Below are positions 1-64,000 of a stretch of 64,000 bases of DNA, piece after piece. The position numbers and the translations under genes are program-made. Within the stretch, counting starts at the first letter, position 1. Every line of letters starts with the position of its first letter. Source of the DNA: Haliscomenobacter hydrossis DSM 1100 (GTDB lineage: Bacteria > Bacteroidota > Bacteroidia > Chitinophagales > Saprospiraceae); the NCBI RefSeq assembly GCF_000212735.1, contig NC_015510.1, positions 1,302,001 to 1,366,000 on the forward strand, in the 5' to 3' direction. Below the pieces are notes generated by a model. That model had not been told where the DNA came from and ran no database searches. It saw nothing but the letters and a program-made list of their open reading frames with translations.

Positions 1-2
1 CC

Positions 3-251
3 ATAGGGGTCAACCTCGGACCCAATACCATGGCCATGGTGTTGAGCGAGGCCTTGAGTGATCTGGCTCAAAAAAGGAATTATCCGGATGTACAAGCGCT
101 GGCTCGTACACCCTGGAAAGAGGTTTGTCAACAGTTGATCCAGTTTGAGGGCGGCCCCATTCCTCGGCCCAACCAGAATACCAGAAAAAGCAAGTTCACG
201 ATTGAAAGGGCAAGGTTGGTTTTGGAACGTGGGATACCCGTGGTGATATAG
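3..251 (+). CDS. C-terminal part of an unidentified protein (5' end outside window)
   Basis: The reading frame is open from the left edge and stops with TAG at 249-251, so this is the last ~82 residues of a longer protein. The visible part is soluble and mixed charge, with a helical N-terminal stretch (LSEALSDLAQKRNYPDV) and a basic segment (RPNQNTRKSKFTIERARLVL) before the end. I do not recognise the family, and no catalytic motif is visible. The next gene starts about 180 bp downstream on the same strand behind its own promoter-like sequence, so it is probably not in the uxuA operon. Coding status is well supported by the open frame reaching the edge; the function is unknown. Confidence 0.6.
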   Translation: MGVNLGPNTMAMVLSEALSDLAQKRNYPDVQALARTPWKEVCQQLIQFEGGPIPRPNQNTRKSKFTIERARLVLERGIPVVI

Positions 252-331
252 GCGTTTGGAACCCCAGGCCCGCACCCCTCAAACTTTCCAGGCCCCTTTT
301 CAGGGCATCTCCTATTTTTCCCGTCTTTCCT

Positions 332-339
332 TATATTTG
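332..339 (+). promoter_or_regulatory. Candidate -7 box (TATATTTG) for the anti-sigma-like/uxuA operon
   Basis: TATATTTG is an exact match to the Bacteroidota -7 consensus TAnnTTTG. No good TTTG -33 box lies about 19 bases upstream, so support is partial. Transcription would start near 346, giving a leader of about 85 bases before the preferred start at 431. Confidence 0.35.
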
Positions 340-430
340 ACTTGTGGTACCGAGATACTGCTTGGCTCAAGCGCCCTCCTTACATCAAGTCTATTGCCTA
401 CGTAATTACAAACACATGGAGGAGGTAGAT

Positions 431-631
431 ATGGAAAAACTAAAAGCCTACGCTGCGGGAACCCTCACAGCAAACGAGCGCAGTGTATTTGAACACCAGT
501 GCCGGGCTAAAGGTTACGACCCACATATTCTGGTAGAAATTCTGGAGTTTGATCAAGACTCCCGTGCCTCCTATTTCCGTTTTGATGAACATCAAGCCTT
601 CAAACAACTCAAATCCAAGCTCAACAAATGA
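431..631 (+). CDS. Small anti-sigma-factor-like protein
   Basis: A 66-residue soluble protein. Its N-terminus ([20 protein letters not shown]) resembles the short helical segment that opens many Bacteroidota anti-sigma factors (leucine, Y-x-x-G-x-L, then acidic/basic helix). No zinc-binding H-x3-C-x2-C motif and no membrane segment are present, so it would be a minimal cytosolic version if it is one. The start at 431 is preferred over the in-frame ATG at 416 because GGAGG lies 6 bases before it. The stop overlaps the uxuA start (ATGA at 628-631), so the two are translationally coupled. What it does for hexuronate metabolism is not clear; it could simply be an unrelated small protein. Confidence 0.55.
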
Positions 632-1800
632 GGTTTTTAGAACAAACTTGGCGCTGGTTTGGCCCCAATGATCCGGTTTCGCTCAGCGACATCCGGCAGG
701 CTGGAGCCACCGGCATTGTCACTGCCCTACACCACCTGCCCAATGGCACCGTGTGGACAATGGAAGAAATTGAAAAACGCAAAGCCATCATCGAAGCCGC
801 TGGATTGCGCTGGAGTGTGGTGGAAAGTGTTCCCGTACACGAAGACATCAAAAAACGCAGCGGCAATTACCGCCAATACTACGCCAATTACGCCCAGTCT
901 TTGCGCAACCTGGGGGCTTGTGGCATCCAAACCGTGTGTTACAACTTCATGCCTGTACTGGACTGGACGCGCACCGACCTCGCTTACACCCTGCCTGATG
1001 GCTCCAAAGCACTGCGTTTTGAAAAAAAAGCTTTTGCAGCCTTTGAAATGTGTATGCTGAAACGCCCTGGTGCCGACCGCGACTATACGGACGAAGAAAT
1101 TGCCCACGCTGGTGTGTTTTACCAAAACATGAGTGAAGCCGACAAAGCCTTGCTGCAACGCAACATCATCGCCGGTTTGCCCGGGGCAGAGGAAGGCTAT
1201 ACGCTGGAAGAATTCCAAACTGTACTCGACACCTACCAGGATATTGATGCTCCCGCGCTGGCAGCCAATCTTCAGGAATTTTTGGCCAATGTGGTACCCG
1301 CAGCGGAAGAAGCAGGCGTCAAATTGACCATTCACCCCGATGATCCCCCCTACCCCATCCTGGGCTTACCCCGCGTGGTGAGTACCGAAGCGGATGCCCG
1401 GCGCATTGTAGAAGGGGTACCTTCCCCTAGTAATGGCTTGTGTTTTTGTACGGGTTCTTTTGGCGTACGCCCCGACAACGACCTGCCGGGCATGGTGCAA
1501 CGCCTGGGTGAACACATCCATTTTGTACACCTGCGCAGCACCCAACGCGATGCGGCGGGTAACTTCTATGAAGCCAACCACCTGGAAGGCGATGTGGACA
1601 TGTACGGCGTGATGAAAGCCCTGGTGAACCTGCAACAAGGCCGCAGTGAACCTATCCCTTTCCGCCCCGATCACGGCCACCAAATGCTGGATGATTTGCA
1701 TAAAAAAACCAATCCAGGATACTCGGGGATCGGCAGGTTGCGTGGCTTGGCGGAGTTGAGGGGATTGGAGTTGGGGATAGCGCGTTCAAATGACGAATGA
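628..1800 (+). CDS. uxuA: Mannonate dehydratase
   Basis: UxuA (EC 4.2.1.8) dehydrates D-mannonate to 2-keto-3-deoxygluconate in glucuronate breakdown in the cytosol. At 390 aa it matches the family length (E. coli about 394). The N-terminus has the typical W-R-W-F-G-x-N-D-P-V block followed by [10 protein letters not shown]. Metal and active-site segments are recognisable at HPDDPPYP (~residue 235), CFCTGSFG (~272), HIHFVHLR (~297) and DHGHQM (~349). The TIM-barrel end [14 protein letters not shown] is canonical. The last residues NDE and the stop codon are encoded by the edge of a downstream inverted repeat, so the original stop was probably replaced. It overlaps the upstream small gene by 4 bases. 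No uxuB or uxaC is adjacent in the window. Confidence 0.96.
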
Positions 1801-1930
1801 ATTGAATGACGAATTTTTCGAATAACGAGTGACGAATAATCGGCAATGTTTAGCATTACTCGTCATTCGTTATTCGAAAAATTCGGCGCTGCGCGACTAA
1901 ATAATGGTGTACTTTTAGGAAAAAAATCGG

Positions 1931-2356
1931 ATGCCCTTAACAAAAGCAGAATTCGAGGAGCTGAAAAAGCATCAATATTGCGATAACGAATCATGTTCCA
2001 AATACGGGATTGTAGGAGGGGGCAATATCAAAACACATAGCTTTGCTAGCGGTCAAGGATATTGTAATTGTTGCAAAGGCAAGCCATTTGCGATGAGAAA
2101 AGGAACGATGTTTTATGGGTTACGGACGCCCATCGATAAAATTGTACATATTCTTGGGTTGCTATGTTCAGGAATGGGGCAAAATGCCATCTGTCGAAGC
2201 GAGGGAGTAACAAATGATAGCATTCGATCCTGGATCATCTTAGCCTCAGAACAGGTAAGTGCTTTCAGCGAATACATGCAAAAAGACATGCACCTGAGCC
2301 AAGTGCAAATCGATGAGTTCTGGTCGTTCATTCGAAAAAAAAGAAAACTTGAGTGA
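1931..2356 (+). CDS. IS1-like transposase, N-terminal frame (zinc ribbon and HTH)
   Basis: Upstream part of the transposase, 141 aa. Residues ~17-58 carry a C-x4-C ... C-x2-C zinc ribbon (YCDNESC, YCNCCKG). A helix-turn-helix follows (~80-105), then QIDEFWSF with the first catalytic Asp of the DDE fold. Translation in this frame ends at 2356, just after a run of eight A (2335-2342). Homologous residues continue in another frame from the same point (KKENL), so a +1 shift (or loss of one A by slippage) is needed to make a full-length enzyme of about 386 aa. Expressed alone it could act as a DNA-binding regulator, as InsA does in IS1. Confidence 0.85.
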   Translation: MPLTKAEFEELKKHQYCDNESCSKYGIVGGGNIKTHSFASGQGYCNCCKGKPFAMRKGTMFYGLRTPIDKIVHILGLLCSGMGQNAICRSEGVTNDSIRSWIILASEQVSAFSEYMQKDMHLSQVQIDEFWSFIRKKRKLE

Positions 2357-3092
2357 AGTGGAACAAGAAGCGGGTCAAACATCGAAAGAAATAGCTGCAA
2401 ATCAAGGTGATCGTTGGACGTTTGTAGGGATTTTGCCTGATAGTAGTTACATCCACACGTTGCACCATGGAGAACGAACATTAGAGCAAGCCACCGCATT
2501 TGTAGGCAAAATCAAAGCCAAGAGTGATCAGGCCAGCCCCTTGTTTGCCTCCGATGATTGGTTTTATGAAAAGGCATTACTGGAACATTATGGGATGGAC
2601 TTTCACCCTCCCTATGCTGGTCGAGGCCGTTATCCCAAGGCTAAACGCATTCCATTAGCAGATTTGAACTACGTACAGGTTCAAAAAAAGCGGGATGAAC
2701 GGGGACGTTTGGAGGAGATCAACTACAACATTATTTATGGCACACCTCAAAGCGTGGCGCAGGTGTTCAAACAAGCGGAGCGGTGCAAGACCATCAATAC
2801 TGTATATGTGGAAAGTAGGAATGGCAAGTTTCGTAAGGATGATGCGCGTTTAATTCGGCGCACACTTTGCCATTCCAAAAAGGCAATTTTCCACGATGCG
2901 CAAATAGATTTTACCGCCCAAGTAATGAATTATACTCGTTGTAATGATGGATTAAAAATCTGCATAACCCCAAATGCAGCACTTTTTACCCCAAAATATC
3001 AACATCGAACCCCGGCTATGGCGCAAGGATTGATCGACAAGCCGCTAACCATCAAAGAATTATTGTTTAGGCGACCGCAGATTTTACCATAA
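2313..3092 (+). CDS. IS1-like transposase, catalytic frame
   Basis: Downstream part of the transposase. The useful reading begins at about 2334, where it overlaps the first frame; the ATG at 2313 is probably not used. The second catalytic Asp lies in FASDDW. The C-terminal block VESRNGKFRKDDARLIRRT followed by CHSKKA matches the E-R-x-N ... R-L-x-R-x-T ... S-K region of IS1-type enzymes and provides the Glu. The protein ends 17 bp before the right inverted repeat. All three catalytic positions look intact, so the element may still be mobile if the frames are joined. Confidence 0.8.
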   Translation: MSSGRSFEKKENLSEVEQEAGQTSKEIAANQGDRWTFVGILPDSSYIHTLHHGERTLEQATAFVGKIKAKSDQASPLFASDDWFYEKALLEHYGMDFHPPYAGRGRYPKAKRIPLADLNYVQVQKKRDERGRLEEINYNIIYGTPQSVAQVFKQAERCKTINTVYVESRNGKFRKDDARLIRRTLCHSKKAIFHDAQIDFTAQVMNYTRCNDGLKICITPNAALFTPKYQHRTPAMAQGLIDKPLTIKELLFRRPQILP

Positions 3093-3127
3093 TCTAGTCG
3101 CGCAGCGCCAAAAATTCGTCATTCAAT

Positions 3128-3931
3128 TCATTGCTTCGTTACCATGATCTCGCCTTTCAGTCCAAGCAGATTCACGCGAATCTCGTCATAACCTGCCTCC
3201 TTAAAGAAAGGCAACAAATCAAAATAATACGTCCGGCTAAGGAATGCCTCACAATCATCGGATTTGGTGTAATGCAACTTCAAGTTCGCCAGGGGGGGTA
3301 AACTTTTGGACAAATTGCCGTTCCAGACCAACTCGGGTTCTTGTTCCACACAACCACCACTGTAGGTAACATCCAATACCAGACAATTTTCGATCTGGTA
3401 TGCCTGATTGATCACCACATCCGCTTCTTTGCTATCCGTATTGTACAAGGCATTGTCTTTCAATACGGGGCGGCACTGGTCTTCCAGCTTAGCAAAGATC
3501 AACTCCTGTCTGCTACTGGATTCGTTCAAAAAGGTCAGGTTGCTGCCTTCAATGCGGTAATCGCTGGCGGTGCGCACACCTTCCATAAACCAGGTAGAAA
3601 ACGGATTGTCTGCCACCCGGGTCAGCATGTTTACTTCCAGGGCAATTTTTTTGTTGTCTTTGGTGGTGTATTTGCCCCCTAAAATATTGCGTGAGCTGTG
3701 CCCGCGCATCTTGCCATCCTTCAAAAGGGTAATCCAGGCTGGACCACGGCTTTTGTCCCCGTCCAGTACCAAACCAACGTCCAGAGGCCCGTTGACCAAC
3801 AGCCAGGTACCCTCTAACTTGGTGTCTACATTGACAATGGCGTCTTTGCTCACTTCTAACTCACTCTGGTCGCAGCTCCACCCCAGTAGCATGGCGGCAC
3901 AAAAGAGGAGAATATTCAGTTTACTTGTCAT
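3128..3931 (-). CDS. META/HslJ-like lipoprotein
   Basis: A 267-aa predicted lipoprotein. The signal peptide is KLNILLFCAAMLLGWS followed by Cys20, so it should be membrane anchored. Residues ~40-150 look like a META/HslJ-type beta domain: G-T-W-L-L at the start, a G-H-S-S-R-N ... G-G-K-Y-T segment, and a closing Y-R-I-E-G-S-N-L-T-F-L. The second half (from ~175) is a separate beta-rich region, similar in feel to NigD-type C-terminal domains (VINQAYQIENCLVLDVTYSG). The exact role is unknown; this fold is often found in envelope stress or inhibitor proteins. It stands alone, and its 3' end lies within the right arm of the IS-split repeat. Confidence 0.7.
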   Translation of the reverse strand: MTSKLNILLFCAAMLLGWSCDQSELEVSKDAIVNVDTKLEGTWLLVNGPLDVGLVLDGDKSRGPAWITLLKDGKMRGHSSRNILGGKYTTKDNKKIALEVNMLTRVADNPFSTWFMEGVRTASDYRIEGSNLTFLNESSSRQELIFAKLEDQCRPVLKDNALYNTDSKEADVVINQAYQIENCLVLDVTYSGGCVEQEPELVWNGNLSKSLPPLANLKLHYTKSDDCEAFLSRTYYFDLLPFFKEAGYDEIRVNLLGLKGEIMVTKQ

Positions 3932-4023
3932 GATGTTGGGTTCTTTTTTTTAGTTAGACGGAGTACTGCGGGATAGGGTTGGAAGTTTTTGAAGGATATG
4001 GACAGAAAGGCAATGGCCCTCCA

Positions 4024-4593
4024 TCATGTAAGCATAATTTCCAGCTTTTTCCCCAACGCACGCTCCGCCTGCAACACATGCCGCCGATGGTGGGCAGTGT
4101 AAAATCCAAATGTATCCCCCAATTTCAATCGAATCCACTGCGCAATGGAGATCGGGATACGCACCTGGTTCAAATTTACTGTACGGGCTTTTTCAATCAG
4201 TTTCAGCATGCGCTCCTGCTGGTCGATGAATTGAGCCAGGGTTTCCGCAGGGTTCAAAAATGTGGGAGGTATCGCATTGGCCGGCGATTTCATTTTGGTT
4301 TTGGAATCCGGTTGCATCACTTGGGTAAAGTAAGCCCCCAACCAGCTACTGTTAAATTCAGGGCTGGGTTGACTACCCGCTGCCTGTGCCTTTTGAATGG
4401 CTTTTTCAATCGCAGGCAAGTAGTAGTTGCCATAGGCGTTCAGGTGAGCCAGGCATTGGGCTGCACTCCAACTGCCGGGCATCGGTTCCACATTCAATTG
4501 TTGGGGTGGCAAATTTTGCCACTCTTTCACGGCTTTGTCCAGCATGGCTTCGGTTTGCTGATAGTACTGGTCCAATAGGGTATTCGCGTCCAT
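4024..4593 (-). CDS. DinB-superfamily protein
   Basis: About 189 aa, a four-helix-bundle protein of the DinB/YfiT type. The start MDANTLLDQYYQQTEAML at 4593 is preferred over an upstream ATG at 4608. The N-terminal helix is followed by PGSWSAAQCLAHLNAYGNYY, the usual W-S-x-x-x-x-x-x-H-L metal-site helix. The second half of the metal site is in FYTAHHRRHVLQAERAL near the C-terminus. Together these give the three-His divalent metal site of the family. Bacterial members include thiol transferases and many uncharacterised enzymes; the substrate cannot be read here. It is transcribed alone, toward the lipoprotein gene. Confidence 0.85.
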   Translation of the reverse strand: MDANTLLDQYYQQTEAMLDKAVKEWQNLPPQQLNVEPMPGSWSAAQCLAHLNAYGNYYLPAIEKAIQKAQAAGSQPSPEFNSSWLGAYFTQVMQPDSKTKMKSPANAIPPTFLNPAETLAQFIDQQERMLKLIEKARTVNLNQVRIPISIAQWIRLKLGDTFGFYTAHHRRHVLQAERALGKKLEIMLT

Positions 4594-4674
4594 GTTTTTT
4601 TTCTGCAAACCTACGGGGCTTACATTGGGAAATCCTTGGTAAAAACCAAGATTTGTATTGCACGATCAAAAAGA

Positions 4675-4827
4675 TCAATACCCAATCTCGGAAAGCAACC
4701 ATATTCTCATGGCCGAAAAGAAAGTCTGCAAAAAGTGAGCAAACAAAATGACGCTGTAACAGCTAATGGCAGCAATCATCAAATAAGTACCCAGCATACA
4801 GAGGATTTCAAGTGTTGCGCTTTTCAT
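4675..4827 (-). CDS. Small membrane protein, 50 aa
   Basis: An uninterrupted ATG-to-TGA frame of 51 codons. The first ~12 residues are polar (MKSATLEIL), then two hydrophobic stretches follow (CMLGTYLMIAAIS and CYSVILFAHFLQTFF), and the peptide ends RIWLLSEIGY. This is typical of a one- or two-pass small inner-membrane protein. It lies 80 bp upstream of the DinB-like gene on the same strand and could share its transcript. No family is recognised. The hydrophobic pattern and the clean frame support it, but the size makes a chance ORF possible. Confidence 0.4.
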   Translation of the reverse strand: MKSATLEILCMLGTYLMIAAISCYSVILFAHFLQTFFSAMRIWLLSEIGY

Positions 4828-5039
4828 GATTTAGTGGTTTTGGTGTGTTAAAAATGACAGATTCTATAATGCAAAATTCCGCCAAAGCCTGGCGCTAAGC
4901 ATCAGTAAATCTGCGGTAATGACATACGTAAATCTGCGTAATTCAAGATTGAATGAAGGGAAAAATCCCGGAAAAAGGGGAGGTGTAAGGTTTGTTTAAT
5001 GAGTATTACTGCTGTACACTGCGATTTCAATCTAACCGT

Positions 5040-5293
5040 AGTTTTTTTCACCGCAGAGTGAAGGAGTACACGCGGAGTTTCGCAGAGTTTTTTAGGGGCA
5101 CCTGCGGTGCACAGAGGTAACGGAGGTCGCCATGGCTGAAAGTTAGTTCGTTACCCTCAAGTCTCATTATTCTTGACTTGATTTTAAGCAAAATCTTCTT
5201 AGAGCCCGAACTCCAGCCACCGCAGGTGGCAAACTCCTTAAAACTAAAACTCGGCGGAACTCCGCGTGTACTCCTTCACGCTGCGGTGAAAAT
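5040..5293. repeat. Long imperfect inverted repeat (CTCCGCGTGTACTCC type)
   Basis: The arms at about 5045-5092 and 5246-5292 are complementary over ~47 bases (shared block GTGAAGGAGTACACGCGGAG). Inside them are two small hairpins (GCACCTGCGGTGC at 5098 and GCCACCGCAGGTGGC at 5216). The remainder of the gene-free stretch 4828-5323 shows no coding signal. The repeat sits just downstream of the Crp/Fnr stop at 5324 and may end its transcript. Confidence 0.8.
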
Positions 5294-5323
5294 GCGTAAT
5301 GTGAGTTAATAAAGTTTCAGCAC

Positions 5324-5905
5324 TTATATCCGAATTTGCCCCAATAACTTGCTAAAGTTGGTGGCATCCATGCCGAGATAGTTGGCGATGTACTTGTGGG
5401 GAACCAGCTGCAACAGGTGCGGGCTGCGCGCCATCAAGGTGCGAAAACGTTGTTCAGCAGTAAAAGATTGCAATTCGATTTGGCGTACGAGTACCCCTTC
5501 CAGGGTTTCGCTCAGGGCGAGGCGAATCAAACGTTCGAGCAGGGGATGTTTGAGTAAAACGGCATCAAAATCCTGAAAACTGGCCCGAAAAAACTTGCTG
5601 GGCGTCAGCGTTTCAAACCAATACCGCGAAGGCCGTTGTAGCAAAAAGGAATCCGCTACGCCAGAAAAAGAAGGCGCATACGTAAACACCAGCGTCGCCT
5701 CTCGCCCATCGGTACTGATGGCGTAAGCCCGTTGTACCCCTTCCAAAACCAGATAGAGGTACTTTTCCACCTCTCCCTCAGCGGTGAGTACGGTTTTGCG
5801 TTTGGCGGTATGTTCATGGAAAATACCCGCCAGGTCTTGCAAAACATCGCTGGGCAAATCGGGCCAGATGCGTTGTAAATAATCGTGTGCATTGGTGATC
5901 AACAT
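5324..5905 (-). CDS. Crp/Fnr-family transcriptional regulator
   Basis: 193 aa. Residues ~30-120 form the cyclic-nucleotide-binding-type beta barrel (KRKTVLTAEGEVEKYLYLVL, then EGVQRAY, GREATL, PSFSGVADSFL). A dimerisation helix and a short C-terminal helix-turn-helix follow (HKYIANYLGMDATNFSKLLGQIR). Bacteroidota have many such short Crp-like proteins, which usually lack true cAMP ligands. The arginine/serine pair of cAMP-bound CRP is not evident, so the effector is unknown. It is divergent from the serine hydrolase at 6082, with about 176 bp between the starts, and could regulate that gene. The gene's 3' end abuts a long inverted repeat. Confidence 0.88.
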   Translation of the reverse strand: MLITNAHDYLQRIWPDLPSDVLQDLAGIFHEHTAKRKTVLTAEGEVEKYLYLVLEGVQRAYAISTDGREATLVFTYAPSFSGVADSFLLQRPSRYWFETLTPSKFFRASFQDFDAVLLKHPLLERLIRLALSETLEGVLVRQIELQSFTAEQRFRTLMARSPHLLQLVPHKYIANYLGMDATNFSKLLGQIRI

Positions 5906-6081
5906 GTCGACGAAGGTAGTTTATCTTTTCTAATTAACTTCTTTCTTGGAAATGCAGTTGCACCTTATTAGTTTTATCCAGAAATAGCAACTTAAATTTG
6001 AGGGCAGTCAAAATAAACAAAATTTATTCCCCTTAATACACTATCCCCAAAACAAACTTTAAGTTATAAACACAACAAAAA

Positions 6082-7677
6082 ATGAGTTCAACGCGCAGAG
6101 ATTTTATAGGCCAAGTTGGGCTTACCAGTCTGTATTTTGGTTTGGGGGCCAGTTTTTCCAAAGATTTTTTCCTGCATTCGGCCACTCCCTTACCGCGCAG
6201 CACGCCCGCCGCCCAGGGTGTAGACGCCTCCAAAATCCTGTCGTTTATCCATGCCATCCAGCAAAGCAAACACGAGTTCCACAGTTTTATGCTGCTGCGG
6301 CACGGTCAGGTGGTTGCCGAAGGCTGGTGGGCTCCCTATGCCCCTGATTTGCGCCATACCCTTTATTCGATGAGCAAAAGTTTTGCCTCTACTGCCGTGG
6401 GCTTTGCGGTGATGGAAGGCAAATTAAAGGTCAGCGATCCGGTGGTTAAGTTTTTTCCCGATGAACGGCCAGCATCGGTAAGTCCCGAATTGGCAAAATT
6501 GACGGTAAAGGATCTACTCACCATGTCGGTCGGGCACGAAGTGGATACTTCTCAGGCCATGCGCACGGAGGAAAATTGGGTGAAATCATTTTTGGCTTTC
6601 CCGTTCAAGCACCAACCCGGCACGCAATTTTTATACAACAGCGGTGCCACCTACATGTGCAGCGCCATTGTACAAAAAGTAACGGGACAAAAAATTGTGG
6701 ATTACCTCAAGCCACGTCTTTTTGACCCTCTGCAAATTGCAGACATGGACTGGGAAACCTGCCCCAAAGGCATCAACGTAGGAGGCTGGGGACTGAGGGT
6801 CAAAACCGAAGACCTGGCCAAATTCGGGCAGCTTTTTTTGCAAAAAGGGCAATGGAACGGCAAACAGATCGTCGCACCGGAATGGGTCGAAGAGGCGACC
6901 AGCTTCAAAATCCAGCAACCTGCCCCTGAAAAACCCAGCCGACCCAATGCAGAAAACGATTGGCTCCAGGGGTATGGCTACCAATTTTGGCGTTGTCGGA
7001 ACAATGCCTATCGTGGCGATGGGGCTTTTGGCCAATATACCATCGTGATGCCCGAACAGGACGCCGTACTGGCCATCACCAGCGAAAGTCCGAACATGCA
7101 AGGACAATTGGACCTGGTCTGGGAACACCTGCTGCCCGCTTTTGCGCCAGCCAGTGCCTCTATCAGCAGCGTTAACCAACAATTGCAGACCACAATAAGC
7201 AGTTTGGCACTGCCGCTCGAAACAAAGCAGCTACCATCCAATTGGGTCAAAAAAATCTCCAAACGCAAGTTTCAACTGGAAAATAACGACATGGGGCTGC
7301 AAAACATCCGCCTGAGTTTTTCCAAAGGAAAATGTGTGGTTGATTTGGCAGGAGAAAAGGAAAACTATACCATCAACTGTGGCATGGGAAGCTGGAAAAC
7401 CGGAGAAACCACCTTTCCCGGCAATGAACTCGTGGTCAAACCTGTTTCCCGCGCCAGTGGAATCCGCCTCAAAAAAATTGCCGCCAATGGCTACTGGAAA
7501 GACGAAAACACTTTGGAAATGACTTGGCGTTACATCGAAAGTGCGCACAATGATGTGGTGACTTGTCATTTTTCGACCGAGGGCATCAAGATTTCTTTCG
7601 TCAACAGCCGGGTGAAACTCAATCCGAACAACAAAGACGTAAGACCCGAATTGAAAGGAACCCTGATCTTAGGTTAA
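6082..7677 (+). CDS. Serine hydrolase, class C beta-lactamase fold, Tat-type leader
   Basis: 531 aa. The N-terminus S-T-R-R-D-F-I-G is a twin-arginine-type leader, so the protein is probably exported folded. The beta-lactamase/transpeptidase-like domain (~40-360) has the catalytic S-x-x-K as SMSK (~residue 96) and the tyrosine motif Y-N-S (~184). The third, glycine-rich motif is probably GDGAFGQY (~313). The C-terminal ~150 residues are an added beta domain seen in many environmental homologues. Such proteins act as esterases, D-amino-peptidases or beta-lactamases; the substrate is not deducible. It is followed closely by the glycoside-oxidation genes on the same strand (32 bp to the next start), so it may share their operon. 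Confidence 0.88.
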   Translation: MSSTRRDFIGQVGLTSLYFGLGASFSKDFFLHSATPLPRSTPAAQGVDASKILSFIHAIQQSKHEFHSFMLLRHGQVVAEGWWAPYAPDLRHTLYSMSKSFASTAVGFAVMEGKLKVSDPVVKFFPDERPASVSPELAKLTVKDLLTMSVGHEVDTSQAMRTEENWVKSFLAFPFKHQPGTQFLYNSGATYMCSAIVQKVTGQKIVDYLKPRLFDPLQIADMDWETCPKGINVGGWGLRVKTEDLAKFGQLFLQKGQWNGKQIVAPEWVEEATSFKIQQPAPEKPSRPNAENDWLQGYGYQFWRCRNNAYRGDGAFGQYTIVMPEQDAVLAITSESPNMQGQLDLVWEHLLPAFAPASASISSVNQQLQTTISSLALPLETKQLPSNWVKKISKRKFQLENNDMGLQNIRLSFSKGKCVVDLAGEKENYTINCGMGSWKTGETTFPGNELVVKPVSRASGIRLKKIAANGYWKDENTLEMTWRYIESAHNDVVTCHFSTEGIKISFVNSRVKLNPNNKDVRPELKGTLILG

Positions 7678-7709
7678 ATTCATTTTTAGATCACAATAAA
7701 ACCTACTAC

Positions 7710-8231
7710 ATGCACCGACGCAAATCGATCAAAAATATAGCGCTCCTGGCCGGAGGACTGATTGCGCTACCGAGCTGGGCAAAGGCCTGGTCTTTGGAAA
7801 GTTTACCCCTGGTAAGCCCTCCTTTGAACCCAGCCGCACAAAATACCCTGGCACTGATCATTGAAACCATCATCCCCGAATCAGATATCCGCGGGGCCAA
7901 ATCGGTTGGAGTTCCCGCATTTGTCAGCCTTATGTTGGCTGATTGTTACGAAAAAAAGGTTGTTGACAATGTGGAAAAGGGTTTGGCAGCGGTTGAAAGT
8001 TTGGCCACTACGAAGTACCAACAAAACTTTACAAGCCTCGGAACACCTCAAAAAGAAGAGTTGCTGCTGAGTCTTGAAAAAGGCAGCGATACCAGTTTGA
8101 AAGACTTTTACAGCCTGATCAAAAACCTGACCATTCAGGGGTATACGTCCTCGGAGTACGTGCAGACTACTTTTTTGAAGTATGAAATGGCACCGGGGCA
8201 TTATCATGGATGTGTGCCGGTGAAAAGTTGA
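7710..8231 (+). CDS. Gluconate 2-dehydrogenase subunit 3-family protein (small subunit for a GMC oxidoreductase)
   Basis: 173 aa. The start at 7710 gives a leader M-H-R-R-K-S-I-K-N followed by a hydrophobic core (ALLAGGLIALPSWAKA), like the Tat-type leader of this family. The mature part begins with the usual NTLALIIETIIPESDIRGAK segment, which matches the gluconate 2-dehydrogenase subunit 3 family. In Flavobacterium glucoside 3-dehydrogenase the equivalent small subunit helps the GMC subunit reach the periplasm. The next gene is that GMC oxidoreductase. The final residues K-S and the stop codon are encoded by the start of an AAAAGTTGA repeat, so the 3' end has been overwritten by repeat DNA. 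Confidence 0.88.
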   Translation: MHRRKSIKNIALLAGGLIALPSWAKAWSLESLPLVSPPLNPAAQNTLALIIETIIPESDIRGAKSVGVPAFVSLMLADCYEKKVVDNVEKGLAAVESLATTKYQQNFTSLGTPQKEELLLSLEKGSDTSLKDFYSLIKNLTIQGYTSSEYVQTTFLKYEMAPGHYHGCVPVKS

Positions 8232-8396
8232 AATGTTGAAGAGTTGAAGAGTTGAAATGAAGTTTAAAAGTTGGTTAGTATGAAAGACCCTTGGTCTCAT
8301 CTACTTCTAAACTTTTCAACTTCTTTTCAACTTTTCAACTCTTCAACTTCTTTTCAACTTCATTTCAACTTTTCAACCCTAAACTTTTCAACTAAA
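8223..8396. repeat. Purine/pyrimidine inverted repeat (GTTGAAGAGTTGAA / TTCAACTCTTCAAC)
   Basis: Left arm ~8223-8260 is built of GTTGAA units and right arm ~8312-8394 of TTCAAC units. Between them is a small hairpin around GACCCTTGGTCT (8285). The arms are quasi-tandem and complementary. The repeat fills the whole gap between the small-subunit stop and the GMC start at 8397, which follows it directly, so the GMC mRNA leader is repeat sequence. Confidence 0.8.
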
Positions 8397-10097
8397 ATGG
8401 CCAATCTCAATATAAACGCAAAAAAGAAAAACACCTTCGATGCCATCGTCATCGGCTCAGGCATCAGCGGCGGCTGGGCAGCCAAAGAGCTGTGTGAAAA
8501 CGGGCTCAAAACCCTGGTACTCGAACGGGGCCGCGAGGTCAAACACATCGAAGATTACCCCACGGCTACAAAACACCCCTGGGAGTTTGAACACCGGGGA
8601 CAGGTGCCACTGGCCGTTCGGGAAGCCTATGGCCGCAGCTTTTTAAGGGAAGAAACCCTGCATTGGGCCATCAAAGCCGATGAACAACCTTTTGTGCAGG
8701 AAAAACCCTTCACCTGGACGCGTGGGTATCACGTGGGGGGTAAATCCCTGCTCTGGGCGCGCCAAACCCAGCGCTGGAGCGATTTTGATTTTGAAGGCCC
8801 GGCCCGCGATGGATATGCCATCGACTGGCCCATTCGCTACGCGGATATTGCACCCTGGTACAGCCATGTGGAGAAATTTGCGGGGATATCGGGCAACAAG
8901 GATGGTTTGCCCCATTTGCCAGACGGCGAGTTTTTACCGCCCATTGAGCTGAATTGTGTGGAACAACACTTACAGGGTGTGCTGGCCAAAAACTATACGG
9001 ATCGACAACTGATTCAGGGGCGTTGTGCGCACATCACCAGCCCACAACCCATTCATTTACAGCAAGGCCGAGGCAAATGCCAGCACCGCAACCTTTGCAA
9101 CCGGGGTTGTCCCTTTGGCGGTTATTTCAGTGCCAATGCCTCTACCCTACCCTGGGCGGCTAAAACCGGGAAAATGACCCTGCGACCCGATTCCGTGGTG
9201 CATTCGATCATTTATGATGAAAAAAAGGGCAAGGCCAGCGGGGTACGAATTGTGGATGCCCATACTAAAGAAATGATCGAGTATTACGCCAAAGTCATTT
9301 TTGTGAATGCCGGAGCCGTCAACAGCAACATGATCCTGCTCAACTCCATTTCGGAGCGTTTCCCCACCGGCTTGGGCAATGACAATGGCCTGCTGGGCAA
9401 ATACTTCACCTGCCACAACTACCGCGGCAAGGCCAATGCCCAGGTAGAAGGATTCCTGGACAAAACCACTTCGGGCAAAAACCCCAGCAATGGGTACATC
9501 CCGCGCTTCCGCAATGTGCTGAAACAAGATACTGATTTCCTTCGGGGGTACTCCATCGGGATTGGTGCCGGGCGGGGCACGTTTACGAACCGGGATGGCA
9601 TCGGCGAAGACCTGAAAAACCAACTCATTCATCCCCAACTAGGCAACTGGAACGTTAGTGCCTGGATGCAAGGCGAGTGTGTCCCCATTGAGTCCAATCA
9701 CCTGCGCCTCCACACTGAACTCAAGGACAAATACGGCATCCCACAACTGATCACCTCCGTAGCCTGGACTGAAAATGACGACAAAATGGTGAAGGATTTT
9801 CAGGAGCAAGTAGAGGAAATGTTCAGCAGAGCGGGCTTCAAAAACATCAACGCCAACGACACCAAGTCCAACCCGGGTTCTGATATCCACGAAATGGGCG
9901 GCGTACGGATGGGCAAAGACCCAAAAACCTCCATTTTGAACAAATGGAACCAGGTACACGCCTGCAACAACGTCTTTGTTTCCGATGGCGCGTGTATGAC
10001 TTCTACGGGAACGCAAAATCCCTCCTTGACCTACATGGCCATTACTGCTCGCGCTGCCAATTACGCGGTTAGTGAATTTAAAAAACGCAATTTATAA
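8397..10097 (+). CDS. GMC oxidoreductase, probable glycoside 3-dehydrogenase large subunit
   Basis: 566 aa. The start at 8397 (MANLNINAKKK) is chosen because upstream in-frame sequence is repeat DNA. The FAD-binding Rossmann motif is IVIGSGISGGWAAKEL (~residue 18). Other GMC features are the C-x5-C-x3-C-x2-G type segment (CQHRNLCNRGCPFGGYF, ~225) and the C-terminal signature HEMGGVRMG ... NVFVSDGACMTSTGTQNP with N-P-S-L-T. The partner small subunit precedes it and a sugar-isomerase-like enzyme follows. This matches 3-keto-glycoside formation systems (glucoside 3-dehydrogenase, LacA type), with electrons passed to a cytochrome c not seen here. The exact sugar is unknown. Confidence 0.88.
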   Translation: MANLNINAKKKNTFDAIVIGSGISGGWAAKELCENGLKTLVLERGREVKHIEDYPTATKHPWEFEHRGQVPLAVREAYGRSFLREETLHWAIKADEQPFVQEKPFTWTRGYHVGGKSLLWARQTQRWSDFDFEGPARDGYAIDWPIRYADIAPWYSHVEKFAGISGNKDGLPHLPDGEFLPPIELNCVEQHLQGVLAKNYTDRQLIQGRCAHITSPQPIHLQQGRGKCQHRNLCNRGCPFGGYFSANASTLPWAAKTGKMTLRPDSVVHSIIYDEKKGKASGVRIVDAHTKEMIEYYAKVIFVNAGAVNSNMILLNSISERFPTGLGNDNGLLGKYFTCHNYRGKANAQVEGFLDKTTSGKNPSNGYIPRFRNVLKQDTDFLRGYSIGIGAGRGTFTNRDGIGEDLKNQLIHPQLGNWNVSAWMQGECVPIESNHLRLHTELKDKYGIPQLITSVAWTENDDKMVKDFQEQVEEMFSRAGFKNINANDTKSNPGSDIHEMGGVRMGKDPKTSILNKWNQVHACNNVFVSDGACMTSTGTQNPSLTYMAITARAANYAVSEFKKRNL

Positions 10098-10232
10098 TTG
10101 GGTTGAGAAGGTTCAGGAAGGTTTAGAAGGTTGAGGCTACCGCGAGCGATTTTGACAAAGTCCTTGTCTAAGTCACTCGCGGTAGCCTAAACCTTCTCAA
10201 CCTCTCTCAACCTTCTCAACCTTTATCAACCA
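10098..10232. repeat. Intergenic inverted repeat with GAAGGTT arms and a GC-rich central hairpin
   Basis: Left arm ~10101-10133 (GGTTGAGAAGGTTCAGGAAG) and right arm ~10189-10231 (ACCTTCTCAACCTCTCTC) are complementary. The centre holds a 13-bp stem, AGGCTACCGCGAG (10134-10146) with CTCGCGGTAGCCT (10176-10188). It lies between the GMC gene and the isomerase gene and may attenuate or insulate the downstream gene. Confidence 0.82.
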
Positions 10233-10239
10233 AGCAATC

Positions 10240-11082
10240 ATGCAAAAATACCTTTTTCTACTGCTCACAATCTTGTGCCTCGGCGAAGTCCAGGCGCAAA
10301 AATCCATTTACGGGTTTCCATTAGGAGTACAAACCTACACCTTCCGGCGCAGCTTCCCCCTCCATGCCCTCAAGGCGCTGGACACCATCAAAATGTTTGG
10401 TTTTACCGAAATTGAAGGGGGTGCTCCACGAGGCATGAGCCCGGAAGACTTCCGCAAAGCCTGTGATGATCGGGGCATCAAAATCCCTTCAACGGGCGCG
10501 GGTTACGAACAACTGGTGAAAGACCCGATGGCGGTGGTCAAAACCGCCAAAATCCTTGGCGCTTCCTACGTCATGTGCGCCTGGATTCCTCACAAAGGCA
10601 ATGACTTCACCATTGAAGATGCCAAAAAAGCGGTCGCAGATTTCAACACAGCGGGTAAAGTGCTGAAAGAAAATGGCCTGACCCTTTGCTACCACGACCA
10701 CGGCTACGAGTTCCGTCCGTACGAAGATGGCACGCTGATGGACTACATCATCAAAAACACCAACCCGGAATACGTCTCTTTTGAAATGGACGTGCTGTGG
10801 ACCATACACGGTGGCGGCGATCCGGTTTCTTTGTTGAAAAAATACAAGGGCCGCTGGAAGTTGTTGCACTTAAAGGACCTGAGAAAAGGGGTGGTAGGTG
10901 ACAACACGGGACATACGCCTGCTGAAAATGACGTGGTGCTGGGAACGGGGCAAGCCGATTTTCGGGGTATTCTAAAAGCCGCTAAGAAAGGGGGGGTGAA
11001 ACATTGTTTCATCGAGGACGAAAGCAATTATGAGATGATCAATGTGCCGAAGAGTGTGGCGTATTTGAAGGCGCTGAAATAA
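10240..11082 (+). CDS. Exported sugar phosphate isomerase/epimerase-like TIM-barrel protein
   Basis: 280 aa with a Sec signal peptide (KYLFLLLTILCLGEVQAQ, cut near residue 19). The xylose-isomerase-like barrel follows: GVQTYTFRR at the first strand, EIEGGAP, and metal ligands in LCYHDHGYEF (~residue 148), EMDVLWTIHGGGDP (~182), LLHLKDLR (~210) and CFIEDES (~257). Export argues against a sugar-phosphate substrate. In Bacteroidota, secreted members next to GMC glycoside 3-oxidoreductases act on 3-keto-glycosides (elimination/deglycosylation or epimerisation). That assignment is inferred from the neighbours. Confidence 0.85.
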   Translation: MQKYLFLLLTILCLGEVQAQKSIYGFPLGVQTYTFRRSFPLHALKALDTIKMFGFTEIEGGAPRGMSPEDFRKACDDRGIKIPSTGAGYEQLVKDPMAVVKTAKILGASYVMCAWIPHKGNDFTIEDAKKAVADFNTAGKVLKENGLTLCYHDHGYEFRPYEDGTLMDYIIKNTNPEYVSFEMDVLWTIHGGGDPVSLLKKYKGRWKLLHLKDLRKGVVGDNTGHTPAENDVVLGTGQADFRGILKAAKKGGVKHCFIEDESNYEMINVPKSVAYLKALK

Positions 11083-11093
11083 CTGTCTTAAAT

Positions 11094-11486
11094 ATGAATC
11101 ATCCTGAATTTTTGGGAGAACGAACCGCGAAAGCGGTTGAATTTTGAACAGCCCCGGTCGTCCGCAGGGTCGATCAGTTCTAATTTGAAATGCTATGCGC
11201 AGCTACGCTGCCTTTTAATTCACCACGACGACACGACGAACACGACGTTTTGCTCCGCACGACACGACGCTAGCGTCGTGTTCAAAACGCACGAAGTGCG
11301 TAAAACGTCGTGTTCGTCGTGTCGTCGTGGTGAATTAACATTTTGGCGCAGCCAAAATTTAGCCTTTGTGTTTCAAAAATTTAGAACTGATCGACCCTGC
11401 GGACGACCGGGGCTATTCAAAATTCAATCGCTCCGCGATTAGATTTTAGCCCGATTTTGGCTTTTCAAAAATTCGGGATGACTCAT
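11094..11486. repeat. Four-level nested palindrome
   Basis: The outermost arms are 11094-11113 and 11467-11486 (18 of 20 complementary). A second pair is 11124-11183 with 11381-11440 (about 60 bases, nearly perfect; core GGTCGTCCGCAGGGTCGATC). A third pair is 11216-11250 with 11303-11337 (35 bases, perfect; core CACCACGACGACACGACG). The centre is a 20-base perfect palindrome at 11262-11281. Small hairpins (GCGCAGCTACGCTGC, TTTTGGCGCAGCCAAAA, CGCACGAAGTGCG) lie between levels. It fills most of the gap 11083-11520; no gene is seen there. The third level recurs inverted at 19838-19990. Confidence 0.9.
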
Positions 11487-11520
11487 GTTTAAACAACAGA
11501 TAAAAGCTAAACTAAATTTT

Positions 11521-12474
11521 TCAACATCCTCCACTTCTGGGAATGGCATAAACCACGTTGCCTGAAACAGATAAATTGAAGACCTTATTTTTTATAGAAG
11601 GAAGCAACAGTTGCCAGGTTTTTCCCTTATCTGATGATCTAAAAATGCCGCTAGGATGCCCACAAAAGAAGTCGTCACCAACCTGCACAATTGAGGCAAT
11701 AGAGAGGCTTGCCGGAAGGCCAGCATCAATGGGCTGCCAGGTTTTACCACCGTCGAAGGAGGTTCGCACCCTTCTGGTCTCCGACGTTGTATTGTAAGTG
11801 ATGGCCGCAAATCCACCTTTGATGTTTTCCACAGCGATGCCCACACCGCCCTCACTAATCACAGCATCCCAGTTTTCTCCACCATCGGTTGATCGTATTA
11901 TCCCCACCTGGCTGGTTGCCAAGAGTACACCGTTTGACTCTACCATTTTCATTGCCCAGCCACCGCTATGGACTAGTTTCCAGGTTTTTCCATTGTTGGT
12001 GGATCTAAAAAGGCCCTTGTCGCAACCGATAAAAACGGTGCCTCCGGCAGTTTCAAAAACAGTGCGTACCTCTTTCTCTGGAAAATTGGTGTAGATGGGC
12101 GACCATCCACTCGTTTCGTTTGTTTTTTGTAAAAATTGGCCAGCGTAATTGTAGGCAAATATTCCGGTCTTGCCGGGGGTTATGCTGCTGTGTGCGGCAG
12201 GAAAAACCTCTTTTTTCCAGGAAGCAGCGCTGGAATTTGATTCGCTGTGGTATATCTCATTGTCAGCACACCAATAGAATCCCTTTTCATTTGCAAAGAA
12301 ACCCTCTCCCTGCACATTTCCGGGTAGCCCTTCGCTAATGTCCTGCCAGGTTTGTCCGCCATCAGTGGATTTAAAAACGGTGTTTACAATTTCCGCCCTA
12401 GTGCTATCTTGAGCTGTGATTGGAGATAAGGGGAATTGAAAAAGGAGCAAAAAAGCAAGGTTATGGATTTTCAT
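11521..12474 (-). CDS. Secreted Asp-box (BNR) repeat protein, sialidase/YCF48-like propeller
   Basis: 317 aa. The start at 12474 gives a clear signal peptide (KIHNLAFLLLFQFPLSPITA) before QDS. At least five Asp-box motifs of the S-x-D-x-G-x-T-W type are spaced along the protein (STDGGQTW, STNNGKTW, STDGGENW, SFDGGKTW, SSDKGKTW), as in beta-propellers of the sialidase/VPS10/YCF48 group. No catalytic sialidase residues are evident, so an enzymatic role is not supported. It ends in IPRSGGC without a T9SS sorting domain. It lies alone between two large nested palindromes. Confidence 0.8.
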   Translation of the reverse strand: MKIHNLAFLLLFQFPLSPITAQDSTRAEIVNTVFKSTDGGQTWQDISEGLPGNVQGEGFFANEKGFYWCADNEIYHSESNSSAASWKKEVFPAAHSSITPGKTGIFAYNYAGQFLQKTNETSGWSPIYTNFPEKEVRTVFETAGGTVFIGCDKGLFRSTNNGKTWKLVHSGGWAMKMVESNGVLLATSQVGIIRSTDGGENWDAVISEGGVGIAVENIKGGFAAITYNTTSETRRVRTSFDGGKTWQPIDAGLPASLSIASIVQVGDDFFCGHPSGIFRSSDKGKTWQLLLPSIKNKVFNLSVSGNVVYAIPRSGGC

Positions 12475-12615
12475 GGCCATCATTGGTTTGTGAAACAATG
12501 TGGTAAAGGTATGGGGTGTCACTTGTCCTGTAGCTTTTTGGTTGTAAAAGCTTGTAAAGGATATGTAAAAGGTTTGGAAAGGAGTGATATTTCGTAGAGG
12601 TGATTGGGGTTCATC

Positions 12616-13036
12616 ATACTACTGGACCTTTTGCTCGAAGGACATGAATAGCCCCTGGCTTTAGCCTGGGGTCATTGAAACGCCCTCTTGATCGGGCTTT
12701 AGCCCAATGTCATTGACTCAAGGAAAAAGGTGCATTCAGCGCAGGATTGTGCTGAGGTCTACCAACCCCCGACCCCTAAAGGGGAGCAAATTTTACGCAT
12801 GTTTAAAATTTTGATCTTCAGCTCAAAAGGAATAAATTTCCAAGCTCATGTAGGCTGTGCGCCCCTTTAGGGGCTGGGGGTTCTGAAGTAAAAGCACGAT
12901 GCCAAATTCAAGGCAAAAACCCTTAAGTCACCTACATTGGGCTAAAGCCCAGATCGGAGGGTATTACGCCAACCCAGGCTAAAGCCAGGGGCTATTCAAG
13001 CCCTCCGCGTCTGAAAACAAAATGTCCAGTAGTGTG
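12616..13036. repeat. Four-level nested palindrome (CCCCTAAAGGGG core)
   Basis: Arms from outside in: ~12616-12631 with ~13019-13036 (ACTACTGGAC type); 12646-12670 with 12973-12997 (25 bases, perfect; core CCCCTGGCTTTAGCCTGGG); ~12681-12710 with ~12934-12970 (core CGGGCTTTAGCCCAATGT); 12764-12788 with 12858-12882 (core CCCCTAAAGGGG). It occupies the middle of the gene-free stretch 12475-13263. A short relative of the core (CTTTAGGGGTCGGGAG) is seen again at 41025-41041. Confidence 0.88.
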
Positions 13037-13078
13037 GGGCTCCATGCTCTGATTCGATTTCTTGTGGGGCATATTGTC

Positions 13079-13192
13079 TTATTTCCAGGCTTCACAACTG
13101 TGGTCATTCCTGCCTGGTAGCGTGCTGCAATGGATTGTTTCCAGGATATTTTTCAACAACTCATTATAGTTGGTAAATTCATTGATTTCCAT
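13079..13192 (-). pseudogene. Small ORF, possibly a DUF1016 N-terminal remnant
   Basis: An ATG-to-TAA frame of 37 residues beginning MEINEFTNYNELLKNILETI. This looks like the first helix of DUF1016 (YhcG-type) proteins. Shifting one base after NILE gives QSIAARYQAGM, which resembles the next part of that family, suggesting a frameshifted fragment. The similarity is short and from memory; the alternative is a chance ORF. Confidence 0.25.
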
Positions 13193-13263
13193 ACGCTTGT
13201 GTGAATTCTCCAACAGTTGTTAGAGATTTGGATTGAACAAGTTATTAAGGAGTTGAATTTATT

Positions 13264-13629
13264 TCAGGCTCTGAACTTTAGATTGTTTTTGACTTTCTGC
13301 CATTCGATGCTCCTTAAACGCTCATCCGTTTTTATTTCGTCCTCCAATTGCTTTGCGTACAATTTCCACCAATAGATTGCAGGAATGACATTCCCACAAT
13401 GTTTTTCCAGCCGATACACCAACTCATTGTTCGGGTTATCTCTTCCATTGAGGAGCCTGCTCAATTTAGTTGGATGAAGATCAATACGCTTAGGAGGCAT
13501 GAGAGATAGTAAATTGTTCCCTACTTTAATCCGTTGGGTTACCCCTCGGACGTTCTCCAGTTTTATCGATGTAATCTTGTATATGTTGCTTTTCAAGTCG
13601 TCTTGCTTCTCTTTTTCCAGGTATGTCAC
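13264..13629 (-). CDS. Putative HTH (XRE-like) antitoxin-type protein
   Basis: 121 aa if the ATG at 13629 is used. This overlaps the preceding gene by 104 bases, so a later start is possible (ATG at 13500 would give 78 aa but cuts into the first helix). The middle (GNNLLSLMPPKRIDLHPTKL and SRLLNGRDNP) reads as a helix-turn-helix: the turn plus L-S-R-L-L-N-G is the usual recognition helix of XRE-type repressors. The C-terminal third is helical and charged (KLYAKQLEDEIKTDERLR). As last gene of a three-gene cassette after a GIY-YIG nuclease-like protein, it is a reasonable candidate for the antitoxin/autorepressor. Function is inferred. Confidence 0.55.
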   Translation of the reverse strand: MTYLEKEKQDDLKSNIYKITSIKLENVRGVTQRIKVGNNLLSLMPPKRIDLHPTKLSRLLNGRDNPNNELVYRLEKHCGNVIPAIYWWKLYAKQLEDEIKTDERLRSIEWQKVKNNLKFRA

Positions 13630-13834
13630 GAATTAGAATTCGAGCAAAAAAGCGCAGCCATTTGTCAATTCGATTCAGCGCGTTTACTTGTAATCGCATG
13701 CGGCTTGAAGTACCATCATCATCAATAGGTTTGCAGCATATACCGTATTTGAACACGTCATCATCTTTTCCACGATCAATTATTTCGTAAAGATGATGAG
13801 TTTCTTCATTTTCATAAGAATTTCTGTGCGCCAT
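13526..13834 (-). CDS. Stand-alone GIY-YIG-like (Tox-URI type) nuclease domain
   Basis: 102 aa, just one domain. The pattern fits the GIY-YIG/URI fold: HHLYEI (strand 1, in place of GIY), KYGICCK (in place of YIG), then SSRMRLQV with the conserved Arg, EARRLEKQHIQDY with the metal-binding Glu, and a final P-R-G-N with the Asn. This layout is that of toxin domains found at the C-termini of polymorphic toxins, but here it is a free short protein. It starts 9 bases after the DUF4240 gene and overlaps the HTH gene. Nuclease activity is inferred from the motif positions. Confidence 0.6.
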   Translation of the reverse strand: MAHRNSYENEETHHLYEIIDRGKDDDVFKYGICCKPIDDDGTSSRMRLQVNALNRIDKWLRFFARILIRDIPGKREARRLEKQHIQDYIDKTGERPRGNPTD

Positions 13835-13843
13835 ACATCTTTC

Positions 13844-14410
13844 TTATTTCCACTTACCTAAATTACTTTTGGTTTCGTAGTTATAGAGTGGCGAATACTC
13901 AAATTCTCGGCCTGTCTTTTTGTTGTATGCCTCAGCAGCAATGTACAGAATCTGTTCAAAATCTATTTTCGCATCTAATGCTGACGGGTTTTTCTCAACC
14001 TCTTCATAATAAGCTCGCCCCTCTGCAACCACAGCACATCGCACATATAAAAAATCGTCTACTGAAAAATAATCATCTTCCTGTTGCTTCATATATGCTT
14101 CTGCATGTTGCCTGGTATCTAAGTTGAATAATTTTTCTGATAGAAAATCCTCAAACAAGTAAATTGCAGAAACTGGCATTGCTGATAAGGCATTTATTGC
14201 AGAGTTTACAATGTCTGCGCGCTTTTTCTGTTTCCAATCGAATTGATCAATTAAGCGCCAAAACTGTTCTTCTGAAAACAAACCTTCTCCATGCCTACTG
14301 CCTTCTACCTTTATTTCAACTTGCCCAGACGCCCCCATTTTTTCCTCCAGTTCTTTGAAAAATTGCAGGTTTATATCCTTGATGTTGACTCTAAATACGG
14401 TTGTAGTCAT
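13844..14410 (-). CDS. DUF4240 protein
   Basis: 188 aa, soluble. After ~45 residues (GQVEIKVEGSRHG) comes SEEQFWRLIDQFDWKQKK, the opening of DUF4240, followed by ADIVNSAINALSAMPVSAIY and a helical remainder typical of that family. DUF4240 has no established function; members often occur in accessory loci and near toxin genes. It is the first gene of the cassette and may encode an immunity or accessory protein for the GIY-YIG domain; that is inference from position. Base composition is more A+T-rich than the housekeeping genes around it. Confidence 0.65.
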   Translation of the reverse strand: MTTTVFRVNIKDINLQFFKELEEKMGASGQVEIKVEGSRHGEGLFSEEQFWRLIDQFDWKQKKRADIVNSAINALSAMPVSAIYLFEDFLSEKLFNLDTRQHAEAYMKQQEDDYFSVDDFLYVRCAVVAEGRAYYEEVEKNPSALDAKIDFEQILYIAAEAYNKKTGREFEYSPLYNYETKSNLGKWK

Positions 14411-14564
14411 GGTTTCAACAGTTTACGCTTTCTTCGGTTTTTATTCTAAACCTTCTAAAATTAAGACAAAATGATTAATAATCCTAGGTTTTTTATCGCC
14501 AATGTTATGGTCTAGTTGTTTTTAACTGAATATCAATAGTCTATGTGCATTCTTGGCCCGTTAA

Positions 14565-14662
14565 GGTGAGGGGATTTCCTGGGAAGATTTGGAGGAGGAT
14601 TTGTCGGTTCTGGGGCTGTTGGAGGGGCGGAAGAGTGTGAAAAGGGAAATTGTTCGGGAATG
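14565..14662 (+). pseudogene. Short C-terminal coding remnant
   Basis: The frame open from 14565 to TGA at 14660-14662 reads GEGISWEDLEEDLSVLGLLE then basic GRKSVKREIVRE, with strong codon-like structure but no start codon. It looks like the tail of a small acidic/helical protein such as an antitoxin C-terminus. The source gene is not recognised. It lies in the gap 14411-14685, where nothing else was found. Confidence 0.25.
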
Positions 14663-14685
14663 AGACTGGTCTCTTTTGACCTTGA

Positions 14686-15333
14686 TCATTTTATTTTACC
14701 CGATTGTTCGTATCTAAATTTTATTTGGTCTTCGTATGCAAGAATGTTTTCGCATAATGCTTCCATTTTATCATATCTTGGCGAACCTCGACCAACCAAT
14801 TTATATGACTTTTTATTGCACTTCTCCGCTTCTGGTCTATTCCCTTCCAATAAAAATTCGTGTCCATCCAATACATTTTTATTGGTTCGAAAATCTTCTG
14901 CTGTCCAAAAATTAAATTCATAGATCATTTTTTCCAATTCATTCCATTCGTCTTCATCAATTCTAATTTGATATTCTTTACAGTCTTCAAACCATTCTTT
15001 CATTGCTATGCATTTTACGCTTATCGAACAAGCTCCAACTTTTCGTTCAAATTTTACTGACTTCCCATATCCATGCGAAGAGTGAAATAGTAAATGATAG
15101 GCTTCGTGATTCAATCCTTTGACCGAACTTTCTCCAAATCTTTCAAGTAAATTTTCTTGATATTCAAATACTTCTTTTATCAATGAAGTATCAGTTGTTT
15201 GTTCTAAATAATTTTCATTCACATATTTTGAGCAATCTTCTTTTTCTTGGGATTTAATTTGACAACTAATTATTTGAATCGATATAAGAATTAGTCCAAA
15301 GTAATTCAACCATTTATTTTCTTTATTTTTCAT
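14686..15333 (-). CDS. Hypothetical lipoprotein
   Basis: 215 aa. Signal peptide YFGLILISIQIIS then Cys24, a standard lipobox, so probably membrane anchored. The mature protein is charged, with several cysteines and an H-E-A-Y-H-L-L-F-H-S-S-H segment (~residue 77) that could bind metal, although it is not the H-E-x-x-H zinc motif. No family is recognised. It is notably A+T-rich compared with the genes from 16.5 kb on, which fits recent acquisition. The IS630 element starts 26 bp upstream of its ATG, so its original promoter has been displaced. Confidence 0.6.
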   Translation of the reverse strand: MKNKENKWLNYFGLILISIQIISCQIKSQEKEDCSKYVNENYLEQTTDTSLIKEVFEYQENLLERFGESSVKGLNHEAYHLLFHSSHGYGKSVKFERKVGACSISVKCIAMKEWFEDCKEYQIRIDEDEWNELEKMIYEFNFWTAEDFRTNKNVLDGHEFLLEGNRPEAEKCNKKSYKLVGRGSPRYDKMEALCENILAYEDQIKFRYEQSGKIK

Positions 15334-15375
15334 CTTGTTTTTTTTGCTTGTGTGTAACCTAGTGGTGAATAAATT

Positions 15376-16026
15376 TTAAATAGTCGGATACAACTTCTTG
15401 AGTTTGATTCGGGCTTTCTCAGTGGTGAATTGCCAATTTGCTCCTTTCCGGAGCTGATTTTGCGCAATCTCCCAAATTTTAACTGCTCCTTCCACCTCCT
15501 TTTTGCTTTTGAAGGGTTTGTCCAAAGCATCACGTCCCACCAAAGCAAATTGTATTTCTGCCATGTTTAACCATGACCCGTGTTTGGGGGTATACACAAA
15601 ATCCATCCGATCCACGTAAGCTTTGGCCTGAGCAGGTGGAAATACTTTGTAAAAATTTTCTGGCTTGTGGGTGACAAAATTATCCATCACCCAGGTTACC
15701 TTTTTAGCTTCTTGGTATTGGGTATCCATTTGAGCGGCCATGAAATTTACCCAAGTCGTGGTCGTATGATCATCCTCAATGGTCATTTCCCGATGGCCAG
15801 CGAGAGGTTCGAATGCCACGAATAATTCCGCAACGCCCAAACGCACATATTCTGAATCTTGTAACCTACTTCCATCTGAGATCGTAATTTGCTTGTAGTC
15901 AATTATTTGCTTTGGAGACTCATCCATGCAAACTACTGGAAAGTCAGCGTCGTATGGTCTTTCGTAAACATCCAATACCTTTTCCATTTGGTACACAAAA
16001 GCAGCACTTGATTCTGCTGGTATCAC
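15376..16026 (-). CDS. IS630 transposase, third frame (DDE catalytic domain)
   Basis: Catalytic part, about 216 aa. The first Asp is in FPVVCMDESPKQI, the second in TWVMDNFVTHKP, and the Glu in TPKHGSWLNMAEIQFAL; all three DDE residues and the usual flanking signatures are present. The GTG at 16026 is the listed start, but homology continues upstream in this frame as KKAQYVIPAESSAAF. Translation is therefore more likely to enter by a -1 slip at A-AAA-AAG (16041-16035) from the preceding frame. Joined with the other two frames it makes a 372-aa transposase, normal for the family. Confidence 0.88.
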   Translation of the reverse strand: MIPAESSAAFVYQMEKVLDVYERPYDADFPVVCMDESPKQIIDYKQITISDGSRLQDSEYVRLGVAELFVAFEPLAGHREMTIEDDHTTTTWVNFMAAQMDTQYQEAKKVTWVMDNFVTHKPENFYKVFPPAQAKAYVDRMDFVYTPKHGSWLNMAEIQFALVGRDALDKPFKSKKEVEGAVKIWEIAQNQLRKGANWQFTTEKARIKLKKLYPTI

Positions 16027-16265
16027 GTATTGCGCTTTTTTGAAGGGCTTAAGTTCATTTTTTTTAACAATTTGCTGATCGACATTTTAGAGATCGATTC
16101 TACTATCTCTAATTCCACTAAGCAATCTGCCAACATTTGCAATTTCCACCGAGGCGCATCATTGGGTGGCGATTGACAAAGCAGCGCAATGAGATGCGCT
16201 TCCGCTCGCGCATCTATCTTTTTATCACTCCGCGTTTTTCTTTCTTTGGCTTCAAACAAAGACAT
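16023..16265 (-). CDS. IS630 transposase, middle frame
   Basis: Middle part of the transposase. It carries DARAEAHLIALLCQSPPNDA, then a second helix-turn-helix (MLADCLVELEIVESISKMSI, SKLLKKMNL). Homology begins upstream of the ATG at 16265 in this frame (KKAFCDEGMSLFEAKERKTR), so it is probably reached by a -1 slip from the first frame at the A-AAA-AAG heptamer 16289-16283. It ends in TGA at 16023, overlapping the third frame. Confidence 0.8.
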   Translation of the reverse strand: MSLFEAKERKTRSDKKIDARAEAHLIALLCQSPPNDAPRWKLQMLADCLVELEIVESISKMSISKLLKKMNLSPSKKRNT

Positions 16266-16492
16266 CCCTTCATCACAGAATGCTTTTTTACTCGCTCCAC
16301 TGTTCTTGCCGTGCTCTGGTACCTGTCTGCTACGTCCGTCATTCGTGGTGGTTTTCTACCTTCACTTTCATCACTATTGAGTAAAATATGGCAATATTGG
16401 ATGTGTTGGGCTTTGCGCTTGCCTGTCTTTATCCAATCCAGCAGCGTTTCCCGCTCTTTTTTACTCAGGTGTATTCTGTATCTTGCCTTCAT
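16214..16492 (-). CDS. IS630 transposase, first frame (N-terminal HTH)
   Basis: First part of the transposase, from the ATG at 16492 (MKARYRIHLSKKERETLLDW). It contains the N-terminal helix-turn-helix that binds the terminal repeats, ending in STARTVERVKK. After the slippery GTA-AAA-AAG the frame carries on for about 23 unrelated residues to a TAG at 16214, while the homologous sequence shifts by -1. Unshifted translation gives a 92-aa HTH protein that could act as a repressor of transposition. Confidence 0.8.
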   Translation of the reverse strand: MKARYRIHLSKKERETLLDWIKTGKRKAQHIQYCHILLNSDESEGRKPPRMTDVADRYQSTARTVERVKKHSVMKGCLCLKPKKEKRGVIKR

Positions 16493-16555
16493 TTTTTATA
16501 GCAAAAATACACAATTTCTAAAACTGCGACAACTTAGAATTTATCCACCACTAGT

Positions 16556-17317
16556 TCACCCGCCCCCATTCCGCATCACCCCACAAATAATCCCCGTAGC
16601 CACCCCCGCATTCAAAGACTCCGCCCCACCATCCGCATGCCTTGGTATCGAAATTGCCCGATCAATCAGTGAAATGTACTCTTCCCGAATCCCCTTGCCC
16701 TCATTGCCAATGATGAGCAAAGCGGGATGTTGCACTTTTGTTTCAAACACATTCTCCCCGCTCAACAACGCCCCATACGTGGTCAATCCGGGAATTCCCA
16801 CTTTGAGTGCGGGCAGCTCCACGATCGCCGTTTTTATCCGCAAAAAAGAACCCATCGTGGCCTGGATCACTTTGGGATTGTAGAGCTCAACACAATCCGG
16901 CGACAAAAACACCTGCAGGATCCCAAACCAATCGGCGATGCGCAAAATGGTGCCCAGGTTGCCTGGATCTTGAATGCCGTCCAGGTACAAGGCCAAATCT
17001 GTAGAAAAATGTGTATTCCAGTCAAATTCGGACGGCATTTTAACAATAGCCATCACCTGATTGGGCGTTTGAAGGGTAGAGATTTTTTCCAGCTCAGCGG
17101 TGGTGATGGAAATGATTTCTATTTTTCGCCCGGCAAACAAGCCACGATGGTTTTCCAACCATTCCGGAACCGCCAGGATACACTCCAGTTCCCACTGAGG
17201 AAAAGCCACTAATTCACGCACTATTTTATCACCTTCGGCCAAAAAGCATTGCAGTTCGCTGCGAAACTTCTTCTTTTGCAGTGCCGTAATATATTTAATT
17301 TTGTTTTTTGAAAGCAT
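16556..17317 (-). CDS. SpoU/TrmH-family RNA 2'-O-methyltransferase
   Basis: 253 aa, SPOUT-class methyltransferase using SAM on tRNA or rRNA ribose. An N-terminal substrate-binding region (~1-100, with KYITALQKKKFRSE and FLAEGDKIV) precedes the knotted domain. Family motifs: DGIQDPGNLGTILRIADW (~113, motif 1 with the conserved N and R), LLIIGNEGKGI (~200, motif 2) and ESLNAGVATGI (~233, motif 3). The exact target nucleotide is unknown. It is divergent from the TamL-like gene, with only 18 bp between start codons, so the two share an extremely short control region. An IS630 element sits immediately after its stop codon without damaging it. Confidence 0.93.
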   Translation of the reverse strand: MLSKNKIKYITALQKKKFRSELQCFLAEGDKIVRELVAFPQWELECILAVPEWLENHRGLFAGRKIEIISITTAELEKISTLQTPNQVMAIVKMPSEFDWNTHFSTDLALYLDGIQDPGNLGTILRIADWFGILQVFLSPDCVELYNPKVIQATMGSFLRIKTAIVELPALKVGIPGLTTYGALLSGENVFETKVQHPALLIIGNEGKGIREEYISLIDRAISIPRHADGGAESLNAGVATGIICGVMRNGGG

Positions 17318-17335
17318 AGTGATCCTGTAGAAACC

Positions 17336-19783
17336 ATGTCGAAATCAAAAGTCAACCCACTGTGGATAAGTTTGGCCCTGGGCCTGTTGCTGAGTAGCTG
17401 TAATACTACAAAGTTTTTGGATGTTGATCAATTTCTGCTGAAAAAAAACCGCCTGGTGCTCAAGGCTGAAGAAAAGATCCCCAACCAGGGTTTGCTCACC
17501 TATGAAATGGAGACCCTGTACAAACAAAAACCCAATGGCAATTTGTTTTTTGTGTTTCCACGGGAGTGGTTTTGGTTCAAAACCAACGAACCAGGAGACA
17601 CCTCGGGATTCAAACGCTGGCAACGTCGGGTGCTCAGTGAGGTGCCCGCCATTTTTGACGAAGGCCTGTGCAACAAAACCGCCGATGCCATTACGGGCTA
17701 CCTCAACAACAAAGGGTATTTCAACTGTGAAACCATTTATGAAGAGACCTTGCGCAAGAAAAAAGCCTGGGTCACGTATTACGTTTTTCCAAAAAAACGC
17801 ACCTACATCGATACCATTATATTCCGATCCTCGGATAGTGTAATCGATTCCATCCTGCAAGCGATCAAGGGCGAAAGTTTGCTCAAAAAAGGAGAACCCC
17901 TGGATAGTCGCCTGTACGACCTGGAAAAGGAGCGGATCGCTTTGTACATGCGCAACCAGGGCTACGCCAACTTTTTTTCCAACTACGTCGCGCAACTTAC
18001 TGCCGATACCAGCCTCAAACCCTACCAGGCGCTGGTCAACCTGGAGGTTTTACCACCCATTGAGGACAGCATCCACCAGGTTTTTAAAGTGGGGAAAATT
18101 GTGGTGTATCCCAATTATAGCCCCGAACAAGAAGCTGGTGATTTTGTGGGGGTGGACACCAGCGTTCAAGGCCTGATTTTTCGGGACGAGCCGGGAAAAA
18201 CCTTGTATTTTAAAGAGAGTGTGCTCTTACTCGCGGTGAAGACCAAAACCGGTGATCCTTTTCGACAAACCGACATCGAAGCGACCCAGCAAGAACTTTC
18301 GGCATCGGGGGTGTTTAAATTTGTACGCATCAAACAGGTGTTGAGTTCCACCGCAGCCAATGAACTGGATATCCTGATTTTTTTGACCCCCAATCTGCGC
18401 CTGGAATTGGGTGCCGACTTCGAAGTCAACTTCACCAACCGCTCGATCAATACGGGAACGTTTAACCTGATTGGACTTTCCTTGCGCCCCTCCATTCGCA
18501 ACCGCAATATTTTTAACGGAGCGGAAACCCTGATTACCAGCATTCGCGCCGGGGTGGAGGTCAATCCAAATTTAAGCAAAGGCGTGCGTTTTTGGAATAC
18601 CATCGATTTGGGTTTTCAGAGTGACTTGTATTTTCCGCGCTTCAAAGATTATTTAGGCTTGTGGAGATTTTTCTACAAGTTGCCCTTCAACAAGGCGAAG
18701 AAACAGGAAGGCACTGATTTGTATACGGCTTTGACCCAAAATGCCAAGACCAAAATTTCCGCGGGGTACAACTACACCCGTTTCCTCGATTTTTATTCCT
18801 GGAATATCTTCAACCTCGGTTATGGGTTTGAGTACAACCGGGGCAAACAACGCAGTTATGTATTGAATCACCTGGTGGCGGATTATTTCAAACCTTCCCT
18901 TGATTCAAATTTTACCAAAAACATAGGCAGTGCGTTTTTGCGCAAAAGTCTGGAATCACGCTTCATCATCAGTTTACTTTTCCGCGAATTCAACTACAAT
19001 TACACGGGTAAACCCGACAGCCGTGGCAACACCATTCATACTTCTTTTAACTTCGAAACAGCGGGCAGTGAACTCTACGCCATCAACCGTTTGTCCAATG
19101 GAATTTCCGGGAAAAAAGACACCTTTCGCATCGATTCGGTCGATTTTGCGCAGTACAATCGGGTGGAAATGTCCTTGCGGTACTATCGCCAGTTTACGCC
19201 AAAATCTTCTTTAGCCGCCCGCTTTGGATTTGGCATTGTGCGGCCTTTTGGAGCATCAGAAGTAGTGCCTTATTTGAAACAGTTTGGCATCGGTGGACCC
19301 AATAGTATCCGAGCCTGGCCAGCCCGGGGATTGGGGCCAGGAGGCTTCATCGACAGTTTGTCTATTCAGCGTGGAAATGGCAACAACCTCAATCTTTTCC
19401 GTACCGGAGACCTGTGGCTGGAAGGAAATTTGGAATACCGTTTTAATGTGTACTCGCGCTTGAATGGGGCGATATTTCTCGATGCGGGCAACGTGTGGAC
19501 TTTTGACGATGATCCCCAAACCCCTGGTGCCCCTTTCTTTTTTAGTGATCCCAATCGCCCCTCCGAAACGCCGGGGAAAGGCCGATACGATCCATTTTAC
19601 AAACAAATTGCCATCGGCAGCGGCTTTGGCATGCGACTGGACTTGACTTATTTTATTTTACGGATTGATCTCGGGATGAAAATCAGGTACCCTTACCGTT
19701 GGGATGGCGTCCATTTTTGGAATCCACCCAGTCGTTGGTTTCAACGCATGAATTTGAATTTGGGCTTGGGGATGCCGTTTTAA
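17336..19783 (+). CDS. TamL-like BamA/TamA-family outer-membrane lipoprotein
   Basis: 815 aa. Lipoprotein signal (PLWISLALGLLLSS then Cys21), POTRA-like repeats in roughly the first 350 residues, then a surface-antigen beta barrel ending in the aromatic LGLGMPF expected for an outer-membrane strand. The barrel shows the R-G-x-G/F-G-I-G-G-P-N-S-I-R-A-W-x-x-R region (FGIGGPNSIRAWPARGLGPG, ~645) shared by BamA/TamA proteins. The combination of lipid anchor and barrel is characteristic of Bacteroidota TamL, thought to work with TamB in moving lipids or proteins to the outer membrane. No tamB-like gene is adjacent. A dispersed palindromic repeat follows. Confidence 0.9.
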   Translation: MSKSKVNPLWISLALGLLLSSCNTTKFLDVDQFLLKKNRLVLKAEEKIPNQGLLTYEMETLYKQKPNGNLFFVFPREWFWFKTNEPGDTSGFKRWQRRVLSEVPAIFDEGLCNKTADAITGYLNNKGYFNCETIYEETLRKKKAWVTYYVFPKKRTYIDTIIFRSSDSVIDSILQAIKGESLLKKGEPLDSRLYDLEKERIALYMRNQGYANFFSNYVAQLTADTSLKPYQALVNLEVLPPIEDSIHQVFKVGKIVVYPNYSPEQEAGDFVGVDTSVQGLIFRDEPGKTLYFKESVLLLAVKTKTGDPFRQTDIEATQQELSASGVFKFVRIKQVLSSTAANELDILIFLTPNLRLELGADFEVNFTNRSINTGTFNLIGLSLRPSIRNRNIFNGAETLITSIRAGVEVNPNLSKGVRFWNTIDLGFQSDLYFPRFKDYLGLWRFFYKLPFNKAKKQEGTDLYTALTQNAKTKISAGYNYTRFLDFYSWNIFNLGYGFEYNRGKQRSYVLNHLVADYFKPSLDSNFTKNIGSAFLRKSLESRFIISLLFREFNYNYTGKPDSRGNTIHTSFNFETAGSELYAINRLSNGISGKKDTFRIDSVDFAQYNRVEMSLRYYRQFTPKSSLAARFGFGIVRPFGASEVVPYLKQFGIGGPNSIRAWPARGLGPGGFIDSLSIQRGNGNNLNLFRTGDLWLEGNLEYRFNVYSRLNGAIFLDAGNVWTFDDDPQTPGAPFFFSDPNRPSETPGKGRYDPFYKQIAIGSGFGMRLDLTYFILRIDLGMKIRYPYRWDGVHFWNPPSRWFQRMNLNLGLGMPF

Positions 19784-19837
19784 ACGTCACAGAAGGGGGA
19801 GATTGGTTCTGCTTTTTTCGCAACACAAGCGATGTAT

Positions 19838-19990
19838 TTTGGCTCCGCCAAAATATTAATTCACCACGACGACACGACGACACGACGTTTTTCGCGCTTC
19901 GCGCTTCAAAAAACACGACGCTTGCGTCGTGTGGTGCGGAGCAGAACGTCGTGTCGTCGTGGTGAAAAAAAATAAGCAGCGTAGCTGCGC
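19838..19990. repeat. Dispersed palindromic repeat, inverted second copy of the 11.2-kb core
   Basis: The arms 19860-19890 and 19945-19966 share CACCACGACGACACGACG with the third level of the nested palindrome at 11094-11486, with an extra ACACGACG unit in the left arm. The centre (ACACGACGCTTGCGTCGTGT, 19912-19932), the GCTCCGC linker and both flanking hairpins (TTTTGGCTCCGCCAAAA at 19837 and GCAGCGTAGCTGCGC at 19976) match the first copy in reverse orientation. It separates the convergent TamL-like and nth genes. Confidence 0.88.
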
Positions 19991-20016
19991 AAAAGCGTTA
20001 AGATTAGAACCCTGAC

Positions 20017-20676
20017 CTACGGGCGGGCGTACAATTTACAAATGGGGCATGCCTCCCGTTTGTGGCCCCGTGCCGGACAATATTGCCGTCCAAAAAAAAT
20101 GATCTGCAGGTGCAGTTTGTTCCATTTGTCTTTGGGGAAAAGCGACTTCAAATCCTTCTCCGTTTTTTCCACATTTTTACCGTCGCTGAGGCCCCAACGC
20201 TCGGCCAAACGATGAATGTGGGTATCCACGGGGAAAGCAGGAACCCCAAAAGCCTGGCTCATCACCACGGACGCTGTTTTGTGGCCAACTCCAGGCAGGG
20301 CTTCCAACGCTGGAAAAGATTGAGGTACTTCTCCCTCGTGTTTTTCGAGTAAAATGCCGGAGAGTTCCCAAATGGCCTGGGCTTTGCGTGGTGCCAGGCC
20401 GCAGGGTCGAATGATGTCTTCAATCGCCGCTACACTTTGGGCATGCATCGCAGCGGGATTATCGGCCAGGGCAAAAAGGTGGGGCGTAACCTTGTTCACC
20501 CGCTCATCGGTGCATTGTGCTGAAAGCAAGACCGCGATCAGCAAAGTATAGGGATCCTGATGGGTCAGTGGAATGGGGGTCTCCGGGTATAAATCCTCCA
20601 AAATTTGCATGATGGCCGCCGCTTTCTGGCGCCGCCCCGGCGCCCGCGGTGGCTTATTGGTATTCGAAGTTTCCAT
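20017..20676 (-). CDS. nth: Endonuclease III, with an atypical Fe-S motif
   Basis: 219 aa. Bifunctional DNA glycosylase/AP lyase for oxidised pyrimidines. The helix-hairpin-helix ALPGVGHKTASVV contains the catalytic Lys133, and FPVDTHIHRLAERWG contains the catalytic Asp151. The 4Fe-4S loop normally has C-x6-C-x2-C-x5-C. Here only Cys200, Cys210 and Cys213 are present (spacing x9, x2) and the protein ends six residues later, with no fourth ligand visible. The ATG at 20676 lies inside the last codons of purM (23-base overlap), so the two are co-transcribed and probably translationally coupled. Confidence 0.93.
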   Translation of the reverse strand: METSNTNKPPRAPGRRQKAAAIMQILEDLYPETPIPLTHQDPYTLLIAVLLSAQCTDERVNKVTPHLFALADNPAAMHAQSVAAIEDIIRPCGLAPRKAQAIWELSGILLEKHEGEVPQSFPALEALPGVGHKTASVVMSQAFGVPAFPVDTHIHRLAERWGLSDGKNVEKTEKDLKSLFPKDKWNKLHLQIIFFGRQYCPARGHKREACPICKLYARP

Positions 20677-21826
20677 ATTGGCTCTGGATGGTCACCTGAT
20701 TGAATGGATGGTCTTCGACGTGTCCAACTACTTTTGCGTCAATGTTAAAGGATTGCGCCAGATCAATGACTTGCTGGGCATATGCTGCGGGGAGGTAGAC
20801 TTCCAATCTTTGTCCCATGTTAAAAACCTGAAACATTTCTTTCCAGCTCGCCCCGGATTCGGCCTGGATCAAACTGAACAGCGGAGGGGTAGGCAGCAAA
20901 TCGTTTTTGATGACCTTCTTGTTGTCCAGGAACTTCAACACCTTGGTTTGCCCCCCGCCAGTACAATGGATCATGCCGTGAATGTGCGGACGGAGTTGTT
21001 CCAATAAGGGTTTGATGAAAGGCAAAAAGGTCCGGGTAGGCGACAAAATCAGCTTACCAATCGGGATATCCTGACCGTTGATATGCAGGGTTTCGCTGAG
21101 TTTACGCTTGCCGGAATACACCAGATCCGGGGGCGTTGCCGGGTCGTAAGTTTCTGGGTAACGGGAGGCGTAGGATTTGTCCAGCACATCGTGCCGGGCC
21201 GAGGTCAGGCCATTGCTGCCCATGCCCCCGTTGTACTCCGTTTCATAAGTCGTTTGGCCCGCAGAAGATAAACCCACTACGACATCACCCGCCTGAATGG
21301 CATTGCTGATGACATTGGCGCGCGGCATTCGGGCAAAAGCGGTATACCCCACGTCGATGGTCCGCACAATATCGCCCACATCCGCCGTTTCCCCTCCGGT
21401 GAGGAAAACGCTAATCCCCAGGTCATTCAACTGTTGAACCAACTCGGTAGTCGCAGCGATGAGTGTACTGATGACTTCACCCGTAATGAGGTTTTTGTTG
21501 CGGCCAATGGTAGATGACAGCAGGATGTTGTCTACACAGCCTACACACCCCATATCGTCGAGATTCATGACGATGGCGTCCTGAGCAATCCCTTTCCAAA
21601 CACTCAGGTCGCCGGTTTCCTTCCAATAGAGGTAAGCCAAGCTGGTTTTGGTGCCCGCAGTATCCGCGTGCATCAAATTACAATAAGCGGGGTCCATCCC
21701 CGCCACATCAGGAATTATCTTGCAAAAAGCATTGGGGTACAATCCTTTATCTAAATCTTTGATCGCAGCATGTACTTCGTCTTTACTTGCCGAAACGCCC
21801 CGCTGATCATATCGGTATTGCTCCAT
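20654..21826 (-). CDS. purM: Phosphoribosylformylglycinamidine cyclo-ligase (AIR synthetase)
   Basis: 390 aa from the ATG at 21826 (MEQYRYDQRGVSASKDEV); an upstream frame extension to 21937 is not conserved in character and is rejected. PurM (EC 6.3.3.1) closes the imidazole ring with ATP in purine synthesis. Recognisable parts are the N-terminal VSASKDEVHAAIK, the ATP/substrate segment DTAGTKTSLAYLY (~residue 55), DAIVMNLDDMGCVG (~82), FLTGGETADVGDIV (~150) and the C-terminal IHCTGGGQTKVLKFLD. The length is that of the longer Bacteroidota PurM type. The 3' end overlaps nth. Confidence 0.95.
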   Translation of the reverse strand: MEQYRYDQRGVSASKDEVHAAIKDLDKGLYPNAFCKIIPDVAGMDPAYCNLMHADTAGTKTSLAYLYWKETGDLSVWKGIAQDAIVMNLDDMGCVGCVDNILLSSTIGRNKNLITGEVISTLIAATTELVQQLNDLGISVFLTGGETADVGDIVRTIDVGYTAFARMPRANVISNAIQAGDVVVGLSSAGQTTYETEYNGGMGSNGLTSARHDVLDKSYASRYPETYDPATPPDLVYSGKRKLSETLHINGQDIPIGKLILSPTRTFLPFIKPLLEQLRPHIHGMIHCTGGGQTKVLKFLDNKKVIKNDLLPTPPLFSLIQAESGASWKEMFQVFNMGQRLEVYLPAAYAQQVIDLAQSFNIDAKVVGHVEDHPFNQVTIQSQYGNFEYQ

Positions 21827-21957
21827 TGTCAATTTTTGTTGAACAACATTGGTGAAAAATAGACTTGTTGTGCCGAGAGCGCTTGAGATGAAAAATAAGG
21901 GATTTTTTTCCTGATTGAGGCTTATTTTTGAGTGCATAGCAGCGTCATGGACGAAAA

Positions 21958-22024
21958 AATAAACGAAAAGCAGGGAAAAAAGACCATTTTTCAGCCAAGC
22001 AGTCTTTCGTCACAACAAGTCTAA
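21958..22024 (+). other. Gap 21827-22242, with one short unassigned ORF
   Basis: This 416-base divergent gap between purM and the M23 peptidase contains a good promoter (22113-22142). On the plus strand a short frame of 26 codons starts MDEKINEKQGKKTIF near 21947. It has no recognisable features and is not promoted to a gene. Nothing else was seen. Confidence 0.2.
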
Positions 22025-22112
22025 TGGCGCAAATATACAAGACTTGAACCGACCCGATCGCGCTACACGCAAAAAAGAATCGCCTGGATGGTGTAAAAAT
22101 TACAATATTCCT

Positions 22113-22142
22113 TTTGTCCTTTCATTCTGTGTTCTATATTTG
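22113..22142 (+). promoter_or_regulatory. Bacteroidota-type promoter of the M23 peptidase gene
   Basis: TTTG at 22113-22116 and TATATTTG at 22135-22142 are separated by 18 bases. This fits the -33/-7 consensus (TTTG, about 19 bases, TAnnTTTG) very well. Transcription would begin near 22148, leaving a leader of about 95 bases before the GTG start. Confidence 0.65.
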
Positions 22143-22242
22143 TGATCAATGGCATCATTCGTAACATTAGGTAGTGCTACTCTTATCCCCCCTATCACGC
22201 TGATAATTGATCAAGAGACACTAATCCTACAAACTGCAAACA

Positions 22243-23565
22243 GTGTTGAACACAAAAATTCCTTTTAAACTGCGTGAGAAATTTGCGCAGCTGAACTGGA
22301 CATGGATCATAATCGGTAGTTTGGGCTTAGGTTTGCTTCTAACACTCGCTGTTTCACCTAGTACCTCCCGCCACCTCAAAGCCTCTTTATTGGGCAAAGA
22401 CCGCAATGTATTGATTGGATCCTTCCCGGTGGTTGTCCCTACGATCAAATATGGTTTCGCCTTAGACACTTTCCAGGTGTACGAATCGGAATTCCGCAGC
22501 AGCGAAAATTTGGGAGATATCCTGATGAAACGCCGCATGACTTACGCCGACATCGACAATCTGGTGCGGAACAGCAAAGACGTATTCGACGTACGCGACC
22601 TGACCGCCGGAAAACCCTACCTGATTTTATCAAAAGATTCAACCCAAGGGCCTGATTTCCTCATTTACGAGCCCAGTGTGTACAAATACTACGTTTTCCA
22701 CCTGAACAATGAGGATTCCTTGTTCATTGAAAAAGTGGAAAGACCCATTACAACAGCAATCAGATCTTCAGGCGTCACCGTGGAGTCTTCACTGTGGGAA
22801 TCGATGGAACGCAGTGGCGCTGATCCCGCGCTGATCAAATCGCTGGAAGATGCCCTAAAATGGAGTGTGGATTTTCACCACCTCAACCGTGGGGAACAGT
22901 TCAAGGCCGTTTATGATCAACATTACGTGGAAGGGCAACCCGTTGATCCGGGTCGCGTGCATGCTGCGCTGTACAAGAGCGAAAACAAGGAAAATTATGC
23001 TTTCTACTACGAAAGCCCACACTATACTGGTTACTACGACCAGGAAGGTCGCCCGATGAAGAAAGGATTTTTGCGTGCTCCGGTCAAGTATGCGCGCATT
23101 TCTTCGGGATACAACTTACGCCGTTTTCATCCTATTTTGAGAACGGTTCGCCCGCACTTTGGCACCGATTACGCGGCACCTTATGGCACGCCGATCATTG
23201 CGGTTGGTGATGGTACCGTATTAGAAGCTACCCGCCGTGGAGGCAACGGCAACTTTGTCAAAATCAAACACACTGGTCAGGTTCAAACGCAGTATTTGCA
23301 CATGCAAGCATTCGCCCGGGGCATTCGCCCGGGTGCAAGGGTATCACAAGGCCAGGTGATTGGTTATGTTGGCGCAACCGGTTTGGCCACCGGCCCTCAC
23401 GTGTGTTTCCGCTTTTGGGTAAACGGCAAACAAGTCAACCACAACATGTTGAAACTTCCTCCTCCTGAACCGCTTCCTAAAGCAGAGATGGAAAAGTTTT
23501 CCGTACTGCGCGACAAATTCATGGAGATGCTGAAAGAAATTCCGGTAGAAACGATCGCTCCTTAG
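22243..23565 (+). CDS. Membrane-anchored M23 peptidase (LytM-type endopeptidase)
   Basis: 440 aa from GTG at 22243 (or TTG at 22246). One N-terminal membrane helix (WTWIIIGSLGLGLLLTLAV, ~residues 19-38) anchors it with the rest in the periplasm. A helical/LysM-like middle region is followed by the M23 domain (~290-415). The first zinc site is HFGTDYAAP (His and Asp, ~305 and ~309). The last motif reads GPHVCFRFW (~384), where the usual H-x-H has Cys as its second member; this variant is, I believe, common in Bacteroidota. The expected role is peptidoglycan cross-link hydrolysis during growth. The stop is directly followed by an inverted repeat containing a strong terminator. Confidence 0.92.
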   Translation: MLNTKIPFKLREKFAQLNWTWIIIGSLGLGLLLTLAVSPSTSRHLKASLLGKDRNVLIGSFPVVVPTIKYGFALDTFQVYESEFRSSENLGDILMKRRMTYADIDNLVRNSKDVFDVRDLTAGKPYLILSKDSTQGPDFLIYEPSVYKYYVFHLNNEDSLFIEKVERPITTAIRSSGVTVESSLWESMERSGADPALIKSLEDALKWSVDFHHLNRGEQFKAVYDQHYVEGQPVDPGRVHAALYKSENKENYAFYYESPHYTGYYDQEGRPMKKGFLRAPVKYARISSGYNLRRFHPILRTVRPHFGTDYAAPYGTPIIAVGDGTVLEATRRGGNGNFVKIKHTGQVQTQYLHMQAFARGIRPGARVSQGQVIGYVGATGLATGPHVCFRFWVNGKQVNHNMLKLPPPEPLPKAEMEKFSVLRDKFMEMLKEIPVETIAP

Positions 23566-23672
23566 GAGTTGAAGAGTTGAAAAGTTTATAGTTGAAAAGA
23601 GGGCACTGTGCTACGTTTTGCACAGTGCCCTCTTTTCAACGCTTCAACTATCAACTTTTCAACTCACCTCAG
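23566..23672. repeat. GTTGAAGAG-type inverted repeat around a terminator
   Basis: GAGTTGAAGAGTTGAAAAG directly follows the M23 stop codon; CTTCAACTATCAACTTTTC lies on the far side, making a second tier of arms around the hairpin at 23591-23640. It is the same repeat type as at 8223-8396. Confidence 0.75.
23591..23640. terminator. Bidirectional terminator, 21-bp perfect stem
   Basis: The arms 23591-23611 and 23620-23640 are perfectly complementary over 21 bases with an 8-base loop. The GC core (GGGCACTGTGC) is flanked by A-rich then T-rich sequence, so either strand ends in a U-rich tail. It lies between the convergent M23 and AlgH-like genes. Confidence 0.85.
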
Positions 23673-24223
23673 TTCCAATTTGCCGAATCAGGCATCTGTG
23701 CAATCACGGTATACGTACTGCCTTTGTTTTGCATGATTTCTTGCCACAACTCCGAGGGTTCCGTTTTGAACAAATAATTGGCGTCTGCATCGGCAATGAC
23801 CCACGACCCCGTGGACATTTCTTCTTCAAGCTGGCCTTCTCCCCAACCGGTGTATCCCAAAAAAAAGCGGATGTTGTGGGGTTCAATCAATTCGGAAGAA
23901 ATCAAAAACTTGAGTTTTTCAAAATCTCCACCCCAGTATACGCCGTTGGAAATTTTGACGCTGCCTTCCAGCAAATCTCCAACATTGTGCAAATAATGCA
24001 GGGTGGTGTCCGCTTCAACCGGGCCGCCAAAAAAGACCTCAGCTTCAAATTCCGGGAAATCCTCCAGAATGGCATTAATCTGGTGGTTGAGCGGCCGATT
24101 GATGACAAATCCAATACTCCCCTCACCGCCATGATCACACAGGATGACCGCAGCCCGTTTAAAATTAGGATCAAGCATAAAGGGTTCGGCCAAAAGAATT
24201 TTACCAATTTTAAGCGCCTTCAT
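23669..24223 (-). CDS. YqgE/AlgH-family protein
   Basis: 184 aa, the DUF179 fold. Characteristic segments: GKILLAEPFMLDPNFKRAAV at the N-terminus, HGGEGSIGFVINRPL (~residue 31), EVFFGGPVEADTTLHYLH (~62) and FFLGYTGWGEGQLEEEM (~118) ending in WVIADAD. The molecular function is not established; in Pseudomonas AlgH affects alginate expression and redox-related processes. It is 18 bp downstream of fabD on the same strand, so they likely form an operon, and it converges on the M23 gene across a strong terminator. Confidence 0.93.
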   Translation of the reverse strand: MKALKIGKILLAEPFMLDPNFKRAAVILCDHGGEGSIGFVINRPLNHQINAILEDFPEFEAEVFFGGPVEADTTLHYLHNVGDLLEGSVKISNGVYWGGDFEKLKFLISSELIEPHNIRFFLGYTGWGEGQLEEEMSTGSWVIADADANYLFKTEPSELWQEIMQNKGSTYTVIAQMPDSANWN

Positions 24224-24241
24224 AGGATTATGGGTTCGAGA

Positions 24242-25123
24242 CTATAAAGCACTCGTCGGAAAAGCACGATCAATTTTTTTCACCAATCCTTGTAAAACCT
24301 TACCAGTTCCTCCTACTTCAACAAACTCACTCACCCCACCCTGGATCATGTTTTGCATGGTTTGGGTCCAACGTACGGGTGCAGTCAGTTGTTGAATCAG
24401 CTTGAGTTTGATTTGTGCAGGATCCGTCTCTGCCAACGCATTGACATTTTGGTAAATCGGACAGATCGGTGTATTAAACGCCGTTGCGTTGATGGCAGCT
24501 GCAAGTTCTTCCTGGGCAGGTTGCATCAGGGGAGAGTGAAAAGCTCCACCCACCTGTAACAAAACTGCTTTCAGTGCTCCAGCCTCTTTGCACAAAGCTA
24601 CAGCTTTTTCTACGCCACTAATGGTACCAGAAATCACCAATTGCCCAGGGCAGTTGTAATTAGCCGGAACCACGAGATCATCGGTAATGGACGCACAAAT
24701 TTCTTCTACTTTATCGTCGGCCAATCCCAATACCGCGGCCATGGTACTGGGCTGGATTTCGCAGGCCTTTTGCATGGCCATCGCTCGCTTGTACACCAGG
24801 ACGAGTGCGGCTTCAAAAGATAAGGCTTTTGCCGCAACCAAGGCCGAAAACTCGCCCAGCGAATGGCCCGCAACCGCGTCAGGTTGAAAAGAATCTCCAG
24901 CCATTTGGGCTTTGGCAATCGAGTGCAAAAAAATTGCGGGTTGGGTTATTTTGGTTTGTTTCAGGTCTTCTTCAGCGCCTTCAAACATCACATCCGTAAT
25001 CGAAAATCCCAGAATTTCATTCGCTTGATCGAAAAGCATCTTCGCTATTGCTGCGCTTTCGTATAAGTCTTTTCCCATTCCCACAAATTGGGAACCTTGT
25101 CCAGGAAAAATGTAAGCTTTCAT
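24242..25123 (-). CDS. fabD: Malonyl-CoA:acyl carrier protein transacylase
   Basis: 293 aa, standard length. FabD (EC 2.3.1.39) loads malonyl groups onto ACP for fatty-acid synthesis. The opening F-P-G-Q-G-S-Q is intact. The nucleophile is Ser88 in AGHSLGEFSALVAA, the substrate-binding Arg lies in LVYKRAMAMQ (~113), and the catalytic His is in GGAFHSPLM (~198). No fabH/fabF/acpP genes are next to it; the following gene encodes the AlgH-like protein. TACTTTTG, a possible -7 box, lies about 23 bases upstream of the start, but without a clear -33 element. Confidence 0.96.
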   Translation of the reverse strand: MKAYIFPGQGSQFVGMGKDLYESAAIAKMLFDQANEILGFSITDVMFEGAEEDLKQTKITQPAIFLHSIAKAQMAGDSFQPDAVAGHSLGEFSALVAAKALSFEAALVLVYKRAMAMQKACEIQPSTMAAVLGLADDKVEEICASITDDLVVPANYNCPGQLVISGTISGVEKAVALCKEAGALKAVLLQVGGAFHSPLMQPAQEELAAAINATAFNTPICPIYQNVNALAETDPAQIKLKLIQQLTAPVRWTQTMQNMIQGGVSEFVEVGGTGKVLQGLVKKIDRAFPTSAL

Positions 25124-25225
25124 GCAGTACTACTTTTTTCGGTACAAAAGTACTATTTTGTTCATTAGTTTATCCGATAATTTGGCGCTACTTGGAATAA
25201 GCAAGTGGTGCCATCGCTAAAATTT

Positions 25226-26299
25226 ATGGAAACGGTTATCAGAAATCCTTTAAAATCAGGTGAAAGGATCACAGATCTCATATTTTCAGCTAGAGGAGCG
25301 TATCATATGCTCTTTTGGGCGATCGTGTTGCTCATTCTCACCATTGTGGAGGGAACACGTCATGGCTTTGTTTTTACCATCACCAATGAGTTAATTACCA
25401 TTTTTTTTTCGGCCCTGATTGTCTACATCAACCTACTGTATCTCATCCCCAATTACCTGACTCAAAACCGTTTTTTGACTTATGCCCTACTGCTGATTTT
25501 GGTGGTTATTATACTTAGTCCGATCAAAACCTTGATTTTTTACTTCAAGTTCTCCCACTTCCCCCTGGAGCAAGAAGACATCAAAAACAACCAACTGGCC
25601 TTCTTTCTGTTTAATTTTTTGTTTGCCACGGGTTCAACCATCTTCAAAATTGTGACGGATTGGTTTTATTATTTGCGGGAAAAACAGGTACTTGAAACCG
25701 AAACCATGCAATCGGAGTTGCGTTTTTTAAAATCGCAGATCAACCCACACTTTTTGTTCAACACGCTCAACAACCTTTATGCCTTGACCCTGAAGAAATC
25801 AGACCTGGCACCCGAAATTGTGATTAAACTTTCGGAAATGATGCGCTATATGCTCTATGATTGCAACGAAAAGCGTGTACTTTTGAGCAAAGAAGTTGCT
25901 TATTTGCAGAACTACCTTGACCTGGAAAAATTGCGGCAGGGCAACAACGTGAAGATCAATTTTACGGTAGAAGGACAAATCAGTGAGCAAAAAATTGCCC
26001 CACTGCTCTTTATTCCTTTTCTGGAAAATAGCTTCAAACACGGATTAAATAGCTATATTACCAACGGAGGATTTGTCAATGTGCTGCTCCAGGTAGACCA
26101 GCAAACCGTGCATTTTTCCATCGAAAACAGCAAACCGGAGAAAGTTCCAATTGCTGATCCCAATCGACGTAGTGGTGGAATCGGTTTGGTCAACGTACAC
26201 CGTAGACTAAACTTGATGTACCCCAACCAATATGAGTTAAAAATTGACAACAACCCCAAAACCTATGTTGTCGATTTAATGATTGAATTAGAAGAATAA
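25226..26299 (+). CDS. LytS-type sensor histidine kinase
   Basis: 357 aa from ATG 25226 (an upstream GTG at 25205 is less likely). The first ~150 residues hold four hydrophobic spans (AYHMLFWAIVLLILTIV, ITIFFSALIVYINLLYLI, LTYALLLILVVIILS, FFLFNFLFATGSTIF), i.e. a membrane sensor without an obvious ligand domain. The His_kinase domain follows with QINPHFLFNTLNNLYAL (phospho-acceptor His ~174) and an ATPase end with PFLENSFKHG and GGIGLVNVHRRLNLMYP. The cognate LytTR regulator starts 12 bp downstream, forming a two-component operon. The signal is unknown. Confidence 0.93.
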   Translation: METVIRNPLKSGERITDLIFSARGAYHMLFWAIVLLILTIVEGTRHGFVFTITNELITIFFSALIVYINLLYLIPNYLTQNRFLTYALLLILVVIILSPIKTLIFYFKFSHFPLEQEDIKNNQLAFFLFNFLFATGSTIFKIVTDWFYYLREKQVLETETMQSELRFLKSQINPHFLFNTLNNLYALTLKKSDLAPEIVIKLSEMMRYMLYDCNEKRVLLSKEVAYLQNYLDLEKLRQGNNVKINFTVEGQISEQKIAPLLFIPFLENSFKHGLNSYITNGGFVNVLLQVDQQTVHFSIENSKPEKVPIADPNRRSGGIGLVNVHRRLNLMYPNQYELKIDNNPKTYVVDLMIELEE

Positions 26300-26311
26300 C
26301 CAAATAAGGTC

Positions 26312-27052
26312 ATGATCAAAGTAATCATCGTAGATGACGAACCACTGGCTCAAGATGTTTTGGAAACTTACGTAGAAAAGTTTCCGGAATTGAGCTTAGT
26401 GCGCAAATGCAACAACGCCTTGGAGGCCAACGAAGTATTAAAGAGTCAAGACATCGACTTGATGTTTCTGGACATTCAGATGCCCCAACTTACGGGTATT
26501 GATTTTTTAAAAACCCTTTCCCGCCCGCCCTTGGTTATTTTCACCACAGCTTATCCCAATTATGCATTGGAAGGCTTTGAGCTGAATGCCCTGGATTATC
26601 TGCTCAAACCCATTTCATTGGAGCGCTTTATCAAAGCCGTGAACAAGGCGGTTGAACAGGTAAAGCTGCAACGCAATGAACCGGGCGCTACAGGATCCGC
26701 GGCCGCGGAGGCCGAGCAACATCCAGATTATATTTTTGTCAAAGCCGACAAAAAACTGGTGAAAGTCAATTACCATGACATCATCTACATTGAAGGCTTA
26801 AAAGACTACGTCATCATCAGGATGGAAAACCAACGGGTGATCACGCTGCAAACCATGAAGAGTTTGGAAGACAAGCTACCTTCCAACCGCTTTAAACGCA
26901 TTCATCGCTCGTACATCATCAACATTGACAAAATCAATGCAATTGTGGGCAATATGGTGGAAGTCATTGAAAAAACGCAGCCTAAACACCTGCCGATTGG
27001 CAAAAACTACCGCGATGAGTTGAATGATATGATTGAGAAGAACAAGTTATAG
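26312..27052 (+). CDS. LytTR-family response regulator
   Basis: 246 aa. Receiver domain with IIVDDEPLAQDVL (acidic pocket), phospho-acceptor Asp54 in MFLDIQMPQLTG, and the conserved Lys in YLLKPISLERF. A flexible linker (~125-140, alanine/glutamate rich) leads to a LytTR DNA-binding domain (~142-246, FVKADKKLVKVNYHDIIYIE, YVIIRM, RIHRSYIINIDKI). It is expressed with the upstream LytS-type kinase. A hairpin at 27073-27096 follows the stop codon. Confidence 0.95.
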   Translation: MIKVIIVDDEPLAQDVLETYVEKFPELSLVRKCNNALEANEVLKSQDIDLMFLDIQMPQLTGIDFLKTLSRPPLVIFTTAYPNYALEGFELNALDYLLKPISLERFIKAVNKAVEQVKLQRNEPGATGSAAAEAEQHPDYIFVKADKKLVKVNYHDIIYIEGLKDYVIIRMENQRVITLQTMKSLEDKLPSNRFKRIHRSYIINIDKINAIVGNMVEVIEKTQPKHLPIGKNYRDELNDMIEKNKL

Positions 27053-27072
27053 AGAGAGGATTCAATCCAAAG

Positions 27073-27096
27073 GGCCATGTCGCAATTGACATGGCC
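27073..27096. terminator. Hairpin after the LytTR gene
   Basis: GGCCATGTC and GACATGGCC form a perfect 9-bp stem with a 6-base loop 21 bases after the stop. No strong T-run follows on the plus strand, so it is either a weak terminator or an mRNA 3' stabiliser. Confidence 0.5.
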
Positions 27097-27105
27097 GTAC
27101 GATAA

Positions 27106-27204
27106 TTATAATCCCATGAACATATCCAATCCTTGAGGGCGAATTGCTTCGCCGGGCTGTGGTTTCACTTTTTCTACCCTTCTGCACCCAACACAGCCAT
27201 TGAT
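27106..27204 (-). other. Short CxxC-containing open frame in the gap 27053-27413
   Basis: The frame runs from just after an in-frame TAA to TAA at 27106 and reads INGCVGCRRVEKVKPQPGEA then IRPQGLDMFMGL. The sequence is strikingly non-random (CxxC, then a proline/glycine tail), but no ATG is present; GTG at about 27168 would give only 20 residues. A TTTG ... TATTTG promoter-like pair lies upstream on the same strand. It may be the tail of a decayed gene or a leaderless peptide. Confidence 0.25.
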
Positions 27205-27266
27205 TTAGGTAATTACAAATATTTCACTTTCTTTTTTAGAAAGCAAATCCGCAGCACATAAATTGC

Positions 27267-27299
27267 AAAAAAAAAAGCCGCGCATCAGACTGCACGGCT
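27267..27299 (-). terminator. Rho-independent terminator of the dockerin/T9SS gene
   Basis: Read on the minus strand: AGCCGTGC, an 8-base loop, GCGCGGCT (one G-U pair), then ten T. It lies about 115 bases after the stop of the 850-aa secreted protein. Confidence 0.75.
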
Positions 27300-27413
27300 C
27301 TCACTAGCAATGATTATAATTCCACGAATAATAAGCTAAGCATAAAGATTAACTCGGGGTTCAGTAAAAACAAACGTTGCTTCTGCTGCGATTATTACGC
27401 ATGCGAGAATCAA

Positions 27414-29966
27414 TTATTTAAAAACTTCAAATTTCTCACTGTATACCCCTTTGTTTGTGAACACCTTTGCCACATACATACCTTCAGACCAATGGCTTAC
27501 CCCAATTTCGGCATAGGGATTACCATCGCCGAGGGTATTGTACACCATTTGCCCAAGTGCATTAAAAACTTGCAAGCGCTGAATACTCGCATCGTTTTTC
27601 CCCAAATCCAAACGCACCATATTGGAAGCGGGGTTGGGGAACAAACGTACGGATGGCAACTTCTGCTCCAAGGGGCGACCCAAGTTGGGTGTAGAAGGTT
27701 TATTGCTCTTTTTGAATTTAAATTCAAAGGGTGCTACACGGATACCAAAAGTTTGGCCGGAACTGGAAACGCCAGTACCTGTGCCGCCAGGGAACTTGAT
27801 GATGGTTTCTTGTTCTTCGTCGGCATCAGGGACTTCCAAGCCTTCAATGGCATCGATCACCACTCCTTTTCCTTTCCCGATTCGACCGTAACCACTCACC
27901 GCCAATTTGTTGGTACGCGTAAAAGCCATTTCCAACAATCCCTTTTGGTCATCACGCGTCATGGCCAATACTGGAGAGTTGTACCCCAACCAGCTGTCGT
28001 CGCTAAGCGCAATGCTGAAAGACTGTGGTTTAAACAACTTGGCGTTGTATGGCAAAGCAAAGGTGAAACCATATAAATCAATCACTGGGCTCTTTTGATC
28101 CCCAATGACCAAATCAAATTCGAAAGGTTTGCCCGGCTCCAGTTCCTGATCTGATACAATTTTGATTTCGTAGTTGTAAAAAGGAATGGGCGTAGGCACA
28201 AAAGAGTGGGTATTCCCATAAAATTTGCTGATGGCCAGCGTATCGCGATCCATGATCAGGCTATCGCCGTCCGTATCCAGGTGTTTAAGATCGTAGTTGG
28301 TCACGTAAGGATTGTCCCAGTTGCTGCTGTGTTGGCCGTACCATTCCTCCAGCGAAACTTCTCCACGTGGTACGCCAACTTCCCCCATGTGCAAGCCCAG
28401 GGGCAATAGATCATTCATGTCTACAATTCCATCCTGGTTGGTATCACCCGCCCAAACACAATCTTCGATACAAGAAGGCAACACCGGGTGTCCAACGTCG
28501 AGCACATCGACCTCGACCTTGATGCTTTTGCGGTTTTTGCAATCTTTGCTGTCGGCCATACACAAAGTGACCTCGAATGCGTCTGGCCCGGTATATCCAA
28601 GGTTAGGAATGTACACCAGCAGGTTTGACCCCTGAAGTAAGCGCCCAGAAATGACTTGATTCACCAATCCGGGATAAAATACCACTTTACCTTGTTTGGC
28701 TTGAGCCACAATGTTGAAGGAATAAGTTTCAATGGGTACATTGTAGGCAATGACCAAAGGTGTAGACTTGGCGGTACTCATCAAAAACTTGGCATAAGCG
28801 GGTTCGTAATTGCTTACGTAAACATACACCGTGGCCACTTCAGCAACGCCACCACAACCGGGAGGGAAACTGCGGTAAGTGAACTGATCAACTCCGATGA
28901 AGCCCGTAGGTGCCTTATAGGTAAAAATTCCTTTATTGCGTGAATCGTAGCTTACCTGGCCATATTTGGGTTGTGAATAATCAATACATCCAGCACCGTA
29001 CACAAACCCATCGTTTTGCAATACATCCACCTCCACGTTTTTTCCGGGTAGCACGTCTGCTCGGTCATCTACTGCAAATTTATTGCGCACATGATCCAGT
29101 ACCTCAATTTGGGCAACGATCTTTGCATTGCCATCTTCAAAGGTCAAATAATCCGACCCTTTAAATCCTGGATTGGGGGTATACACTGGTACGTCTAAAT
29201 CTCCATTAAAAAATCCACTTTGTGGTTGCTCTACCAATCCATAAACCACCGGAATAAGGATGGGTGCACTTTCATTTTTGAGGGTAAAAATCTTTACGGT
29301 ATCCGGTTTTGAGCGGTCATTGCGGTCAACAAAAATACTTACCGAAGTTTGGTCACAAGAACCGACCTTGTCACAAACCGTATAAATCAGTTTAGCAGTT
29401 CCTGAGAACCCTGCTTTTGCCTGAAACTCAATATTGGGATCCCCCTTGGTGATTTTGGCAGTTCCATTGTTGATGGTGGATACACTTACGATCTCTAATC
29501 CACCTAAATTTGAAATATCATTGGTCAGTACATTTAACTTGACAGGCGTCGCGGATGAAGGTACATAATACAAATCGGGATAGGCATCAACTTTGGACAA
29601 CTTGACGGTTACGGCTACGGTAACTTCTTTAAAACAGCTGTTGCCAGTAATACAGGTCCGGACGGCGTAAACGAAAGTATCCAAACCAATGTACCCCGCT
29701 TGTGGTTCATAAACCAAGGTGTATATTCTGGTGTTGCTGGAACCATTGACGGTCATTGAAGGATCGAGATAGGCCTTTCCGTGCTTGGGTTGAACAAAGA
29801 CACCTGTACTCATCACCCCTTCAAAAATGACTTTTGATGGTGTATCTTTCAAGGTTACCAACGAATCGATTTGCTTGATTTGCGCGGGTAAAAGCAAGGG
29901 GACTAATAGAAATAAGAATACCCTAAATAGGGCATGTAACACAGTTTTTGGTACAAATACATTCAT
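27414..29966 (-). CDS. Secreted multidomain protein with dockerin-like and cohesin-like modules and T9SS sorting domain
   Basis: 850 aa. Signal peptide (ALFRVFLFLLVPLLLPAQ), then several Ig/cadherin-type beta modules to ~490. A dockerin-like pair of calcium loops follows: GDTNQDGIVDMNDLLPLG (~504) and DTDGDSLIMDRDTLAISKF (~565). Next is a cohesin-like beta region (~600-745, LYGFTFALPYNAKLFKP, DSWLG), and finally a type A T9SS sorting domain (~765-850: LFPNPASNMVRLDL, GMYVAKV). It should be exported by type IX secretion and kept at the surface. It is divergent from the helical-protein gene at 30183, and this arrangement is repeated by the paralogues at 41055 and 42694. Confidence 0.85.
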   Translation of the reverse strand: MNVFVPKTVLHALFRVFLFLLVPLLLPAQIKQIDSLVTLKDTPSKVIFEGVMSTGVFVQPKHGKAYLDPSMTVNGSSNTRIYTLVYEPQAGYIGLDTFVYAVRTCITGNSCFKEVTVAVTVKLSKVDAYPDLYYVPSSATPVKLNVLTNDISNLGGLEIVSVSTINNGTAKITKGDPNIEFQAKAGFSGTAKLIYTVCDKVGSCDQTSVSIFVDRNDRSKPDTVKIFTLKNESAPILIPVVYGLVEQPQSGFFNGDLDVPVYTPNPGFKGSDYLTFEDGNAKIVAQIEVLDHVRNKFAVDDRADVLPGKNVEVDVLQNDGFVYGAGCIDYSQPKYGQVSYDSRNKGIFTYKAPTGFIGVDQFTYRSFPPGCGGVAEVATVYVYVSNYEPAYAKFLMSTAKSTPLVIAYNVPIETYSFNIVAQAKQGKVVFYPGLVNQVISGRLLQGSNLLVYIPNLGYTGPDAFEVTLCMADSKDCKNRKSIKVEVDVLDVGHPVLPSCIEDCVWAGDTNQDGIVDMNDLLPLGLHMGEVGVPRGEVSLEEWYGQHSSNWDNPYVTNYDLKHLDTDGDSLIMDRDTLAISKFYGNTHSFVPTPIPFYNYEIKIVSDQELEPGKPFEFDLVIGDQKSPVIDLYGFTFALPYNAKLFKPQSFSIALSDDSWLGYNSPVLAMTRDDQKGLLEMAFTRTNKLAVSGYGRIGKGKGVVIDAIEGLEVPDADEEQETIIKFPGGTGTGVSSSGQTFGIRVAPFEFKFKKSNKPSTPNLGRPLEQKLPSVRLFPNPASNMVRLDLGKNDASIQRLQVFNALGQMVYNTLGDGNPYAEIGVSHWSEGMYVAKVFTNKGVYSEKFEVFK

Positions 29967-30182
29967 GGTTTCGTGGATTTACATCATTGCTAAAAAAACG
30001 CGACACAATACTTTGGGGCTAAGATACAACTCTCCTATTGAATTGTCTAAAAAATGTAAGGGGAAAAAAAAGAAAAGTTTCCTTAATTTTCACCCCTAAA
30101 TGAAACGGGTCAAAAACCATTCCATTTTTGTTCAGGGCCCAAATCAAATCGATCAATAATCCCGAAAATACAATGTTAAGAA

Positions 30183-31604
30183 ATGCGAAATTTTAAACTT
30201 TTCCAAATACTTTCTCAGTTTGACAAGTTAGAACAAAACCGCATCCGCAAGTTTATCAGCTCTCCCTATTTCAATAAAGACAAAGTTGTTTTAGCCTTAT
30301 TTGAATTGGTCGTTGATGAAATCAATGCCGGTTCCCAGGGTGAATGGCCCAAAGAACGCATCTGGGATAAATTAGCCACCGAACTTCCTTTTGACGATAC
30401 CCGCCTGAGAAAGTATCAGTCCGATTTGCTAAAATTGATCGAGCAGTTTCTCATTCAGCAGGAATTTGAGGCCGACACCTTTGCTTCTCAAGCTTATTTG
30501 CTGCGTTCTATCAAAAAGAAAAAACTCCGAAAACTGCACAATTCCACCCTTAAAACGGTAAAAGAAATTCCTGAAAAGACCCCCCATCGGGATGGAAATT
30601 ATTATTTAGGCCAATTTTTAGTGGAAACCTCTTACGACCAATTGATCAGTGATTTTGAGGAAAAAAAGACCGAAAAAACCAACCTGGAAGAGATGTCCAA
30701 ACTATTGGATTACTTTTATATTGGCGAAAAATTAAAAATTTATTGTGAAGTTCTGTCCAGAAAAAAATTCGCAAAACATGAATATGATATCTCGCTAATT
30801 GACGAAATATTAAGTTTTGCTGAACGTTTTGAATATCAAGAAATTCCATTTATAGCAATATATTATCAAATTTTCAAGATGTATGTCGAACCTCAAGAGG
30901 TTAATCATTATTATAAATTTCAAAATCTGTTATCAGAATCCTCTCATTTTTTTCCCAGTAGTCAAGAAAAGGTATTTTATGATTTTGCCCAGAACTATTG
31001 TATCAACCAACTAAACCAAGGCAACAGTCTTTTTCTTAAAGAATTATTCGGGGTATACAAGGATGTAATCGCAAAAGGTTTTTTCACCATTGAAGGAAGG
31101 ATGGAATCTTTGGAATTCCGTAATATTGTGGTAGTTGGATTAAGAATGGGCGAATATGAATGGACCGAAAATTTCATTAATAATTATATAAAACTTTTGC
31201 CTACTGAAATAAGAGAAAATACCCGATCATTTAATTTGTCCCAGTTGTACTTTTATCAAAAAAAATATTCAAATGTGATCCGCATTCTTCAAGAAGTAGA
31301 ATACAACGACTACATCACGAACCTGAACGCGAAAACCACCCTTTTGATGACTTATTATGAAGTTGGTGAGATAGATCCCCTTTTTAACCTGTTGGAAAGT
31401 TTCAGAGTATACCTGAACAGGAACAAAGAAATCCCGAGCGCTCGAAAAATCAATTATAAAAATTTGATTAAATTCACGAAGAGATTAATTAGCCTCCCTC
31501 CTTCTGATACTAAACTCTTAACGGTAATCAAAGAGGAGGTTATGTCAACCAAGAACATCCCTTCTCGCGACTGGCTACTCGAAAAAATTGCCGAACTGGA
31601 ATAA
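30183..31604 (+). CDS. Large helical (TPR-like) cytoplasmic protein, paralogue A
   Basis: 473 aa with no signal peptide or membrane span. Almost entirely helical, with TPR-like pairs. A distinctive N-terminal region (KFISSPYFNKDKVVLALFEL, ~24; FDDTRLRKYQSDLLKLIEQF, ~75) and a C-terminal block (FRNIVVVGLRMGEYEWTENF, ~318; YNDYITNLNAKTTLLMTYYE, ~380) recur in the protein at 41055-42491. That makes the two a paralogous family which I cannot name. It is divergent from a dockerin/T9SS protein gene, 216 bp away; its relative faces the other dockerin/T9SS gene. A chaperone, adaptor or regulatory role for the secreted partner is inference. It converges on the EEP-hydrolase gene with 3 bp between. Confidence 0.7.
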   Translation: MRNFKLFQILSQFDKLEQNRIRKFISSPYFNKDKVVLALFELVVDEINAGSQGEWPKERIWDKLATELPFDDTRLRKYQSDLLKLIEQFLIQQEFEADTFASQAYLLRSIKKKKLRKLHNSTLKTVKEIPEKTPHRDGNYYLGQFLVETSYDQLISDFEEKKTEKTNLEEMSKLLDYFYIGEKLKIYCEVLSRKKFAKHEYDISLIDEILSFAERFEYQEIPFIAIYYQIFKMYVEPQEVNHYYKFQNLLSESSHFFPSSQEKVFYDFAQNYCINQLNQGNSLFLKELFGVYKDVIAKGFFTIEGRMESLEFRNIVVVGLRMGEYEWTENFINNYIKLLPTEIRENTRSFNLSQLYFYQKKYSNVIRILQEVEYNDYITNLNAKTTLLMTYYEVGEIDPLFNLLESFRVYLNRNKEIPSARKINYKNLIKFTKRLISLPPSDTKLLTVIKEEVMSTKNIPSRDWLLEKIAELE

Positions 31605-31607
31605 ACC

Positions 31608-32693
31608 CTACGGTACCAATTCCACTTCCATCCACACTGCCTGGTGATCCGAAAACCGAAATTCCTGGCTGATGCCTTTCACTTTGCGCACTTTTACATT
31701 CGGCGAAACCAAAAAATAATCGATCAGCGTCACAAAGGTTTTTTTGGCCTGGTAGGGCTGGTCATTGTTGCGGTTAGTTGGCACAGTTGGGTCATAAATC
31801 CAGTGCCAGTCCGCCGGGAAAAGTGCCGGGTTCATGTTCTGCCCTTCCTCCCCTTTTGGGGCCTTTCCCTTCATAAATACATCATGGGGCAAAAATGGCG
31901 GGCAGGTATTCCAGTCTCCTCCAGCAATCACAAAATTGCCTTTTTGGTATTCTGCTAGAGCCAGATCGCGCAAAAACTCCTCCTGTTGGCGTTTGATCCC
32001 CCCTTTGTCAAAAGCTTCATTGTGGATGTTGATGACTACTAAATCTTTGCCGAATCGGGTTTTGTAGCGGGTGAACCCCAAACAGCGATCCAGCATAAAC
32101 AGGCGTTTGGGCCAGCCAAATTTTCCGGGCAATTGCAAACGTTTGCTTTCCGTAGGTTCAAATTTTGCATAAGTGGCCAGTCCGCTGTTGACGGCACCAT
32201 AGGCATTCCAGGGTTCCAATAGTGGAAGCGGTACCCGCTTGGCGCGGTAATTGGGGAAGTACGCCGCAAAGAAATCTGGGACTTTTTGTTGCATGGCTGT
32301 AAACTGGTTCAGGTAATAACTCCGCTTTGAGGCGTAGTCAACTTCCTGAAACAGGTAAAAATCGGCCTGGTAAAGATTGACCGCCGCAGTAGTACCCGCA
32401 AAGTATTGCTCAACCAGCGGCTTGGGTGGCCGCACCATTCGGCCTCGTGAGGTAAAAAAACCACCGCCTTGGTAAAAAAAATCGGCCTCAGCACCGAGTC
32501 CAGCGTACCCCAGGTTCCAGATCATCAAAGAGATTACGCTGTCTTTCAGCGTTTTTTCACGCGCATGTGCGGCAATTTCAGCGGGTAAAACACTCGGCGG
32601 CTGATAATCGGTGAACGTGCCGTAAAGGAGCACGCCAAAGAAGTAAACCAAAAAAAGTAAAGGCAGTAGCCAAAGCAGGCGTAGCTTTTTCAT
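31608..32693 (-). CDS. Membrane-anchored endonuclease/exonuclease/phosphatase-family hydrolase
   Basis: 361 aa from the ATG at 32693 (MKKLRLLWLLPLLFLVYFFG, one N-terminal membrane helix). The EEP fold follows: SLMIWNLGYAGLG at the first strand (~50), FLFQEVDY with the metal-binding Glu (~115), VVINIHNEAFDKGG (~215), FVIAGGDWNTCPPF with D-x-N (~255), and YFLVSPN ... SDHQAVWMEVEL at the end. The residues for a DNase I-like phosphoesterase are intact; exported members act on nucleic acids, sphingomyelin or inositol phosphates, and the substrate here is unknown. It is not obviously in an operon. An inverted repeat separates it from dapB. Confidence 0.88.
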   Translation of the reverse strand: MKKLRLLWLLPLLFLVYFFGVLLYGTFTDYQPPSVLPAEIAAHAREKTLKDSVISLMIWNLGYAGLGAEADFFYQGGGFFTSRGRMVRPPKPLVEQYFAGTTAAVNLYQADFYLFQEVDYASKRSYYLNQFTAMQQKVPDFFAAYFPNYRAKRVPLPLLEPWNAYGAVNSGLATYAKFEPTESKRLQLPGKFGWPKRLFMLDRCLGFTRYKTRFGKDLVVINIHNEAFDKGGIKRQQEEFLRDLALAEYQKGNFVIAGGDWNTCPPFLPHDVFMKGKAPKGEEGQNMNPALFPADWHWIYDPTVPTNRNNDQPYQAKKTFVTLIDYFLVSPNVKVRKVKGISQEFRFSDHQAVWMEVELVP

Positions 32694-32728
32694 GTTCGTT
32701 TTTTTACCCACGAATAAATTCAGATATC

Positions 32729-33010
32729 GGGGCTGTCTCGTAATTAAAGTTAAGGGTATCTTTAGGTTTGAGGCAGTTTCTGCTCCTTAAAGTACTGACA
32801 ACCAATCTAAAATACCCTTTCGGAAAGTTTCAGACTTTCCGAAAGTTCTTCAACGTAGCATCTCTGGCGCATCTAAACATGGTGCAAACTCGAACTTTTC
32901 GAAAGTCTTGAAACTTCCGAAAAGGAATCTTAGTATTTACGATTATTCAAAGCACTGGTAATCAAGATGAATAAAGGCTGATACATAAATTTAATTGTGA
33001 GACAGTCCCC
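32729..33010. repeat. Nested inverted repeat between dapB and the EEP gene
   Basis: Outer arms ~32729-32748 (GGGGCTGTCTCG) and 32990-33010 (GTGAGACAGTCCCC) are complementary and end exactly at the dapB stop codon. An inner pair, 32821-32848 with 32892-32919 (CGGAAAGTTT type), is about 85% complementary. AAGGGTATCTTTAG and CTAAAATACCCTT form a third, looser pair. No gene is seen in 32694-33010. Confidence 0.82.
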
Positions 33011-33727
33011 TTAGAATCCCAACAGATCAGACATCGTAAACACCCCCTTCTTACCCACCAGCCAAACCGCCGCCTGTACCGCTCCACTCGCAAATCCCTC
33101 CCGGGAATGGGCAGTATGCCGGATTTCAATGGAATCAATTGCTGATTCATAGTACACCTCATGTGTGCCCGGAGCTGGATCAACCCGGTGTGACAGGATG
33201 CTCAACTCGTCTGCTTTTGCATCCGACTGGTTGACCCATTTGGTTTTTCGCCCCAATTGTTCCAAAATTCCTTCCGCCAGGGTGATGGCTGTACCACTGG
33301 GCGCGTCCAGTTTTTGGGTGTGGTGGGTTTCGGACATCCGTACTTCGTACTGTTTATGCCCATTCATCATTTGGGCCAAAAAGCGATTGACCGCAAAAAA
33401 AACATTGACACCAATGCTGTAATTTGAAGAATAGAACAAGGCTCCCTGGTGCTGGGCACACAAGTCTTTTGCTTCTTCGAGGCGATGAAGCCAACCCGTG
33501 GTGCCTACAACCACGGGGGTTCCCGCTTCGAGACATTTCTGCAAATTTTCGAATGCCGTTTCCGGGCGGGTAAATTCAATGGCAACATCGGCCTTTTGCA
33601 GGTTTTCAGCGGTAAAATCCGCAATGTTGTTCACATCGATGCGGAGCACTACTTCATGGCCATTTTGCTGGGCAATTTGCTCGATGGCTTTGCCCATTTT
33701 TCCATAGCCAATTAATGCAATTTTCAT
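33011..33727 (-). CDS. dapB: 4-hydroxy-tetrahydrodipicolinate reductase
   Basis: 238 aa. DapB (EC 1.17.1.8) reduces the dihydrodipicolinate precursor in lysine and meso-DAP synthesis using NAD(P)H. The N-terminal nucleotide fold has IALIGYGKMGKAIEQIA. The segment VVVGTTGWLHR (~72) and FYSSNYSIGVNVFF (~97) are conserved. The catalytic region is SETHHTQKLDAPSGTAITLA (~133), containing the H-H and K-x-D-A-P-S-G-T signature. The C-terminal HTAHSREGFASGAVQAAVWL is typical. The compact length matches Bacteroidota enzymes. The inverted repeat 32729-33010 begins directly at its stop codon. Confidence 0.96.
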   Translation of the reverse strand: MKIALIGYGKMGKAIEQIAQQNGHEVVLRIDVNNIADFTAENLQKADVAIEFTRPETAFENLQKCLEAGTPVVVGTTGWLHRLEEAKDLCAQHQGALFYSSNYSIGVNVFFAVNRFLAQMMNGHKQYEVRMSETHHTQKLDAPSGTAITLAEGILEQLGRKTKWVNQSDAKADELSILSHRVDPAPGTHEVYYESAIDSIEIRHTAHSREGFASGAVQAAVWLVGKKGVFTMSDLLGF

Positions 33728-33875
33728 GAAAAAAATTTTCTAAATGTGAGTGACTTTGTATGGAATGCTCGTCAAAATGGACAATATCCCAAAAACAAAC
33801 CAGAACTATATTTTGTGCCCTTTGTATGACCTAACCCGCACAGCTATACCTCCAAAAACTCCAAAAAACCAATCT

Positions 33876-33901
33876 GGGCAGTCTTTATGACTGCCCTTTT
33901 T
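33876..33901 (+). terminator. Terminator hairpin on the plus strand, without an obvious upstream gene
   Basis: GGGCAGTC, loop TTTAT, GACTGCCC, then TTTTT. The T-run is only on the plus strand, yet both neighbouring genes (dapB, mutS) are on the minus strand. It may end a short untranslated RNA from 33728-33875, or be a by-product of repeat DNA. Confidence 0.5.
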
Positions 33902-33902
33902 C

Positions 33903-34012
33903 GTACGGGCAACCCTGCGTGGTTGCCCAATCCCAGGGGCGACCACACAGGGATCGCCAGGGCGACCACACAGGGATCGCCTTGGGCAACCACACAGGGA
34001 TCGCCCCTACGA
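33903..34012. repeat. Tandem GGGCGACCACACAGGGATCGCC repeats
   Basis: About four copies of a 22-23-base unit (core GACCACACAGGGATCGCC). The first copy is variant and palindromic (GGGCAACCCTGCGTGGTTGCCC). The last copy runs into mutS and contributes its stop codon (TAG, complement of CTA at 34007-34009). No spacers of uniform length or unique sequence occur between units, so this is not a CRISPR array. Confidence 0.85.
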
Positions 34013-36625
34013 GATCATATGAATCAATTCGCGTAGTTTGAGCATACAATCGATTGGCGTCATGGTATTGAGGTCAACTTCTTGCAACAATTCTTTCAAT
34101 TTCCCTGCAACTGGATCTACCGTTTCAAAAATACTCAGCTGAATGGCATCGGTGTTGATCGCCTTGGTTTTGGCTTTTTCCACATTGGGGCCTTCGCCGA
34201 TACTTTCCTGAGCGATGGATTTCTGCTCCAGTTGTTCCAGGATATGGTTGGCGCGATCAACGATCATTTTTGGCATTCCTGCCATTTTCGCCACGTGAAT
34301 ACCAAAGCTGTGTTGGCTCCCCCCGGCGGTCAATTTGCGCAGGAAAATCACTTTTTGCCCCACTTCTTTCGTGGCCACGTGGTAGTTCTTGATGCGGGAG
34401 AATTTTTCCGACAACTCATTCAATTCATGGTAGTGGGTGGCGAACAGGGTTTTGGGGCGTGCAAAAGGGTTGTTGTGCAAATATTCGGCAATCGACCACG
34501 CAATCGAGATGCCGTCGTACGTGCTGGTACCCCGGCCAATTTCGTCCAGAAGGATCAGACTGCGGTCCGAGATGTTGTTCATGATGCTGGCCGTTTCGTT
34601 CATTTCTACCATGAACGTCGACTCGCCAGAAGAGATGTTGTCTGAAGCACCTACGCGGGTAAATACCTTGTCTAAAATCCCCAGGTGAGCCGATCGCGCG
34701 GGGACGTACGACCCCATTTGTGCCATCAGGCAGATGAGGGCCGTTTGCCGCAAGAGGGCAGATTTACCGGCCATGTTAGGACCCGTAATCATCAGGATTT
34801 GTTGGTGCTCATGATCCAGAAAAACATCATTGGGCACGTACATTTCACCCAGCGGTAGTTGCTGCTCGATCACCGGATGTCGCCCTTCACGGATGTCGAT
34901 TTCCAGTTCTTCGCTGAGTTGCGGGCGACAATACTGATGCCGGGTTGCCACTTTGGCAAAAGACAAAATGCAGTCCAAACGCGCCAAAAGAGTGGCATTG
35001 TGTTGCACCGGGTGGATGTAATCCGCCAGATCCAGCACCAACTCCTGAAACAGGCGCTCTTCCAAATCCAGAATCCGCTCTTCAGCACCCAGGATTTTGG
35101 CTTCCAGAACTTTGAGTTCTTCGGTGATAAACCGTTCGGCGTTGGCCAAGGTTTGTTTGCGGATCCATTCCGCTGGCGTTTGGTTCTTGTACTTGTTCGT
35201 CACTTCGAGGTAGTACCCAAATACACTATTGAAACCCACTTTGAGGCTGGGAATACCACTGCGTTCAACCTCCTTTTCCTGAATCCCCAACAGCAGTTCC
35301 TTGGCATGGTTAATGACGTGGCGCAACTCGTCCAGCTCGCTGGAAAAACCATCGGCAATGACCCCACCTTTGGCCAGGTTTACCGGAGGCTCCTCGACAA
35401 TCTGCTTGGCGATACGCTCCACCAGGCCGGGACAGGGATTGAGGCCATCGGCAATTTTTTCCAATTCCAGGTGTCCGGTACCAGCCAGCATTTCTTTCAG
35501 CGGTCCAACGGCGATAAGCGCCCTTTTGAGTTGAACCAGTTCACGAGGGTTTACTTTTCCCAGCGGCACCTTGGAAATCAAGCGCTCGAGGTCACCCATC
35601 AAGCGCAGGGATTTTTCTACTTCTCGTCCCTTGTCTTCGGTTTCCAAAAAATAGGCCACCATTTCCAGCCGGGAGTCAATGGCTAGCTTTGATTTCAAGG
35701 GTAAAACGATCCATTTTTTGAGCAAACGTGCGCCCATCGGCGAAACGGTCTGGTCCATGATTTTGAGCAAAGACACCCCGGTTTCGTGGGGGCTCGACAA
35801 AAGCTCCAAATTGCGGATGGTAAAGCGATCCAGCCACACGTAGCGATCCGGATAGATGCGCGTAATGGATGAGATGTGTTTGAGGTTTTTGTTTTCGGTG
35901 GTTTCGAGGTAGTGTAATGCAGCTCCGGCGGCAATTTGCCCCAATTCCATGTCTTCTACGCCAAAGCCCTTCAAGTTTTGCACGTCAAAGTGCTTGAGCA
36001 GTTTTTCGCGGCCATAATCGTAGGTAAAAACCCACTCGTCAAGGGTATAGAGGTAAAATTTTTCTCCAAAACGGCTTTCGAACTGTTTGCGGCGGTCTTT
36101 GGAAAAAATTATTTCAGAGGGGTTAAATCCTTGAAGCAGTTTATCGATGTAAGTCCAATCGCCTTCACTAACCAGAAATTCTCCCGTAGAAATGTCCAAA
36201 AATGCGATACCAAAATCGTCTTTGCGGCCAAAATAAAGTGAAGCCAAAAAGTTATTGGATTGGTGATCCAGCAATTTGTCGTCTACGGCCACCCCGGGTG
36301 TGATGACTTCGGTGACACCTCGGCGTACAATTTTTTTGAGCGGCGAAGGTTTTTCCAACTGTTCACAAATGGCCACCCGATATCCGGCTCTAACCAGGCG
36401 TGGCAGGTACAAATCCAGGGAATGAAAGGGAAAACCCGCCAGTTCAACGTCATTCCCTCCATTGTTGCGGCTGGTCAGTACAATGCCCAATACTTTTGAA
36501 GTGGTCACCGCATCCGTGCCAAAAGTTTCATAAAAGTCCCCTACCCTGAACAGCAAGATGGCATCGGGGTACTTTTTTTTCACTTTATTGTATTGCTCCA
36601 TCAAAGGAGTCACTTTTTCAGACAT
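34007..36625 (-). CDS. mutS: DNA mismatch repair protein MutS
   Basis: 872 aa from the ATG at 36625 (MSEKVTPLMEQYNKVKKKYP); upstream in-frame sequence back to a TTG is rejected. The mismatch-reading F-x-E motif is in LFRVGDFYETFG (~residue 35). Connector, lever and clamp domains follow, then the ATPase with Walker A GPNMAGKSALLRQTA (~612), Walker B SLILLDEIGRGTSTYDG (~690) and the signature segment SGESTFMVEM. The C-terminal helix-turn-helix dimerisation region is present. All motifs for mismatch binding and ATP-driven clamp formation are intact. The terminal residues and the stop codon fall in a tandem repeat. The ferredoxin gene is divergent 199 bp away. Confidence 0.97.
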   Translation of the reverse strand: MSEKVTPLMEQYNKVKKKYPDAILLFRVGDFYETFGTDAVTTSKVLGIVLTSRNNGGNDVELAGFPFHSLDLYLPRLVRAGYRVAICEQLEKPSPLKKIVRRGVTEVITPGVAVDDKLLDHQSNNFLASLYFGRKDDFGIAFLDISTGEFLVSEGDWTYIDKLLQGFNPSEIIFSKDRRKQFESRFGEKFYLYTLDEWVFTYDYGREKLLKHFDVQNLKGFGVEDMELGQIAAGAALHYLETTENKNLKHISSITRIYPDRYVWLDRFTIRNLELLSSPHETGVSLLKIMDQTVSPMGARLLKKWIVLPLKSKLAIDSRLEMVAYFLETEDKGREVEKSLRLMGDLERLISKVPLGKVNPRELVQLKRALIAVGPLKEMLAGTGHLELEKIADGLNPCPGLVERIAKQIVEEPPVNLAKGGVIADGFSSELDELRHVINHAKELLLGIQEKEVERSGIPSLKVGFNSVFGYYLEVTNKYKNQTPAEWIRKQTLANAERFITEELKVLEAKILGAEERILDLEERLFQELVLDLADYIHPVQHNATLLARLDCILSFAKVATRHQYCRPQLSEELEIDIREGRHPVIEQQLPLGEMYVPNDVFLDHEHQQILMITGPNMAGKSALLRQTALICLMAQMGSYVPARSAHLGILDKVFTRVGASDNISSGESTFMVEMNETASIMNNISDRSLILLDEIGRGTSTYDGISIAWSIAEYLHNNPFARPKTLFATHYHELNELSEKFSRIKNYHVATKEVGQKVIFLRKLTAGGSQHSFGIHVAKMAGMPKMIVDRANHILEQLEQKSIAQESIGEGPNVEKAKTKAINTDAIQLSIFETVDPVAGKLKELLQEVDLNTMTPIDCMLKLRELIHMIS

Positions 36626-36824
36626 AGTGGCGTAAGTTTGGGGGGTAAATGCTTGTTCAGGTTTTTTTGGGCGTAGCAAAGATCGCAAAGATAAACAGCA
36701 GAAATAAAATCGAATTGATGGATTTTGTGAAATTAATGAGAACTCCTTTTATTTTTGCGGCTAAATTTCCAAAATCTGAACCAGGGCGAGCACTTGGTCG
36801 TTTACAATAAAAATTCTCTGACCC

Positions 36825-37172
36825 ATGGCAATAATGATAACCGATGATTGCATCAACTGTGGCGCTTGCGAACCAGAATGCCCAAACAATGCAATTTATG
36901 AGGGTGGCGTAGAATGGGCCATTTCGGATGGTACCAGCATTACCGATGATTATACGCTGGAAGATGGCAGTACAGTAGATGCTTCCGATAAACAAAATCC
37001 AGTATCGGATGAATTTTATTATATTGTTCCCGATAAATGTACAGAGTGTGTAGGTTTCCACGAGGAGCCCCAATGCGCGGCGGTATGCCCCGTTGATTGT
37101 TGTGTACCAGACCCCGAGCGGGAAGAAGATGAAGCGGTACTTTTGGGGCGCAAAGAACGTTTACACCTCTGA
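36825..37172 (+). CDS. 2[4Fe-4S] ferredoxin
   Basis: 115 aa. Two cluster motifs: the first is C-I-N-C-G-A-C-E-P-E-C-P (residues ~9-20), and the second is C-T-E-C-V-G-F-H-E-E-P-Q-C-A-A-V-C-P (~74-91), where a longer loop separates the second and third cysteines, as in the Allochromatium/FdxA-like long-loop ferredoxins. An acidic insert of about 45 residues (DGTSITDDYTLEDGSTVDAS) lies between them. It should be a cytosolic low-potential electron carrier; the partner is unknown. It is followed by a strong terminator hairpin and is probably a single-gene transcript. Confidence 0.93.
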   Translation: MAIMITDDCINCGACEPECPNNAIYEGGVEWAISDGTSITDDYTLEDGSTVDASDKQNPVSDEFYYIVPDKCTECVGFHEEPQCAAVCPVDCCVPDPEREEDEAVLLGRKERLHL

Positions 37173-37236
37173 ACAATACGTGCGATTGGGTATGTGGATG
37201 CTTTCTTCATACCCAATCGACCATTGTTCACTTTTC
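37171..37236 (+). terminator. Terminator of the ferredoxin gene
   Basis: CGATTGGGTATG (37183-37194) pairs perfectly with CATACCCAATCG (37208-37219), extended by GAACAAT/ATTGTTC (37171-37177 and 37223-37229). A T-rich tail (ACTTTTC) follows. It begins within the TGA stop of the ferredoxin. Confidence 0.8.
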
Positions 37237-37248
37237 ATCTTTACTCCG

Positions 37249-37356
37249 TTGGCCTTTAGAATATTCCCGTGGATGCTGTTTTGCTGCCTCTGCCCATTGG
37301 TTTGGGTAGCAGGTAAGAGTATTCCAAAAGCCAGTCCAACGGACCCCGGAGATTGA
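37249..37356 (+). pseudogene. Out-of-frame signal-peptide segment of the TPR histidine kinase
   Basis: Reading from TTG 37249 (or ATG 37273) gives LAFRIFPWMLFCCLCPLVWV then AGKSIPKASPTDPGD and stop. This is a good export leader directly before the kinase but in a different frame. Removing one C from the CCCC run at 37344-37347 joins it exactly to EIDSLLLLLPKSAPD of the kinase frame, so the two are most likely parts of one gene separated by a one-base insertion (real or a sequencing error). Confidence 0.5.
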
Positions 37357-37369
37357 CAGCCTGCTCCTC

Positions 37370-39202
37370 TTGCTTCCCAAGTCTGCTCCTGACTCCAATA
37401 AAGTACTCCTCTACAAAGAACTCTGCTGGCAATACCGCAACCAGGACATGTTCAGTGCCATTGACTATGGTCAAAAAGGGATTGCCTTGGCCAAAAAGCT
37501 CAATTTTAAAAAAGCGGAGGCAGAGATTTGCCGATTCATCGGACTGGCATACCGCCATTACTTTTTTTTCAGCGAATCGCTGGCCTGGTATTTCAGAGCG
37601 CTGGATTTGTCCACCCAAATCAATGACCAGGAGGGCGTTGCGTTTTGTTACGACAATTTAGGGGTAACCCGTTTCAATCAAAAACAGTTTGATGAAGCCC
37701 TGAGCTACTTTAAAAAAGGGGAAGCCATCTTTCAAAAACTGCAACATCAGGAAGGGCTAAGTTACGCGAATACCCATTTGTCCTGGGTATTTGCTGAAAA
37801 AAAGGAATTTGATACCGCGCTTGACTACGCCGAGCGATCTTTGATGATTCGCCGGCAAATTGGAGCCAACAAGGAACAAATCAGCAATGCGCTTCGCGAT
37901 GTAGCGGTAGCCCAGATTGGGTTGAGCCATTTTTTTAAGGCGGAGCAAGCCCTTTTAGAGGCGCTTAAAGTGGCCAAAGAAACCGGAAAACCAATTGTAG
38001 GTGCCGAATATGCCCTCTCTCTAGCGGAGCTATATCTCAAAAATCAAAACCTGAATCAGGCTGAGCATTATGCTTTGTGGAGTTACCAGCGCTCCGTACA
38101 GGTTCACAATCGCCTGCAAAAGATGAAATCCGCCGCTACCCTGTTCAAAATTTACCAACAAAAGCAGCAATACGATTTAGCCATCCAGTACCAAACTGAG
38201 CATTACAACCTGAAGGATAGCCTTTTTAACGAAGACATCAACAACAATACGGCCCGACTGGAGGCCAAATACCAATTCGACCTTAAAGAAAGGCAATTGC
38301 TGGAAGCCCAAAAACGCCAGGACATTGAAAACAAACGCAGCCTGGACCGGGAGCGTTTTTTGAGCTCTCTGCTGATCGCCGCCCTCTTGTTTGTAGGCAT
38401 CATGGCCTATTTCATCTACGAAAAGCGCAAACAGGATAAAATTGTTAACAAAGAACTGACTCAAAAAAACGAGGAAATCAGTCGGCAAAACCAGGAGATT
38501 CAGGAACAAACCGAGCAACTTGCCGAAAACAATCGCTTCAAGGATCGTTTGTTCTCCATCATTTCACACGATTTGCGCAGCCCGGTGGTGGGTTTGATTG
38601 GTAGTCTGGATCTGGTCAATGAAGGGCTTTTGACCGAGGCGGAGTTCCGCAATATGTTACCCGAATTGTCCCACAATGTCAACAGCATTCAAAGTTTATT
38701 GGATAACCTACTGGCCTGGGCCAGAAGCCAAATGAAGGGAATTGCCGTAGTGCCCGAGGCTTTTCACATTCGGGAATTGATGGGTGAAAAAATTGCCATT
38801 TTCCAAAAACAGGCACAGCTCAAAGGCATTTCGATCGTCAACAACATTGAAAGCGATCTTCAGTTTCTCGCCGATAAAAACATGATCAACCTGGTTGCCC
38901 TGAACCTCATTTCCAACGCCCTCAAGTTTTCCTTCCAGGGTGGAACCATCATCCTGAGCAGTTCCCGACACAAGGGATATTCGCAAATTTGTGTAGCGGA
39001 TACTGGAGTGGGGATTTCGCCCGAAAATCTGAAAAAATTATTTGGCGCTCACAGCATCTCATCCAAAGGGACTGCCGGCGAGATGGGTACGGGCCTGGGA
39101 CTCATGTTATCCAAAGAATTTATTGAAAAAAACGGCGGCACCATTTGGGTAGAGCGCAATCCGGAGGGCGGGAGTAAGTTTTGCTTTTCCATACCGGAGT
39201 AA
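37370..39202 (+). CDS. TPR-containing sensor histidine kinase
   Basis: 610 aa from a TTG start; the true N-terminus probably includes the leader at 37249-37356 once a one-base insertion is corrected. Tetratricopeptide repeats cover ~1-290 (e.g. AFCYDNLGVTRFNQKQFDEA, EGLSYANTHLSWVFAEKKEF). A coiled coil, one membrane span (FLSSLLIAALLFVGIMAYFI, ~330-350) and another coiled coil follow. The kinase core has the H box FSIISHDLRSPVVGL (~400), N box NLISNALKFSF (~512), G1 VADTGVGIS (~547) and G2 GTGLGLML (~578). The TPR part would be periplasmic and sense a protein or peptide. No response regulator is adjacent. The stop is followed directly by an inverted repeat. Confidence 0.9.
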   Translation: MLPKSAPDSNKVLLYKELCWQYRNQDMFSAIDYGQKGIALAKKLNFKKAEAEICRFIGLAYRHYFFFSESLAWYFRALDLSTQINDQEGVAFCYDNLGVTRFNQKQFDEALSYFKKGEAIFQKLQHQEGLSYANTHLSWVFAEKKEFDTALDYAERSLMIRRQIGANKEQISNALRDVAVAQIGLSHFFKAEQALLEALKVAKETGKPIVGAEYALSLAELYLKNQNLNQAEHYALWSYQRSVQVHNRLQKMKSAATLFKIYQQKQQYDLAIQYQTEHYNLKDSLFNEDINNNTARLEAKYQFDLKERQLLEAQKRQDIENKRSLDRERFLSSLLIAALLFVGIMAYFIYEKRKQDKIVNKELTQKNEEISRQNQEIQEQTEQLAENNRFKDRLFSIISHDLRSPVVGLIGSLDLVNEGLLTEAEFRNMLPELSHNVNSIQSLLDNLLAWARSQMKGIAVVPEAFHIRELMGEKIAIFQKQAQLKGISIVNNIESDLQFLADKNMINLVALNLISNALKFSFQGGTIILSSSRHKGYSQICVADTGVGISPENLKKLFGAHSISSKGTAGEMGTGLGLMLSKEFIEKNGGTIWVERNPEGGSKFCFSIPE

Positions 39203-39312
39203 GCGAAAAGCGAATAGCGAATAGCTAAAAACGAAAAGCGAAAAGCAGCAACCCGTTTGATCAGAGAATTGTGTGTTACTATTCGTTTTTCGCTTTTAGC
39301 TTTTAGCTTTAA
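39203..39312. repeat. GCGAAAAGC / GCTTTTAGC inverted repeat
   Basis: Left arm 39203-39246 is built of GCGAAAAGC-GAATAGC units and right arm 39280-39310 of the complement (CGTTTTTCGCTTTTAGC). It fills the whole gap between the convergent kinase and subtilase genes, touching both stop codons. Confidence 0.82.
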
Positions 39313-40856
39313 AGTCCCGTCACTGCTTTCCCTGCATCAATAATCCCGAACCCGTACTCGCTGCTGCGGGTCGTGGGCCAGGTGGCATTGGCTTTCATAC
39401 GGGCGTACACCTGTGCACGCGTTTGGGCGGGATTGGTCGCCCAAATCAGGGCAGCAATCCCGGCGGTAGTTGCGGTTGCTGCTGAAGACCCACCTACGTT
39501 GGCGGGTACATTGCCCGAAGGCGCGAGGGTGAGCGCAGTGCGGTTGTTGTCTACTTTGCGTTGCATCACCGCCACAAATTCTACATCGCTACCGCTGTGG
39601 CAAGTATTGCAACGTTCGAGTGGCAAACCTCCGTCTTTTACGCCAGTAACCGCGATACATTCGGCCATCCAGGCGGGGAAAATCACCCCGTACCAGTTGG
39701 TAATACTGGTTGAGGTACCAGCCGCAGCCAACAGCATTTTTCCCTTGCCGTAAGCATAACGCACTCCATCTTCAACTTGCCCGCTGGAAAAAATGTCTCC
39801 AATCGACATGCTGATGATCTTCACGCTGGTATTGTTGCCAGCAATCACGAGGCCATCGGCCAGTCCTTTCTTCTCGCTTGATGTGTTGACGATGACATCG
39901 CTGGTTACCCGAATACCCAGCAGGTTGCAGTTGTAAGCCACCCCAGCGGGAGTGCCATCGTTGCCCCGAGGTGCGGCAATCAGGCCCGCCATTTGGGTGC
40001 CGTGTCCGCACTGGTCATTGGGGCCATCCGGCGTACCGCAGAACCAGCAACTGACGTAAGTACCCGTACGTGTCAGGGTTCTCCCCGTGGAAAGGCCAGA
40101 ATTGAACTGGCTGCCCAACTTGGGTTGGCTGGTTGGATTGGGCGTGCCCGTATCCAGAAGGGCCACGGTGATGCCCCGCCCGGAGTTGTTGCCCCAGGCC
40201 GTACTAATTCGGGGTACCCCATGGTGCCAGGATTGTTTGGCAGCGGGTGTGATGTTGGTGTAATCAGCAGCAGGAATGCTGGCATTGCCCGTCACACTAC
40301 AACCAGAATCACTGCGCTGGCGCTCATCGTTGTAGCTGTATCCCATGGGTTCCACGTAGCGCACTTCGGGTAAACTGCGTAGTTTTTCAATGATGCCCAG
40401 ACTGCTCACTTTGATGTCGATGACGGGCAGCACGCTTTCTTCGCCAAAAGGCATCAGGTCTTTGGCCGTAAGGGTTTTGCCTGGATTTTGTCGATTGGTT
40501 TCGGCAACGATGTAGTTGATCAATGCTTCCCGTACCTGCTTCCATTCTTTTTGTTGGATATCGATTTCGTGCAGGCGTTGATTCAGGTTCTTTTCGTTGG
40601 CGGGTTGGTAGCCAATACACATGATGGAATCGCCGAGCAGGTTGGCGCTCCACACGGTTTGGGCATCCACCATGCGCCATTCAAATTTTTGGTGTTCGTT
40701 GAGCAAGCGCAGGGCTTGTTGGTTGATTTGGTCGCGGGTTTGGGGCTTGAGGCCCGGGTAGTGGTTGGTGGCTGCGTCGTCCAGGTTTAAGCCGTCTTTT
40801 CCACAGGAAAAAGCAAATACCAGTACAACCGTAAGTAAGGTAAGTTTACGCGTCAT
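39309..40856 (-). CDS. S8-family (subtilisin-like) serine peptidase, lipoprotein
   Basis: 515 aa. Lipoprotein signal (LTLLTVVLVFAFS then Cys18). An inhibitor-like propeptide (~90-170, VIDIKVSSLGIIEKL, SLPEVRYVEPM) precedes the catalytic domain. The triad is Asp in ITVALLDTG (~233), His in CGHGTQMAGLIAA (~285) and Ser in VGGSSAATATTAG (~455). The oxyanion Asn equivalent is probably replaced or shifted: the segment GKMLLAAAGTSTS stands where A-A-G-N is usual. No T9SS sorting domain is present, so anchoring would be through the lipid. The stop codon lies at the edge of an inverted repeat. Substrate unknown. Confidence 0.92.
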   Translation of the reverse strand: MTRKLTLLTVVLVFAFSCGKDGLNLDDAATNHYPGLKPQTRDQINQQALRLLNEHQKFEWRMVDAQTVWSANLLGDSIMCIGYQPANEKNLNQRLHEIDIQQKEWKQVREALINYIVAETNRQNPGKTLTAKDLMPFGEESVLPVIDIKVSSLGIIEKLRSLPEVRYVEPMGYSYNDERQRSDSGCSVTGNASIPAADYTNITPAAKQSWHHGVPRISTAWGNNSGRGITVALLDTGTPNPTSQPKLGSQFNSGLSTGRTLTRTGTYVSCWFCGTPDGPNDQCGHGTQMAGLIAAPRGNDGTPAGVAYNCNLLGIRVTSDVIVNTSSEKKGLADGLVIAGNNTSVKIISMSIGDIFSSGQVEDGVRYAYGKGKMLLAAAGTSTSITNWYGVIFPAWMAECIAVTGVKDGGLPLERCNTCHSGSDVEFVAVMQRKVDNNRTALTLAPSGNVPANVGGSSAATATTAGIAALIWATNPAQTRAQVYARMKANATWPTTRSSEYGFGIIDAGKAVTGL

Positions 40857-41054
40857 CTGAGCAGAGGTGTTTTAGAGCTTGTTAAAATGTTTGTTCCGGG
40901 ATAAAAATAGCGAATATTCGCAAAGCAGGGAAAGGAAAATTTAATTTTCAGGAAGAATAAGGGGATTTTCGCCAGGGGCTTCAATTCAGGGCAAACGCAT
41001 TAAAATTACACGGTCCAAAAGCCTCTTTAGGGGTCGGGAGTTCTAAGTGCTTGT

Positions 41055-42491
41055 TTAATGATTCAATTCCTCAATCATCTCCTCCAACCATTGCTTATTG
41101 GCCAAGGGGCTCATTTGGAGGTAGTCTTTTTTTAGTTTGTGGTAATGAGCCTTGGGTACCTGATAGAGGGATTGATGGATCATCACTTGGGTTAACTTTT
41201 GTAACAGGCTCAAAAAATGCAGGCTGGATTTCTTTTGGTAAGTAGACAATTGGCGATTGCGTTGCAAAAAACGCCGGGTCGTTTGGATCAAGGTCAGCAG
41301 GGCTTCTGTTTCACGAAGTACATAATAGATTTTTAATTGTATAAACTTGGCGGATAAATGATAAAATGAATCCGTAAACTCTACATTGTGTAGCATTCTT
41401 AATGCAGAGGCATAATCCTTTTTTTCAAAATGTAGATTCGCCAGGTTGTAAGTCACTACATTTGGGCGCACTTCCGGCAACAGAAAATGATTATTTTCCT
41501 GAATGAATTGTTCTGTCCATACGTAGTTTTTGGTTCGTATTCCTACCGTGATGATGTTGGTAAATGTCCATTGGGTGAGCAAATCGTTTTTGATTAGAAT
41601 GGATTTTTCTAGCAGAAAGCGGTACAGTTCGAACAACTCCTGGTAAAAATGATTGTCGCCAGAATTACTTTGCTGAACCGCGTAGTTGATCAGGTAGGTA
41701 TACAAATGCCTGAGTTCGTCAATGGGAATAAGCTCCAAGTGCAATTCTAGCTGAATTTTTAAATCTTGATACGCGGTTGAGTTTTCAGGAGCTGAAAAAA
41801 GTTGATACGCTGCATAATAAAGCTGGAAAGCTGGAAATTCACGGAAAGAGCTGGGGTTGTGGTGGTACCATTGAATAATTTCTTCCATGAATAGATTGTT
41901 ATACGTGGCATTCACCGCGTTGCTGCGGCTAGCCATATCACAAGCGATGCGCATTTTTTCGAGGTGATAATAACGATCTAGGGCATCATTGCGGAGCTGA
42001 AGATGTGGCGAATACCCTCGCTTGTTTTGAATTATTTTTTGTTGATCCTCAAGGTATTGGTATTGGCTCTCTGCTTGCCAATATTGCTGATCTTGCCAAG
42101 AGCTGGCTTGTAATATTTTTGCGAACTTGCCCAGTTGAGCGCTGCACGGGTCGAACCATTCCTGATCCAGTAGATAACGCACCAATAATTGTTTCTGCAT
42201 GGCAGGGCTGCGGTTCAAGCCAATCTGCGTCAAATAATTGTACCACAAATGCAGCAAGTCTGAAATCAAGTTGTCGTATTTGGCACCATTAAAAGGTTCA
42301 TCGCCAAAACATTCTTGGTAAGCCAGGTGCTTATCGATGCTTTTTGGCCCCTTGAGCTGCTTTTCTAATGCTCGAATTAAGCGCTGTAAATTGGGATTTT
42401 GGTTAAAAAAGGGGGAATCCACGAATTGGATGAAGGCTTTGCGCTCTTTTAGCGACGTTTTTTGATACATATCGAGGAATATGCCTTTCAT
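41055..42491 (-). CDS. Large helical (TPR-like) cytoplasmic protein, paralogue B
   Basis: 478 aa, no signal peptide, nearly all helical. It shares with the 30183-31604 product the N-terminal D-S-P-F-F-N and P-F-N-x-x-K motifs (FVDSPFFNQNPNLQRLIRAL) and the C-terminal blocks FTNIITVGIRTKNYVWTEQF, VVTYNLANLHFEKKDYASAL and TTRRFLQRNRQLSTYQKK, at equivalent positions and nearly equal length. The family is not recognised. Like paralogue A it is divergent from a gene for a dockerin-like T9SS protein (42694), with about 200 bp between starts. The surrounding composition is more A+T-rich than housekeeping genes. Confidence 0.7.
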   Translation of the reverse strand: MKGIFLDMYQKTSLKERKAFIQFVDSPFFNQNPNLQRLIRALEKQLKGPKSIDKHLAYQECFGDEPFNGAKYDNLISDLLHLWYNYLTQIGLNRSPAMQKQLLVRYLLDQEWFDPCSAQLGKFAKILQASSWQDQQYWQAESQYQYLEDQQKIIQNKRGYSPHLQLRNDALDRYYHLEKMRIACDMASRSNAVNATYNNLFMEEIIQWYHHNPSSFREFPAFQLYYAAYQLFSAPENSTAYQDLKIQLELHLELIPIDELRHLYTYLINYAVQQSNSGDNHFYQELFELYRFLLEKSILIKNDLLTQWTFTNIITVGIRTKNYVWTEQFIQENNHFLLPEVRPNVVTYNLANLHFEKKDYASALRMLHNVEFTDSFYHLSAKFIQLKIYYVLRETEALLTLIQTTRRFLQRNRQLSTYQKKSSLHFLSLLQKLTQVMIHQSLYQVPKAHYHKLKKDYLQMSPLANKQWLEEMIEELNH

Positions 42492-42693
42492 TTTTCTAGG
42501 TTTATTTCCATTAAACTATTGATAAATAGATTTTTGCAAAAATAATCATTTTTTTTCGAGCTAGAATAGAGAAATTAATGTCTTCGTTTGCCCAAGCGTA
42601 AGCCCATACTTTTGTATCATCAATAGGATCAAATCATAATTCGACCTTTTGATGACATATAATCCCATTTTATCATTACCAACGAAGTGTACA

Positions 42694-44730
42694 ATGAAAA
42701 AATTAGTTTTTCTACTAACAATTGCCTTGGTCATAGGACTCAACAGCCTTAGTGCCAAATACTTTCCCTCCTTTGTGATTGGCTCTAAGCACAAACACTC
42801 AGCACCAGCAGAGCATTCGATTGGGCTAAAAAAAGGCCAAACAAAACCGCCAGTCATTGATTGTGGATATACCTACACCATCATTTTTCCCAAAGACGCC
42901 AAAGTGGCTTCAACTCCAGCTTTGAAGGACACGGTGATGCTTACAAATTCTGACTGTTCACTCCTGGGCTTAAATTACCAGGATGAAGTGTTCAATTACA
43001 CTACAGATTCTGTGGTGGTACACCGTACTTATTTTATCATCAACTGGTTGGCTTACCAGGATGTTTGTGATGAGATCCCCGTATTTACCCACATTGATCG
43101 CGATCTGTGGGGTGTGGAAGGTCTAGCTGTGACGCAGGTAATGGTGGTGGATAATGACAAAGATCGTGATGAAGAGTTTTGGGTGTCTAAAGATGATACC
43201 ATCAACAATGCCGACGATTATTATTTTCCGGGAGATGCAGATTGGGGCGGACTGAGCCCTGCCGCCGGGATTACGAAACAGCCTGATCTTCTCAAATGCA
43301 ACACGGAGGGAGAATATTACCATGCCTTCTCGTATACCCAATTGATCTATGTAAAGACTTCCTATCCCCCAAGCCCGGTTTGTGTCAATGGATTAAGTGT
43401 AGCTTTGGCGCCCAATGGTCAAGGAGATGCTGCCATAAGCATTACTGCCGAGGACTTCGTTGCAGCAGACATTTATTCCCCTGATGGCCAAGGCCCGGAA
43501 ACTCAAAATGGACTAAAACGGATCAAACTGTACTCGATCAATCGGGTTGGAGAAGCCATCGACAAAAACCAAACTACCCTGACATTTAATTGTACCGACA
43601 AGGGTAAAACCATTGAGGTAGAGCTACACGCCTGGGATGTTTTAGGCAACCATGGCACTTGTGTTGCCCCCGTTGAAGTCCAGGATAAGCATAACTTGTG
43701 TACGGGAGTAACGTCGGTTTGGCCTGGTGATGCGGATCGCAATGGGGAGGTCAACCACAAGGATCTTTTTCCGATTGGTCTGGCTTACGGCAAATCTGGG
43801 CCAGCCCGAAAAACCCAGAGCTTGGAGTGGAAAGCCCAGGATGCACCATTGTGGGCTGTCAATCTACCCCAAAGGCCAGTTGATCTGTCGAATGTTGATA
43901 CTGATGGCAATGGGCAAATCAATGCTTTGGATACCAGCGCTTTGGCCGCAAACTGGAGGAAAAAACATGCCGATGGCATACCCAAGGTGCTGGAGGCTGA
44001 AATTCGGGAGGAAGGGGTTAATCTGTTTTTGCAGGGAGATACCCTTTATACCGGGCCAGGCCAATGGCTGCCAGTTGTACTGGGTTCCAATGAACAATTG
44101 GCAGAAAATGTTTACGGGGTTGCTTTTACGATTGCCTATGATCCAGCTCAAATCAAGGAGCATGAGCTGAGCTTTTTTACTAAAAATTCCTGGTTGGGTA
44201 CACAAGGGGAAGACTTATTGGTTTTTCAACACAAAGATCCAACTTTGGGCAAGTTAGATGTCGCTTTGGTAAGAATGGATGGTCGGAATCGCAGCGGACA
44301 AGGGGTGATTGGCAAAGTCAAAGTCACCATTGAAGACCTTGTATTCAATTTACGCGAAGGCACTAATGGTAAGCTAAAATTTGAAATTCAAGACGTACAA
44401 CTTATCTCGAACACCTATGCAAGTATTCCAATCAATCCCTTGAACAGCCCCATTGTTGTGAAAAACAGTGTGATATCTAAAATCCATGATCGGCAGATCG
44501 CGCATCAAGTTCGACTTTTTCCTCAGCCCGCCAGTCATCAGCTTTTTGTTGACTATGGAAGCCTCCAAGTTCAGGGTTTTCAATTGCTCCAACAGGATGG
44601 CCGAGCGCTGACTCCGGTTTTGAGCCCTACCCGGCAGTTGGATCTTCAGGGAATTCCCGGAGGGATCATCTTCCTGAGAATCTTGACGGATAAAGGAGTA
44701 GGCCTTAAAAAGATACTGATCACCAAATAA
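42694..44730 (+). CDS. Secreted dockerin-like/cohesin-like protein with T9SS sorting domain
   Basis: 678 aa from the ATG at 42694 (KKLVFLLTIALVIGLNSLSA signal). Beta-rich N-terminal half (~50-335). A dockerin-like calcium-loop pair: GDADRNGEVNHKDLFPIG (~345) and DTDGNGQINALDTSALAANW (~400), separated by a ~40-residue spacer. A cohesin-like region follows (~430-570, VYGVAFTIAYDPAQIKEHEL, KNSWLG). It ends in a T9SS sorting domain (~600-678, VRLFPQPASHQLFVDY). It has the same module order as the 27414-29966 protein, of which it is a shorter paralogue. It is divergent from helical paralogue B. Surface location by type IX secretion is inferred. Confidence 0.85.
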   Translation: MKKLVFLLTIALVIGLNSLSAKYFPSFVIGSKHKHSAPAEHSIGLKKGQTKPPVIDCGYTYTIIFPKDAKVASTPALKDTVMLTNSDCSLLGLNYQDEVFNYTTDSVVVHRTYFIINWLAYQDVCDEIPVFTHIDRDLWGVEGLAVTQVMVVDNDKDRDEEFWVSKDDTINNADDYYFPGDADWGGLSPAAGITKQPDLLKCNTEGEYYHAFSYTQLIYVKTSYPPSPVCVNGLSVALAPNGQGDAAISITAEDFVAADIYSPDGQGPETQNGLKRIKLYSINRVGEAIDKNQTTLTFNCTDKGKTIEVELHAWDVLGNHGTCVAPVEVQDKHNLCTGVTSVWPGDADRNGEVNHKDLFPIGLAYGKSGPARKTQSLEWKAQDAPLWAVNLPQRPVDLSNVDTDGNGQINALDTSALAANWRKKHADGIPKVLEAEIREEGVNLFLQGDTLYTGPGQWLPVVLGSNEQLAENVYGVAFTIAYDPAQIKEHELSFFTKNSWLGTQGEDLLVFQHKDPTLGKLDVALVRMDGRNRSGQGVIGKVKVTIEDLVFNLREGTNGKLKFEIQDVQLISNTYASIPINPLNSPIVVKNSVISKIHDRQIAHQVRLFPQPASHQLFVDYGSLQVQGFQLLQQDGRALTPVLSPTRQLDLQGIPGGIIFLRILTDKGVGLKKILITK

Positions 44731-44760
44731 AATTGCCCAAATACAACTGCCACATGATTA

Positions 44761-44797
44761 CCGGTACGGGTCTCTCAGGATCCGTACCGGATTTTAT
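44761..44797. terminator. Terminator between the dockerin/T9SS gene and purE
   Basis: CCGGTACGG (44761-44769) and CCGTACCGG (44782-44790) make a 9-bp perfect stem followed by ATTTTAT. It lies 30 bases after the stop of the secreted protein and just before the purE stop on the other strand. Confidence 0.7.
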
Positions 44798-45297
44798 CTT
44801 GGATAATCCTCGTACCCTTCCGCCTCCAGCTTTCGGTACTTCACGGCCACCTCTTCTTCCAGCTTTTTTTTGTACACCACTACCTTTTCCTGCACGGCCG
44901 CATCATGGCTCCCAATAATCTGTGCCGCCAATATCCCCGCATTTTTTGCCCCATCCAGTGCCACCGTGGCTACGGGTACCCCACCAGGCATTTGCAGAAT
45001 GGACAAAACCGAGTCCCAACCATCAATCGAATTGGAGGATTTAATGGGCACCCCAATCACGGGCAGTGGGGAAAGTGAAGCCACCATCCCTGGCAAATGC
45101 GCTGCACCACCAGCCCCCGCAATGATGACCTTAAGTCCCCTTTGGTGGGCATTTTTGGCGTAATGAAACAGGCGTTCTGGCGTGCGGTGAGCCGATACAA
45201 TCGTCACTTCGCAGGGAATGTCGAAAGTTTTGAGGACATCGGCAGCCTGCCGCATGATCGGTAAATCGGAATCCGATCCCATAATGATGCCAACCAT
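44794..45297 (-). CDS. purE: N5-carboxyaminoimidazole ribonucleotide mutase
   Basis: 167 aa, the usual size of class I PurE (EC 5.4.99.18), which converts N5-CAIR to CAIR in purine synthesis. The N-terminal GIIMGSDSDLPIMRQAAD contains the S-D-S-D phosphate-binding motif. SAHRTPERLF (~40) contains the catalytic His, and IIAGAGGAAHLPGMVAS (~70) is canonical, as is GVPIKSSNSIDGWDSVLSI. No purK is next to it; purM is 23 kb away in the window. A terminator hairpin lies at its 3' end. Confidence 0.96.
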   Translation of the reverse strand: MVGIIMGSDSDLPIMRQAADVLKTFDIPCEVTIVSAHRTPERLFHYAKNAHQRGLKVIIAGAGGAAHLPGMVASLSPLPVIGVPIKSSNSIDGWDSVLSILQMPGGVPVATVALDGAKNAGILAAQIIGSHDAAVQEKVVVYKKKLEEEVAVKYRKLEAEGYEDYPR

Positions 45298-45474
45298 AGT
45301 TTTTGCTTGAATTGCTTAGAAAAGTTAAAGTTATGTCCCCGCTTTACAATTCGGTTGCGCTGAAGCATATTTTTTCCATAATTTTGCACAAGTTTTTGGC
45401 AGAAAGGCAATGACTTATTGCATGAAATAGCGTCTAATTGCCGAAACTCTTGACAAAAAAATAAAATCAACGCA

Positions 45475-46683
45475 TTGAGTACGGTCTCTCCATCTCTTCC
45501 TATACCTTCAGCAACGCCCAAAAAGCGTATCGTATTTCTGGATGTATTGCGGGCTTACGCCATCATGATGATGTTGCAAGGGCATTTCGTCGATACCATG
45601 CTGGATGACAAGTTTCGTGATTCAAGTAATCTGGTATATTCGACCTGGCATTTTATGCGGGGCATGACCGCACCGATTTTCTTTTTTGTGAGTGGTGCTA
45701 TTTTTGTGTTTCTGATGCTGCGCGACGCTCGTCCCTGGTACCAGAACATCCGCATCCAAAAAGGCTTGCGCAGGGTGGTTTTGTTGCTGTTTTTAGGCTA
45801 CGTGCTCAAATGGAATTTTTTCTACGTTTTCAGCTTCAAATTTTTTCCTTCCTTCTTTTTTGTAGATGTTTTTCACATTATTGGCCTTGCGGTTTTGACG
45901 GTCATCGTGGTGTTTATCATTTATCAAAAAACCCGCATCCCCTTACCCTTGATGTACCTGGGCTTGGCGTTTACTGCGTTTTTGATTTCGCCGGTTGTCA
46001 AAACCACCGATTGGTCTGGTCTGCCCATCGTTTTACAAAACTACCTCATCAAAGATCACGGCTCTACGTTTACCCTATTTCCTTGGATCGGATTTTCCTT
46101 GTTTGGGGCAGTAGTGGGCTGGCACATGCACAAACAACCCAACTTTTACCATACCCATTGGGCACCCTTGCTCTTTTTGGTGTTGGGCGTTTGGATTCAC
46201 TATTCGGTCAATGACATTTTAAACGGACTGTACCGCCTGACCACCATTGATCATTTCCGTATGGCCACTTACAACAACGCTTCTTTCTGGCGTTTGGGGC
46301 ATATTTTGATTGTCTTTTCCCTTTTCATCTGGATCACCAAATTATTCAAAAACATCAATCCGTTGATTCTCAAGATTGGTGGCGAAACCCTGGTGATTTA
46401 CAGTGTTCACTACGTGTTGCTGTACGGCACCTGGTTTGGAATCGGGGTACGTTCATTGGGCAGCCACACCTGGAGCCCCTGGCCTACGGCGATTGGGGCG
46501 ATTTTGTTCCTGGCCTTTTTTGCCTTCCTGATTTATCGCATTGAAGAAATACGGTACTTTTTGTACCACCTTGTTCCCCATTATACTGGCCTTTACTACC
46601 GCTTTTTACGGCTGAAGTTGCGCCGGTTTTATATCGACAAGCGGGAACAATTGGCGGCAATGTTTGCGGGTAAAGTACCCTAA
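45475..46683 (+). CDS. Multi-spanning DUF1624/HGSNAT-like acyltransferase membrane protein
   Basis: 402 aa with about ten hydrophobic spans. The N-terminal RIVFLDVLRAYAIMMMLQGH is the typical opening of the heparan-alpha-glucosaminide N-acetyltransferase-like (DUF1624) and acyltransferase-3 groups, with a conserved Arg-Ala and a His that could be catalytic. WHFMRGMTAPIFFFVSGAIF is the matching second motif. It probably transfers acyl groups across the membrane to an envelope glycan; the substrate is unknown. The start is a TTG at 45475, as no suitable ATG precedes the conserved part. A TAATTTTG (-7 type) box lies at 45379-45386. It overlaps the YciI gene tail by 4 bases (convergent). Confidence 0.82.
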   Translation: MSTVSPSLPIPSATPKKRIVFLDVLRAYAIMMMLQGHFVDTMLDDKFRDSSNLVYSTWHFMRGMTAPIFFFVSGAIFVFLMLRDARPWYQNIRIQKGLRRVVLLLFLGYVLKWNFFYVFSFKFFPSFFFVDVFHIIGLAVLTVIVVFIIYQKTRIPLPLMYLGLAFTAFLISPVVKTTDWSGLPIVLQNYLIKDHGSTFTLFPWIGFSLFGAVVGWHMHKQPNFYHTHWAPLLFLVLGVWIHYSVNDILNGLYRLTTIDHFRMATYNNASFWRLGHILIVFSLFIWITKLFKNINPLILKIGGETLVIYSVHYVLLYGTWFGIGVRSLGSHTWSPWPTAIGAILFLAFFAFLIYRIEEIRYFLYHLVPHYTGLYYRFLRLKLRRFYIDKREQLAAMFAGKVP

Positions 46684-47186
46684 TCTACAACTGAGTTTTT
46701 TTCTACTTTTTTGTGGAGTGGAACCAAAAGCGGTAAAACTGCCGGGCCGTACCAGGGGTGCAACTCCATGACCAGGCTCCCTGCTTTGATGGCAGGATCC
46801 GTCTCGGTCAGCTTTTGGGCTTCTTCGATGGAGCGCACGTCAAAAATGTAAATCCCCCGGATTTCGGAGTCGTCCATAAACGGGCCTGCCACCAGCAATT
46901 TTCCTGCTTCGGCCATCCGAATAATGTTTTTGAGGTGAGCTTCTTGCAGTTTTGCCGCAGCTGTAGAATCAAGATCTCGATTGGGGCCTGCTTTTAAAAA
47001 AGCCATGACGTAGGCTTTCATGCCGTAGTCATCGGATCCCAGTTTTTGGGCAAGGAGCGAATCATAATCCGTGTTTTCCGTGATTGCTGCATAATAGTCT
47101 TTCGGCGGCTCTTTGGGTGCCCCTTCTGGTTTGCAAGCAGTAATCAATGCCCCCAGGACTAAAAAAAACCACAATAATTTTTTCAT
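46680..47186 (-). CDS. YciI-domain lipoprotein
   Basis: 168 aa. Lipoprotein signal (KLLWFFLVLGALITA then Cys18). A YciI-like ferredoxin-fold domain follows (~60-150): YVMAFLKAGPNRDLDS, AHLKNIIRMAEAGKLLVAGP and IRGIYIFDVRSIEEAQKLTE. YciI proteins are usually cytosolic and of uncertain enzymatic role, so an exported, lipid-anchored member is unusual. The acidic/histidine residues typical of the putative active site are partly present (H in QEAHLKN, D in DDSEIRG). It is transcribed alone and converges with the acyltransferase-like gene. Confidence 0.85.
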   Translation of the reverse strand: MKKLLWFFLVLGALITACKPEGAPKEPPKDYYAAITENTDYDSLLAQKLGSDDYGMKAYVMAFLKAGPNRDLDSTAAAKLQEAHLKNIIRMAEAGKLLVAGPFMDDSEIRGIYIFDVRSIEEAQKLTETDPAIKAGSLVMELHPWYGPAVLPLLVPLHKKVEKNSVVD

Positions 47187-47399
47187 GACAATGAGTTTTA
47201 GGTTGATTACACAAATTTACACTTTTGTTTGATTTAAAATAAAAATAAAATAAAAATTTTACCACCATTAATTTTGATAACAATTTCAGCCGTGATGGTT
47301 AAGAAAAAATCAAAGTTTTGAAATGCCTTAACTTTAGCATATTACTTTGCGTCCTTAGTTTGTATTTTAAGCGTCCCAAACGACCAAATGTGCAGCAAT

Positions 47400-50300
47400 A
47401 TGAAACAGATACCAACACCTCGTTTTTTCCAAACCCTCCTGGTTTTTAGCGTTTTTATGCTGGCTGGCAACAGCCTGTCCGCACAAAAACTGGATAGTTT
47501 ATTGCTAAAAAAAACGCCAGGCAAACCTCGTCCACAAGTGGAAATCAAAGAGGTGAAAGAAGACACGGTCAAAGGCCCGGTTGGTACAGATTTGGGTTCG
47601 ATTGACGAGCTGCTCAATAAGGCACAGGGCAGTGCCGACGTTGTGAGTTTATTGCGCCAGGCCAAGGAGCTCTGCCTCAGCACAAAACAAGAAGATTGTG
47701 AAGGGAAACTCAAAATTGCCTTTAGCCGTGAAATCAAACGTCTGTTGGCCCTGAATACCCAGGACAAACTTAAAGACGCCAAGGAACTCTGCGACTTGTA
47801 CCCCGTAGACAATTGCAGCGAACGCATTCGGGAAAAAGACGCGCAGCTGAGGTTTCAGGCACTGATTGACGCGGGCAAAAACGCCAATGGTTTTGAGCAA
47901 AAACGCAGCAAATTCCTGGAAGCCAAGGCTTTTTGCGAAAAAAACAGTTTGGCCGTCCTGAACTGGAATTGCCAAAGTATCGCCGATGATTTGCTGCAAA
48001 AATTGTATACCGATCGCTACCAGGAGCAGCTCGGCAGCCTGGCCAGTCTCCGCAATTTTGACGACAAATGGAGCGTGATCAACGAACTGGAACTTTTGGT
48101 CAACGACAACCCAACTTACCTGGGCAGCAAAAAAACCGAACTGAGCGACCGCAAATACCGCTTACAGGAAGAAGAATTGACCCGCTTACGCAGCAAACTG
48201 GAGTCTTCGAGTGCGTTTGAAGACAAAGAAAACGCCTATCTGGACGCCATTGATTTTGTCAAAAAGTACAAGCTCAACGAAAAATCACTCCTCGATTTTG
48301 ATTACAAAATCAAGGATGCCGCCCGAACGGAGATCCAAAACGTACTGTACCGCCGTCGGCAATTTGATTACCGCCAGCGTTTTGCCCAATTGCGCTACGC
48401 CATTCGCCTCAACCGCGATTACGCCGCGGAGCAAATGAACCGCGACATTTACAACGTCATTTACAAGGAGAGGGAAGACGCCATCGCAGAGGCTGGTCGT
48501 CAGCCCACGCTCCGGGACCGGGAAGGCCACCTGCGCACCTTTGCGGGAGAATACTGCAAGTTGTTGAGCAATGACCGCGACCAAAACGCTTGTTTTGCCG
48601 AATTGGAAACCATCATCCAAAAGGCTTACCAGGATGAACTGGCGATTTTTCAGCAGCGCGCCCGCCAGGCCGCACAGGGCACCGATTGGAATTTGATGCA
48701 TACCTATTTCAATCAGGCCATCACCTTTGCCGAGGCCAATCCACGCTACTTCAACGCGTATACTGCTTCCACTTTGCGCGGGGAAAAACAGGAAGCACTC
48801 CGCCGTTATGCCGACAACACCCAACGCCGTTTTGTGGATTATTTGCGCAGCGATAACCTGAGTCAGGCCGAAACCGCGCTCAATGATTTGCGCAGCATGC
48901 AACGCACTGCCGGATTTCAGTTCCTCAACACCAACGACATGTTGATTGACCTGCACCAAGAGTACTTGCGCAAAATTGGCAACTTGCGCGATCAACAACG
49001 CTTCCAGGAAGGATTTCGGGCCTTGAGTAGTGTAGAAGCCCTGGAGCAACAAATGGTTGGCGCTTTGCCACAAAACAATAGCCGCGAAGAACGGCGCCGC
49101 CTCAGCCAGGATCATTTTAGTTTTTTGGTCAAAGAAGCCAATCGCTGGATGTATAACGAGGGTACAGCTGAAACCGCCATTCGCCGTTTCAACTCCCTGG
49201 ATTCGGTGCGCAGTCTTTACCGGCAATACCTGGCCGATGCACAAATTGCCGAAGTGGCTCGTATGCGCAAAAGTTTCAGTTTGCGCACCCTGGGTTACCT
49301 GGACCAATATTTGCGCACCGATCAGGTAGAGCCCGGCATTATGTTGTTCCAGGATTTGAGTGATTTCATCACCACCACACAATCTGGCGATAGCCTGACC
49401 AGGGCTTACTTCAGCAAAGGCCCGATTTTTTACGACCGCAAGGTAAATGTACAGCGCCGCCACCTCGAAAGTATGATTACCGCCGGAACTTTGGATGATG
49501 CTGCGGTGGTGCTGGCCCGTTACCGCAAGGACAATGTAACGCTCGCCAAAAGTTTAAAAGTAGAACCCAATTTGCCCGACCCGTTTAAAGATACCGAGTT
49601 CAAATTGCAACTTACCCGGGGGCAAACCCTTTTGGCGCAAGGCAACCTGCAAAAGGCGCTCGATTTATTGCATCCACTGGTGCGGGACAACGGCACAGCT
49701 GGTTTGGCCATGCGCGATGAAGCCACTCGTTTGCGCGATCAGGCATTTGCTGATTTGTTGGATCAAAAACTGCGCGAGGTAGAACGCATTTACGACCAAC
49801 AGGCCAAGTACGAAGCATTAAAAGGGTTTCGCCAGTACATGAGTACCTATCCCCTACCCGTTCCTGCGGCATTACAAACCCGTTTTAAAAACCTGGCCAA
49901 AGAATCCTGTCTGGAAGAAAGAGAAGCTTACGAGACGGGGAAAAAAGAAGCAGAACAATTGATCACCCAGCGCAAATTTGCCCTGGCCTACGCAGCTTAC
50001 CAAAAAATCTACGAAGTATGTCAGGCAGCGGCCTACTGCGATTTGGACATTTACTCCATCAACGAAGCCTTGCGCAAATATGAGGCTCCGCGAGATTTTG
50101 AGCTGGCTCAGGTCGAATTCCAAAAACTGGAAAAAAGCAAAAACTGGGAGGCTTTTGAACGCCACTACCGCAAAATGGAGCGGGATTTTGAAACCCATTC
50201 CCTAGCCAGCTTTGGTTTTAAACACCAATCCCTGGAACAGTTTTTGCGCGATCCCAAAAATTTTGCTTTTGCCGAGTACTACGTTGACCACAATTGTCTG

Positions 50301-50525
50301 TTTACCGACCAAATGCCGTTAATCAGTGACATCCTCAATGCGCATTATGGTACTTCGGGTTTGGCTGCAGAAAGTTCGCGCGCTTTGGCCTACAAAATGG
50401 CCGATCGCTTTCATGAATCCAACCCTGGCTCCAGCCTGAAAGATGCCCAAAAATTCTTCACCATTAGCGGCAAAGCTGCGAAGGGGTTTAAGAAGTCTTT
50501 GAAAACGCGGTGGAAAACGTATTAG
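47400..50525 (+). CDS. Very large secreted helical-repeat protein
   Basis: 1041 aa from ATG 47400 (an ATG at 47388 gives four more residues). Signal peptide TLLVFSVFMLAGNSLSAQ. The remainder is almost wholly helical and charged, with irregular TPR-like pairs and cysteines in a C-x(6-8)-C pattern near the start (KELCLSTKQEDC, KELCDLYPVDNC, KAFCEKNS). There is no T9SS sorting domain, so it is probably periplasmic. I do not recognise the family. It lies upstream of the PorP/SprF and adhesin genes on the same strand, about 390 bp away and behind a hairpin, and might be part of their envelope machinery; that is only positional inference. Confidence 0.7.
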   Translation: MKQIPTPRFFQTLLVFSVFMLAGNSLSAQKLDSLLLKKTPGKPRPQVEIKEVKEDTVKGPVGTDLGSIDELLNKAQGSADVVSLLRQAKELCLSTKQEDCEGKLKIAFSREIKRLLALNTQDKLKDAKELCDLYPVDNCSERIREKDAQLRFQALIDAGKNANGFEQKRSKFLEAKAFCEKNSLAVLNWNCQSIADDLLQKLYTDRYQEQLGSLASLRNFDDKWSVINELELLVNDNPTYLGSKKTELSDRKYRLQEEELTRLRSKLESSSAFEDKENAYLDAIDFVKKYKLNEKSLLDFDYKIKDAARTEIQNVLYRRRQFDYRQRFAQLRYAIRLNRDYAAEQMNRDIYNVIYKEREDAIAEAGRQPTLRDREGHLRTFAGEYCKLLSNDRDQNACFAELETIIQKAYQDELAIFQQRARQAAQGTDWNLMHTYFNQAITFAEANPRYFNAYTASTLRGEKQEALRRYADNTQRRFVDYLRSDNLSQAETALNDLRSMQRTAGFQFLNTNDMLIDLHQEYLRKIGNLRDQQRFQEGFRALSSVEALEQQMVGALPQNNSREERRRLSQDHFSFLVKEANRWMYNEGTAETAIRRFNSLDSVRSLYRQYLADAQIAEVARMRKSFSLRTLGYLDQYLRTDQVEPGIMLFQDLSDFITTTQSGDSLTRAYFSKGPIFYDRKVNVQRRHLESMITAGTLDDAAVVLARYRKDNVTLAKSLKVEPNLPDPFKDTEFKLQLTRGQTLLAQGNLQKALDLLHPLVRDNGTAGLAMRDEATRLRDQAFADLLDQKLREVERIYDQQAKYEALKGFRQYMSTYPLPVPAALQTRFKNLAKESCLEEREAYETGKKEAEQLITQRKFALAYAAYQKIYEVCQAAAYCDLDIYSINEALRKYEAPRDFELAQVEFQKLEKSKNWEAFERHYRKMERDFETHSLASFGFKHQSLEQFLRDPKNFAFAEYYVDHNCLFTDQMPLISDILNAHYGTSGLAAESSRALAYKMADRFHESNPGSSLKDAQKFFTISGKAAKGFKKSLKTRWKTY

Positions 50526-50619
50526 CAATGAGCAATGAGCTATCAGCAGTGAGCAGTCAGCTGACCGCTCATTGCTGACCGCTCATTGCTGACCGCTCAT
50601 TGCTGACCGCTTTTTTTTC
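50525..50619 (+). repeat. GCTCATTGCTGACC tandem repeat forming a terminator-like hairpin
   Basis: Three 14-base copies (50567-50608) are complementary to GCAATGAGCAATGAGC at 50525-50540 and are followed by a run of T (from 50611). It starts directly at the stop codon of the large helical protein. The rest of the gap up to 50916 holds a TAATTTTG box (50799-50806) but no gene. Confidence 0.78.
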
Positions 50620-50798
50620 TCCTTGTTAAAATAATTTTAAGAAATCAGCATTCATATAGTACTTCGATTTAAACCAGCTTGATTTGGTCTCTTGGGTCCA
50701 CAGGGCTGCATTTGGCGAAGTTGGTTTTGCTTGGAATGGTTTTTGCCCTTTATCAGCTACTTACACGTATGGTTTTCCTTTATCTTTCACGAAGTCTG

Positions 50799-50806
50799 TA
50801 ATTTTG
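50799..50806 (+). promoter_or_regulatory. Candidate -7 box for porP/sprF
   Basis: TAATTTTG matches the TAnnTTTG consensus; a weak TTTTC stands about 21 bases upstream where TTTG is expected. Transcription would start near 50812, about 105 bases before the gene. Confidence 0.35.
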
Positions 50807-50916
50807 CGTGGAAATAATTCAAATACGTAAAAAAAAGATATTTTTGGGGCTGAAAATTATTTAACAACCAAGCAAAGGGAATTTTGGTATTTTTGGCCAT
50901 CTCAAAAACTCGTCCC

Positions 50917-51873
50917 ATGACCAGAGTATGTTTACTTGTCATTTTTTTATTGACGACCGCTGTTTCTTTCGCTCAACAGCTCTCCCTATTCACCCAATAT
51001 CGTGAAAATCAGACGATAATCAACCCGGCGGCGGTTGAGTCCGATTTCCTCGCCTATGGTAACAACATTACCGTGGGGGCTTCTTATCGAAGCCAGTGGT
51101 CTGGATTTGGAGGAGCAGCTCCCAAAACGCAGGTTCTGCGTGCATCCTGGATTAATGCTAGTGGTAGTGGGGTAGCGCCGATGTTCGGTGGTCAAGTGAT
51201 CAACGACCAAACGGGACCGACCGGTTTTACCGGGTTCTATGGTCGAATTGCTGGTGTGTTAACCGAAGATCCCGAATACGGAGGCTTTTCCATCGGTCTG
51301 AGTGCGGGCATGGTTCAGTACCGCATCAGGTCTTCCGAAATCAAACTACGTGATGAAAACGATGCACTTGCCGGCGTAGACCAGGGGCAAATGTTTCCCG
51401 ACATTGGGGTAGGGATGTTCTTCTACAAGGCGGTAGGTGGGCGATTCGCCGACGACTACTTCTATGCAGGGCTATCTGTACCACAAGCTTTTGGCTTAGA
51501 CCTCACCTTTACCAACGAACAGGGCGAATTTTTCACCAAACGGGTACAACACTTCTATGGTCAAGTAGGCTACTACAAGTTTTTCCGCAACGATGGCTTT
51601 CTCGAACCTTCGATGTGGGTGAAATATACGCCCAATGCCCCCGTAAACGTAGACGTCAACTTGCGTTACCAGTTACCAACAGCGCTCTGGATTGGTGCGG
51701 GAGGCTCGTCGGCAGGCGCCGTACACCTGGAAACCGGGTTTGTCCTGGGTGAAAACGCCGGGCTGAGTAATACCTTCCGCCTTGGTTACGGTTTCGATTA
51801 CAACTTCAGCACGTTCGGTCCTTCTACCGGGGGTACGCACGAATTGAACCTGACCTTATCATTCCAAAATTGA
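50917..51873 (+). CDS. PorP/SprF-family type IX secretion membrane protein
   Basis: 318 aa from the ATG at 50917 (VCLLVIFLLTTAVSFAQ signal). It has the PorP/SprF hallmarks: QLSLFTQYRENQTIINPAAV right after the signal, then a beta barrel with VGASYRSQWSGFGGAAPKTQ, and a terminal aromatic-poor strand ELNLTLSFQN. Family members are outer-membrane proteins encoded beside, and needed for surface delivery of, very large adhesins with gliding-type C-terminal domains. That is exactly the neighbour 70 bp downstream, so the two form an operon. It is probably dedicated to that one substrate. Confidence 0.93.
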   Translation: MTRVCLLVIFLLTTAVSFAQQLSLFTQYRENQTIINPAAVESDFLAYGNNITVGASYRSQWSGFGGAAPKTQVLRASWINASGSGVAPMFGGQVINDQTGPTGFTGFYGRIAGVLTEDPEYGGFSIGLSAGMVQYRIRSSEIKLRDENDALAGVDQGQMFPDIGVGMFFYKAVGGRFADDYFYAGLSVPQAFGLDLTFTNEQGEFFTKRVQHFYGQVGYYKFFRNDGFLEPSMWVKYTPNAPVNVDVNLRYQLPTALWIGAGGSSAGAVHLETGFVLGENAGLSNTFRLGYGFDYNFSTFGPSTGGTHELNLTLSFQN

Positions 51874-51943
51874 TCGCTCAGTTCATTTCCATGAATTGAT
51901 AACAGACTGGAAAATGGACATCATGTCCCAAATTCATTCTTCC

Positions 51944-54900
51944 ATGAAAAAAATTCTTGCTCTGCTGGGTTTCATCCTGGCTGTTCAACTGACGGCCTGG
52001 GCTCAAGGGCCTTCTTTTAATTTCTCCTCTGCAGTAAAAAATACTGATGAAGAGGTTTGTATTAAAGTAACCGTCAAAGACTTTACGGACATCACGTCCT
52101 TAAAGTTTCCCATTTTTTGGGATAGTACTATTTTGGAATTCAAAGAAGTACGTCCAACCGCCGAGTTACCGGGTTTGGATGTATCCGATTTTGATCCCAG
52201 CCGATCCAAATCGGGTTTGTTGTTTTTGAACTGGTCTCCGGGAGCTTGTAACAGCACCAATTCCATCACGAAAAATGATGGTGTAACCATTTTTGAGGTT
52301 TGTTTCAAAGTCATTGGCAAATACGGACAAGCTTCCAGTGTTGGCCTAAGTGAAGACCGCGATTTTATTGGCGACATCGACCCCATCATCATTGGTCGTT
52401 TCAATGGTAGTGGAAATTGTGTTTCCATTGGTTACAATCGAGAATCTGCCATAGGAGATGTAGCGGTAGGCGTACGCCCCATCCGTCTTTTTGCATCAGA
52501 GGCTTCCGGAAGCTCCGGAGAAATTGTATTCATCAACGTGCGGGTAAGTGGCTTTGACAAGTTGACGAGCTTTCAGTTCTCGATGAACTATGACACGACC
52601 TTACTCGAATTCAATAACGTACTCCCGCTCGAGAATTTAACCAACCTCTCTTCCAGCAGTTTCGGTCGTCCCAATGATCCTGCCGGTAACATTGACAAAG
52701 GAAATTTAACCGTTTCCTGGTCTTTTGTCGAATCCCAGGGCATTACGCTCACCGACAGTACCGCAATTTTCCAGGTGTTTTTCAAAATCATCGGCCCTTG
52801 TGGCTCTGATGCCGCTGCCGTCGTTTTTTCAGATATACCAACCAAAAAAGAAGCCATCAATACGGTTCGGGAAGGGGAAATTATTCCCATTATTGGCCAA
52901 CCCACCTATGTCAATATTTCTCCTTGCGACCCGCCGGGATTAAAGTTGGCCGTCAATTGTGGGGTACCTGTTCAGATCAACCAGGAGGTATGTGTAAAAA
53001 TCAGTGCACCGGAAGGGATGTCCACCATTAATACCTTGAATTTCCTGACCGAATGGAATGCCAATACCTTGCAATTCACTAAAATCAATAACATTAACAA
53101 CAAAATCCCCGGCTTTAGCGAATCTTTCTTCAACAAAGCCAACGTTGCTAATGGGGTATTGGGTTTGAATTGGGTGGCTCCAGGTACAACTTCTGCAACT
53201 TTGAATCCAGGAGAAACCCTTTTTGAAGTGTGTTTCAAAGCCGTAGGACTTAGTGGGACCCTCAGTCCTACCGACAGTATCCTGGAAGCGCCCGTACAAT
53301 TGAACCGCAATACTGCCGTCATTACCCGAAGAGGAAGTGTGCTCAACATCGGGCTGGCGCCGCGCAACTGCGAGGTACAAATCATCCAGCCAGCAGGGGT
53401 TCGTATTGTACTGAGTGCCGGAAATGGAAAACCTGGCGATGAAATCTGTACGGATGTAACCGTTGGTAACTTCAAAGACGTAATCGACCTGCAATTTTCC
53501 CTAAGTTGGGAACCCGCCGATATTTCTTTTACCGAAATCAAAAACCTGAATACCACCGCACTACCCGGCCTGAGTCTTGCTTCCAACTTTAGTTTGGTCG
53601 GAGTCGATGGCGGTGCATTGTCCTTTGATTATACTTCCGCAACTCCGAGAACTGTCCTTGATGGAACGGTAATTTTTCAGGTATGTTACGACATCACCGG
53701 GCAGTCCCCAGGTGAATTAGGTACCCAGGACAATTGCGACAACAACATTGAAGTGGTTGACTTGCCGCTCGAACGCGAGGCCATTTTAAGTACGTCTAAT
53801 GGTAAAAACGTGGGGATTACCGGTGCGCCAACCAATGTTTGTATTTTGAATCCAACCGGATTTTTCCTTTTGATGGGCCAAAACAAAGGGTATTCTAAAG
53901 ATACCGTTTGTGTGGACTTCAACGTAGAAAACTTTAAAAATGTAACTTCTACCCAGTTCACCGTCAATTGGCCTACCGATTTAAAATTTGTTTCTGCAAC
54001 GCCTGCCAGTGGCATTACTGGTCTGGTCTTAAATAACAGTTCTGCCCCAGTAGGTGTACTTACGGTTGATTTTAGTGACCCGGCCGGCAGAACACTACTG
54101 GATTCAGCTACTTTGTTTACCATGTGCTTCGAACTGATCGGGGCAGTCAATGAGTGCCATAAAATCGACATCAACAATACCCCCAATCCATCCGTTACCA
54201 CGTTGGATGGGGTAGGTAGTGTATTCCCCAAAGCAGGTGAAGTCTGTATCCAGGATACCATCCTGCTGGTAGATACCCTGATCACCATTGCTTCCTGTCC
54301 TGGACAACGCAACGGCACGATTGAAGTAAAAACACAGGGAGGAACGGGTGATGTCTTTTATCTGTGGGAAGCCCTGGATCAAAATGCCGGAACCGTTCCA
54401 CTCCAGTTCACTCCAAAGGCAATCAACCTTCCCGCAGGACGGGTTCAACTGCGTACATTTGATTCGCGCAAACCCAATCCAATTGTGCGCATCGATACGT
54501 TCATGATTGGGGAGAACAGTGTTGTACCGAGTGCAGATGCGGGCAGAGATACGATTAAAGGTTGTATTGGCGCTTTGCGGCTCAATGCAAAAGCTGGTCC
54601 TGGAACCAACTTGATCTACAACTGGTCGGCACTAACCGGGTCAATATCCGGTGGTACTGATCGATTGTTTACCGTTGTTGATGAACCAGGCTCTTACGTC
54701 TTTACCGTTTTGGACAGAACGACGGGATGCGCAGGAAAAGACACCATCGAAGTACGCAACGCAGCTACTCCAAACGCCGATGCCGGCAATGATATCCTCC
54801 TGGATTGCAAAGCCGATACATTGCGGTTGGATGGAAGCAAATCTTCACAAGGCACCACCCTTAAATACAAGTGGAGTGGTCCGGTAGGAACAACCATTGA

Positions 54901-57616
54901 TCCAAGTGAAGTAAACATCATCAATCCAAAAATAAACGCTGCCGGTTTTTATACCCTGGAAGTTCGAGATACGGTAACCCGTTGCTTCGCGACAGACACC
55001 GTTGAAGTAAAAAGCTCTCAAACTCGTCCCAATGCCAATGCTGGTGAAGACCTCTTGTTGGGTTGTACCGGTGAGCCAGTTACGCTGGATGCCACTAAAT
55101 CGCAAAACAATTCTCCAGCGGTAATTTACGAATGGTTAGATGCCAGTAATGCCATCATCAGCCGTGCCCAGCAATTTAATGTCACTACACTGGGGACTTA
55201 CGTGCTGCGGATTGTAGACGAGGCCAATGGCTGTTTGGATATAGACACGGTGCTCGTTAAGCCTAGCCCGGATTATCCGACGCTCATCGGTTCAAAAGAT
55301 GTAGATATTTCCTGCAAAACGGACAAACCTGTATTGACCACCACCGTAAATAACGCCGCTTCGTTCAAAGCAAAATGGATCAGTACGGATGGAGGGCAAT
55401 TTGAAGCAGGAACTGATACGATTCCGAGTGCAATTGTTACCGCAGCCGGAACTTATATTCTGACCGTGACCAATACGGTAAGCAGTTGTGTTTCTACCGA
55501 CACCGTGGTGGTTAAAGTCAATCAGACCACCCCAACGGTTGATGCGGGATCAGGTGGATCCTTGACTTGTACGCAACCAAGTCTTTCCCTCACCAGCACC
55601 GCGGGAGGTAGCCAGAATATGACCCTCAGCTGGACCAGAGATGGCCAAGTAGTGGCTACGGACTCTACCACGATCCGGGTTACCACTGCGGGAACTTACA
55701 TTTTTACCGCTCGGGATACCCTCAGCGGTTGTGCTGGAATCGACTCGGTGGTGGTCGCTCAAGATGCAAATCTGCCCCAAGTTGCTTTCCCCAATGTAGC
55801 CAAAATCAATTGTAGCACACCAAACCTCACGTTGACCGGAAATGTAACTCCGGCGAACACAAACTATACTTATGCCTGGACAACCAGTGATGGAACCATT
55901 GTCAGCGGAGGCAATACCATCAGTCCACTTGTAAGCAAGGCTGGTGCGTATACTTTACAAGTGACCAACACGACTACAGGCTGTATTGGTGAAGGTTTGG
56001 CACAGGTACTTGCCGATACGACTGCTCCGCTTGCAAAAGCTGGCGCAGACCAAGTCTTGAGCTGCAAATCAGACACCCTCACCTTGAATGGAACAGGCTC
56101 AGGAACCGGTTCCAAAATTACCTACACCTGGTCTGCCCAGGGAGGTGGCGCAACGCCTTCACCAGCTAACGCACTCCAAACCAAGATCAGCCAAGCCGGA
56201 CTTTATATCCTTACCGTAAGAGATACCTCCAATGGCTGTTTCCGGGTGGACAGTGTAAGCATTACTTCGGATAAGGAAGCACCTACCGCATCCATTGCTC
56301 AGGCTCCAGCCATCACTTGTAAAACCCCCGCGGTACTAGTAAGCGCAACAGGGTCGCAAGGTGCTCAATTCCAGACCACCTGGAAGGGGCCTGATGGGCA
56401 AGCCGTTGCTCCGGGTGCCAATCCACTAGAAATCAGTGCTACCCAAAGTGGTGTTTACGAACTCACTATTTTGAATACCCAGAATAGCTGTTCAACCGTA
56501 GCCACAACCAGCATTGCCGATAACGCACAAAAGCCAACAGTACAGGCCGTGACGCCTGTGCCAATTGCCTGCGCAGGAGTGAAGGTTTCGCTAAATGGAG
56601 CTGGTTCTTCTACCGGAGCAGGCATCACCTACAAATGGACGGTGGGGACTGGCAATGGAACCATTACCTCCGACAATACCCTGGCACCACAAGTCAATGC
56701 CCCTGGCACTTACAAACTGGTGGTCAGCAATACCGAAAATGGTTGCACCAGTGAATCAACCGTAACGGTATCACTTGACAATTCCCTCGCTCGGGCAACT
56801 GCGGGTAGAGATACCTCTACTTGCAACGATGAAGCGCCACTGATTGGGAATCTTCCTTCCGGAACCACTGGCCAATGGACGAGTGCAGCGGGTATTACCA
56901 TTGAAATGCCCAGCCTCGCCAGTACCATGGCACTGGGACTAAAAGAAGGAGACAACCGTTTCATTTGGTCGCTGTCCACTGCCGAGTGTGCCAACTACAG
57001 CCGGGATACGCTCCGCATTGTGCGCGAAACGGCACCCATTGCAGCCAACGACCGTCTGGACAACTTTACGGCTAGCGCAGCGAAGCCAACCACCACCATC
57101 AATGTGGTCTCCAATGACCAAAAAATCAGTTCTACCGCTGGGTTTGTGGTTAGCGTTGCTAAAGACCCTAGCTTGGGTCTCATTGATGCCATCAATGGTG
57201 GAAGCATTGTATACCGCGGGTTGCCCGGTCGTTCTGGAAGTGATCAATTTACGTATCAGGTGTGCAACAAAATTTGTGTTGATCTGTGTGATTCCGCTTC
57301 GGTTACCATTCAGGTTAAATCGGACAATACCTACCAGTACTCTGTACCAACAGGCATCACGCCTAACGGAGATGGAGCAAACGATGAAATGCGTTTTGAA
57401 GTCTTGGAAGTTCAGCCAGAACAGTACAAAGACAACGAAATCGTCATCTTCAACCGCTGGGGTGATATTGTTTACCGTGCGAAACCTTACCTGAACAACT
57501 GGAGAGGCACCAACAGCACCGGACAAGATTTGCCCACTGGAACGTACTACTACATTTTACGACTGGACATTCCCAATGGGGTCATCATCAAGGGTGACAT
57601 TACCATTGTGAAATAG
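51944..57616 (+). CDS. Giant surface adhesin with five cohesin-like domains, PKD-like repeats and gliding-type C-terminal domain
   Basis: 1890 aa from the ATG at 51944, which gives the signal peptide KKILALLGFILAVQLTAWAQ; upstream in-frame ATG/TTG codons are less likely. Five consecutive cohesin-like domains span ~22-165, 179-325, 330-482, 485-635 and 640-775; each has a V-C-(I/V/T)-x-V start, an F-x-x-x-W/Y-D strand and a late (F/V)-x-V-C-F/Y-(K/D) strand. About ten PKD-like repeats of ~85 residues follow (A-G-x-D-x-x-L-x-C starts, ~860-1620). The end is SVPTGITPNGDGANDEM ... NRWGDIVYRA, the gliding-motility-associated domain exported by T9SS. It is co-transcribed with PorP/SprF and ends at a strong terminator. 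Confidence 0.9.
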   Translation: MKKILALLGFILAVQLTAWAQGPSFNFSSAVKNTDEEVCIKVTVKDFTDITSLKFPIFWDSTILEFKEVRPTAELPGLDVSDFDPSRSKSGLLFLNWSPGACNSTNSITKNDGVTIFEVCFKVIGKYGQASSVGLSEDRDFIGDIDPIIIGRFNGSGNCVSIGYNRESAIGDVAVGVRPIRLFASEASGSSGEIVFINVRVSGFDKLTSFQFSMNYDTTLLEFNNVLPLENLTNLSSSSFGRPNDPAGNIDKGNLTVSWSFVESQGITLTDSTAIFQVFFKIIGPCGSDAAAVVFSDIPTKKEAINTVREGEIIPIIGQPTYVNISPCDPPGLKLAVNCGVPVQINQEVCVKISAPEGMSTINTLNFLTEWNANTLQFTKINNINNKIPGFSESFFNKANVANGVLGLNWVAPGTTSATLNPGETLFEVCFKAVGLSGTLSPTDSILEAPVQLNRNTAVITRRGSVLNIGLAPRNCEVQIIQPAGVRIVLSAGNGKPGDEICTDVTVGNFKDVIDLQFSLSWEPADISFTEIKNLNTTALPGLSLASNFSLVGVDGGALSFDYTSATPRTVLDGTVIFQVCYDITGQSPGELGTQDNCDNNIEVVDLPLEREAILSTSNGKNVGITGAPTNVCILNPTGFFLLMGQNKGYSKDTVCVDFNVENFKNVTSTQFTVNWPTDLKFVSATPASGITGLVLNNSSAPVGVLTVDFSDPAGRTLLDSATLFTMCFELIGAVNECHKIDINNTPNPSVTTLDGVGSVFPKAGEVCIQDTILLVDTLITIASCPGQRNGTIEVKTQGGTGDVFYLWEALDQNAGTVPLQFTPKAINLPAGRVQLRTFDSRKPNPIVRIDTFMIGENSVVPSADAGRDTIKGCIGALRLNAKAGPGTNLIYNWSALTGSISGGTDRLFTVVDEPGSYVFTVLDRTTGCAGKDTIEVRNAATPNADAGNDILLDCKADTLRLDGSKSSQGTTLKYKWSGPVGTTIDPSEVNIINPKINAAGFYTLEVRDTVTRCFATDTVEVKSSQTRPNANAGEDLLLGCTGEPVTLDATKSQNNSPAVIYEWLDASNAIISRAQQFNVTTLGTYVLRIVDEANGCLDIDTVLVKPSPDYPTLIGSKDVDISCKTDKPVLTTTVNNAASFKAKWISTDGGQFEAGTDTIPSAIVTAAGTYILTVTNTVSSCVSTDTVVVKVNQTTPTVDAGSGGSLTCTQPSLSLTSTAGGSQNMTLSWTRDGQVVATDSTTIRVTTAGTYIFTARDTLSGCAGIDSVVVAQDANLPQVAFPNVAKINCSTPNLTLTGNVTPANTNYTYAWTTSDGTIVSGGNTISPLVSKAGAYTLQVTNTTTGCIGEGLAQVLADTTAPLAKAGADQVLSCKSDTLTLNGTGSGTGSKITYTWSAQGGGATPSPANALQTKISQAGLYILTVRDTSNGCFRVDSVSITSDKEAPTASIAQAPAITCKTPAVLVSATGSQGAQFQTTWKGPDGQAVAPGANPLEISATQSGVYELTILNTQNSCSTVATTSIADNAQKPTVQAVTPVPIACAGVKVSLNGAGSSTGAGITYKWTVGTGNGTITSDNTLAPQVNAPGTYKLVVSNTENGCTSESTVTVSLDNSLARATAGRDTSTCNDEAPLIGNLPSGTTGQWTSAAGITIEMPSLASTMALGLKEGDNRFIWSLSTAECANYSRDTLRIVRETAPIAANDRLDNFTASAAKPTTTINVVSNDQKISSTAGFVVSVAKDPSLGLIDAINGGSIVYRGLPGRSGSDQFTYQVCNKICVDLCDSASVTIQVKSDNTYQYSVPTGITPNGDGANDEMRFEVLEVQPEQYKDNEIVIFNRWGDIVYRAKPYLNNWRGTNSTGQDLPTGTYYYILRLDIPNGVIIKGDITIVK

Positions 57617-57640
57617 AGGATACTGAGATTGACGATTGCG

Positions 57641-57683
57641 GCCCGCAAGAACATTCATTTGCTCTTGCGGGCTTTCTTTTTTT
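57641..57683 (+). terminator. Rho-independent terminator of the adhesin operon
   Basis: GCCCGCAAGA (57641-57650) pairs with TCTTGCGGGC (57663-57672), followed by TTTCTTTTTTT. It also lies at the 3' end of the opposing LytTR gene. Confidence 0.85.
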
Positions 57684-58470
57684 ATACAAAGCCCAGCACT
57701 TTGGCTACTTCACTTTTGTAACTGCGACCAATGGGCAGTTCTTGTCCATTGATTTCAACGTGGTTGGGCGAAAAGGCCTGGATTTTGTTCAACGCCACCA
57801 GGAAGGAGCGGTGGATGCGCAAAAATTTTCCATCGGGCAGTTTTTGTTCCAAATAACTGATCTTTTGTTTGGTCACAATCCGGCGTCCGCCCACATGAAT
57901 GATCACGTAATCTTTTAAGCTTTCAATGTATTGGATGTCGTCCAGAGGGACTTTGATCATCTTTTTGTCGGCCCGCACAATGATGCTGTCTGCCGTTTGC
58001 ATGGGCAGCGGATCCTCATTGAGCGAAGGCATATTTGAGATACCCGGTGCAATCATGATCGAAGTGCCCAAACCCGAGCCTGGCATTGTTTCACCTGCGG
58101 CATTAGCGGCTTGCTGGAATTGCGAATAGGCCTTACTCAATGCTTTTAAAAAACGGCTGAAAGGAATGGGTTTTAACAAATAGTCGACAGCGTCCATTTC
58201 AAACGCCTCAATGGCATAATCGCGATAAGCCGTGGTGAAGATGATTTTGGGGCGCTGCTGAAGGGTTTTTAAAAATTCAATCCCGTCCAGTTTGGGCATT
58301 TGGATATCCAAAAACAGTAAGTCTACCGTCTGTTCTTGCATCAGGGCGAAGGCTTGCAGGGCGTTTTCACAACGCCCGATCAACTCGAGTCCTTCGATCC
58401 GATGGATATAAGAACTCAAGACATCCAGTGCCAAAGGTTCATCGTCAACAATTAAGCATCTAATCTTCAT
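57682..58470 (-). CDS. Orphan LytTR-family response regulator
   Basis: 262 aa. Receiver domain: CLIVDDEPLALDVLSSYI, phospho-acceptor Asp55 in LLFLDIQMPKLDG, Lys in YLLKPIPFSRFL. A longer linker than in the 26312 protein (~125-160, including GETMPGSGLGTSIMIAPG) leads to the LytTR domain (~160-262, IIVRADKKMIKVPLDDIQYI, RIHRSFLVALNKI). No histidine kinase is next to it, so its partner is elsewhere (possibly a LytS-type or TPR-type kinase such as those in this window). It converges on the adhesin operon across a shared terminator. Confidence 0.93.
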   Translation of the reverse strand: MKIRCLIVDDEPLALDVLSSYIHRIEGLELIGRCENALQAFALMQEQTVDLLFLDIQMPKLDGIEFLKTLQQRPKIIFTTAYRDYAIEAFEMDAVDYLLKPIPFSRFLKALSKAYSQFQQAANAAGETMPGSGLGTSIMIAPGISNMPSLNEDPLPMQTADSIIVRADKKMIKVPLDDIQYIESLKDYVIIHVGGRRIVTKQKISYLEQKLPDGKFLRIHRSFLVALNKIQAFSPNHVEINGQELPIGRSYKSEVAKVLGFV

Positions 58471-58512
58471 GTTTCACTGGCTTATGGGGATAATAGGTGA
58501 TTGCAACAAGTG

Positions 58513-59148
58513 CTAAAGTCGCAGATTGATTATGCTCACTTTGATTCTTTTGGCGTCTACCTCCGGGTTGGTGGACAAAATTTCCCGGTCGCCCAACAGG
58601 GATTCCGGCGTAGCATTGCGGGTGTCATTCAACACAATCATCAGATCAGGGTTCATTTTTCCGCCGTTCCAATTGCTGACCGCACCCCCGTAGTCCCAGC
58701 CGAAGCCCAAAAATGTAATCGGCTTGCCGTTGATTTTTTCCAATTCCGCCAGGCTGGTGCCGATGCTGATGCCCTCGACGGTTTTCCAATCTGTACCTTC
58801 CTGGCTGATCCGCAAAAATGCGGGTCGGTCTTTCACCAGGCTGGAATCGTAATACACCTCTACTTCATTGCGGGTATCTCCAAAAATGACAAACCCAGGT
58901 GCCTGTGCGCCTTCACCCAGGTAAATGTCCTGACGTTTGACGTTTTGGGGGCCAAAAGTTTGCACCAAATCATTCTCCAAACTGTGTTCAGCGTATAAGG
59001 GTCCAATTCTTTTTCCGGGGACCAACAGAAAGTCCCCCCCGGCTTTTTGGCGGCCATCGCCAATTGCCTCCGCTTTGGGCGATTGCCCGGCGGGTTGGCA
59101 CGCGCAACACAACATCAGCAGGAAAGCAGAAAGCAGGCTAATTTTCAT
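58513..59148 (-). CDS. Hypothetical lipoprotein
   Basis: 211 aa. Signal peptide SLLSAFLLMLCCA then Cys17 (C-C-A-C-Q), so lipid anchored. The mature region contains LLVPGKRIGPLYAEHSLENDL (~42) and GISIGTSLAELEKINGKPIT (~125), two stretches of the kind found in Bacteroidota periplasmic proteins that scan for substrate (G-x-x-x-G-T-S-L-A-E-L-E is typical of small beta/alpha repeats). The family name is not known to me. It is a single gene between the LytTR regulator and the STM401x cluster, transcribed on the minus strand; the 383-bp gap upstream contains a CCCGATACATCGGG palindrome (59253) and probable gene remnants. Confidence 0.68.
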   Translation of the reverse strand: MKISLLSAFLLMLCCACQPAGQSPKAEAIGDGRQKAGGDFLLVPGKRIGPLYAEHSLENDLVQTFGPQNVKRQDIYLGEGAQAPGFVIFGDTRNEVEVYYDSSLVKDRPAFLRISQEGTDWKTVEGISIGTSLAELEKINGKPITFLGFGWDYGGAVSNWNGGKMNPDLMIVLNDTRNATPESLLGDREILSTNPEVDAKRIKVSIINLRL

Positions 59149-59324
59149 CCATTTTTGGCGTTGAAGACGATAAGTGCTAGGATACTATTAATCAACAGAA
59201 TTCAACGCCGAGATTTTGGATTTCAGCGACTTATTTTTGAGGCGCAATTCCCGATACATCGGGACAGGACAGCGCATTGTAACGAAAAAATAAGGAAGAT
59301 GAAATTCAAAAGATCAAGTTGAAA

Positions 59325-59531
59325 ATGTCGATTAATAGTGTCCCAGCACTTAAAGCACTAAATTTAGAAAAGTTTGGCTTTATGGAGGGGGAAATGTGGG
59401 GCAATAATTTTATGTTGGGGTAACATTCAAGGTATAATCGAATGCCATACTGCTATAACTTCCTATAGGCCTGGATTTGTTCAGGAGGGCATTACCAAAC
59501 TTAAAAACAATCTTGAGTATAAAAACTGCTT
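59325..59531 (+). pseudogene. Possible decayed coding sequence
   Basis: A 32-codon frame at 59325-59423 reads MSINSVPALKALNLEKFGFM then EGEMWGNNFMLG. A second frame immediately after reads NIQGIIECHTAITSYRPGFV then QEGITKLKNNLEYKNCF and stops at about 59535. Both look coding-like and adjoin at one point, suggesting one small gene broken by a frameshift. No family is recognised. It lies between the lipoprotein and the STM4011-like gene, and nothing else is seen in 59149-59531. Confidence 0.3.
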
Positions 59532-60392
59532 TTAGAAATTTATCAAAGCAATTCGCTCCAACAATCTATCACCAAAAACTTTTTCCAACTGTAATTTCTC
59601 CAAATGCACATAACCAATGTGACAGCCGCAGGTGTCATTGGTGCACAATCTTGGGTAAAGATTTTGTTCAAAATTCGCATCGTAAATATTTCCAATTGCC
59701 ACTTTGATGAAATGACAACGGGTAATATCGCCCGAACCATTGACGCTAAAAGTGGTATGCCCGGCCCGACAAGGAAAGCCTTTACTGATGTGATTGATCA
59801 GATTGTAGGAAACATGAGGGTCTATGGCAGTCATGCGGTAAATGTCCTCGGGCGTGTAATAGTGGGCATCTTTTTTCAACGCATTTATCCATATATAGGT
59901 GTTTTCTGGTAGTTTTTGGCGCATCTCTTCTATCTCCCTCAAGGCTTCTTTAAACCCTACAACGCCTACACTGTATTTTACCTGAAAAGCGTCTAATTGC
60001 TGGCATTTTTTCAAAAACTGGTGCATAGTGGTTTGGGTTGGGTGATAGGTTGCCCATAAAGCCACTTTTTCTTTACAGCAGTTTTCTAGCCAATTTAAGC
60101 TGCAAGAAAGATTGGTTTGGATCGACACTTTACAGACATGGGGCATTTGACTCAGTCGTATCATTGCCTCTTGATAGTGCCTGCGTATCAAAGCTTCGCC
60201 CCAAGGTGTAAAAAGAATACCAATGCGCTCTTTTTTACGCGTTTCTACCCAATTCACAAACCTGTTCAGTTCTTGCGCATCTTTTTCCAAAACTTTTCTA
60301 CTGTCTTTCTTTTTGGCAAAGGGGCAATAGTCGCAACTGTAATTGCAACCAGAAAGTGTACCGCGGTATAGAATAGACCAATTTATTGACAT
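59532..60392 (-). CDS. STM4011-family radical SAM protein
   Basis: 286 aa. The radical SAM cluster motif C-x3-C-x2-C is Cys16, Cys20, Cys23 in SGCNYSCDYCPFAKKK. A partial TIM barrel follows (GILFTPWGEALIRRHYQEAM with the G-G-E-like motif). The C-terminal CRAGHTTFSVNGSGDITRCH ... CTNDTCGCHIGY holds extra cysteines like a SPASM/twitch auxiliary cluster region. It is the last gene of the STM4011-STM4015 set, 20 bp after the STM4012-like gene. The family is widespread but its product is unknown; a role in modifying a peptide or small metabolite with the other cluster enzymes is inferred. Confidence 0.9.
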   Translation of the reverse strand: MSINWSILYRGTLSGCNYSCDYCPFAKKKDSRKVLEKDAQELNRFVNWVETRKKERIGILFTPWGEALIRRHYQEAMIRLSQMPHVCKVSIQTNLSCSLNWLENCCKEKVALWATYHPTQTTMHQFLKKCQQLDAFQVKYSVGVVGFKEALREIEEMRQKLPENTYIWINALKKDAHYYTPEDIYRMTAIDPHVSYNLINHISKGFPCRAGHTTFSVNGSGDITRCHFIKVAIGNIYDANFEQNLYPRLCTNDTCGCHIGYVHLEKLQLEKVFGDRLLERIALINF

Positions 60393-60412
60393 GACATGAG
60401 TTGCATTTGGAC

Positions 60413-61735
60413 TTATTTCAAATCAAAATCCTGCATTTTCGCTACAATTTCATCAGAATACAGCCAAGGGCCAATCGCATCGGACAAATCTATGCCTTCT
60501 GATGTGAGTCTTATATATGTGTCATTTTCGATAAAACACAAACCCGATTCTATTAATTGTATCAATTGGGGGTAGTCTGCTAAAACATCGGACTTGAAAA
60601 ACGCTTGATATTGTCGTTTATCCAATCCCGCTACTTGCAAAATAGATTTGATGAGGTACCGGCGTTTGCGTTCATCATCATTGAGTTTGATGCCATAATC
60701 CGCAACGGCATAATCCACTGAGGTTTTGGCTATGTAGTTTTGGATAATGCTTTTTACATTTTTGCTGCCTACGGCATATTCCGAGGAATAATGTACATAT
60801 TTTGTATAGGAACGTGCCCCTGCACCCAAGCCAAGCATACCATCTTCCTGGCAACAGTATTGTAAATTGTCGGCGGTTTTGTCTATGGATTTTAAGCGAA
60901 ACATCCGCATTGAAATTTGCTCGTAGCCTTGACTGGTAAGGTATTCTTTTGCCAACAAATACAAATGGAAACGGTTGTCTATCTCATTTTTTGCCATTTT
61001 TTCAATACCCGTCAAGGGGCGGGTATAAAGCGGGTAAATAAAAATTTCCTCGGGTTTATACGCCATGGCTGATTGCAGGGAAAACAACCACGAATCGGCG
61101 TTTTGTCCGTAAGCACCATAAATCAAATCGAGGTTCAAAGTCTTAAAATCAACGGCACGTATCATCGCAAGCGCGTCAAAAACTTCCTTATTTTTTTGTG
61201 GCCTGCCCAATGTTTTTTGTTCATTTTCAACAAAACTTTGAATCCCAATGCTGACCCTATCCACGCCATTTTGATATAGGAAATTCAATTTTTCGGGCGT
61301 AATTGTTTTGGGTGACATTTCAAAAGAGAATGGAACATCCCGCGTATTGGTTTCCATGTTGTGCTGAATAATCGAAAACAACTGTTCCAATAAAGGCAAT
61401 TCTAAAAAAGTCGGCGTGCCCCCTCCAACCGCCAATCGGGCAAATTGGGACGGACCAATCTCTTCTTTCACTATGGTTGCTTGCGTTTTTAATGCATGGA
61501 TGTACTGTTCTTCTACATTTCCTTTTGGATTGGCCACCGTGAATAAATTGCAAAAACCACAACGCATTTCACAAAAAGGAACATGCACGTACAGAAACAG
61601 ATTTTCTGTTGGCTCATCTTGCCACAAAGCTTTTAAAGGAATAGCGGACTCAAACGGACGATAAGCCTGCTTATGCGGGTACGAGTAAGCATAGCCCACA
61701 AAAGGGTTTTCAAATAAGGGTTCTTTTATGGTCAT
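60413..61735 (-). CDS. STM4012-family radical SAM protein (HemW/HemN-like)
   Basis: 440 aa from the ATG at 61735 (MTIKEPLFENPFVGYAYSYP); the longer frame upstream runs inside the next gene and is rejected. The cluster motif is C-x3-C-x2-C in VPFCEMRCGFCNLFT (~residues 55-62), preceded by the HemN/HemW-type LFLYVHVPFC. The barrel has LAVGGGTPTFLEL (~110) and DRVSIGIQSFVENEQKTLGR (~165). The C-terminal half resembles the HemW type with GLGAGARSYT. Despite this resemblance it belongs to the separate STM4012 family, always found with STM4011/4013/4014. It overlaps the STM4013-like gene by 4 bases. Confidence 0.93.
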   Translation of the reverse strand: MTIKEPLFENPFVGYAYSYPHKQAYRPFESAIPLKALWQDEPTENLFLYVHVPFCEMRCGFCNLFTVANPKGNVEEQYIHALKTQATIVKEEIGPSQFARLAVGGGTPTFLELPLLEQLFSIIQHNMETNTRDVPFSFEMSPKTITPEKLNFLYQNGVDRVSIGIQSFVENEQKTLGRPQKNKEVFDALAMIRAVDFKTLNLDLIYGAYGQNADSWLFSLQSAMAYKPEEIFIYPLYTRPLTGIEKMAKNEIDNRFHLYLLAKEYLTSQGYEQISMRMFRLKSIDKTADNLQYCCQEDGMLGLGAGARSYTKYVHYSSEYAVGSKNVKSIIQNYIAKTSVDYAVADYGIKLNDDERKRRYLIKSILQVAGLDKRQYQAFFKSDVLADYPQLIQLIESGLCFIENDTYIRLTSEGIDLSDAIGPWLYSDEIVAKMQDFDLK

Positions 61736-62538
61736 AGTTTTTTTAGTATAAAAGTTGCCATTGGCACTTCCCAAACTGTCGGATGCGCCAAGCGATGCCC
61801 CCAAAAACCATCTTCTCCATACGCGGTGCCGTGGTCGGAACAAATTACACAAAAGGTATCGCGTTTGGATTGGAGCGCTGAAAAAAGTGTGGGCAGTTGA
61901 CTATCCACGTATTTTAGGGCAGCTGCATGGGTTTCTAAGGTGTCTTGTTTTGCTTCATCATCACCATAAAACCAATTGGGTTGATGCAAGGCGGAGACAT
62001 TGATAAACAAAAATAGCGCTTGCTGTTTGGCCGCTGCTATGATGTCGGCTGCTTTTGCAAATTGATAGCTTGTTGATCGTTTTTCGATCACGCCATACTG
62101 TTCCGTCCAATAACTTTTTTCAAACAAATCTGGTAAAACATTGCCCAAAGCAGTTTTTTTATTGAAAAACCCGACGCCACCGATGCAAACCGTCTTATAT
62201 CCCTTTTGTCGGAAGCCTGAAACAATATCGGGTGTATCAAAAACCAAGGTTTGAGCCGTTGTGGTTTCGCTGCCTGCAAAATTAGCAGCAAATAGCCTTG
62301 GGTGGCGACCCCCGGTAGCAGGAGTGGGCAAAAAACCTGCAAAAAATGCCTGATGTGAGGCAAAAGTAAAACTGCCTGGTGCATGGCATTTTTGCCAACC
62401 TTGTGGAAAATACTGGGCAAAATTAGGTGTCTGTCCTTCCCGAAATAGCCTTTCGGCAACATCGTACCGCAAAGTGTCCAATGTCATGAACAGGATATCC
62501 ATCTGTTCGGCTATTTCGTTCATGTTGTATGGATTCAT
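61732..62538 (-). CDS. STM4013/SEN3800-family hydrolase (sulfatase/alkaline phosphatase fold)
   Basis: 268 aa. The N-terminal DILFMTLDTLRYDVAERLF corresponds to the metal-binding D-T-x-R of sulfatases, and the following PGSFTFASHQAFFAGFLP includes the Ser/Thr nucleophile region (the C/S-x-P-x-R sulfatase signature itself is not present). Late motifs FCVICSDHGTAYGEDGFWGH and RLAHPTVWEVPM are the family signature and provide D-H and H metal ligands. It is likely a phosphoesterase or phosphatase-type enzyme acting on the pathway's substrate. It overlaps both flanking genes by 4 bases (ATGA), evidence of tight translational coupling. Confidence 0.93.
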   Translation of the reverse strand: MNPYNMNEIAEQMDILFMTLDTLRYDVAERLFREGQTPNFAQYFPQGWQKCHAPGSFTFASHQAFFAGFLPTPATGGRHPRLFAANFAGSETTTAQTLVFDTPDIVSGFRQKGYKTVCIGGVGFFNKKTALGNVLPDLFEKSYWTEQYGVIEKRSTSYQFAKAADIIAAAKQQALFLFINVSALHQPNWFYGDDEAKQDTLETHAAALKYVDSQLPTLFSALQSKRDTFCVICSDHGTAYGEDGFWGHRLAHPTVWEVPMATFILKKL

Positions 62539-63656
62539 ATACCTCTATTGTAACCATTTTGAACACTTGCTTTGATTTGAGCTTGATAAATATTTTCACC
62601 CGCATCGGTCAGATTGGGCAATAAATCGCCAAAAGCGTTTACCTCTAACACCATGATCTGTTTTAGATTGGCTGAAATCAGCACATCAACGCCCATGTAC
62701 AAGCAGTCGGGAAAACAAGCGGCTGTTTGCTCGGCTACGTTTTTGATGGCTTCAAATTTGGAGATGCCGATGTGCGCCATGATTGCGGATAAATCCCCCC
62801 TCGAATTGCCCAAATGAAGATTGGTAATCGGTGATTTGCTGGTTCGCGCTACGATGTGACGCGCTTTTCCAGCGATGACTACCATTCTGAAATCATAGGT
62901 CAACCCATTAAAAGCGGCTTTTGGAATCCATTGTTCAATGCTGGTTTTGCCTTTCAAAACGCTATTGATGAGCGCGGTGACAGTCGCCTCGTCCGTGTAA
63001 GTGCGCACTTTTAAGGAATTGTATAAGGCAAGCGTCTCCTTTTCTTTGACCAATTCAACGGGACTAATGGCTTGAACCCGTTTGCCATCCGTCCGAAAAG
63101 CCACCACACCCGAAGCGGATGAACCATGGGCAGGTTTGATAAAAACGCTATTGATGCGCCGCGCTTGCATCTGACTTCTTAATGCTTCATAATCGCGGAC
63201 ATTTTCCAATGCAAGCGGTGTTGGGATGTCATTTTTGGTCAAAATGGCTTTTGTAGCAACCTTATCAAATAGGGTCAAAATTGAATCTATGCCGTTCATC
63301 AAGTGTACATCGAAGGGAAGCAGCCGCGTTTTTAGGTCTGATAAGAACCTGCAAAAACCTTGATACCATTCATCTTGGTAAGCTATTCTACCAAAATCGG
63401 CTAAAAAAGCGAGGTTGGTGGTGTGCGATAAAGCCGCACCATATTCAATCAAACCTTGTCGGACGGCACTGTTTTCGCCCGGGGATTCAATTTTTACAAT
63501 CGTATTGGGGTGAATGTGCGCTTCAAGATCAACGGTATTGTCCAATAAGTCTTTGTAAGCAATAACAGCGAAGCTGTGTGCTTTTGAAGCCTCAATTTCG
63601 GCAACAAAAGCAGACATCCGCCTATTTTCGGGATTGCCAATGAGTAAAAAGTGCAT
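62535..63656 (-). CDS. STM4014-family ATP-grasp protein
   Basis: 373 aa. N-terminal Rossmann-like part (HFLLIGNPENRRMSAFVAEI), then an ATP-grasp core: LFDKVATKAILTKNDIPTPL (~130), RINSVFIKPAHGSSASGVVA (~173, the nucleotide-binding K-P-x-x-G-S-S-A-S-G loop), FRMVVIAGKARHIVARTS (~265) and the metal site YMGVDVLISANLKQIMVLEV then NAFGDLLP (~335). ATP-grasp enzymes join a carboxylate to an amine or thiol through an acyl-phosphate. Here it should make a peptide-like bond in the unknown product of the cluster. The start at 63656 lies 9 bp after the LRR gene. Confidence 0.93.
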   Translation of the reverse strand: MHFLLIGNPENRRMSAFVAEIEASKAHSFAVIAYKDLLDNTVDLEAHIHPNTIVKIESPGENSAVRQGLIEYGAALSHTTNLAFLADFGRIAYQDEWYQGFCRFLSDLKTRLLPFDVHLMNGIDSILTLFDKVATKAILTKNDIPTPLALENVRDYEALRSQMQARRINSVFIKPAHGSSASGVVAFRTDGKRVQAISPVELVKEKETLALYNSLKVRTYTDEATVTALINSVLKGKTSIEQWIPKAAFNGLTYDFRMVVIAGKARHIVARTSKSPITNLHLGNSRGDLSAIMAHIGISKFEAIKNVAEQTAACFPDCLYMGVDVLISANLKQIMVLEVNAFGDLLPNLTDAGENIYQAQIKASVQNGYNRGI

Positions 63657-63665
63657 TGTCTCGAA

Positions 63666-64000
63666 TTATTCGCTGACTTCTACATATCTGTCATCTTCGT
63701 CGTCGTAATTGCCTTGATCTTCCATCGAAACGGCAATCCCCAAATCTTTTATTTTTGCCATCATGCTGTCTGTCATAAAATGATGGTCTAAATTCAAAAA
63801 CACGAGGTTTTTGATATTGGGGCTATCCAACAAAGCCTGTGCGCCGGTATCGGACAAAACACCCATTGACAAATCCAAGGTATGCAACTGCTTTAGTAGG
63901 GGCGATTTTGCGACAGCGATGGCAATATCGTCTTGAATGTTGCTATTTTTGAGCCCTAAATAAGTCAATTTGGGAAATTTACCTCCATTGATAATCGCGT
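63666..64000 (-). CDS. STM4015-family leucine-rich-repeat protein, 5' end beyond window
   Basis: The frame is open to the right edge, so at least 110 residues are seen of a longer protein. Leucine-rich repeats of the ribonuclease-inhibitor type are visible: LTYLGLKNSNI, LHTLDLSMGVLSDTGAQALL and NLVFLNLDHHFMTDSMMAKI. The C-terminus is acidic (NYDDEDDRYVEVSE). It is the upstream-most visible gene of the STM4011-4015 cluster and could bind the substrate peptide or a protein partner of the radical SAM enzymes. In Salmonella the same five families are adjacent. Confidence 0.85.
   Translation of the reverse strand, partial: AIINGGKFPKLTYLGLKNSNIQDDIAIAVAKSPLLKQLHTLDLSMGVLSDTGAQALLDSPNIKNLVFLNLDHHFMTDSMMAKIKDLGIAVSMEDQGNYDDEDDRYVEVSE

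Follow-up and report, generated by a model that had tools for sequence, protein, structure and literature searches.

Does a large helical protein that is encoded back to back with a secreted surface protein form a functional unit with it, and, if so, what might the former do for the latter? The question is raised by two gene pairs in a 64,000-nucleotide stretch of the Haliscomenobacter hydrossis DSM 1100 genome (hereafter, the window). According to the list of open reading frames (ORFs), the first pair comprises an 850-aa secreted protein (partner 1; 27414..29966, minus strand) and a 473-aa protein (helical protein 1; 30183..31604, plus strand). In the second, a 478-aa paralogue of helical protein 1, identified as such by sequence searches (helical protein 2; 41055..42491, minus strand), faces a 678-aa secreted protein (partner 2; 42694..44730, plus strand). 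Both pairs are divergent, as the original prediction had it, and the start-to-start distances that it gave were confirmed: the shared intergenic regions span 216 bp (29967..30182) and 202 bp (42492..42693), respectively.

The pairs had further been described as duplicated and as paralogous in both members. Paralogy indeed extends over nearly the whole length of the two helical proteins (25% identity, E=5e-44), but it is limited to the C-terminal part of the secreted proteins (27% identity, E=3e-23). The idea of a duplicated pair was not borne out. The helical proteins in the window belong to a set of nine family members in this genome (the same nine are retrieved with either as the query), and they fall into different clades; the nearest paralogue of helical protein 2 (56% identical) lies 2.8 Mb away, where it is itself part of a divergent pair with a T9SS-type gene. 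A local duplication of one pair is thus ruled out. Directly downstream of the gene for helical protein 2, on the same strand, is a gene for a Subtilase-family protein (Pfam Peptidase_S8; 39309-40856, minus strand). A TPR-containing histidine kinase is encoded at 37370-39199 (plus strand); its best NCBIfam match, FimS (E=4.8e-68), is far under the cut-off of that model.

How consistently are such genes paired? In H. hydrossis, seven of the nine helical genes have a divergent 5' neighbor with a T9SS-type tail. Six of these tails exceed the TIGR04183 cut-off, and the seventh, that of partner 2, is recognized by alignment only. The remaining two genes are L016, which is divergent from a SusC-like receptor (judged by eye), and L011, whose 5' neighbor is on the same strand. 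Because T9SS tails are common in this genome (at least 150 over the TIGR04183 cut-off among 250 candidates, of which 150 were scored), the 3' side of the helical genes was used as a control. Among 124 distinct members (127 were taken from the fetched loci), 84 had a divergent 5' neighbor with a T9SS tail; on the 3' side, 13 of 122 neighbors carried such a tail and a further 3 were cut. Tails were detected at E<=0.01 with a profile that was built from a 25-row module alignment, including some of the tested partners, and ORFs in the fetched loci were called by a longest-ORF script, such that start codons are uncertain. The rest of the 124 consist of 24 members with a divergent neighbor and no detected tail, 5 whose divergent neighbor was cut by the locus end, 9 with a same-strand 5' neighbor, and 2 with no 5' neighbor. 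Sorted by clade, these 40 are the 14 members of an unpaired clade and 26 others (5 cut, 2 at a locus end). Loci L047-L106 were chosen by score and contig position among the matches listed in a 199-genome scan, and L108-L159 were chosen for not being module-paired (see below); 35 of the 51 distinct members in the latter set still face a T9SS-tailed protein, vs. 49 of 73 for all others.

Orthologues of the first pair gave a similar picture. These loci were the best 80 of 453 relatives from titled genome contigs, many of them labeled Saprospiraceae, and their helical proteins are 38-75% identical to helical protein 1. A divergent, module-bearing partner was present in 69 of the 76 loci with an upstream ORF (3 of these 69 partners are cut by a contig end); the other seven comprised three partners cut before the module, two without it, and two short same-strand ORFs. 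Among 17 helical ORFs from other bacterial families, 7 had a divergent neighbor that looked T9SS-like by eye. At four loci from another family (L251, L252, L254, and L256), helical genes occur in tandem, also beside small ORFs of ~111 aa that appear fibronectin-like by eye.

The genome-wide search that the original prediction had proposed, of the helical family and its neighbors, thus revealed no random placement relative to dockerin/T9SS genes, and the proposal that conserved divergent pairing marks a functional unit is strongly supported. This linkage is genuine and ancient, and it mostly involves T9SS-type partners. It is not strict, given the unpaired clade and the 26 other members with no detected T9SS 5' neighbor. 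The conservation and frequent recurrence of the pairing make it probable that the helical protein controls its surface partner or serves it in some other way.

The helical family is widespread close to home. Of 199 genomes from the window's bacterial family, the Saprospiraceae, 195 matched its profile (few candidates, mostly eight or fewer, were scored per genome). Across the phylum, 13 of 395 genomes did so (mostly four or fewer candidates each), of which six belong to the Saprospiraceae and seven to four other families. The ten genomes that were counted more fully contained as many as 26 copies per genome. A tree of 73 members has clades that match the types of partner, and all 14 members of one clade, including L011 of this genome, are without a T9SS partner. 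No Pfam or NCBIfam family describes these proteins, and NCBIfam yielded no match to them at E<=0.001. A family that has no model in either collection is thus found in nearly all of the Saprospiraceae genomes searched, and it is linked to one of the major classes of surface protein.

What do the partners have in common? Proteins of 360 to 1830 aa share ~340 C-terminal residues, ahead of which lies a variable part of 20 to 1500 residues (40 pairs). Partner 1 contains three Big_9 Ig-like stretches, an extended dockerin-like region, a cohesin-like domain, and a T9SS type A tail; the last three constitute its 348-aa constant module (27417..28460, minus strand), which was defined by alignments, a predicted model, and Foldseek matches to cohesins. 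The corresponding module of partner 2 (43714..44727, plus strand) was defined by alignment, and this protein scores 374 bits against the module profile, in which it is itself a row. Two calcium loops, a cohesin-like region, and a T9SS tail had been predicted for both secreted proteins. The loops are visible by eye, and the cohesin-like region was upheld by a fold search with the predicted model; the tails differ in their support. That of partner 1 exceeds the Pfam (Por_Secre_tail, in addition to Big_9) and NCBIfam (TIGR04183) cut-offs, whereas that of partner 2 has no Pfam or NCBIfam match at E<=1 and was identified by alignment to its relatives. The Dockerin_1 match of partner 2 is also below the Pfam cut-off (E=0.0096).

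Among 25 modules that were compared to Pfam (E<=0.01), 24 matched Por_Secre_tail, as expected of T9SS type A cargo, 11 matched Dockerin_1, and 3 matched Cohesin. Type I dockerins have two EF-hand-like calcium loops in about 60 residues; in the module, the two loops are separated by ~45 residues, a spacer longer than is usual for dockerins. The predicted model of the module (pLDDT 88.1, pTM 0.67) had as its top Foldseek match the cohesin construct 2w1n, and TM-scores normalized to the target were 0.76 for 6kgf_C, 0.74 for 2vo8, and 0.70 for 2xdh; other beta-sandwich proteins (pilins, transglutaminases) are also among the matches. The model thus supports a cohesin fold in the module, for which dockerin binding is a putative activity. 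A two-loop dockerin-like region and a cohesin fold are likewise found in cellulosomal and non-cellulosomal cohesin-dockerin proteins, e.g. the Archaeoglobus cohesin 2xdh, but the module unites both in one protein, with its long loop spacer, ahead of a T9SS tail. Such a portable module may serve to join variable surface domains together.

The module and the helical gene often travel together. Five of the six full modules in this genome are paired with a helical gene, as are 42 of 58 in eleven genomes, where 42 of 142 helical genes are module-paired (both gene lists were compiled from search listings, and all module rows above 150 bits were taken). Distances between helical proteins and between modules are strongly correlated (Mantel r 0.87, reached by 0 of 2000 permutations), and nearest neighbors agree in 25 of 40 cases; common species history contributes to this correlation. 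The original prediction had paired the helical gene with a dockerin/T9SS protein, and only the second half of that description proved general. In clade B, a large clade, the partners that were read are about 1000 aa long and have a T9SS tail and no module (two that were scanned carry DUF11 and DUF7619); the dockerin is ruled out as the common feature, and the T9SS tail therefore takes that place. Other domains differ among the six partners scanned. The partners are putative exported T9SS cargo, a prediction that draws on hydrophobic N-termini seen by eye. They differ from familiar T9SS type A cargo in having a dedicated, divergently encoded companion that is predicted to be cytoplasmic. We know of no such companion for T9SS cargo, and a search of the literature on Haliscomenobacter/Saprospiraceae, T9SS, and cohesin-dockerin systems, mostly outside subscription journals, showed no such pair among the papers listed.

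The companion itself is predicted to be a TPR-like solenoid. An AlphaFold2 model of helical protein 1 made with 74 sequences is all-alpha (pLDDT 89.4, pTM 0.79), and its presumed cytoplasmic location is a prediction from the lack of a signal peptide visible by eye. No Pfam family is general to the helical proteins: TPR_1 matched 10 of 74 members at E<=0.01, and Pfam PPR matched none of them at that threshold. A profile search of PDB sequences aligned positions 330-370 with engineered consensus TPR chains (E=1.5e-10). Foldseek found no match at E<=0.001 in the PDB or in a viral fold library; the best PDB matches, all with E > 0.001, prominently feature TPR and PPR solenoids and include the regulator NprR, a Rap phosphatase, and RNA-binding designer PPR proteins. 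The fold matches are weak and generic for solenoids. Neither Pfam nor NCBIfam recognized a helix-turn-helix (HTH) family at the thresholds used, nor a DNA- or RNA-binding domain general to the family.

Shared promoter motifs had been suggested as a check on the pairing. Conserved elements are present in the intergenic regions, but the words differ between clades A and B. Directly before the start codon of partner 1, the intergenic sequence reads TAGCAATGA..AATCCACGAAACC (29967..29992, minus strand), a conserved leader. The 80 orthologous loci include near-copies, and their 70 intergenic regions were reduced to 60 by de-replication. In these clade A loci (orthologous to helical protein 1), the word AATCCACGA occurs in 25 of 60 (the exact word is missing from the other 35) and, in 24 of the 25, it sits 2-5 nt before an ATG. 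In some of them, the called partner ORF begins upstream of AATCCACGA, which could therefore be coding there. An enrichment analysis of 8-mers in clade A found TCGTGGAT in 25 of 70 loci, vs. 0.1 expected. The clade-specificity of other words is pronounced: TTTCACAA occurs in 31/60 clade A loci vs. 0/26 in clade B, and TCAACAAA in 0/60 vs. 24/26. Motif likelihoods exceeded those of shuffled sequences in both clades (A, 223 vs. 82-98; B, 231 vs. 66-75). The clade A figures exclude helical coding sequence, since the coding start dominated otherwise, and the best motif in this clade merges the word TTTCACAA with a second one, AATCCACGAA. For clade B, counts refer to 26 of 30 loci, L275 being without a family ORF and L272, L278, and L281 having overlapping or wrong neighbors.

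In 14 of the 26 clade B loci, CAACAA occurs at least twice, with one copy no more than 50 nt from the helical start; in this clade, several called partner starts lie around or upstream of the conserved element. The clade B pair is the only place in the H. hydrossis genome where a composite clade B pattern occurs, and the reversed control of this pattern does not occur. TCAACAA can be dismissed as an operator for all of clade B, as it was found in only 4 of 21 rows from further loci (two loci are counted twice in these rows). TCAACAA and AATCCACGA are both absent from groups C, D, and E, in whose loci (6, 7, and 13, respectively) TTTCACAA turned up once.

Promoter-like sites were also sought in these regions. 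One source (PMC6847099) describes a -33/-7 promoter consensus for Bacteroidetes that includes TAnnTTTG, and presents the phylum as being without Shine-Dalgarno sequences. A candidate -7 element, TACTTTTG (42607..42614, plus strand), matches TAnnTTTG exactly and faces partner 2; it is a single, uncontrolled match found by eye. On the helical side, TTG..TAnnTTT[GA] sites exceed their shuffled means in clade A (15/60 vs. 3.5) and in clade B (13/26 vs. 1.3). Sites facing the partner are in modest excess in clade A (11/60, vs. a mean of 4.0 and a maximum of 8 in shuffles). For clade B, a strict TTG..TAnnTTTG promoter directed at the partner was rejected (0/26, vs. a mean of 0.8 in shuffles).

How might the helical protein serve its partner? 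The original prediction had suggested a dedicated regulator, chaperone or sensor. Of these, the group-specific intergenic elements favor a regulator, and our leading reading, held tentatively at somewhat less than an even chance, is that the helical protein is a trans-acting regulator of the divergently encoded T9SS neighbor. In each pair, a surface-protein gene would then have a regulator of its own encoded next to it. This cytoplasmic TPR-like solenoid would control synthesis of the partner by binding DNA or RNA, either in the shared promoter region or near the start codon in the 5' leader of the partner. It would probably also control its own gene. The cis-elements differ between groups that have diverged since their duplication, which could allow many surface proteins to be switched independently. 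From the conserved elements, we infer the helical protein as their reader; the sign of the control and the signal that the protein would read are likewise parts of the model that we infer. Local control of partner synthesis explains most of the observations: the divergent layout, the start-codon-proximal element, and the group-specific elements. The broader version, in which each group of a solenoid regulator family acts through its own element on the leader or promoter of single surface-protein genes to form a many-channel T9SS switchboard, seems doubtful to us at present. If the helical protein is a regulator, it would help to explain how individual T9SS cargo genes come to be controlled.

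The proposed arrangement has partial precedents. Divergent regulator-target pairs, such as those of LysR-type regulators, have back-to-back genes and a short intergenic region with conserved elements, and the helical/T9SS pairs are alike in both respects. They differ in that no helix-turn-helix or other family of DNA-binding proteins was recognized in the helical protein, a T9SS surface protein would be the target, and the pair occurs many times per genome. With RRNPP-type proteins (NprR, Rap), the helical protein shares a predicted all-helical, TPR-like superhelix and weak fold matches, but it has no recognized N-terminal HTH, and the fold E-values are above 0.001. PPR/TPR RNA-binding solenoids offer another comparison: the family has weak fold and profile matches to designer PPR proteins, and a putative RNA-binding activity would fit with the conserved leader that lies at the start codon of the partner, but Pfam recognizes no PPR repeats. 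Were the start-codon-proximal element read as RNA, this would amount to PPR-like, sequence-specific translational control in bacteria.

A different service is conceivable. As a dedicated cytoplasmic chaperone or export escort, the solenoid would bind the fresh partner and keep it unfolded, or time its entry into Sec, before T9SS export. TPR-like solenoids often bind proteins, the pairing is one-to-one with large, multi-domain clients, the helical protein and the module diverge together, and no nucleic-acid-binding domain general to the family was recognized. However, the T9SS tail alone is general among the paired proteins, and the part before the module varies in length and domains, so there is no obvious common client surface; moreover, the genes are divergent and not co-transcribed, and the conserved word beside the partner start codon would be left unexplained. 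We consider this role unlikely. A toxin-immunity relationship was dropped on general grounds, with the constant part being C-terminal and the layout divergent.

The elements conserved at orthologous loci could instead be read by an unlinked factor. The pairs would then have only a back-to-back promoter region in common, with the helical protein having some other cytoplasmic job, e.g. as a signaling scaffold. Any regulator could read the intergenic elements, the helical-side promoter-like sites do exceed shuffles, and an unpaired clade exists. On the other hand, one common regulator does not predict cis-elements that differ between clades A and B, and the pairs diverge as units; this explanation strikes us as rather improbable. 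That the pairs persist merely because duplications copy both genes, with no functional tie, is very improbable. Linkage alone would produce correlated divergence, but the orthologous pairs remain adjacent in 69 of 76 loci despite helical identities of 38-75%, T9SS-looking divergent neighbors occur in other bacterial families as well (7 of 17 ORFs, by eye), and T9SS tails are far rarer on the 3' side.

Genes without a companion were scrutinized on both sides of the pairing. One module-bearing T9SS protein of this genome (L107 5949-8387; C1, about 5.54 Mb) is without a helical companion. A decayed helical gene beside this orphan module gene was rejected, as tblastn with family members from 11 loci as queries gave no match under E=0.09. 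For the unpaired helical clade, a hidden small divergent gene, tRNA, or Rfam RNA on the upstream side was likewise rejected: no consistent small ORF was apparent by eye, and no tRNA was found in the 14 loci. The only Rfam match in nine of these loci was a cobalamin riboswitch lying elsewhere (L011 3471-3697); it precedes an ORF (3727-5802), TonB receptor-like by eye, that adjoins the unpaired helical gene. The upstream regions of this clade (e.g. L011, L071, L074, and L077) have, by eye, a promoter-like stretch with AGTACA that recurs among them, along with words resembling ACAAAAGT, which suggests a second, outward-facing promoter, with no recognized gene, upstream of the unpaired helical start.
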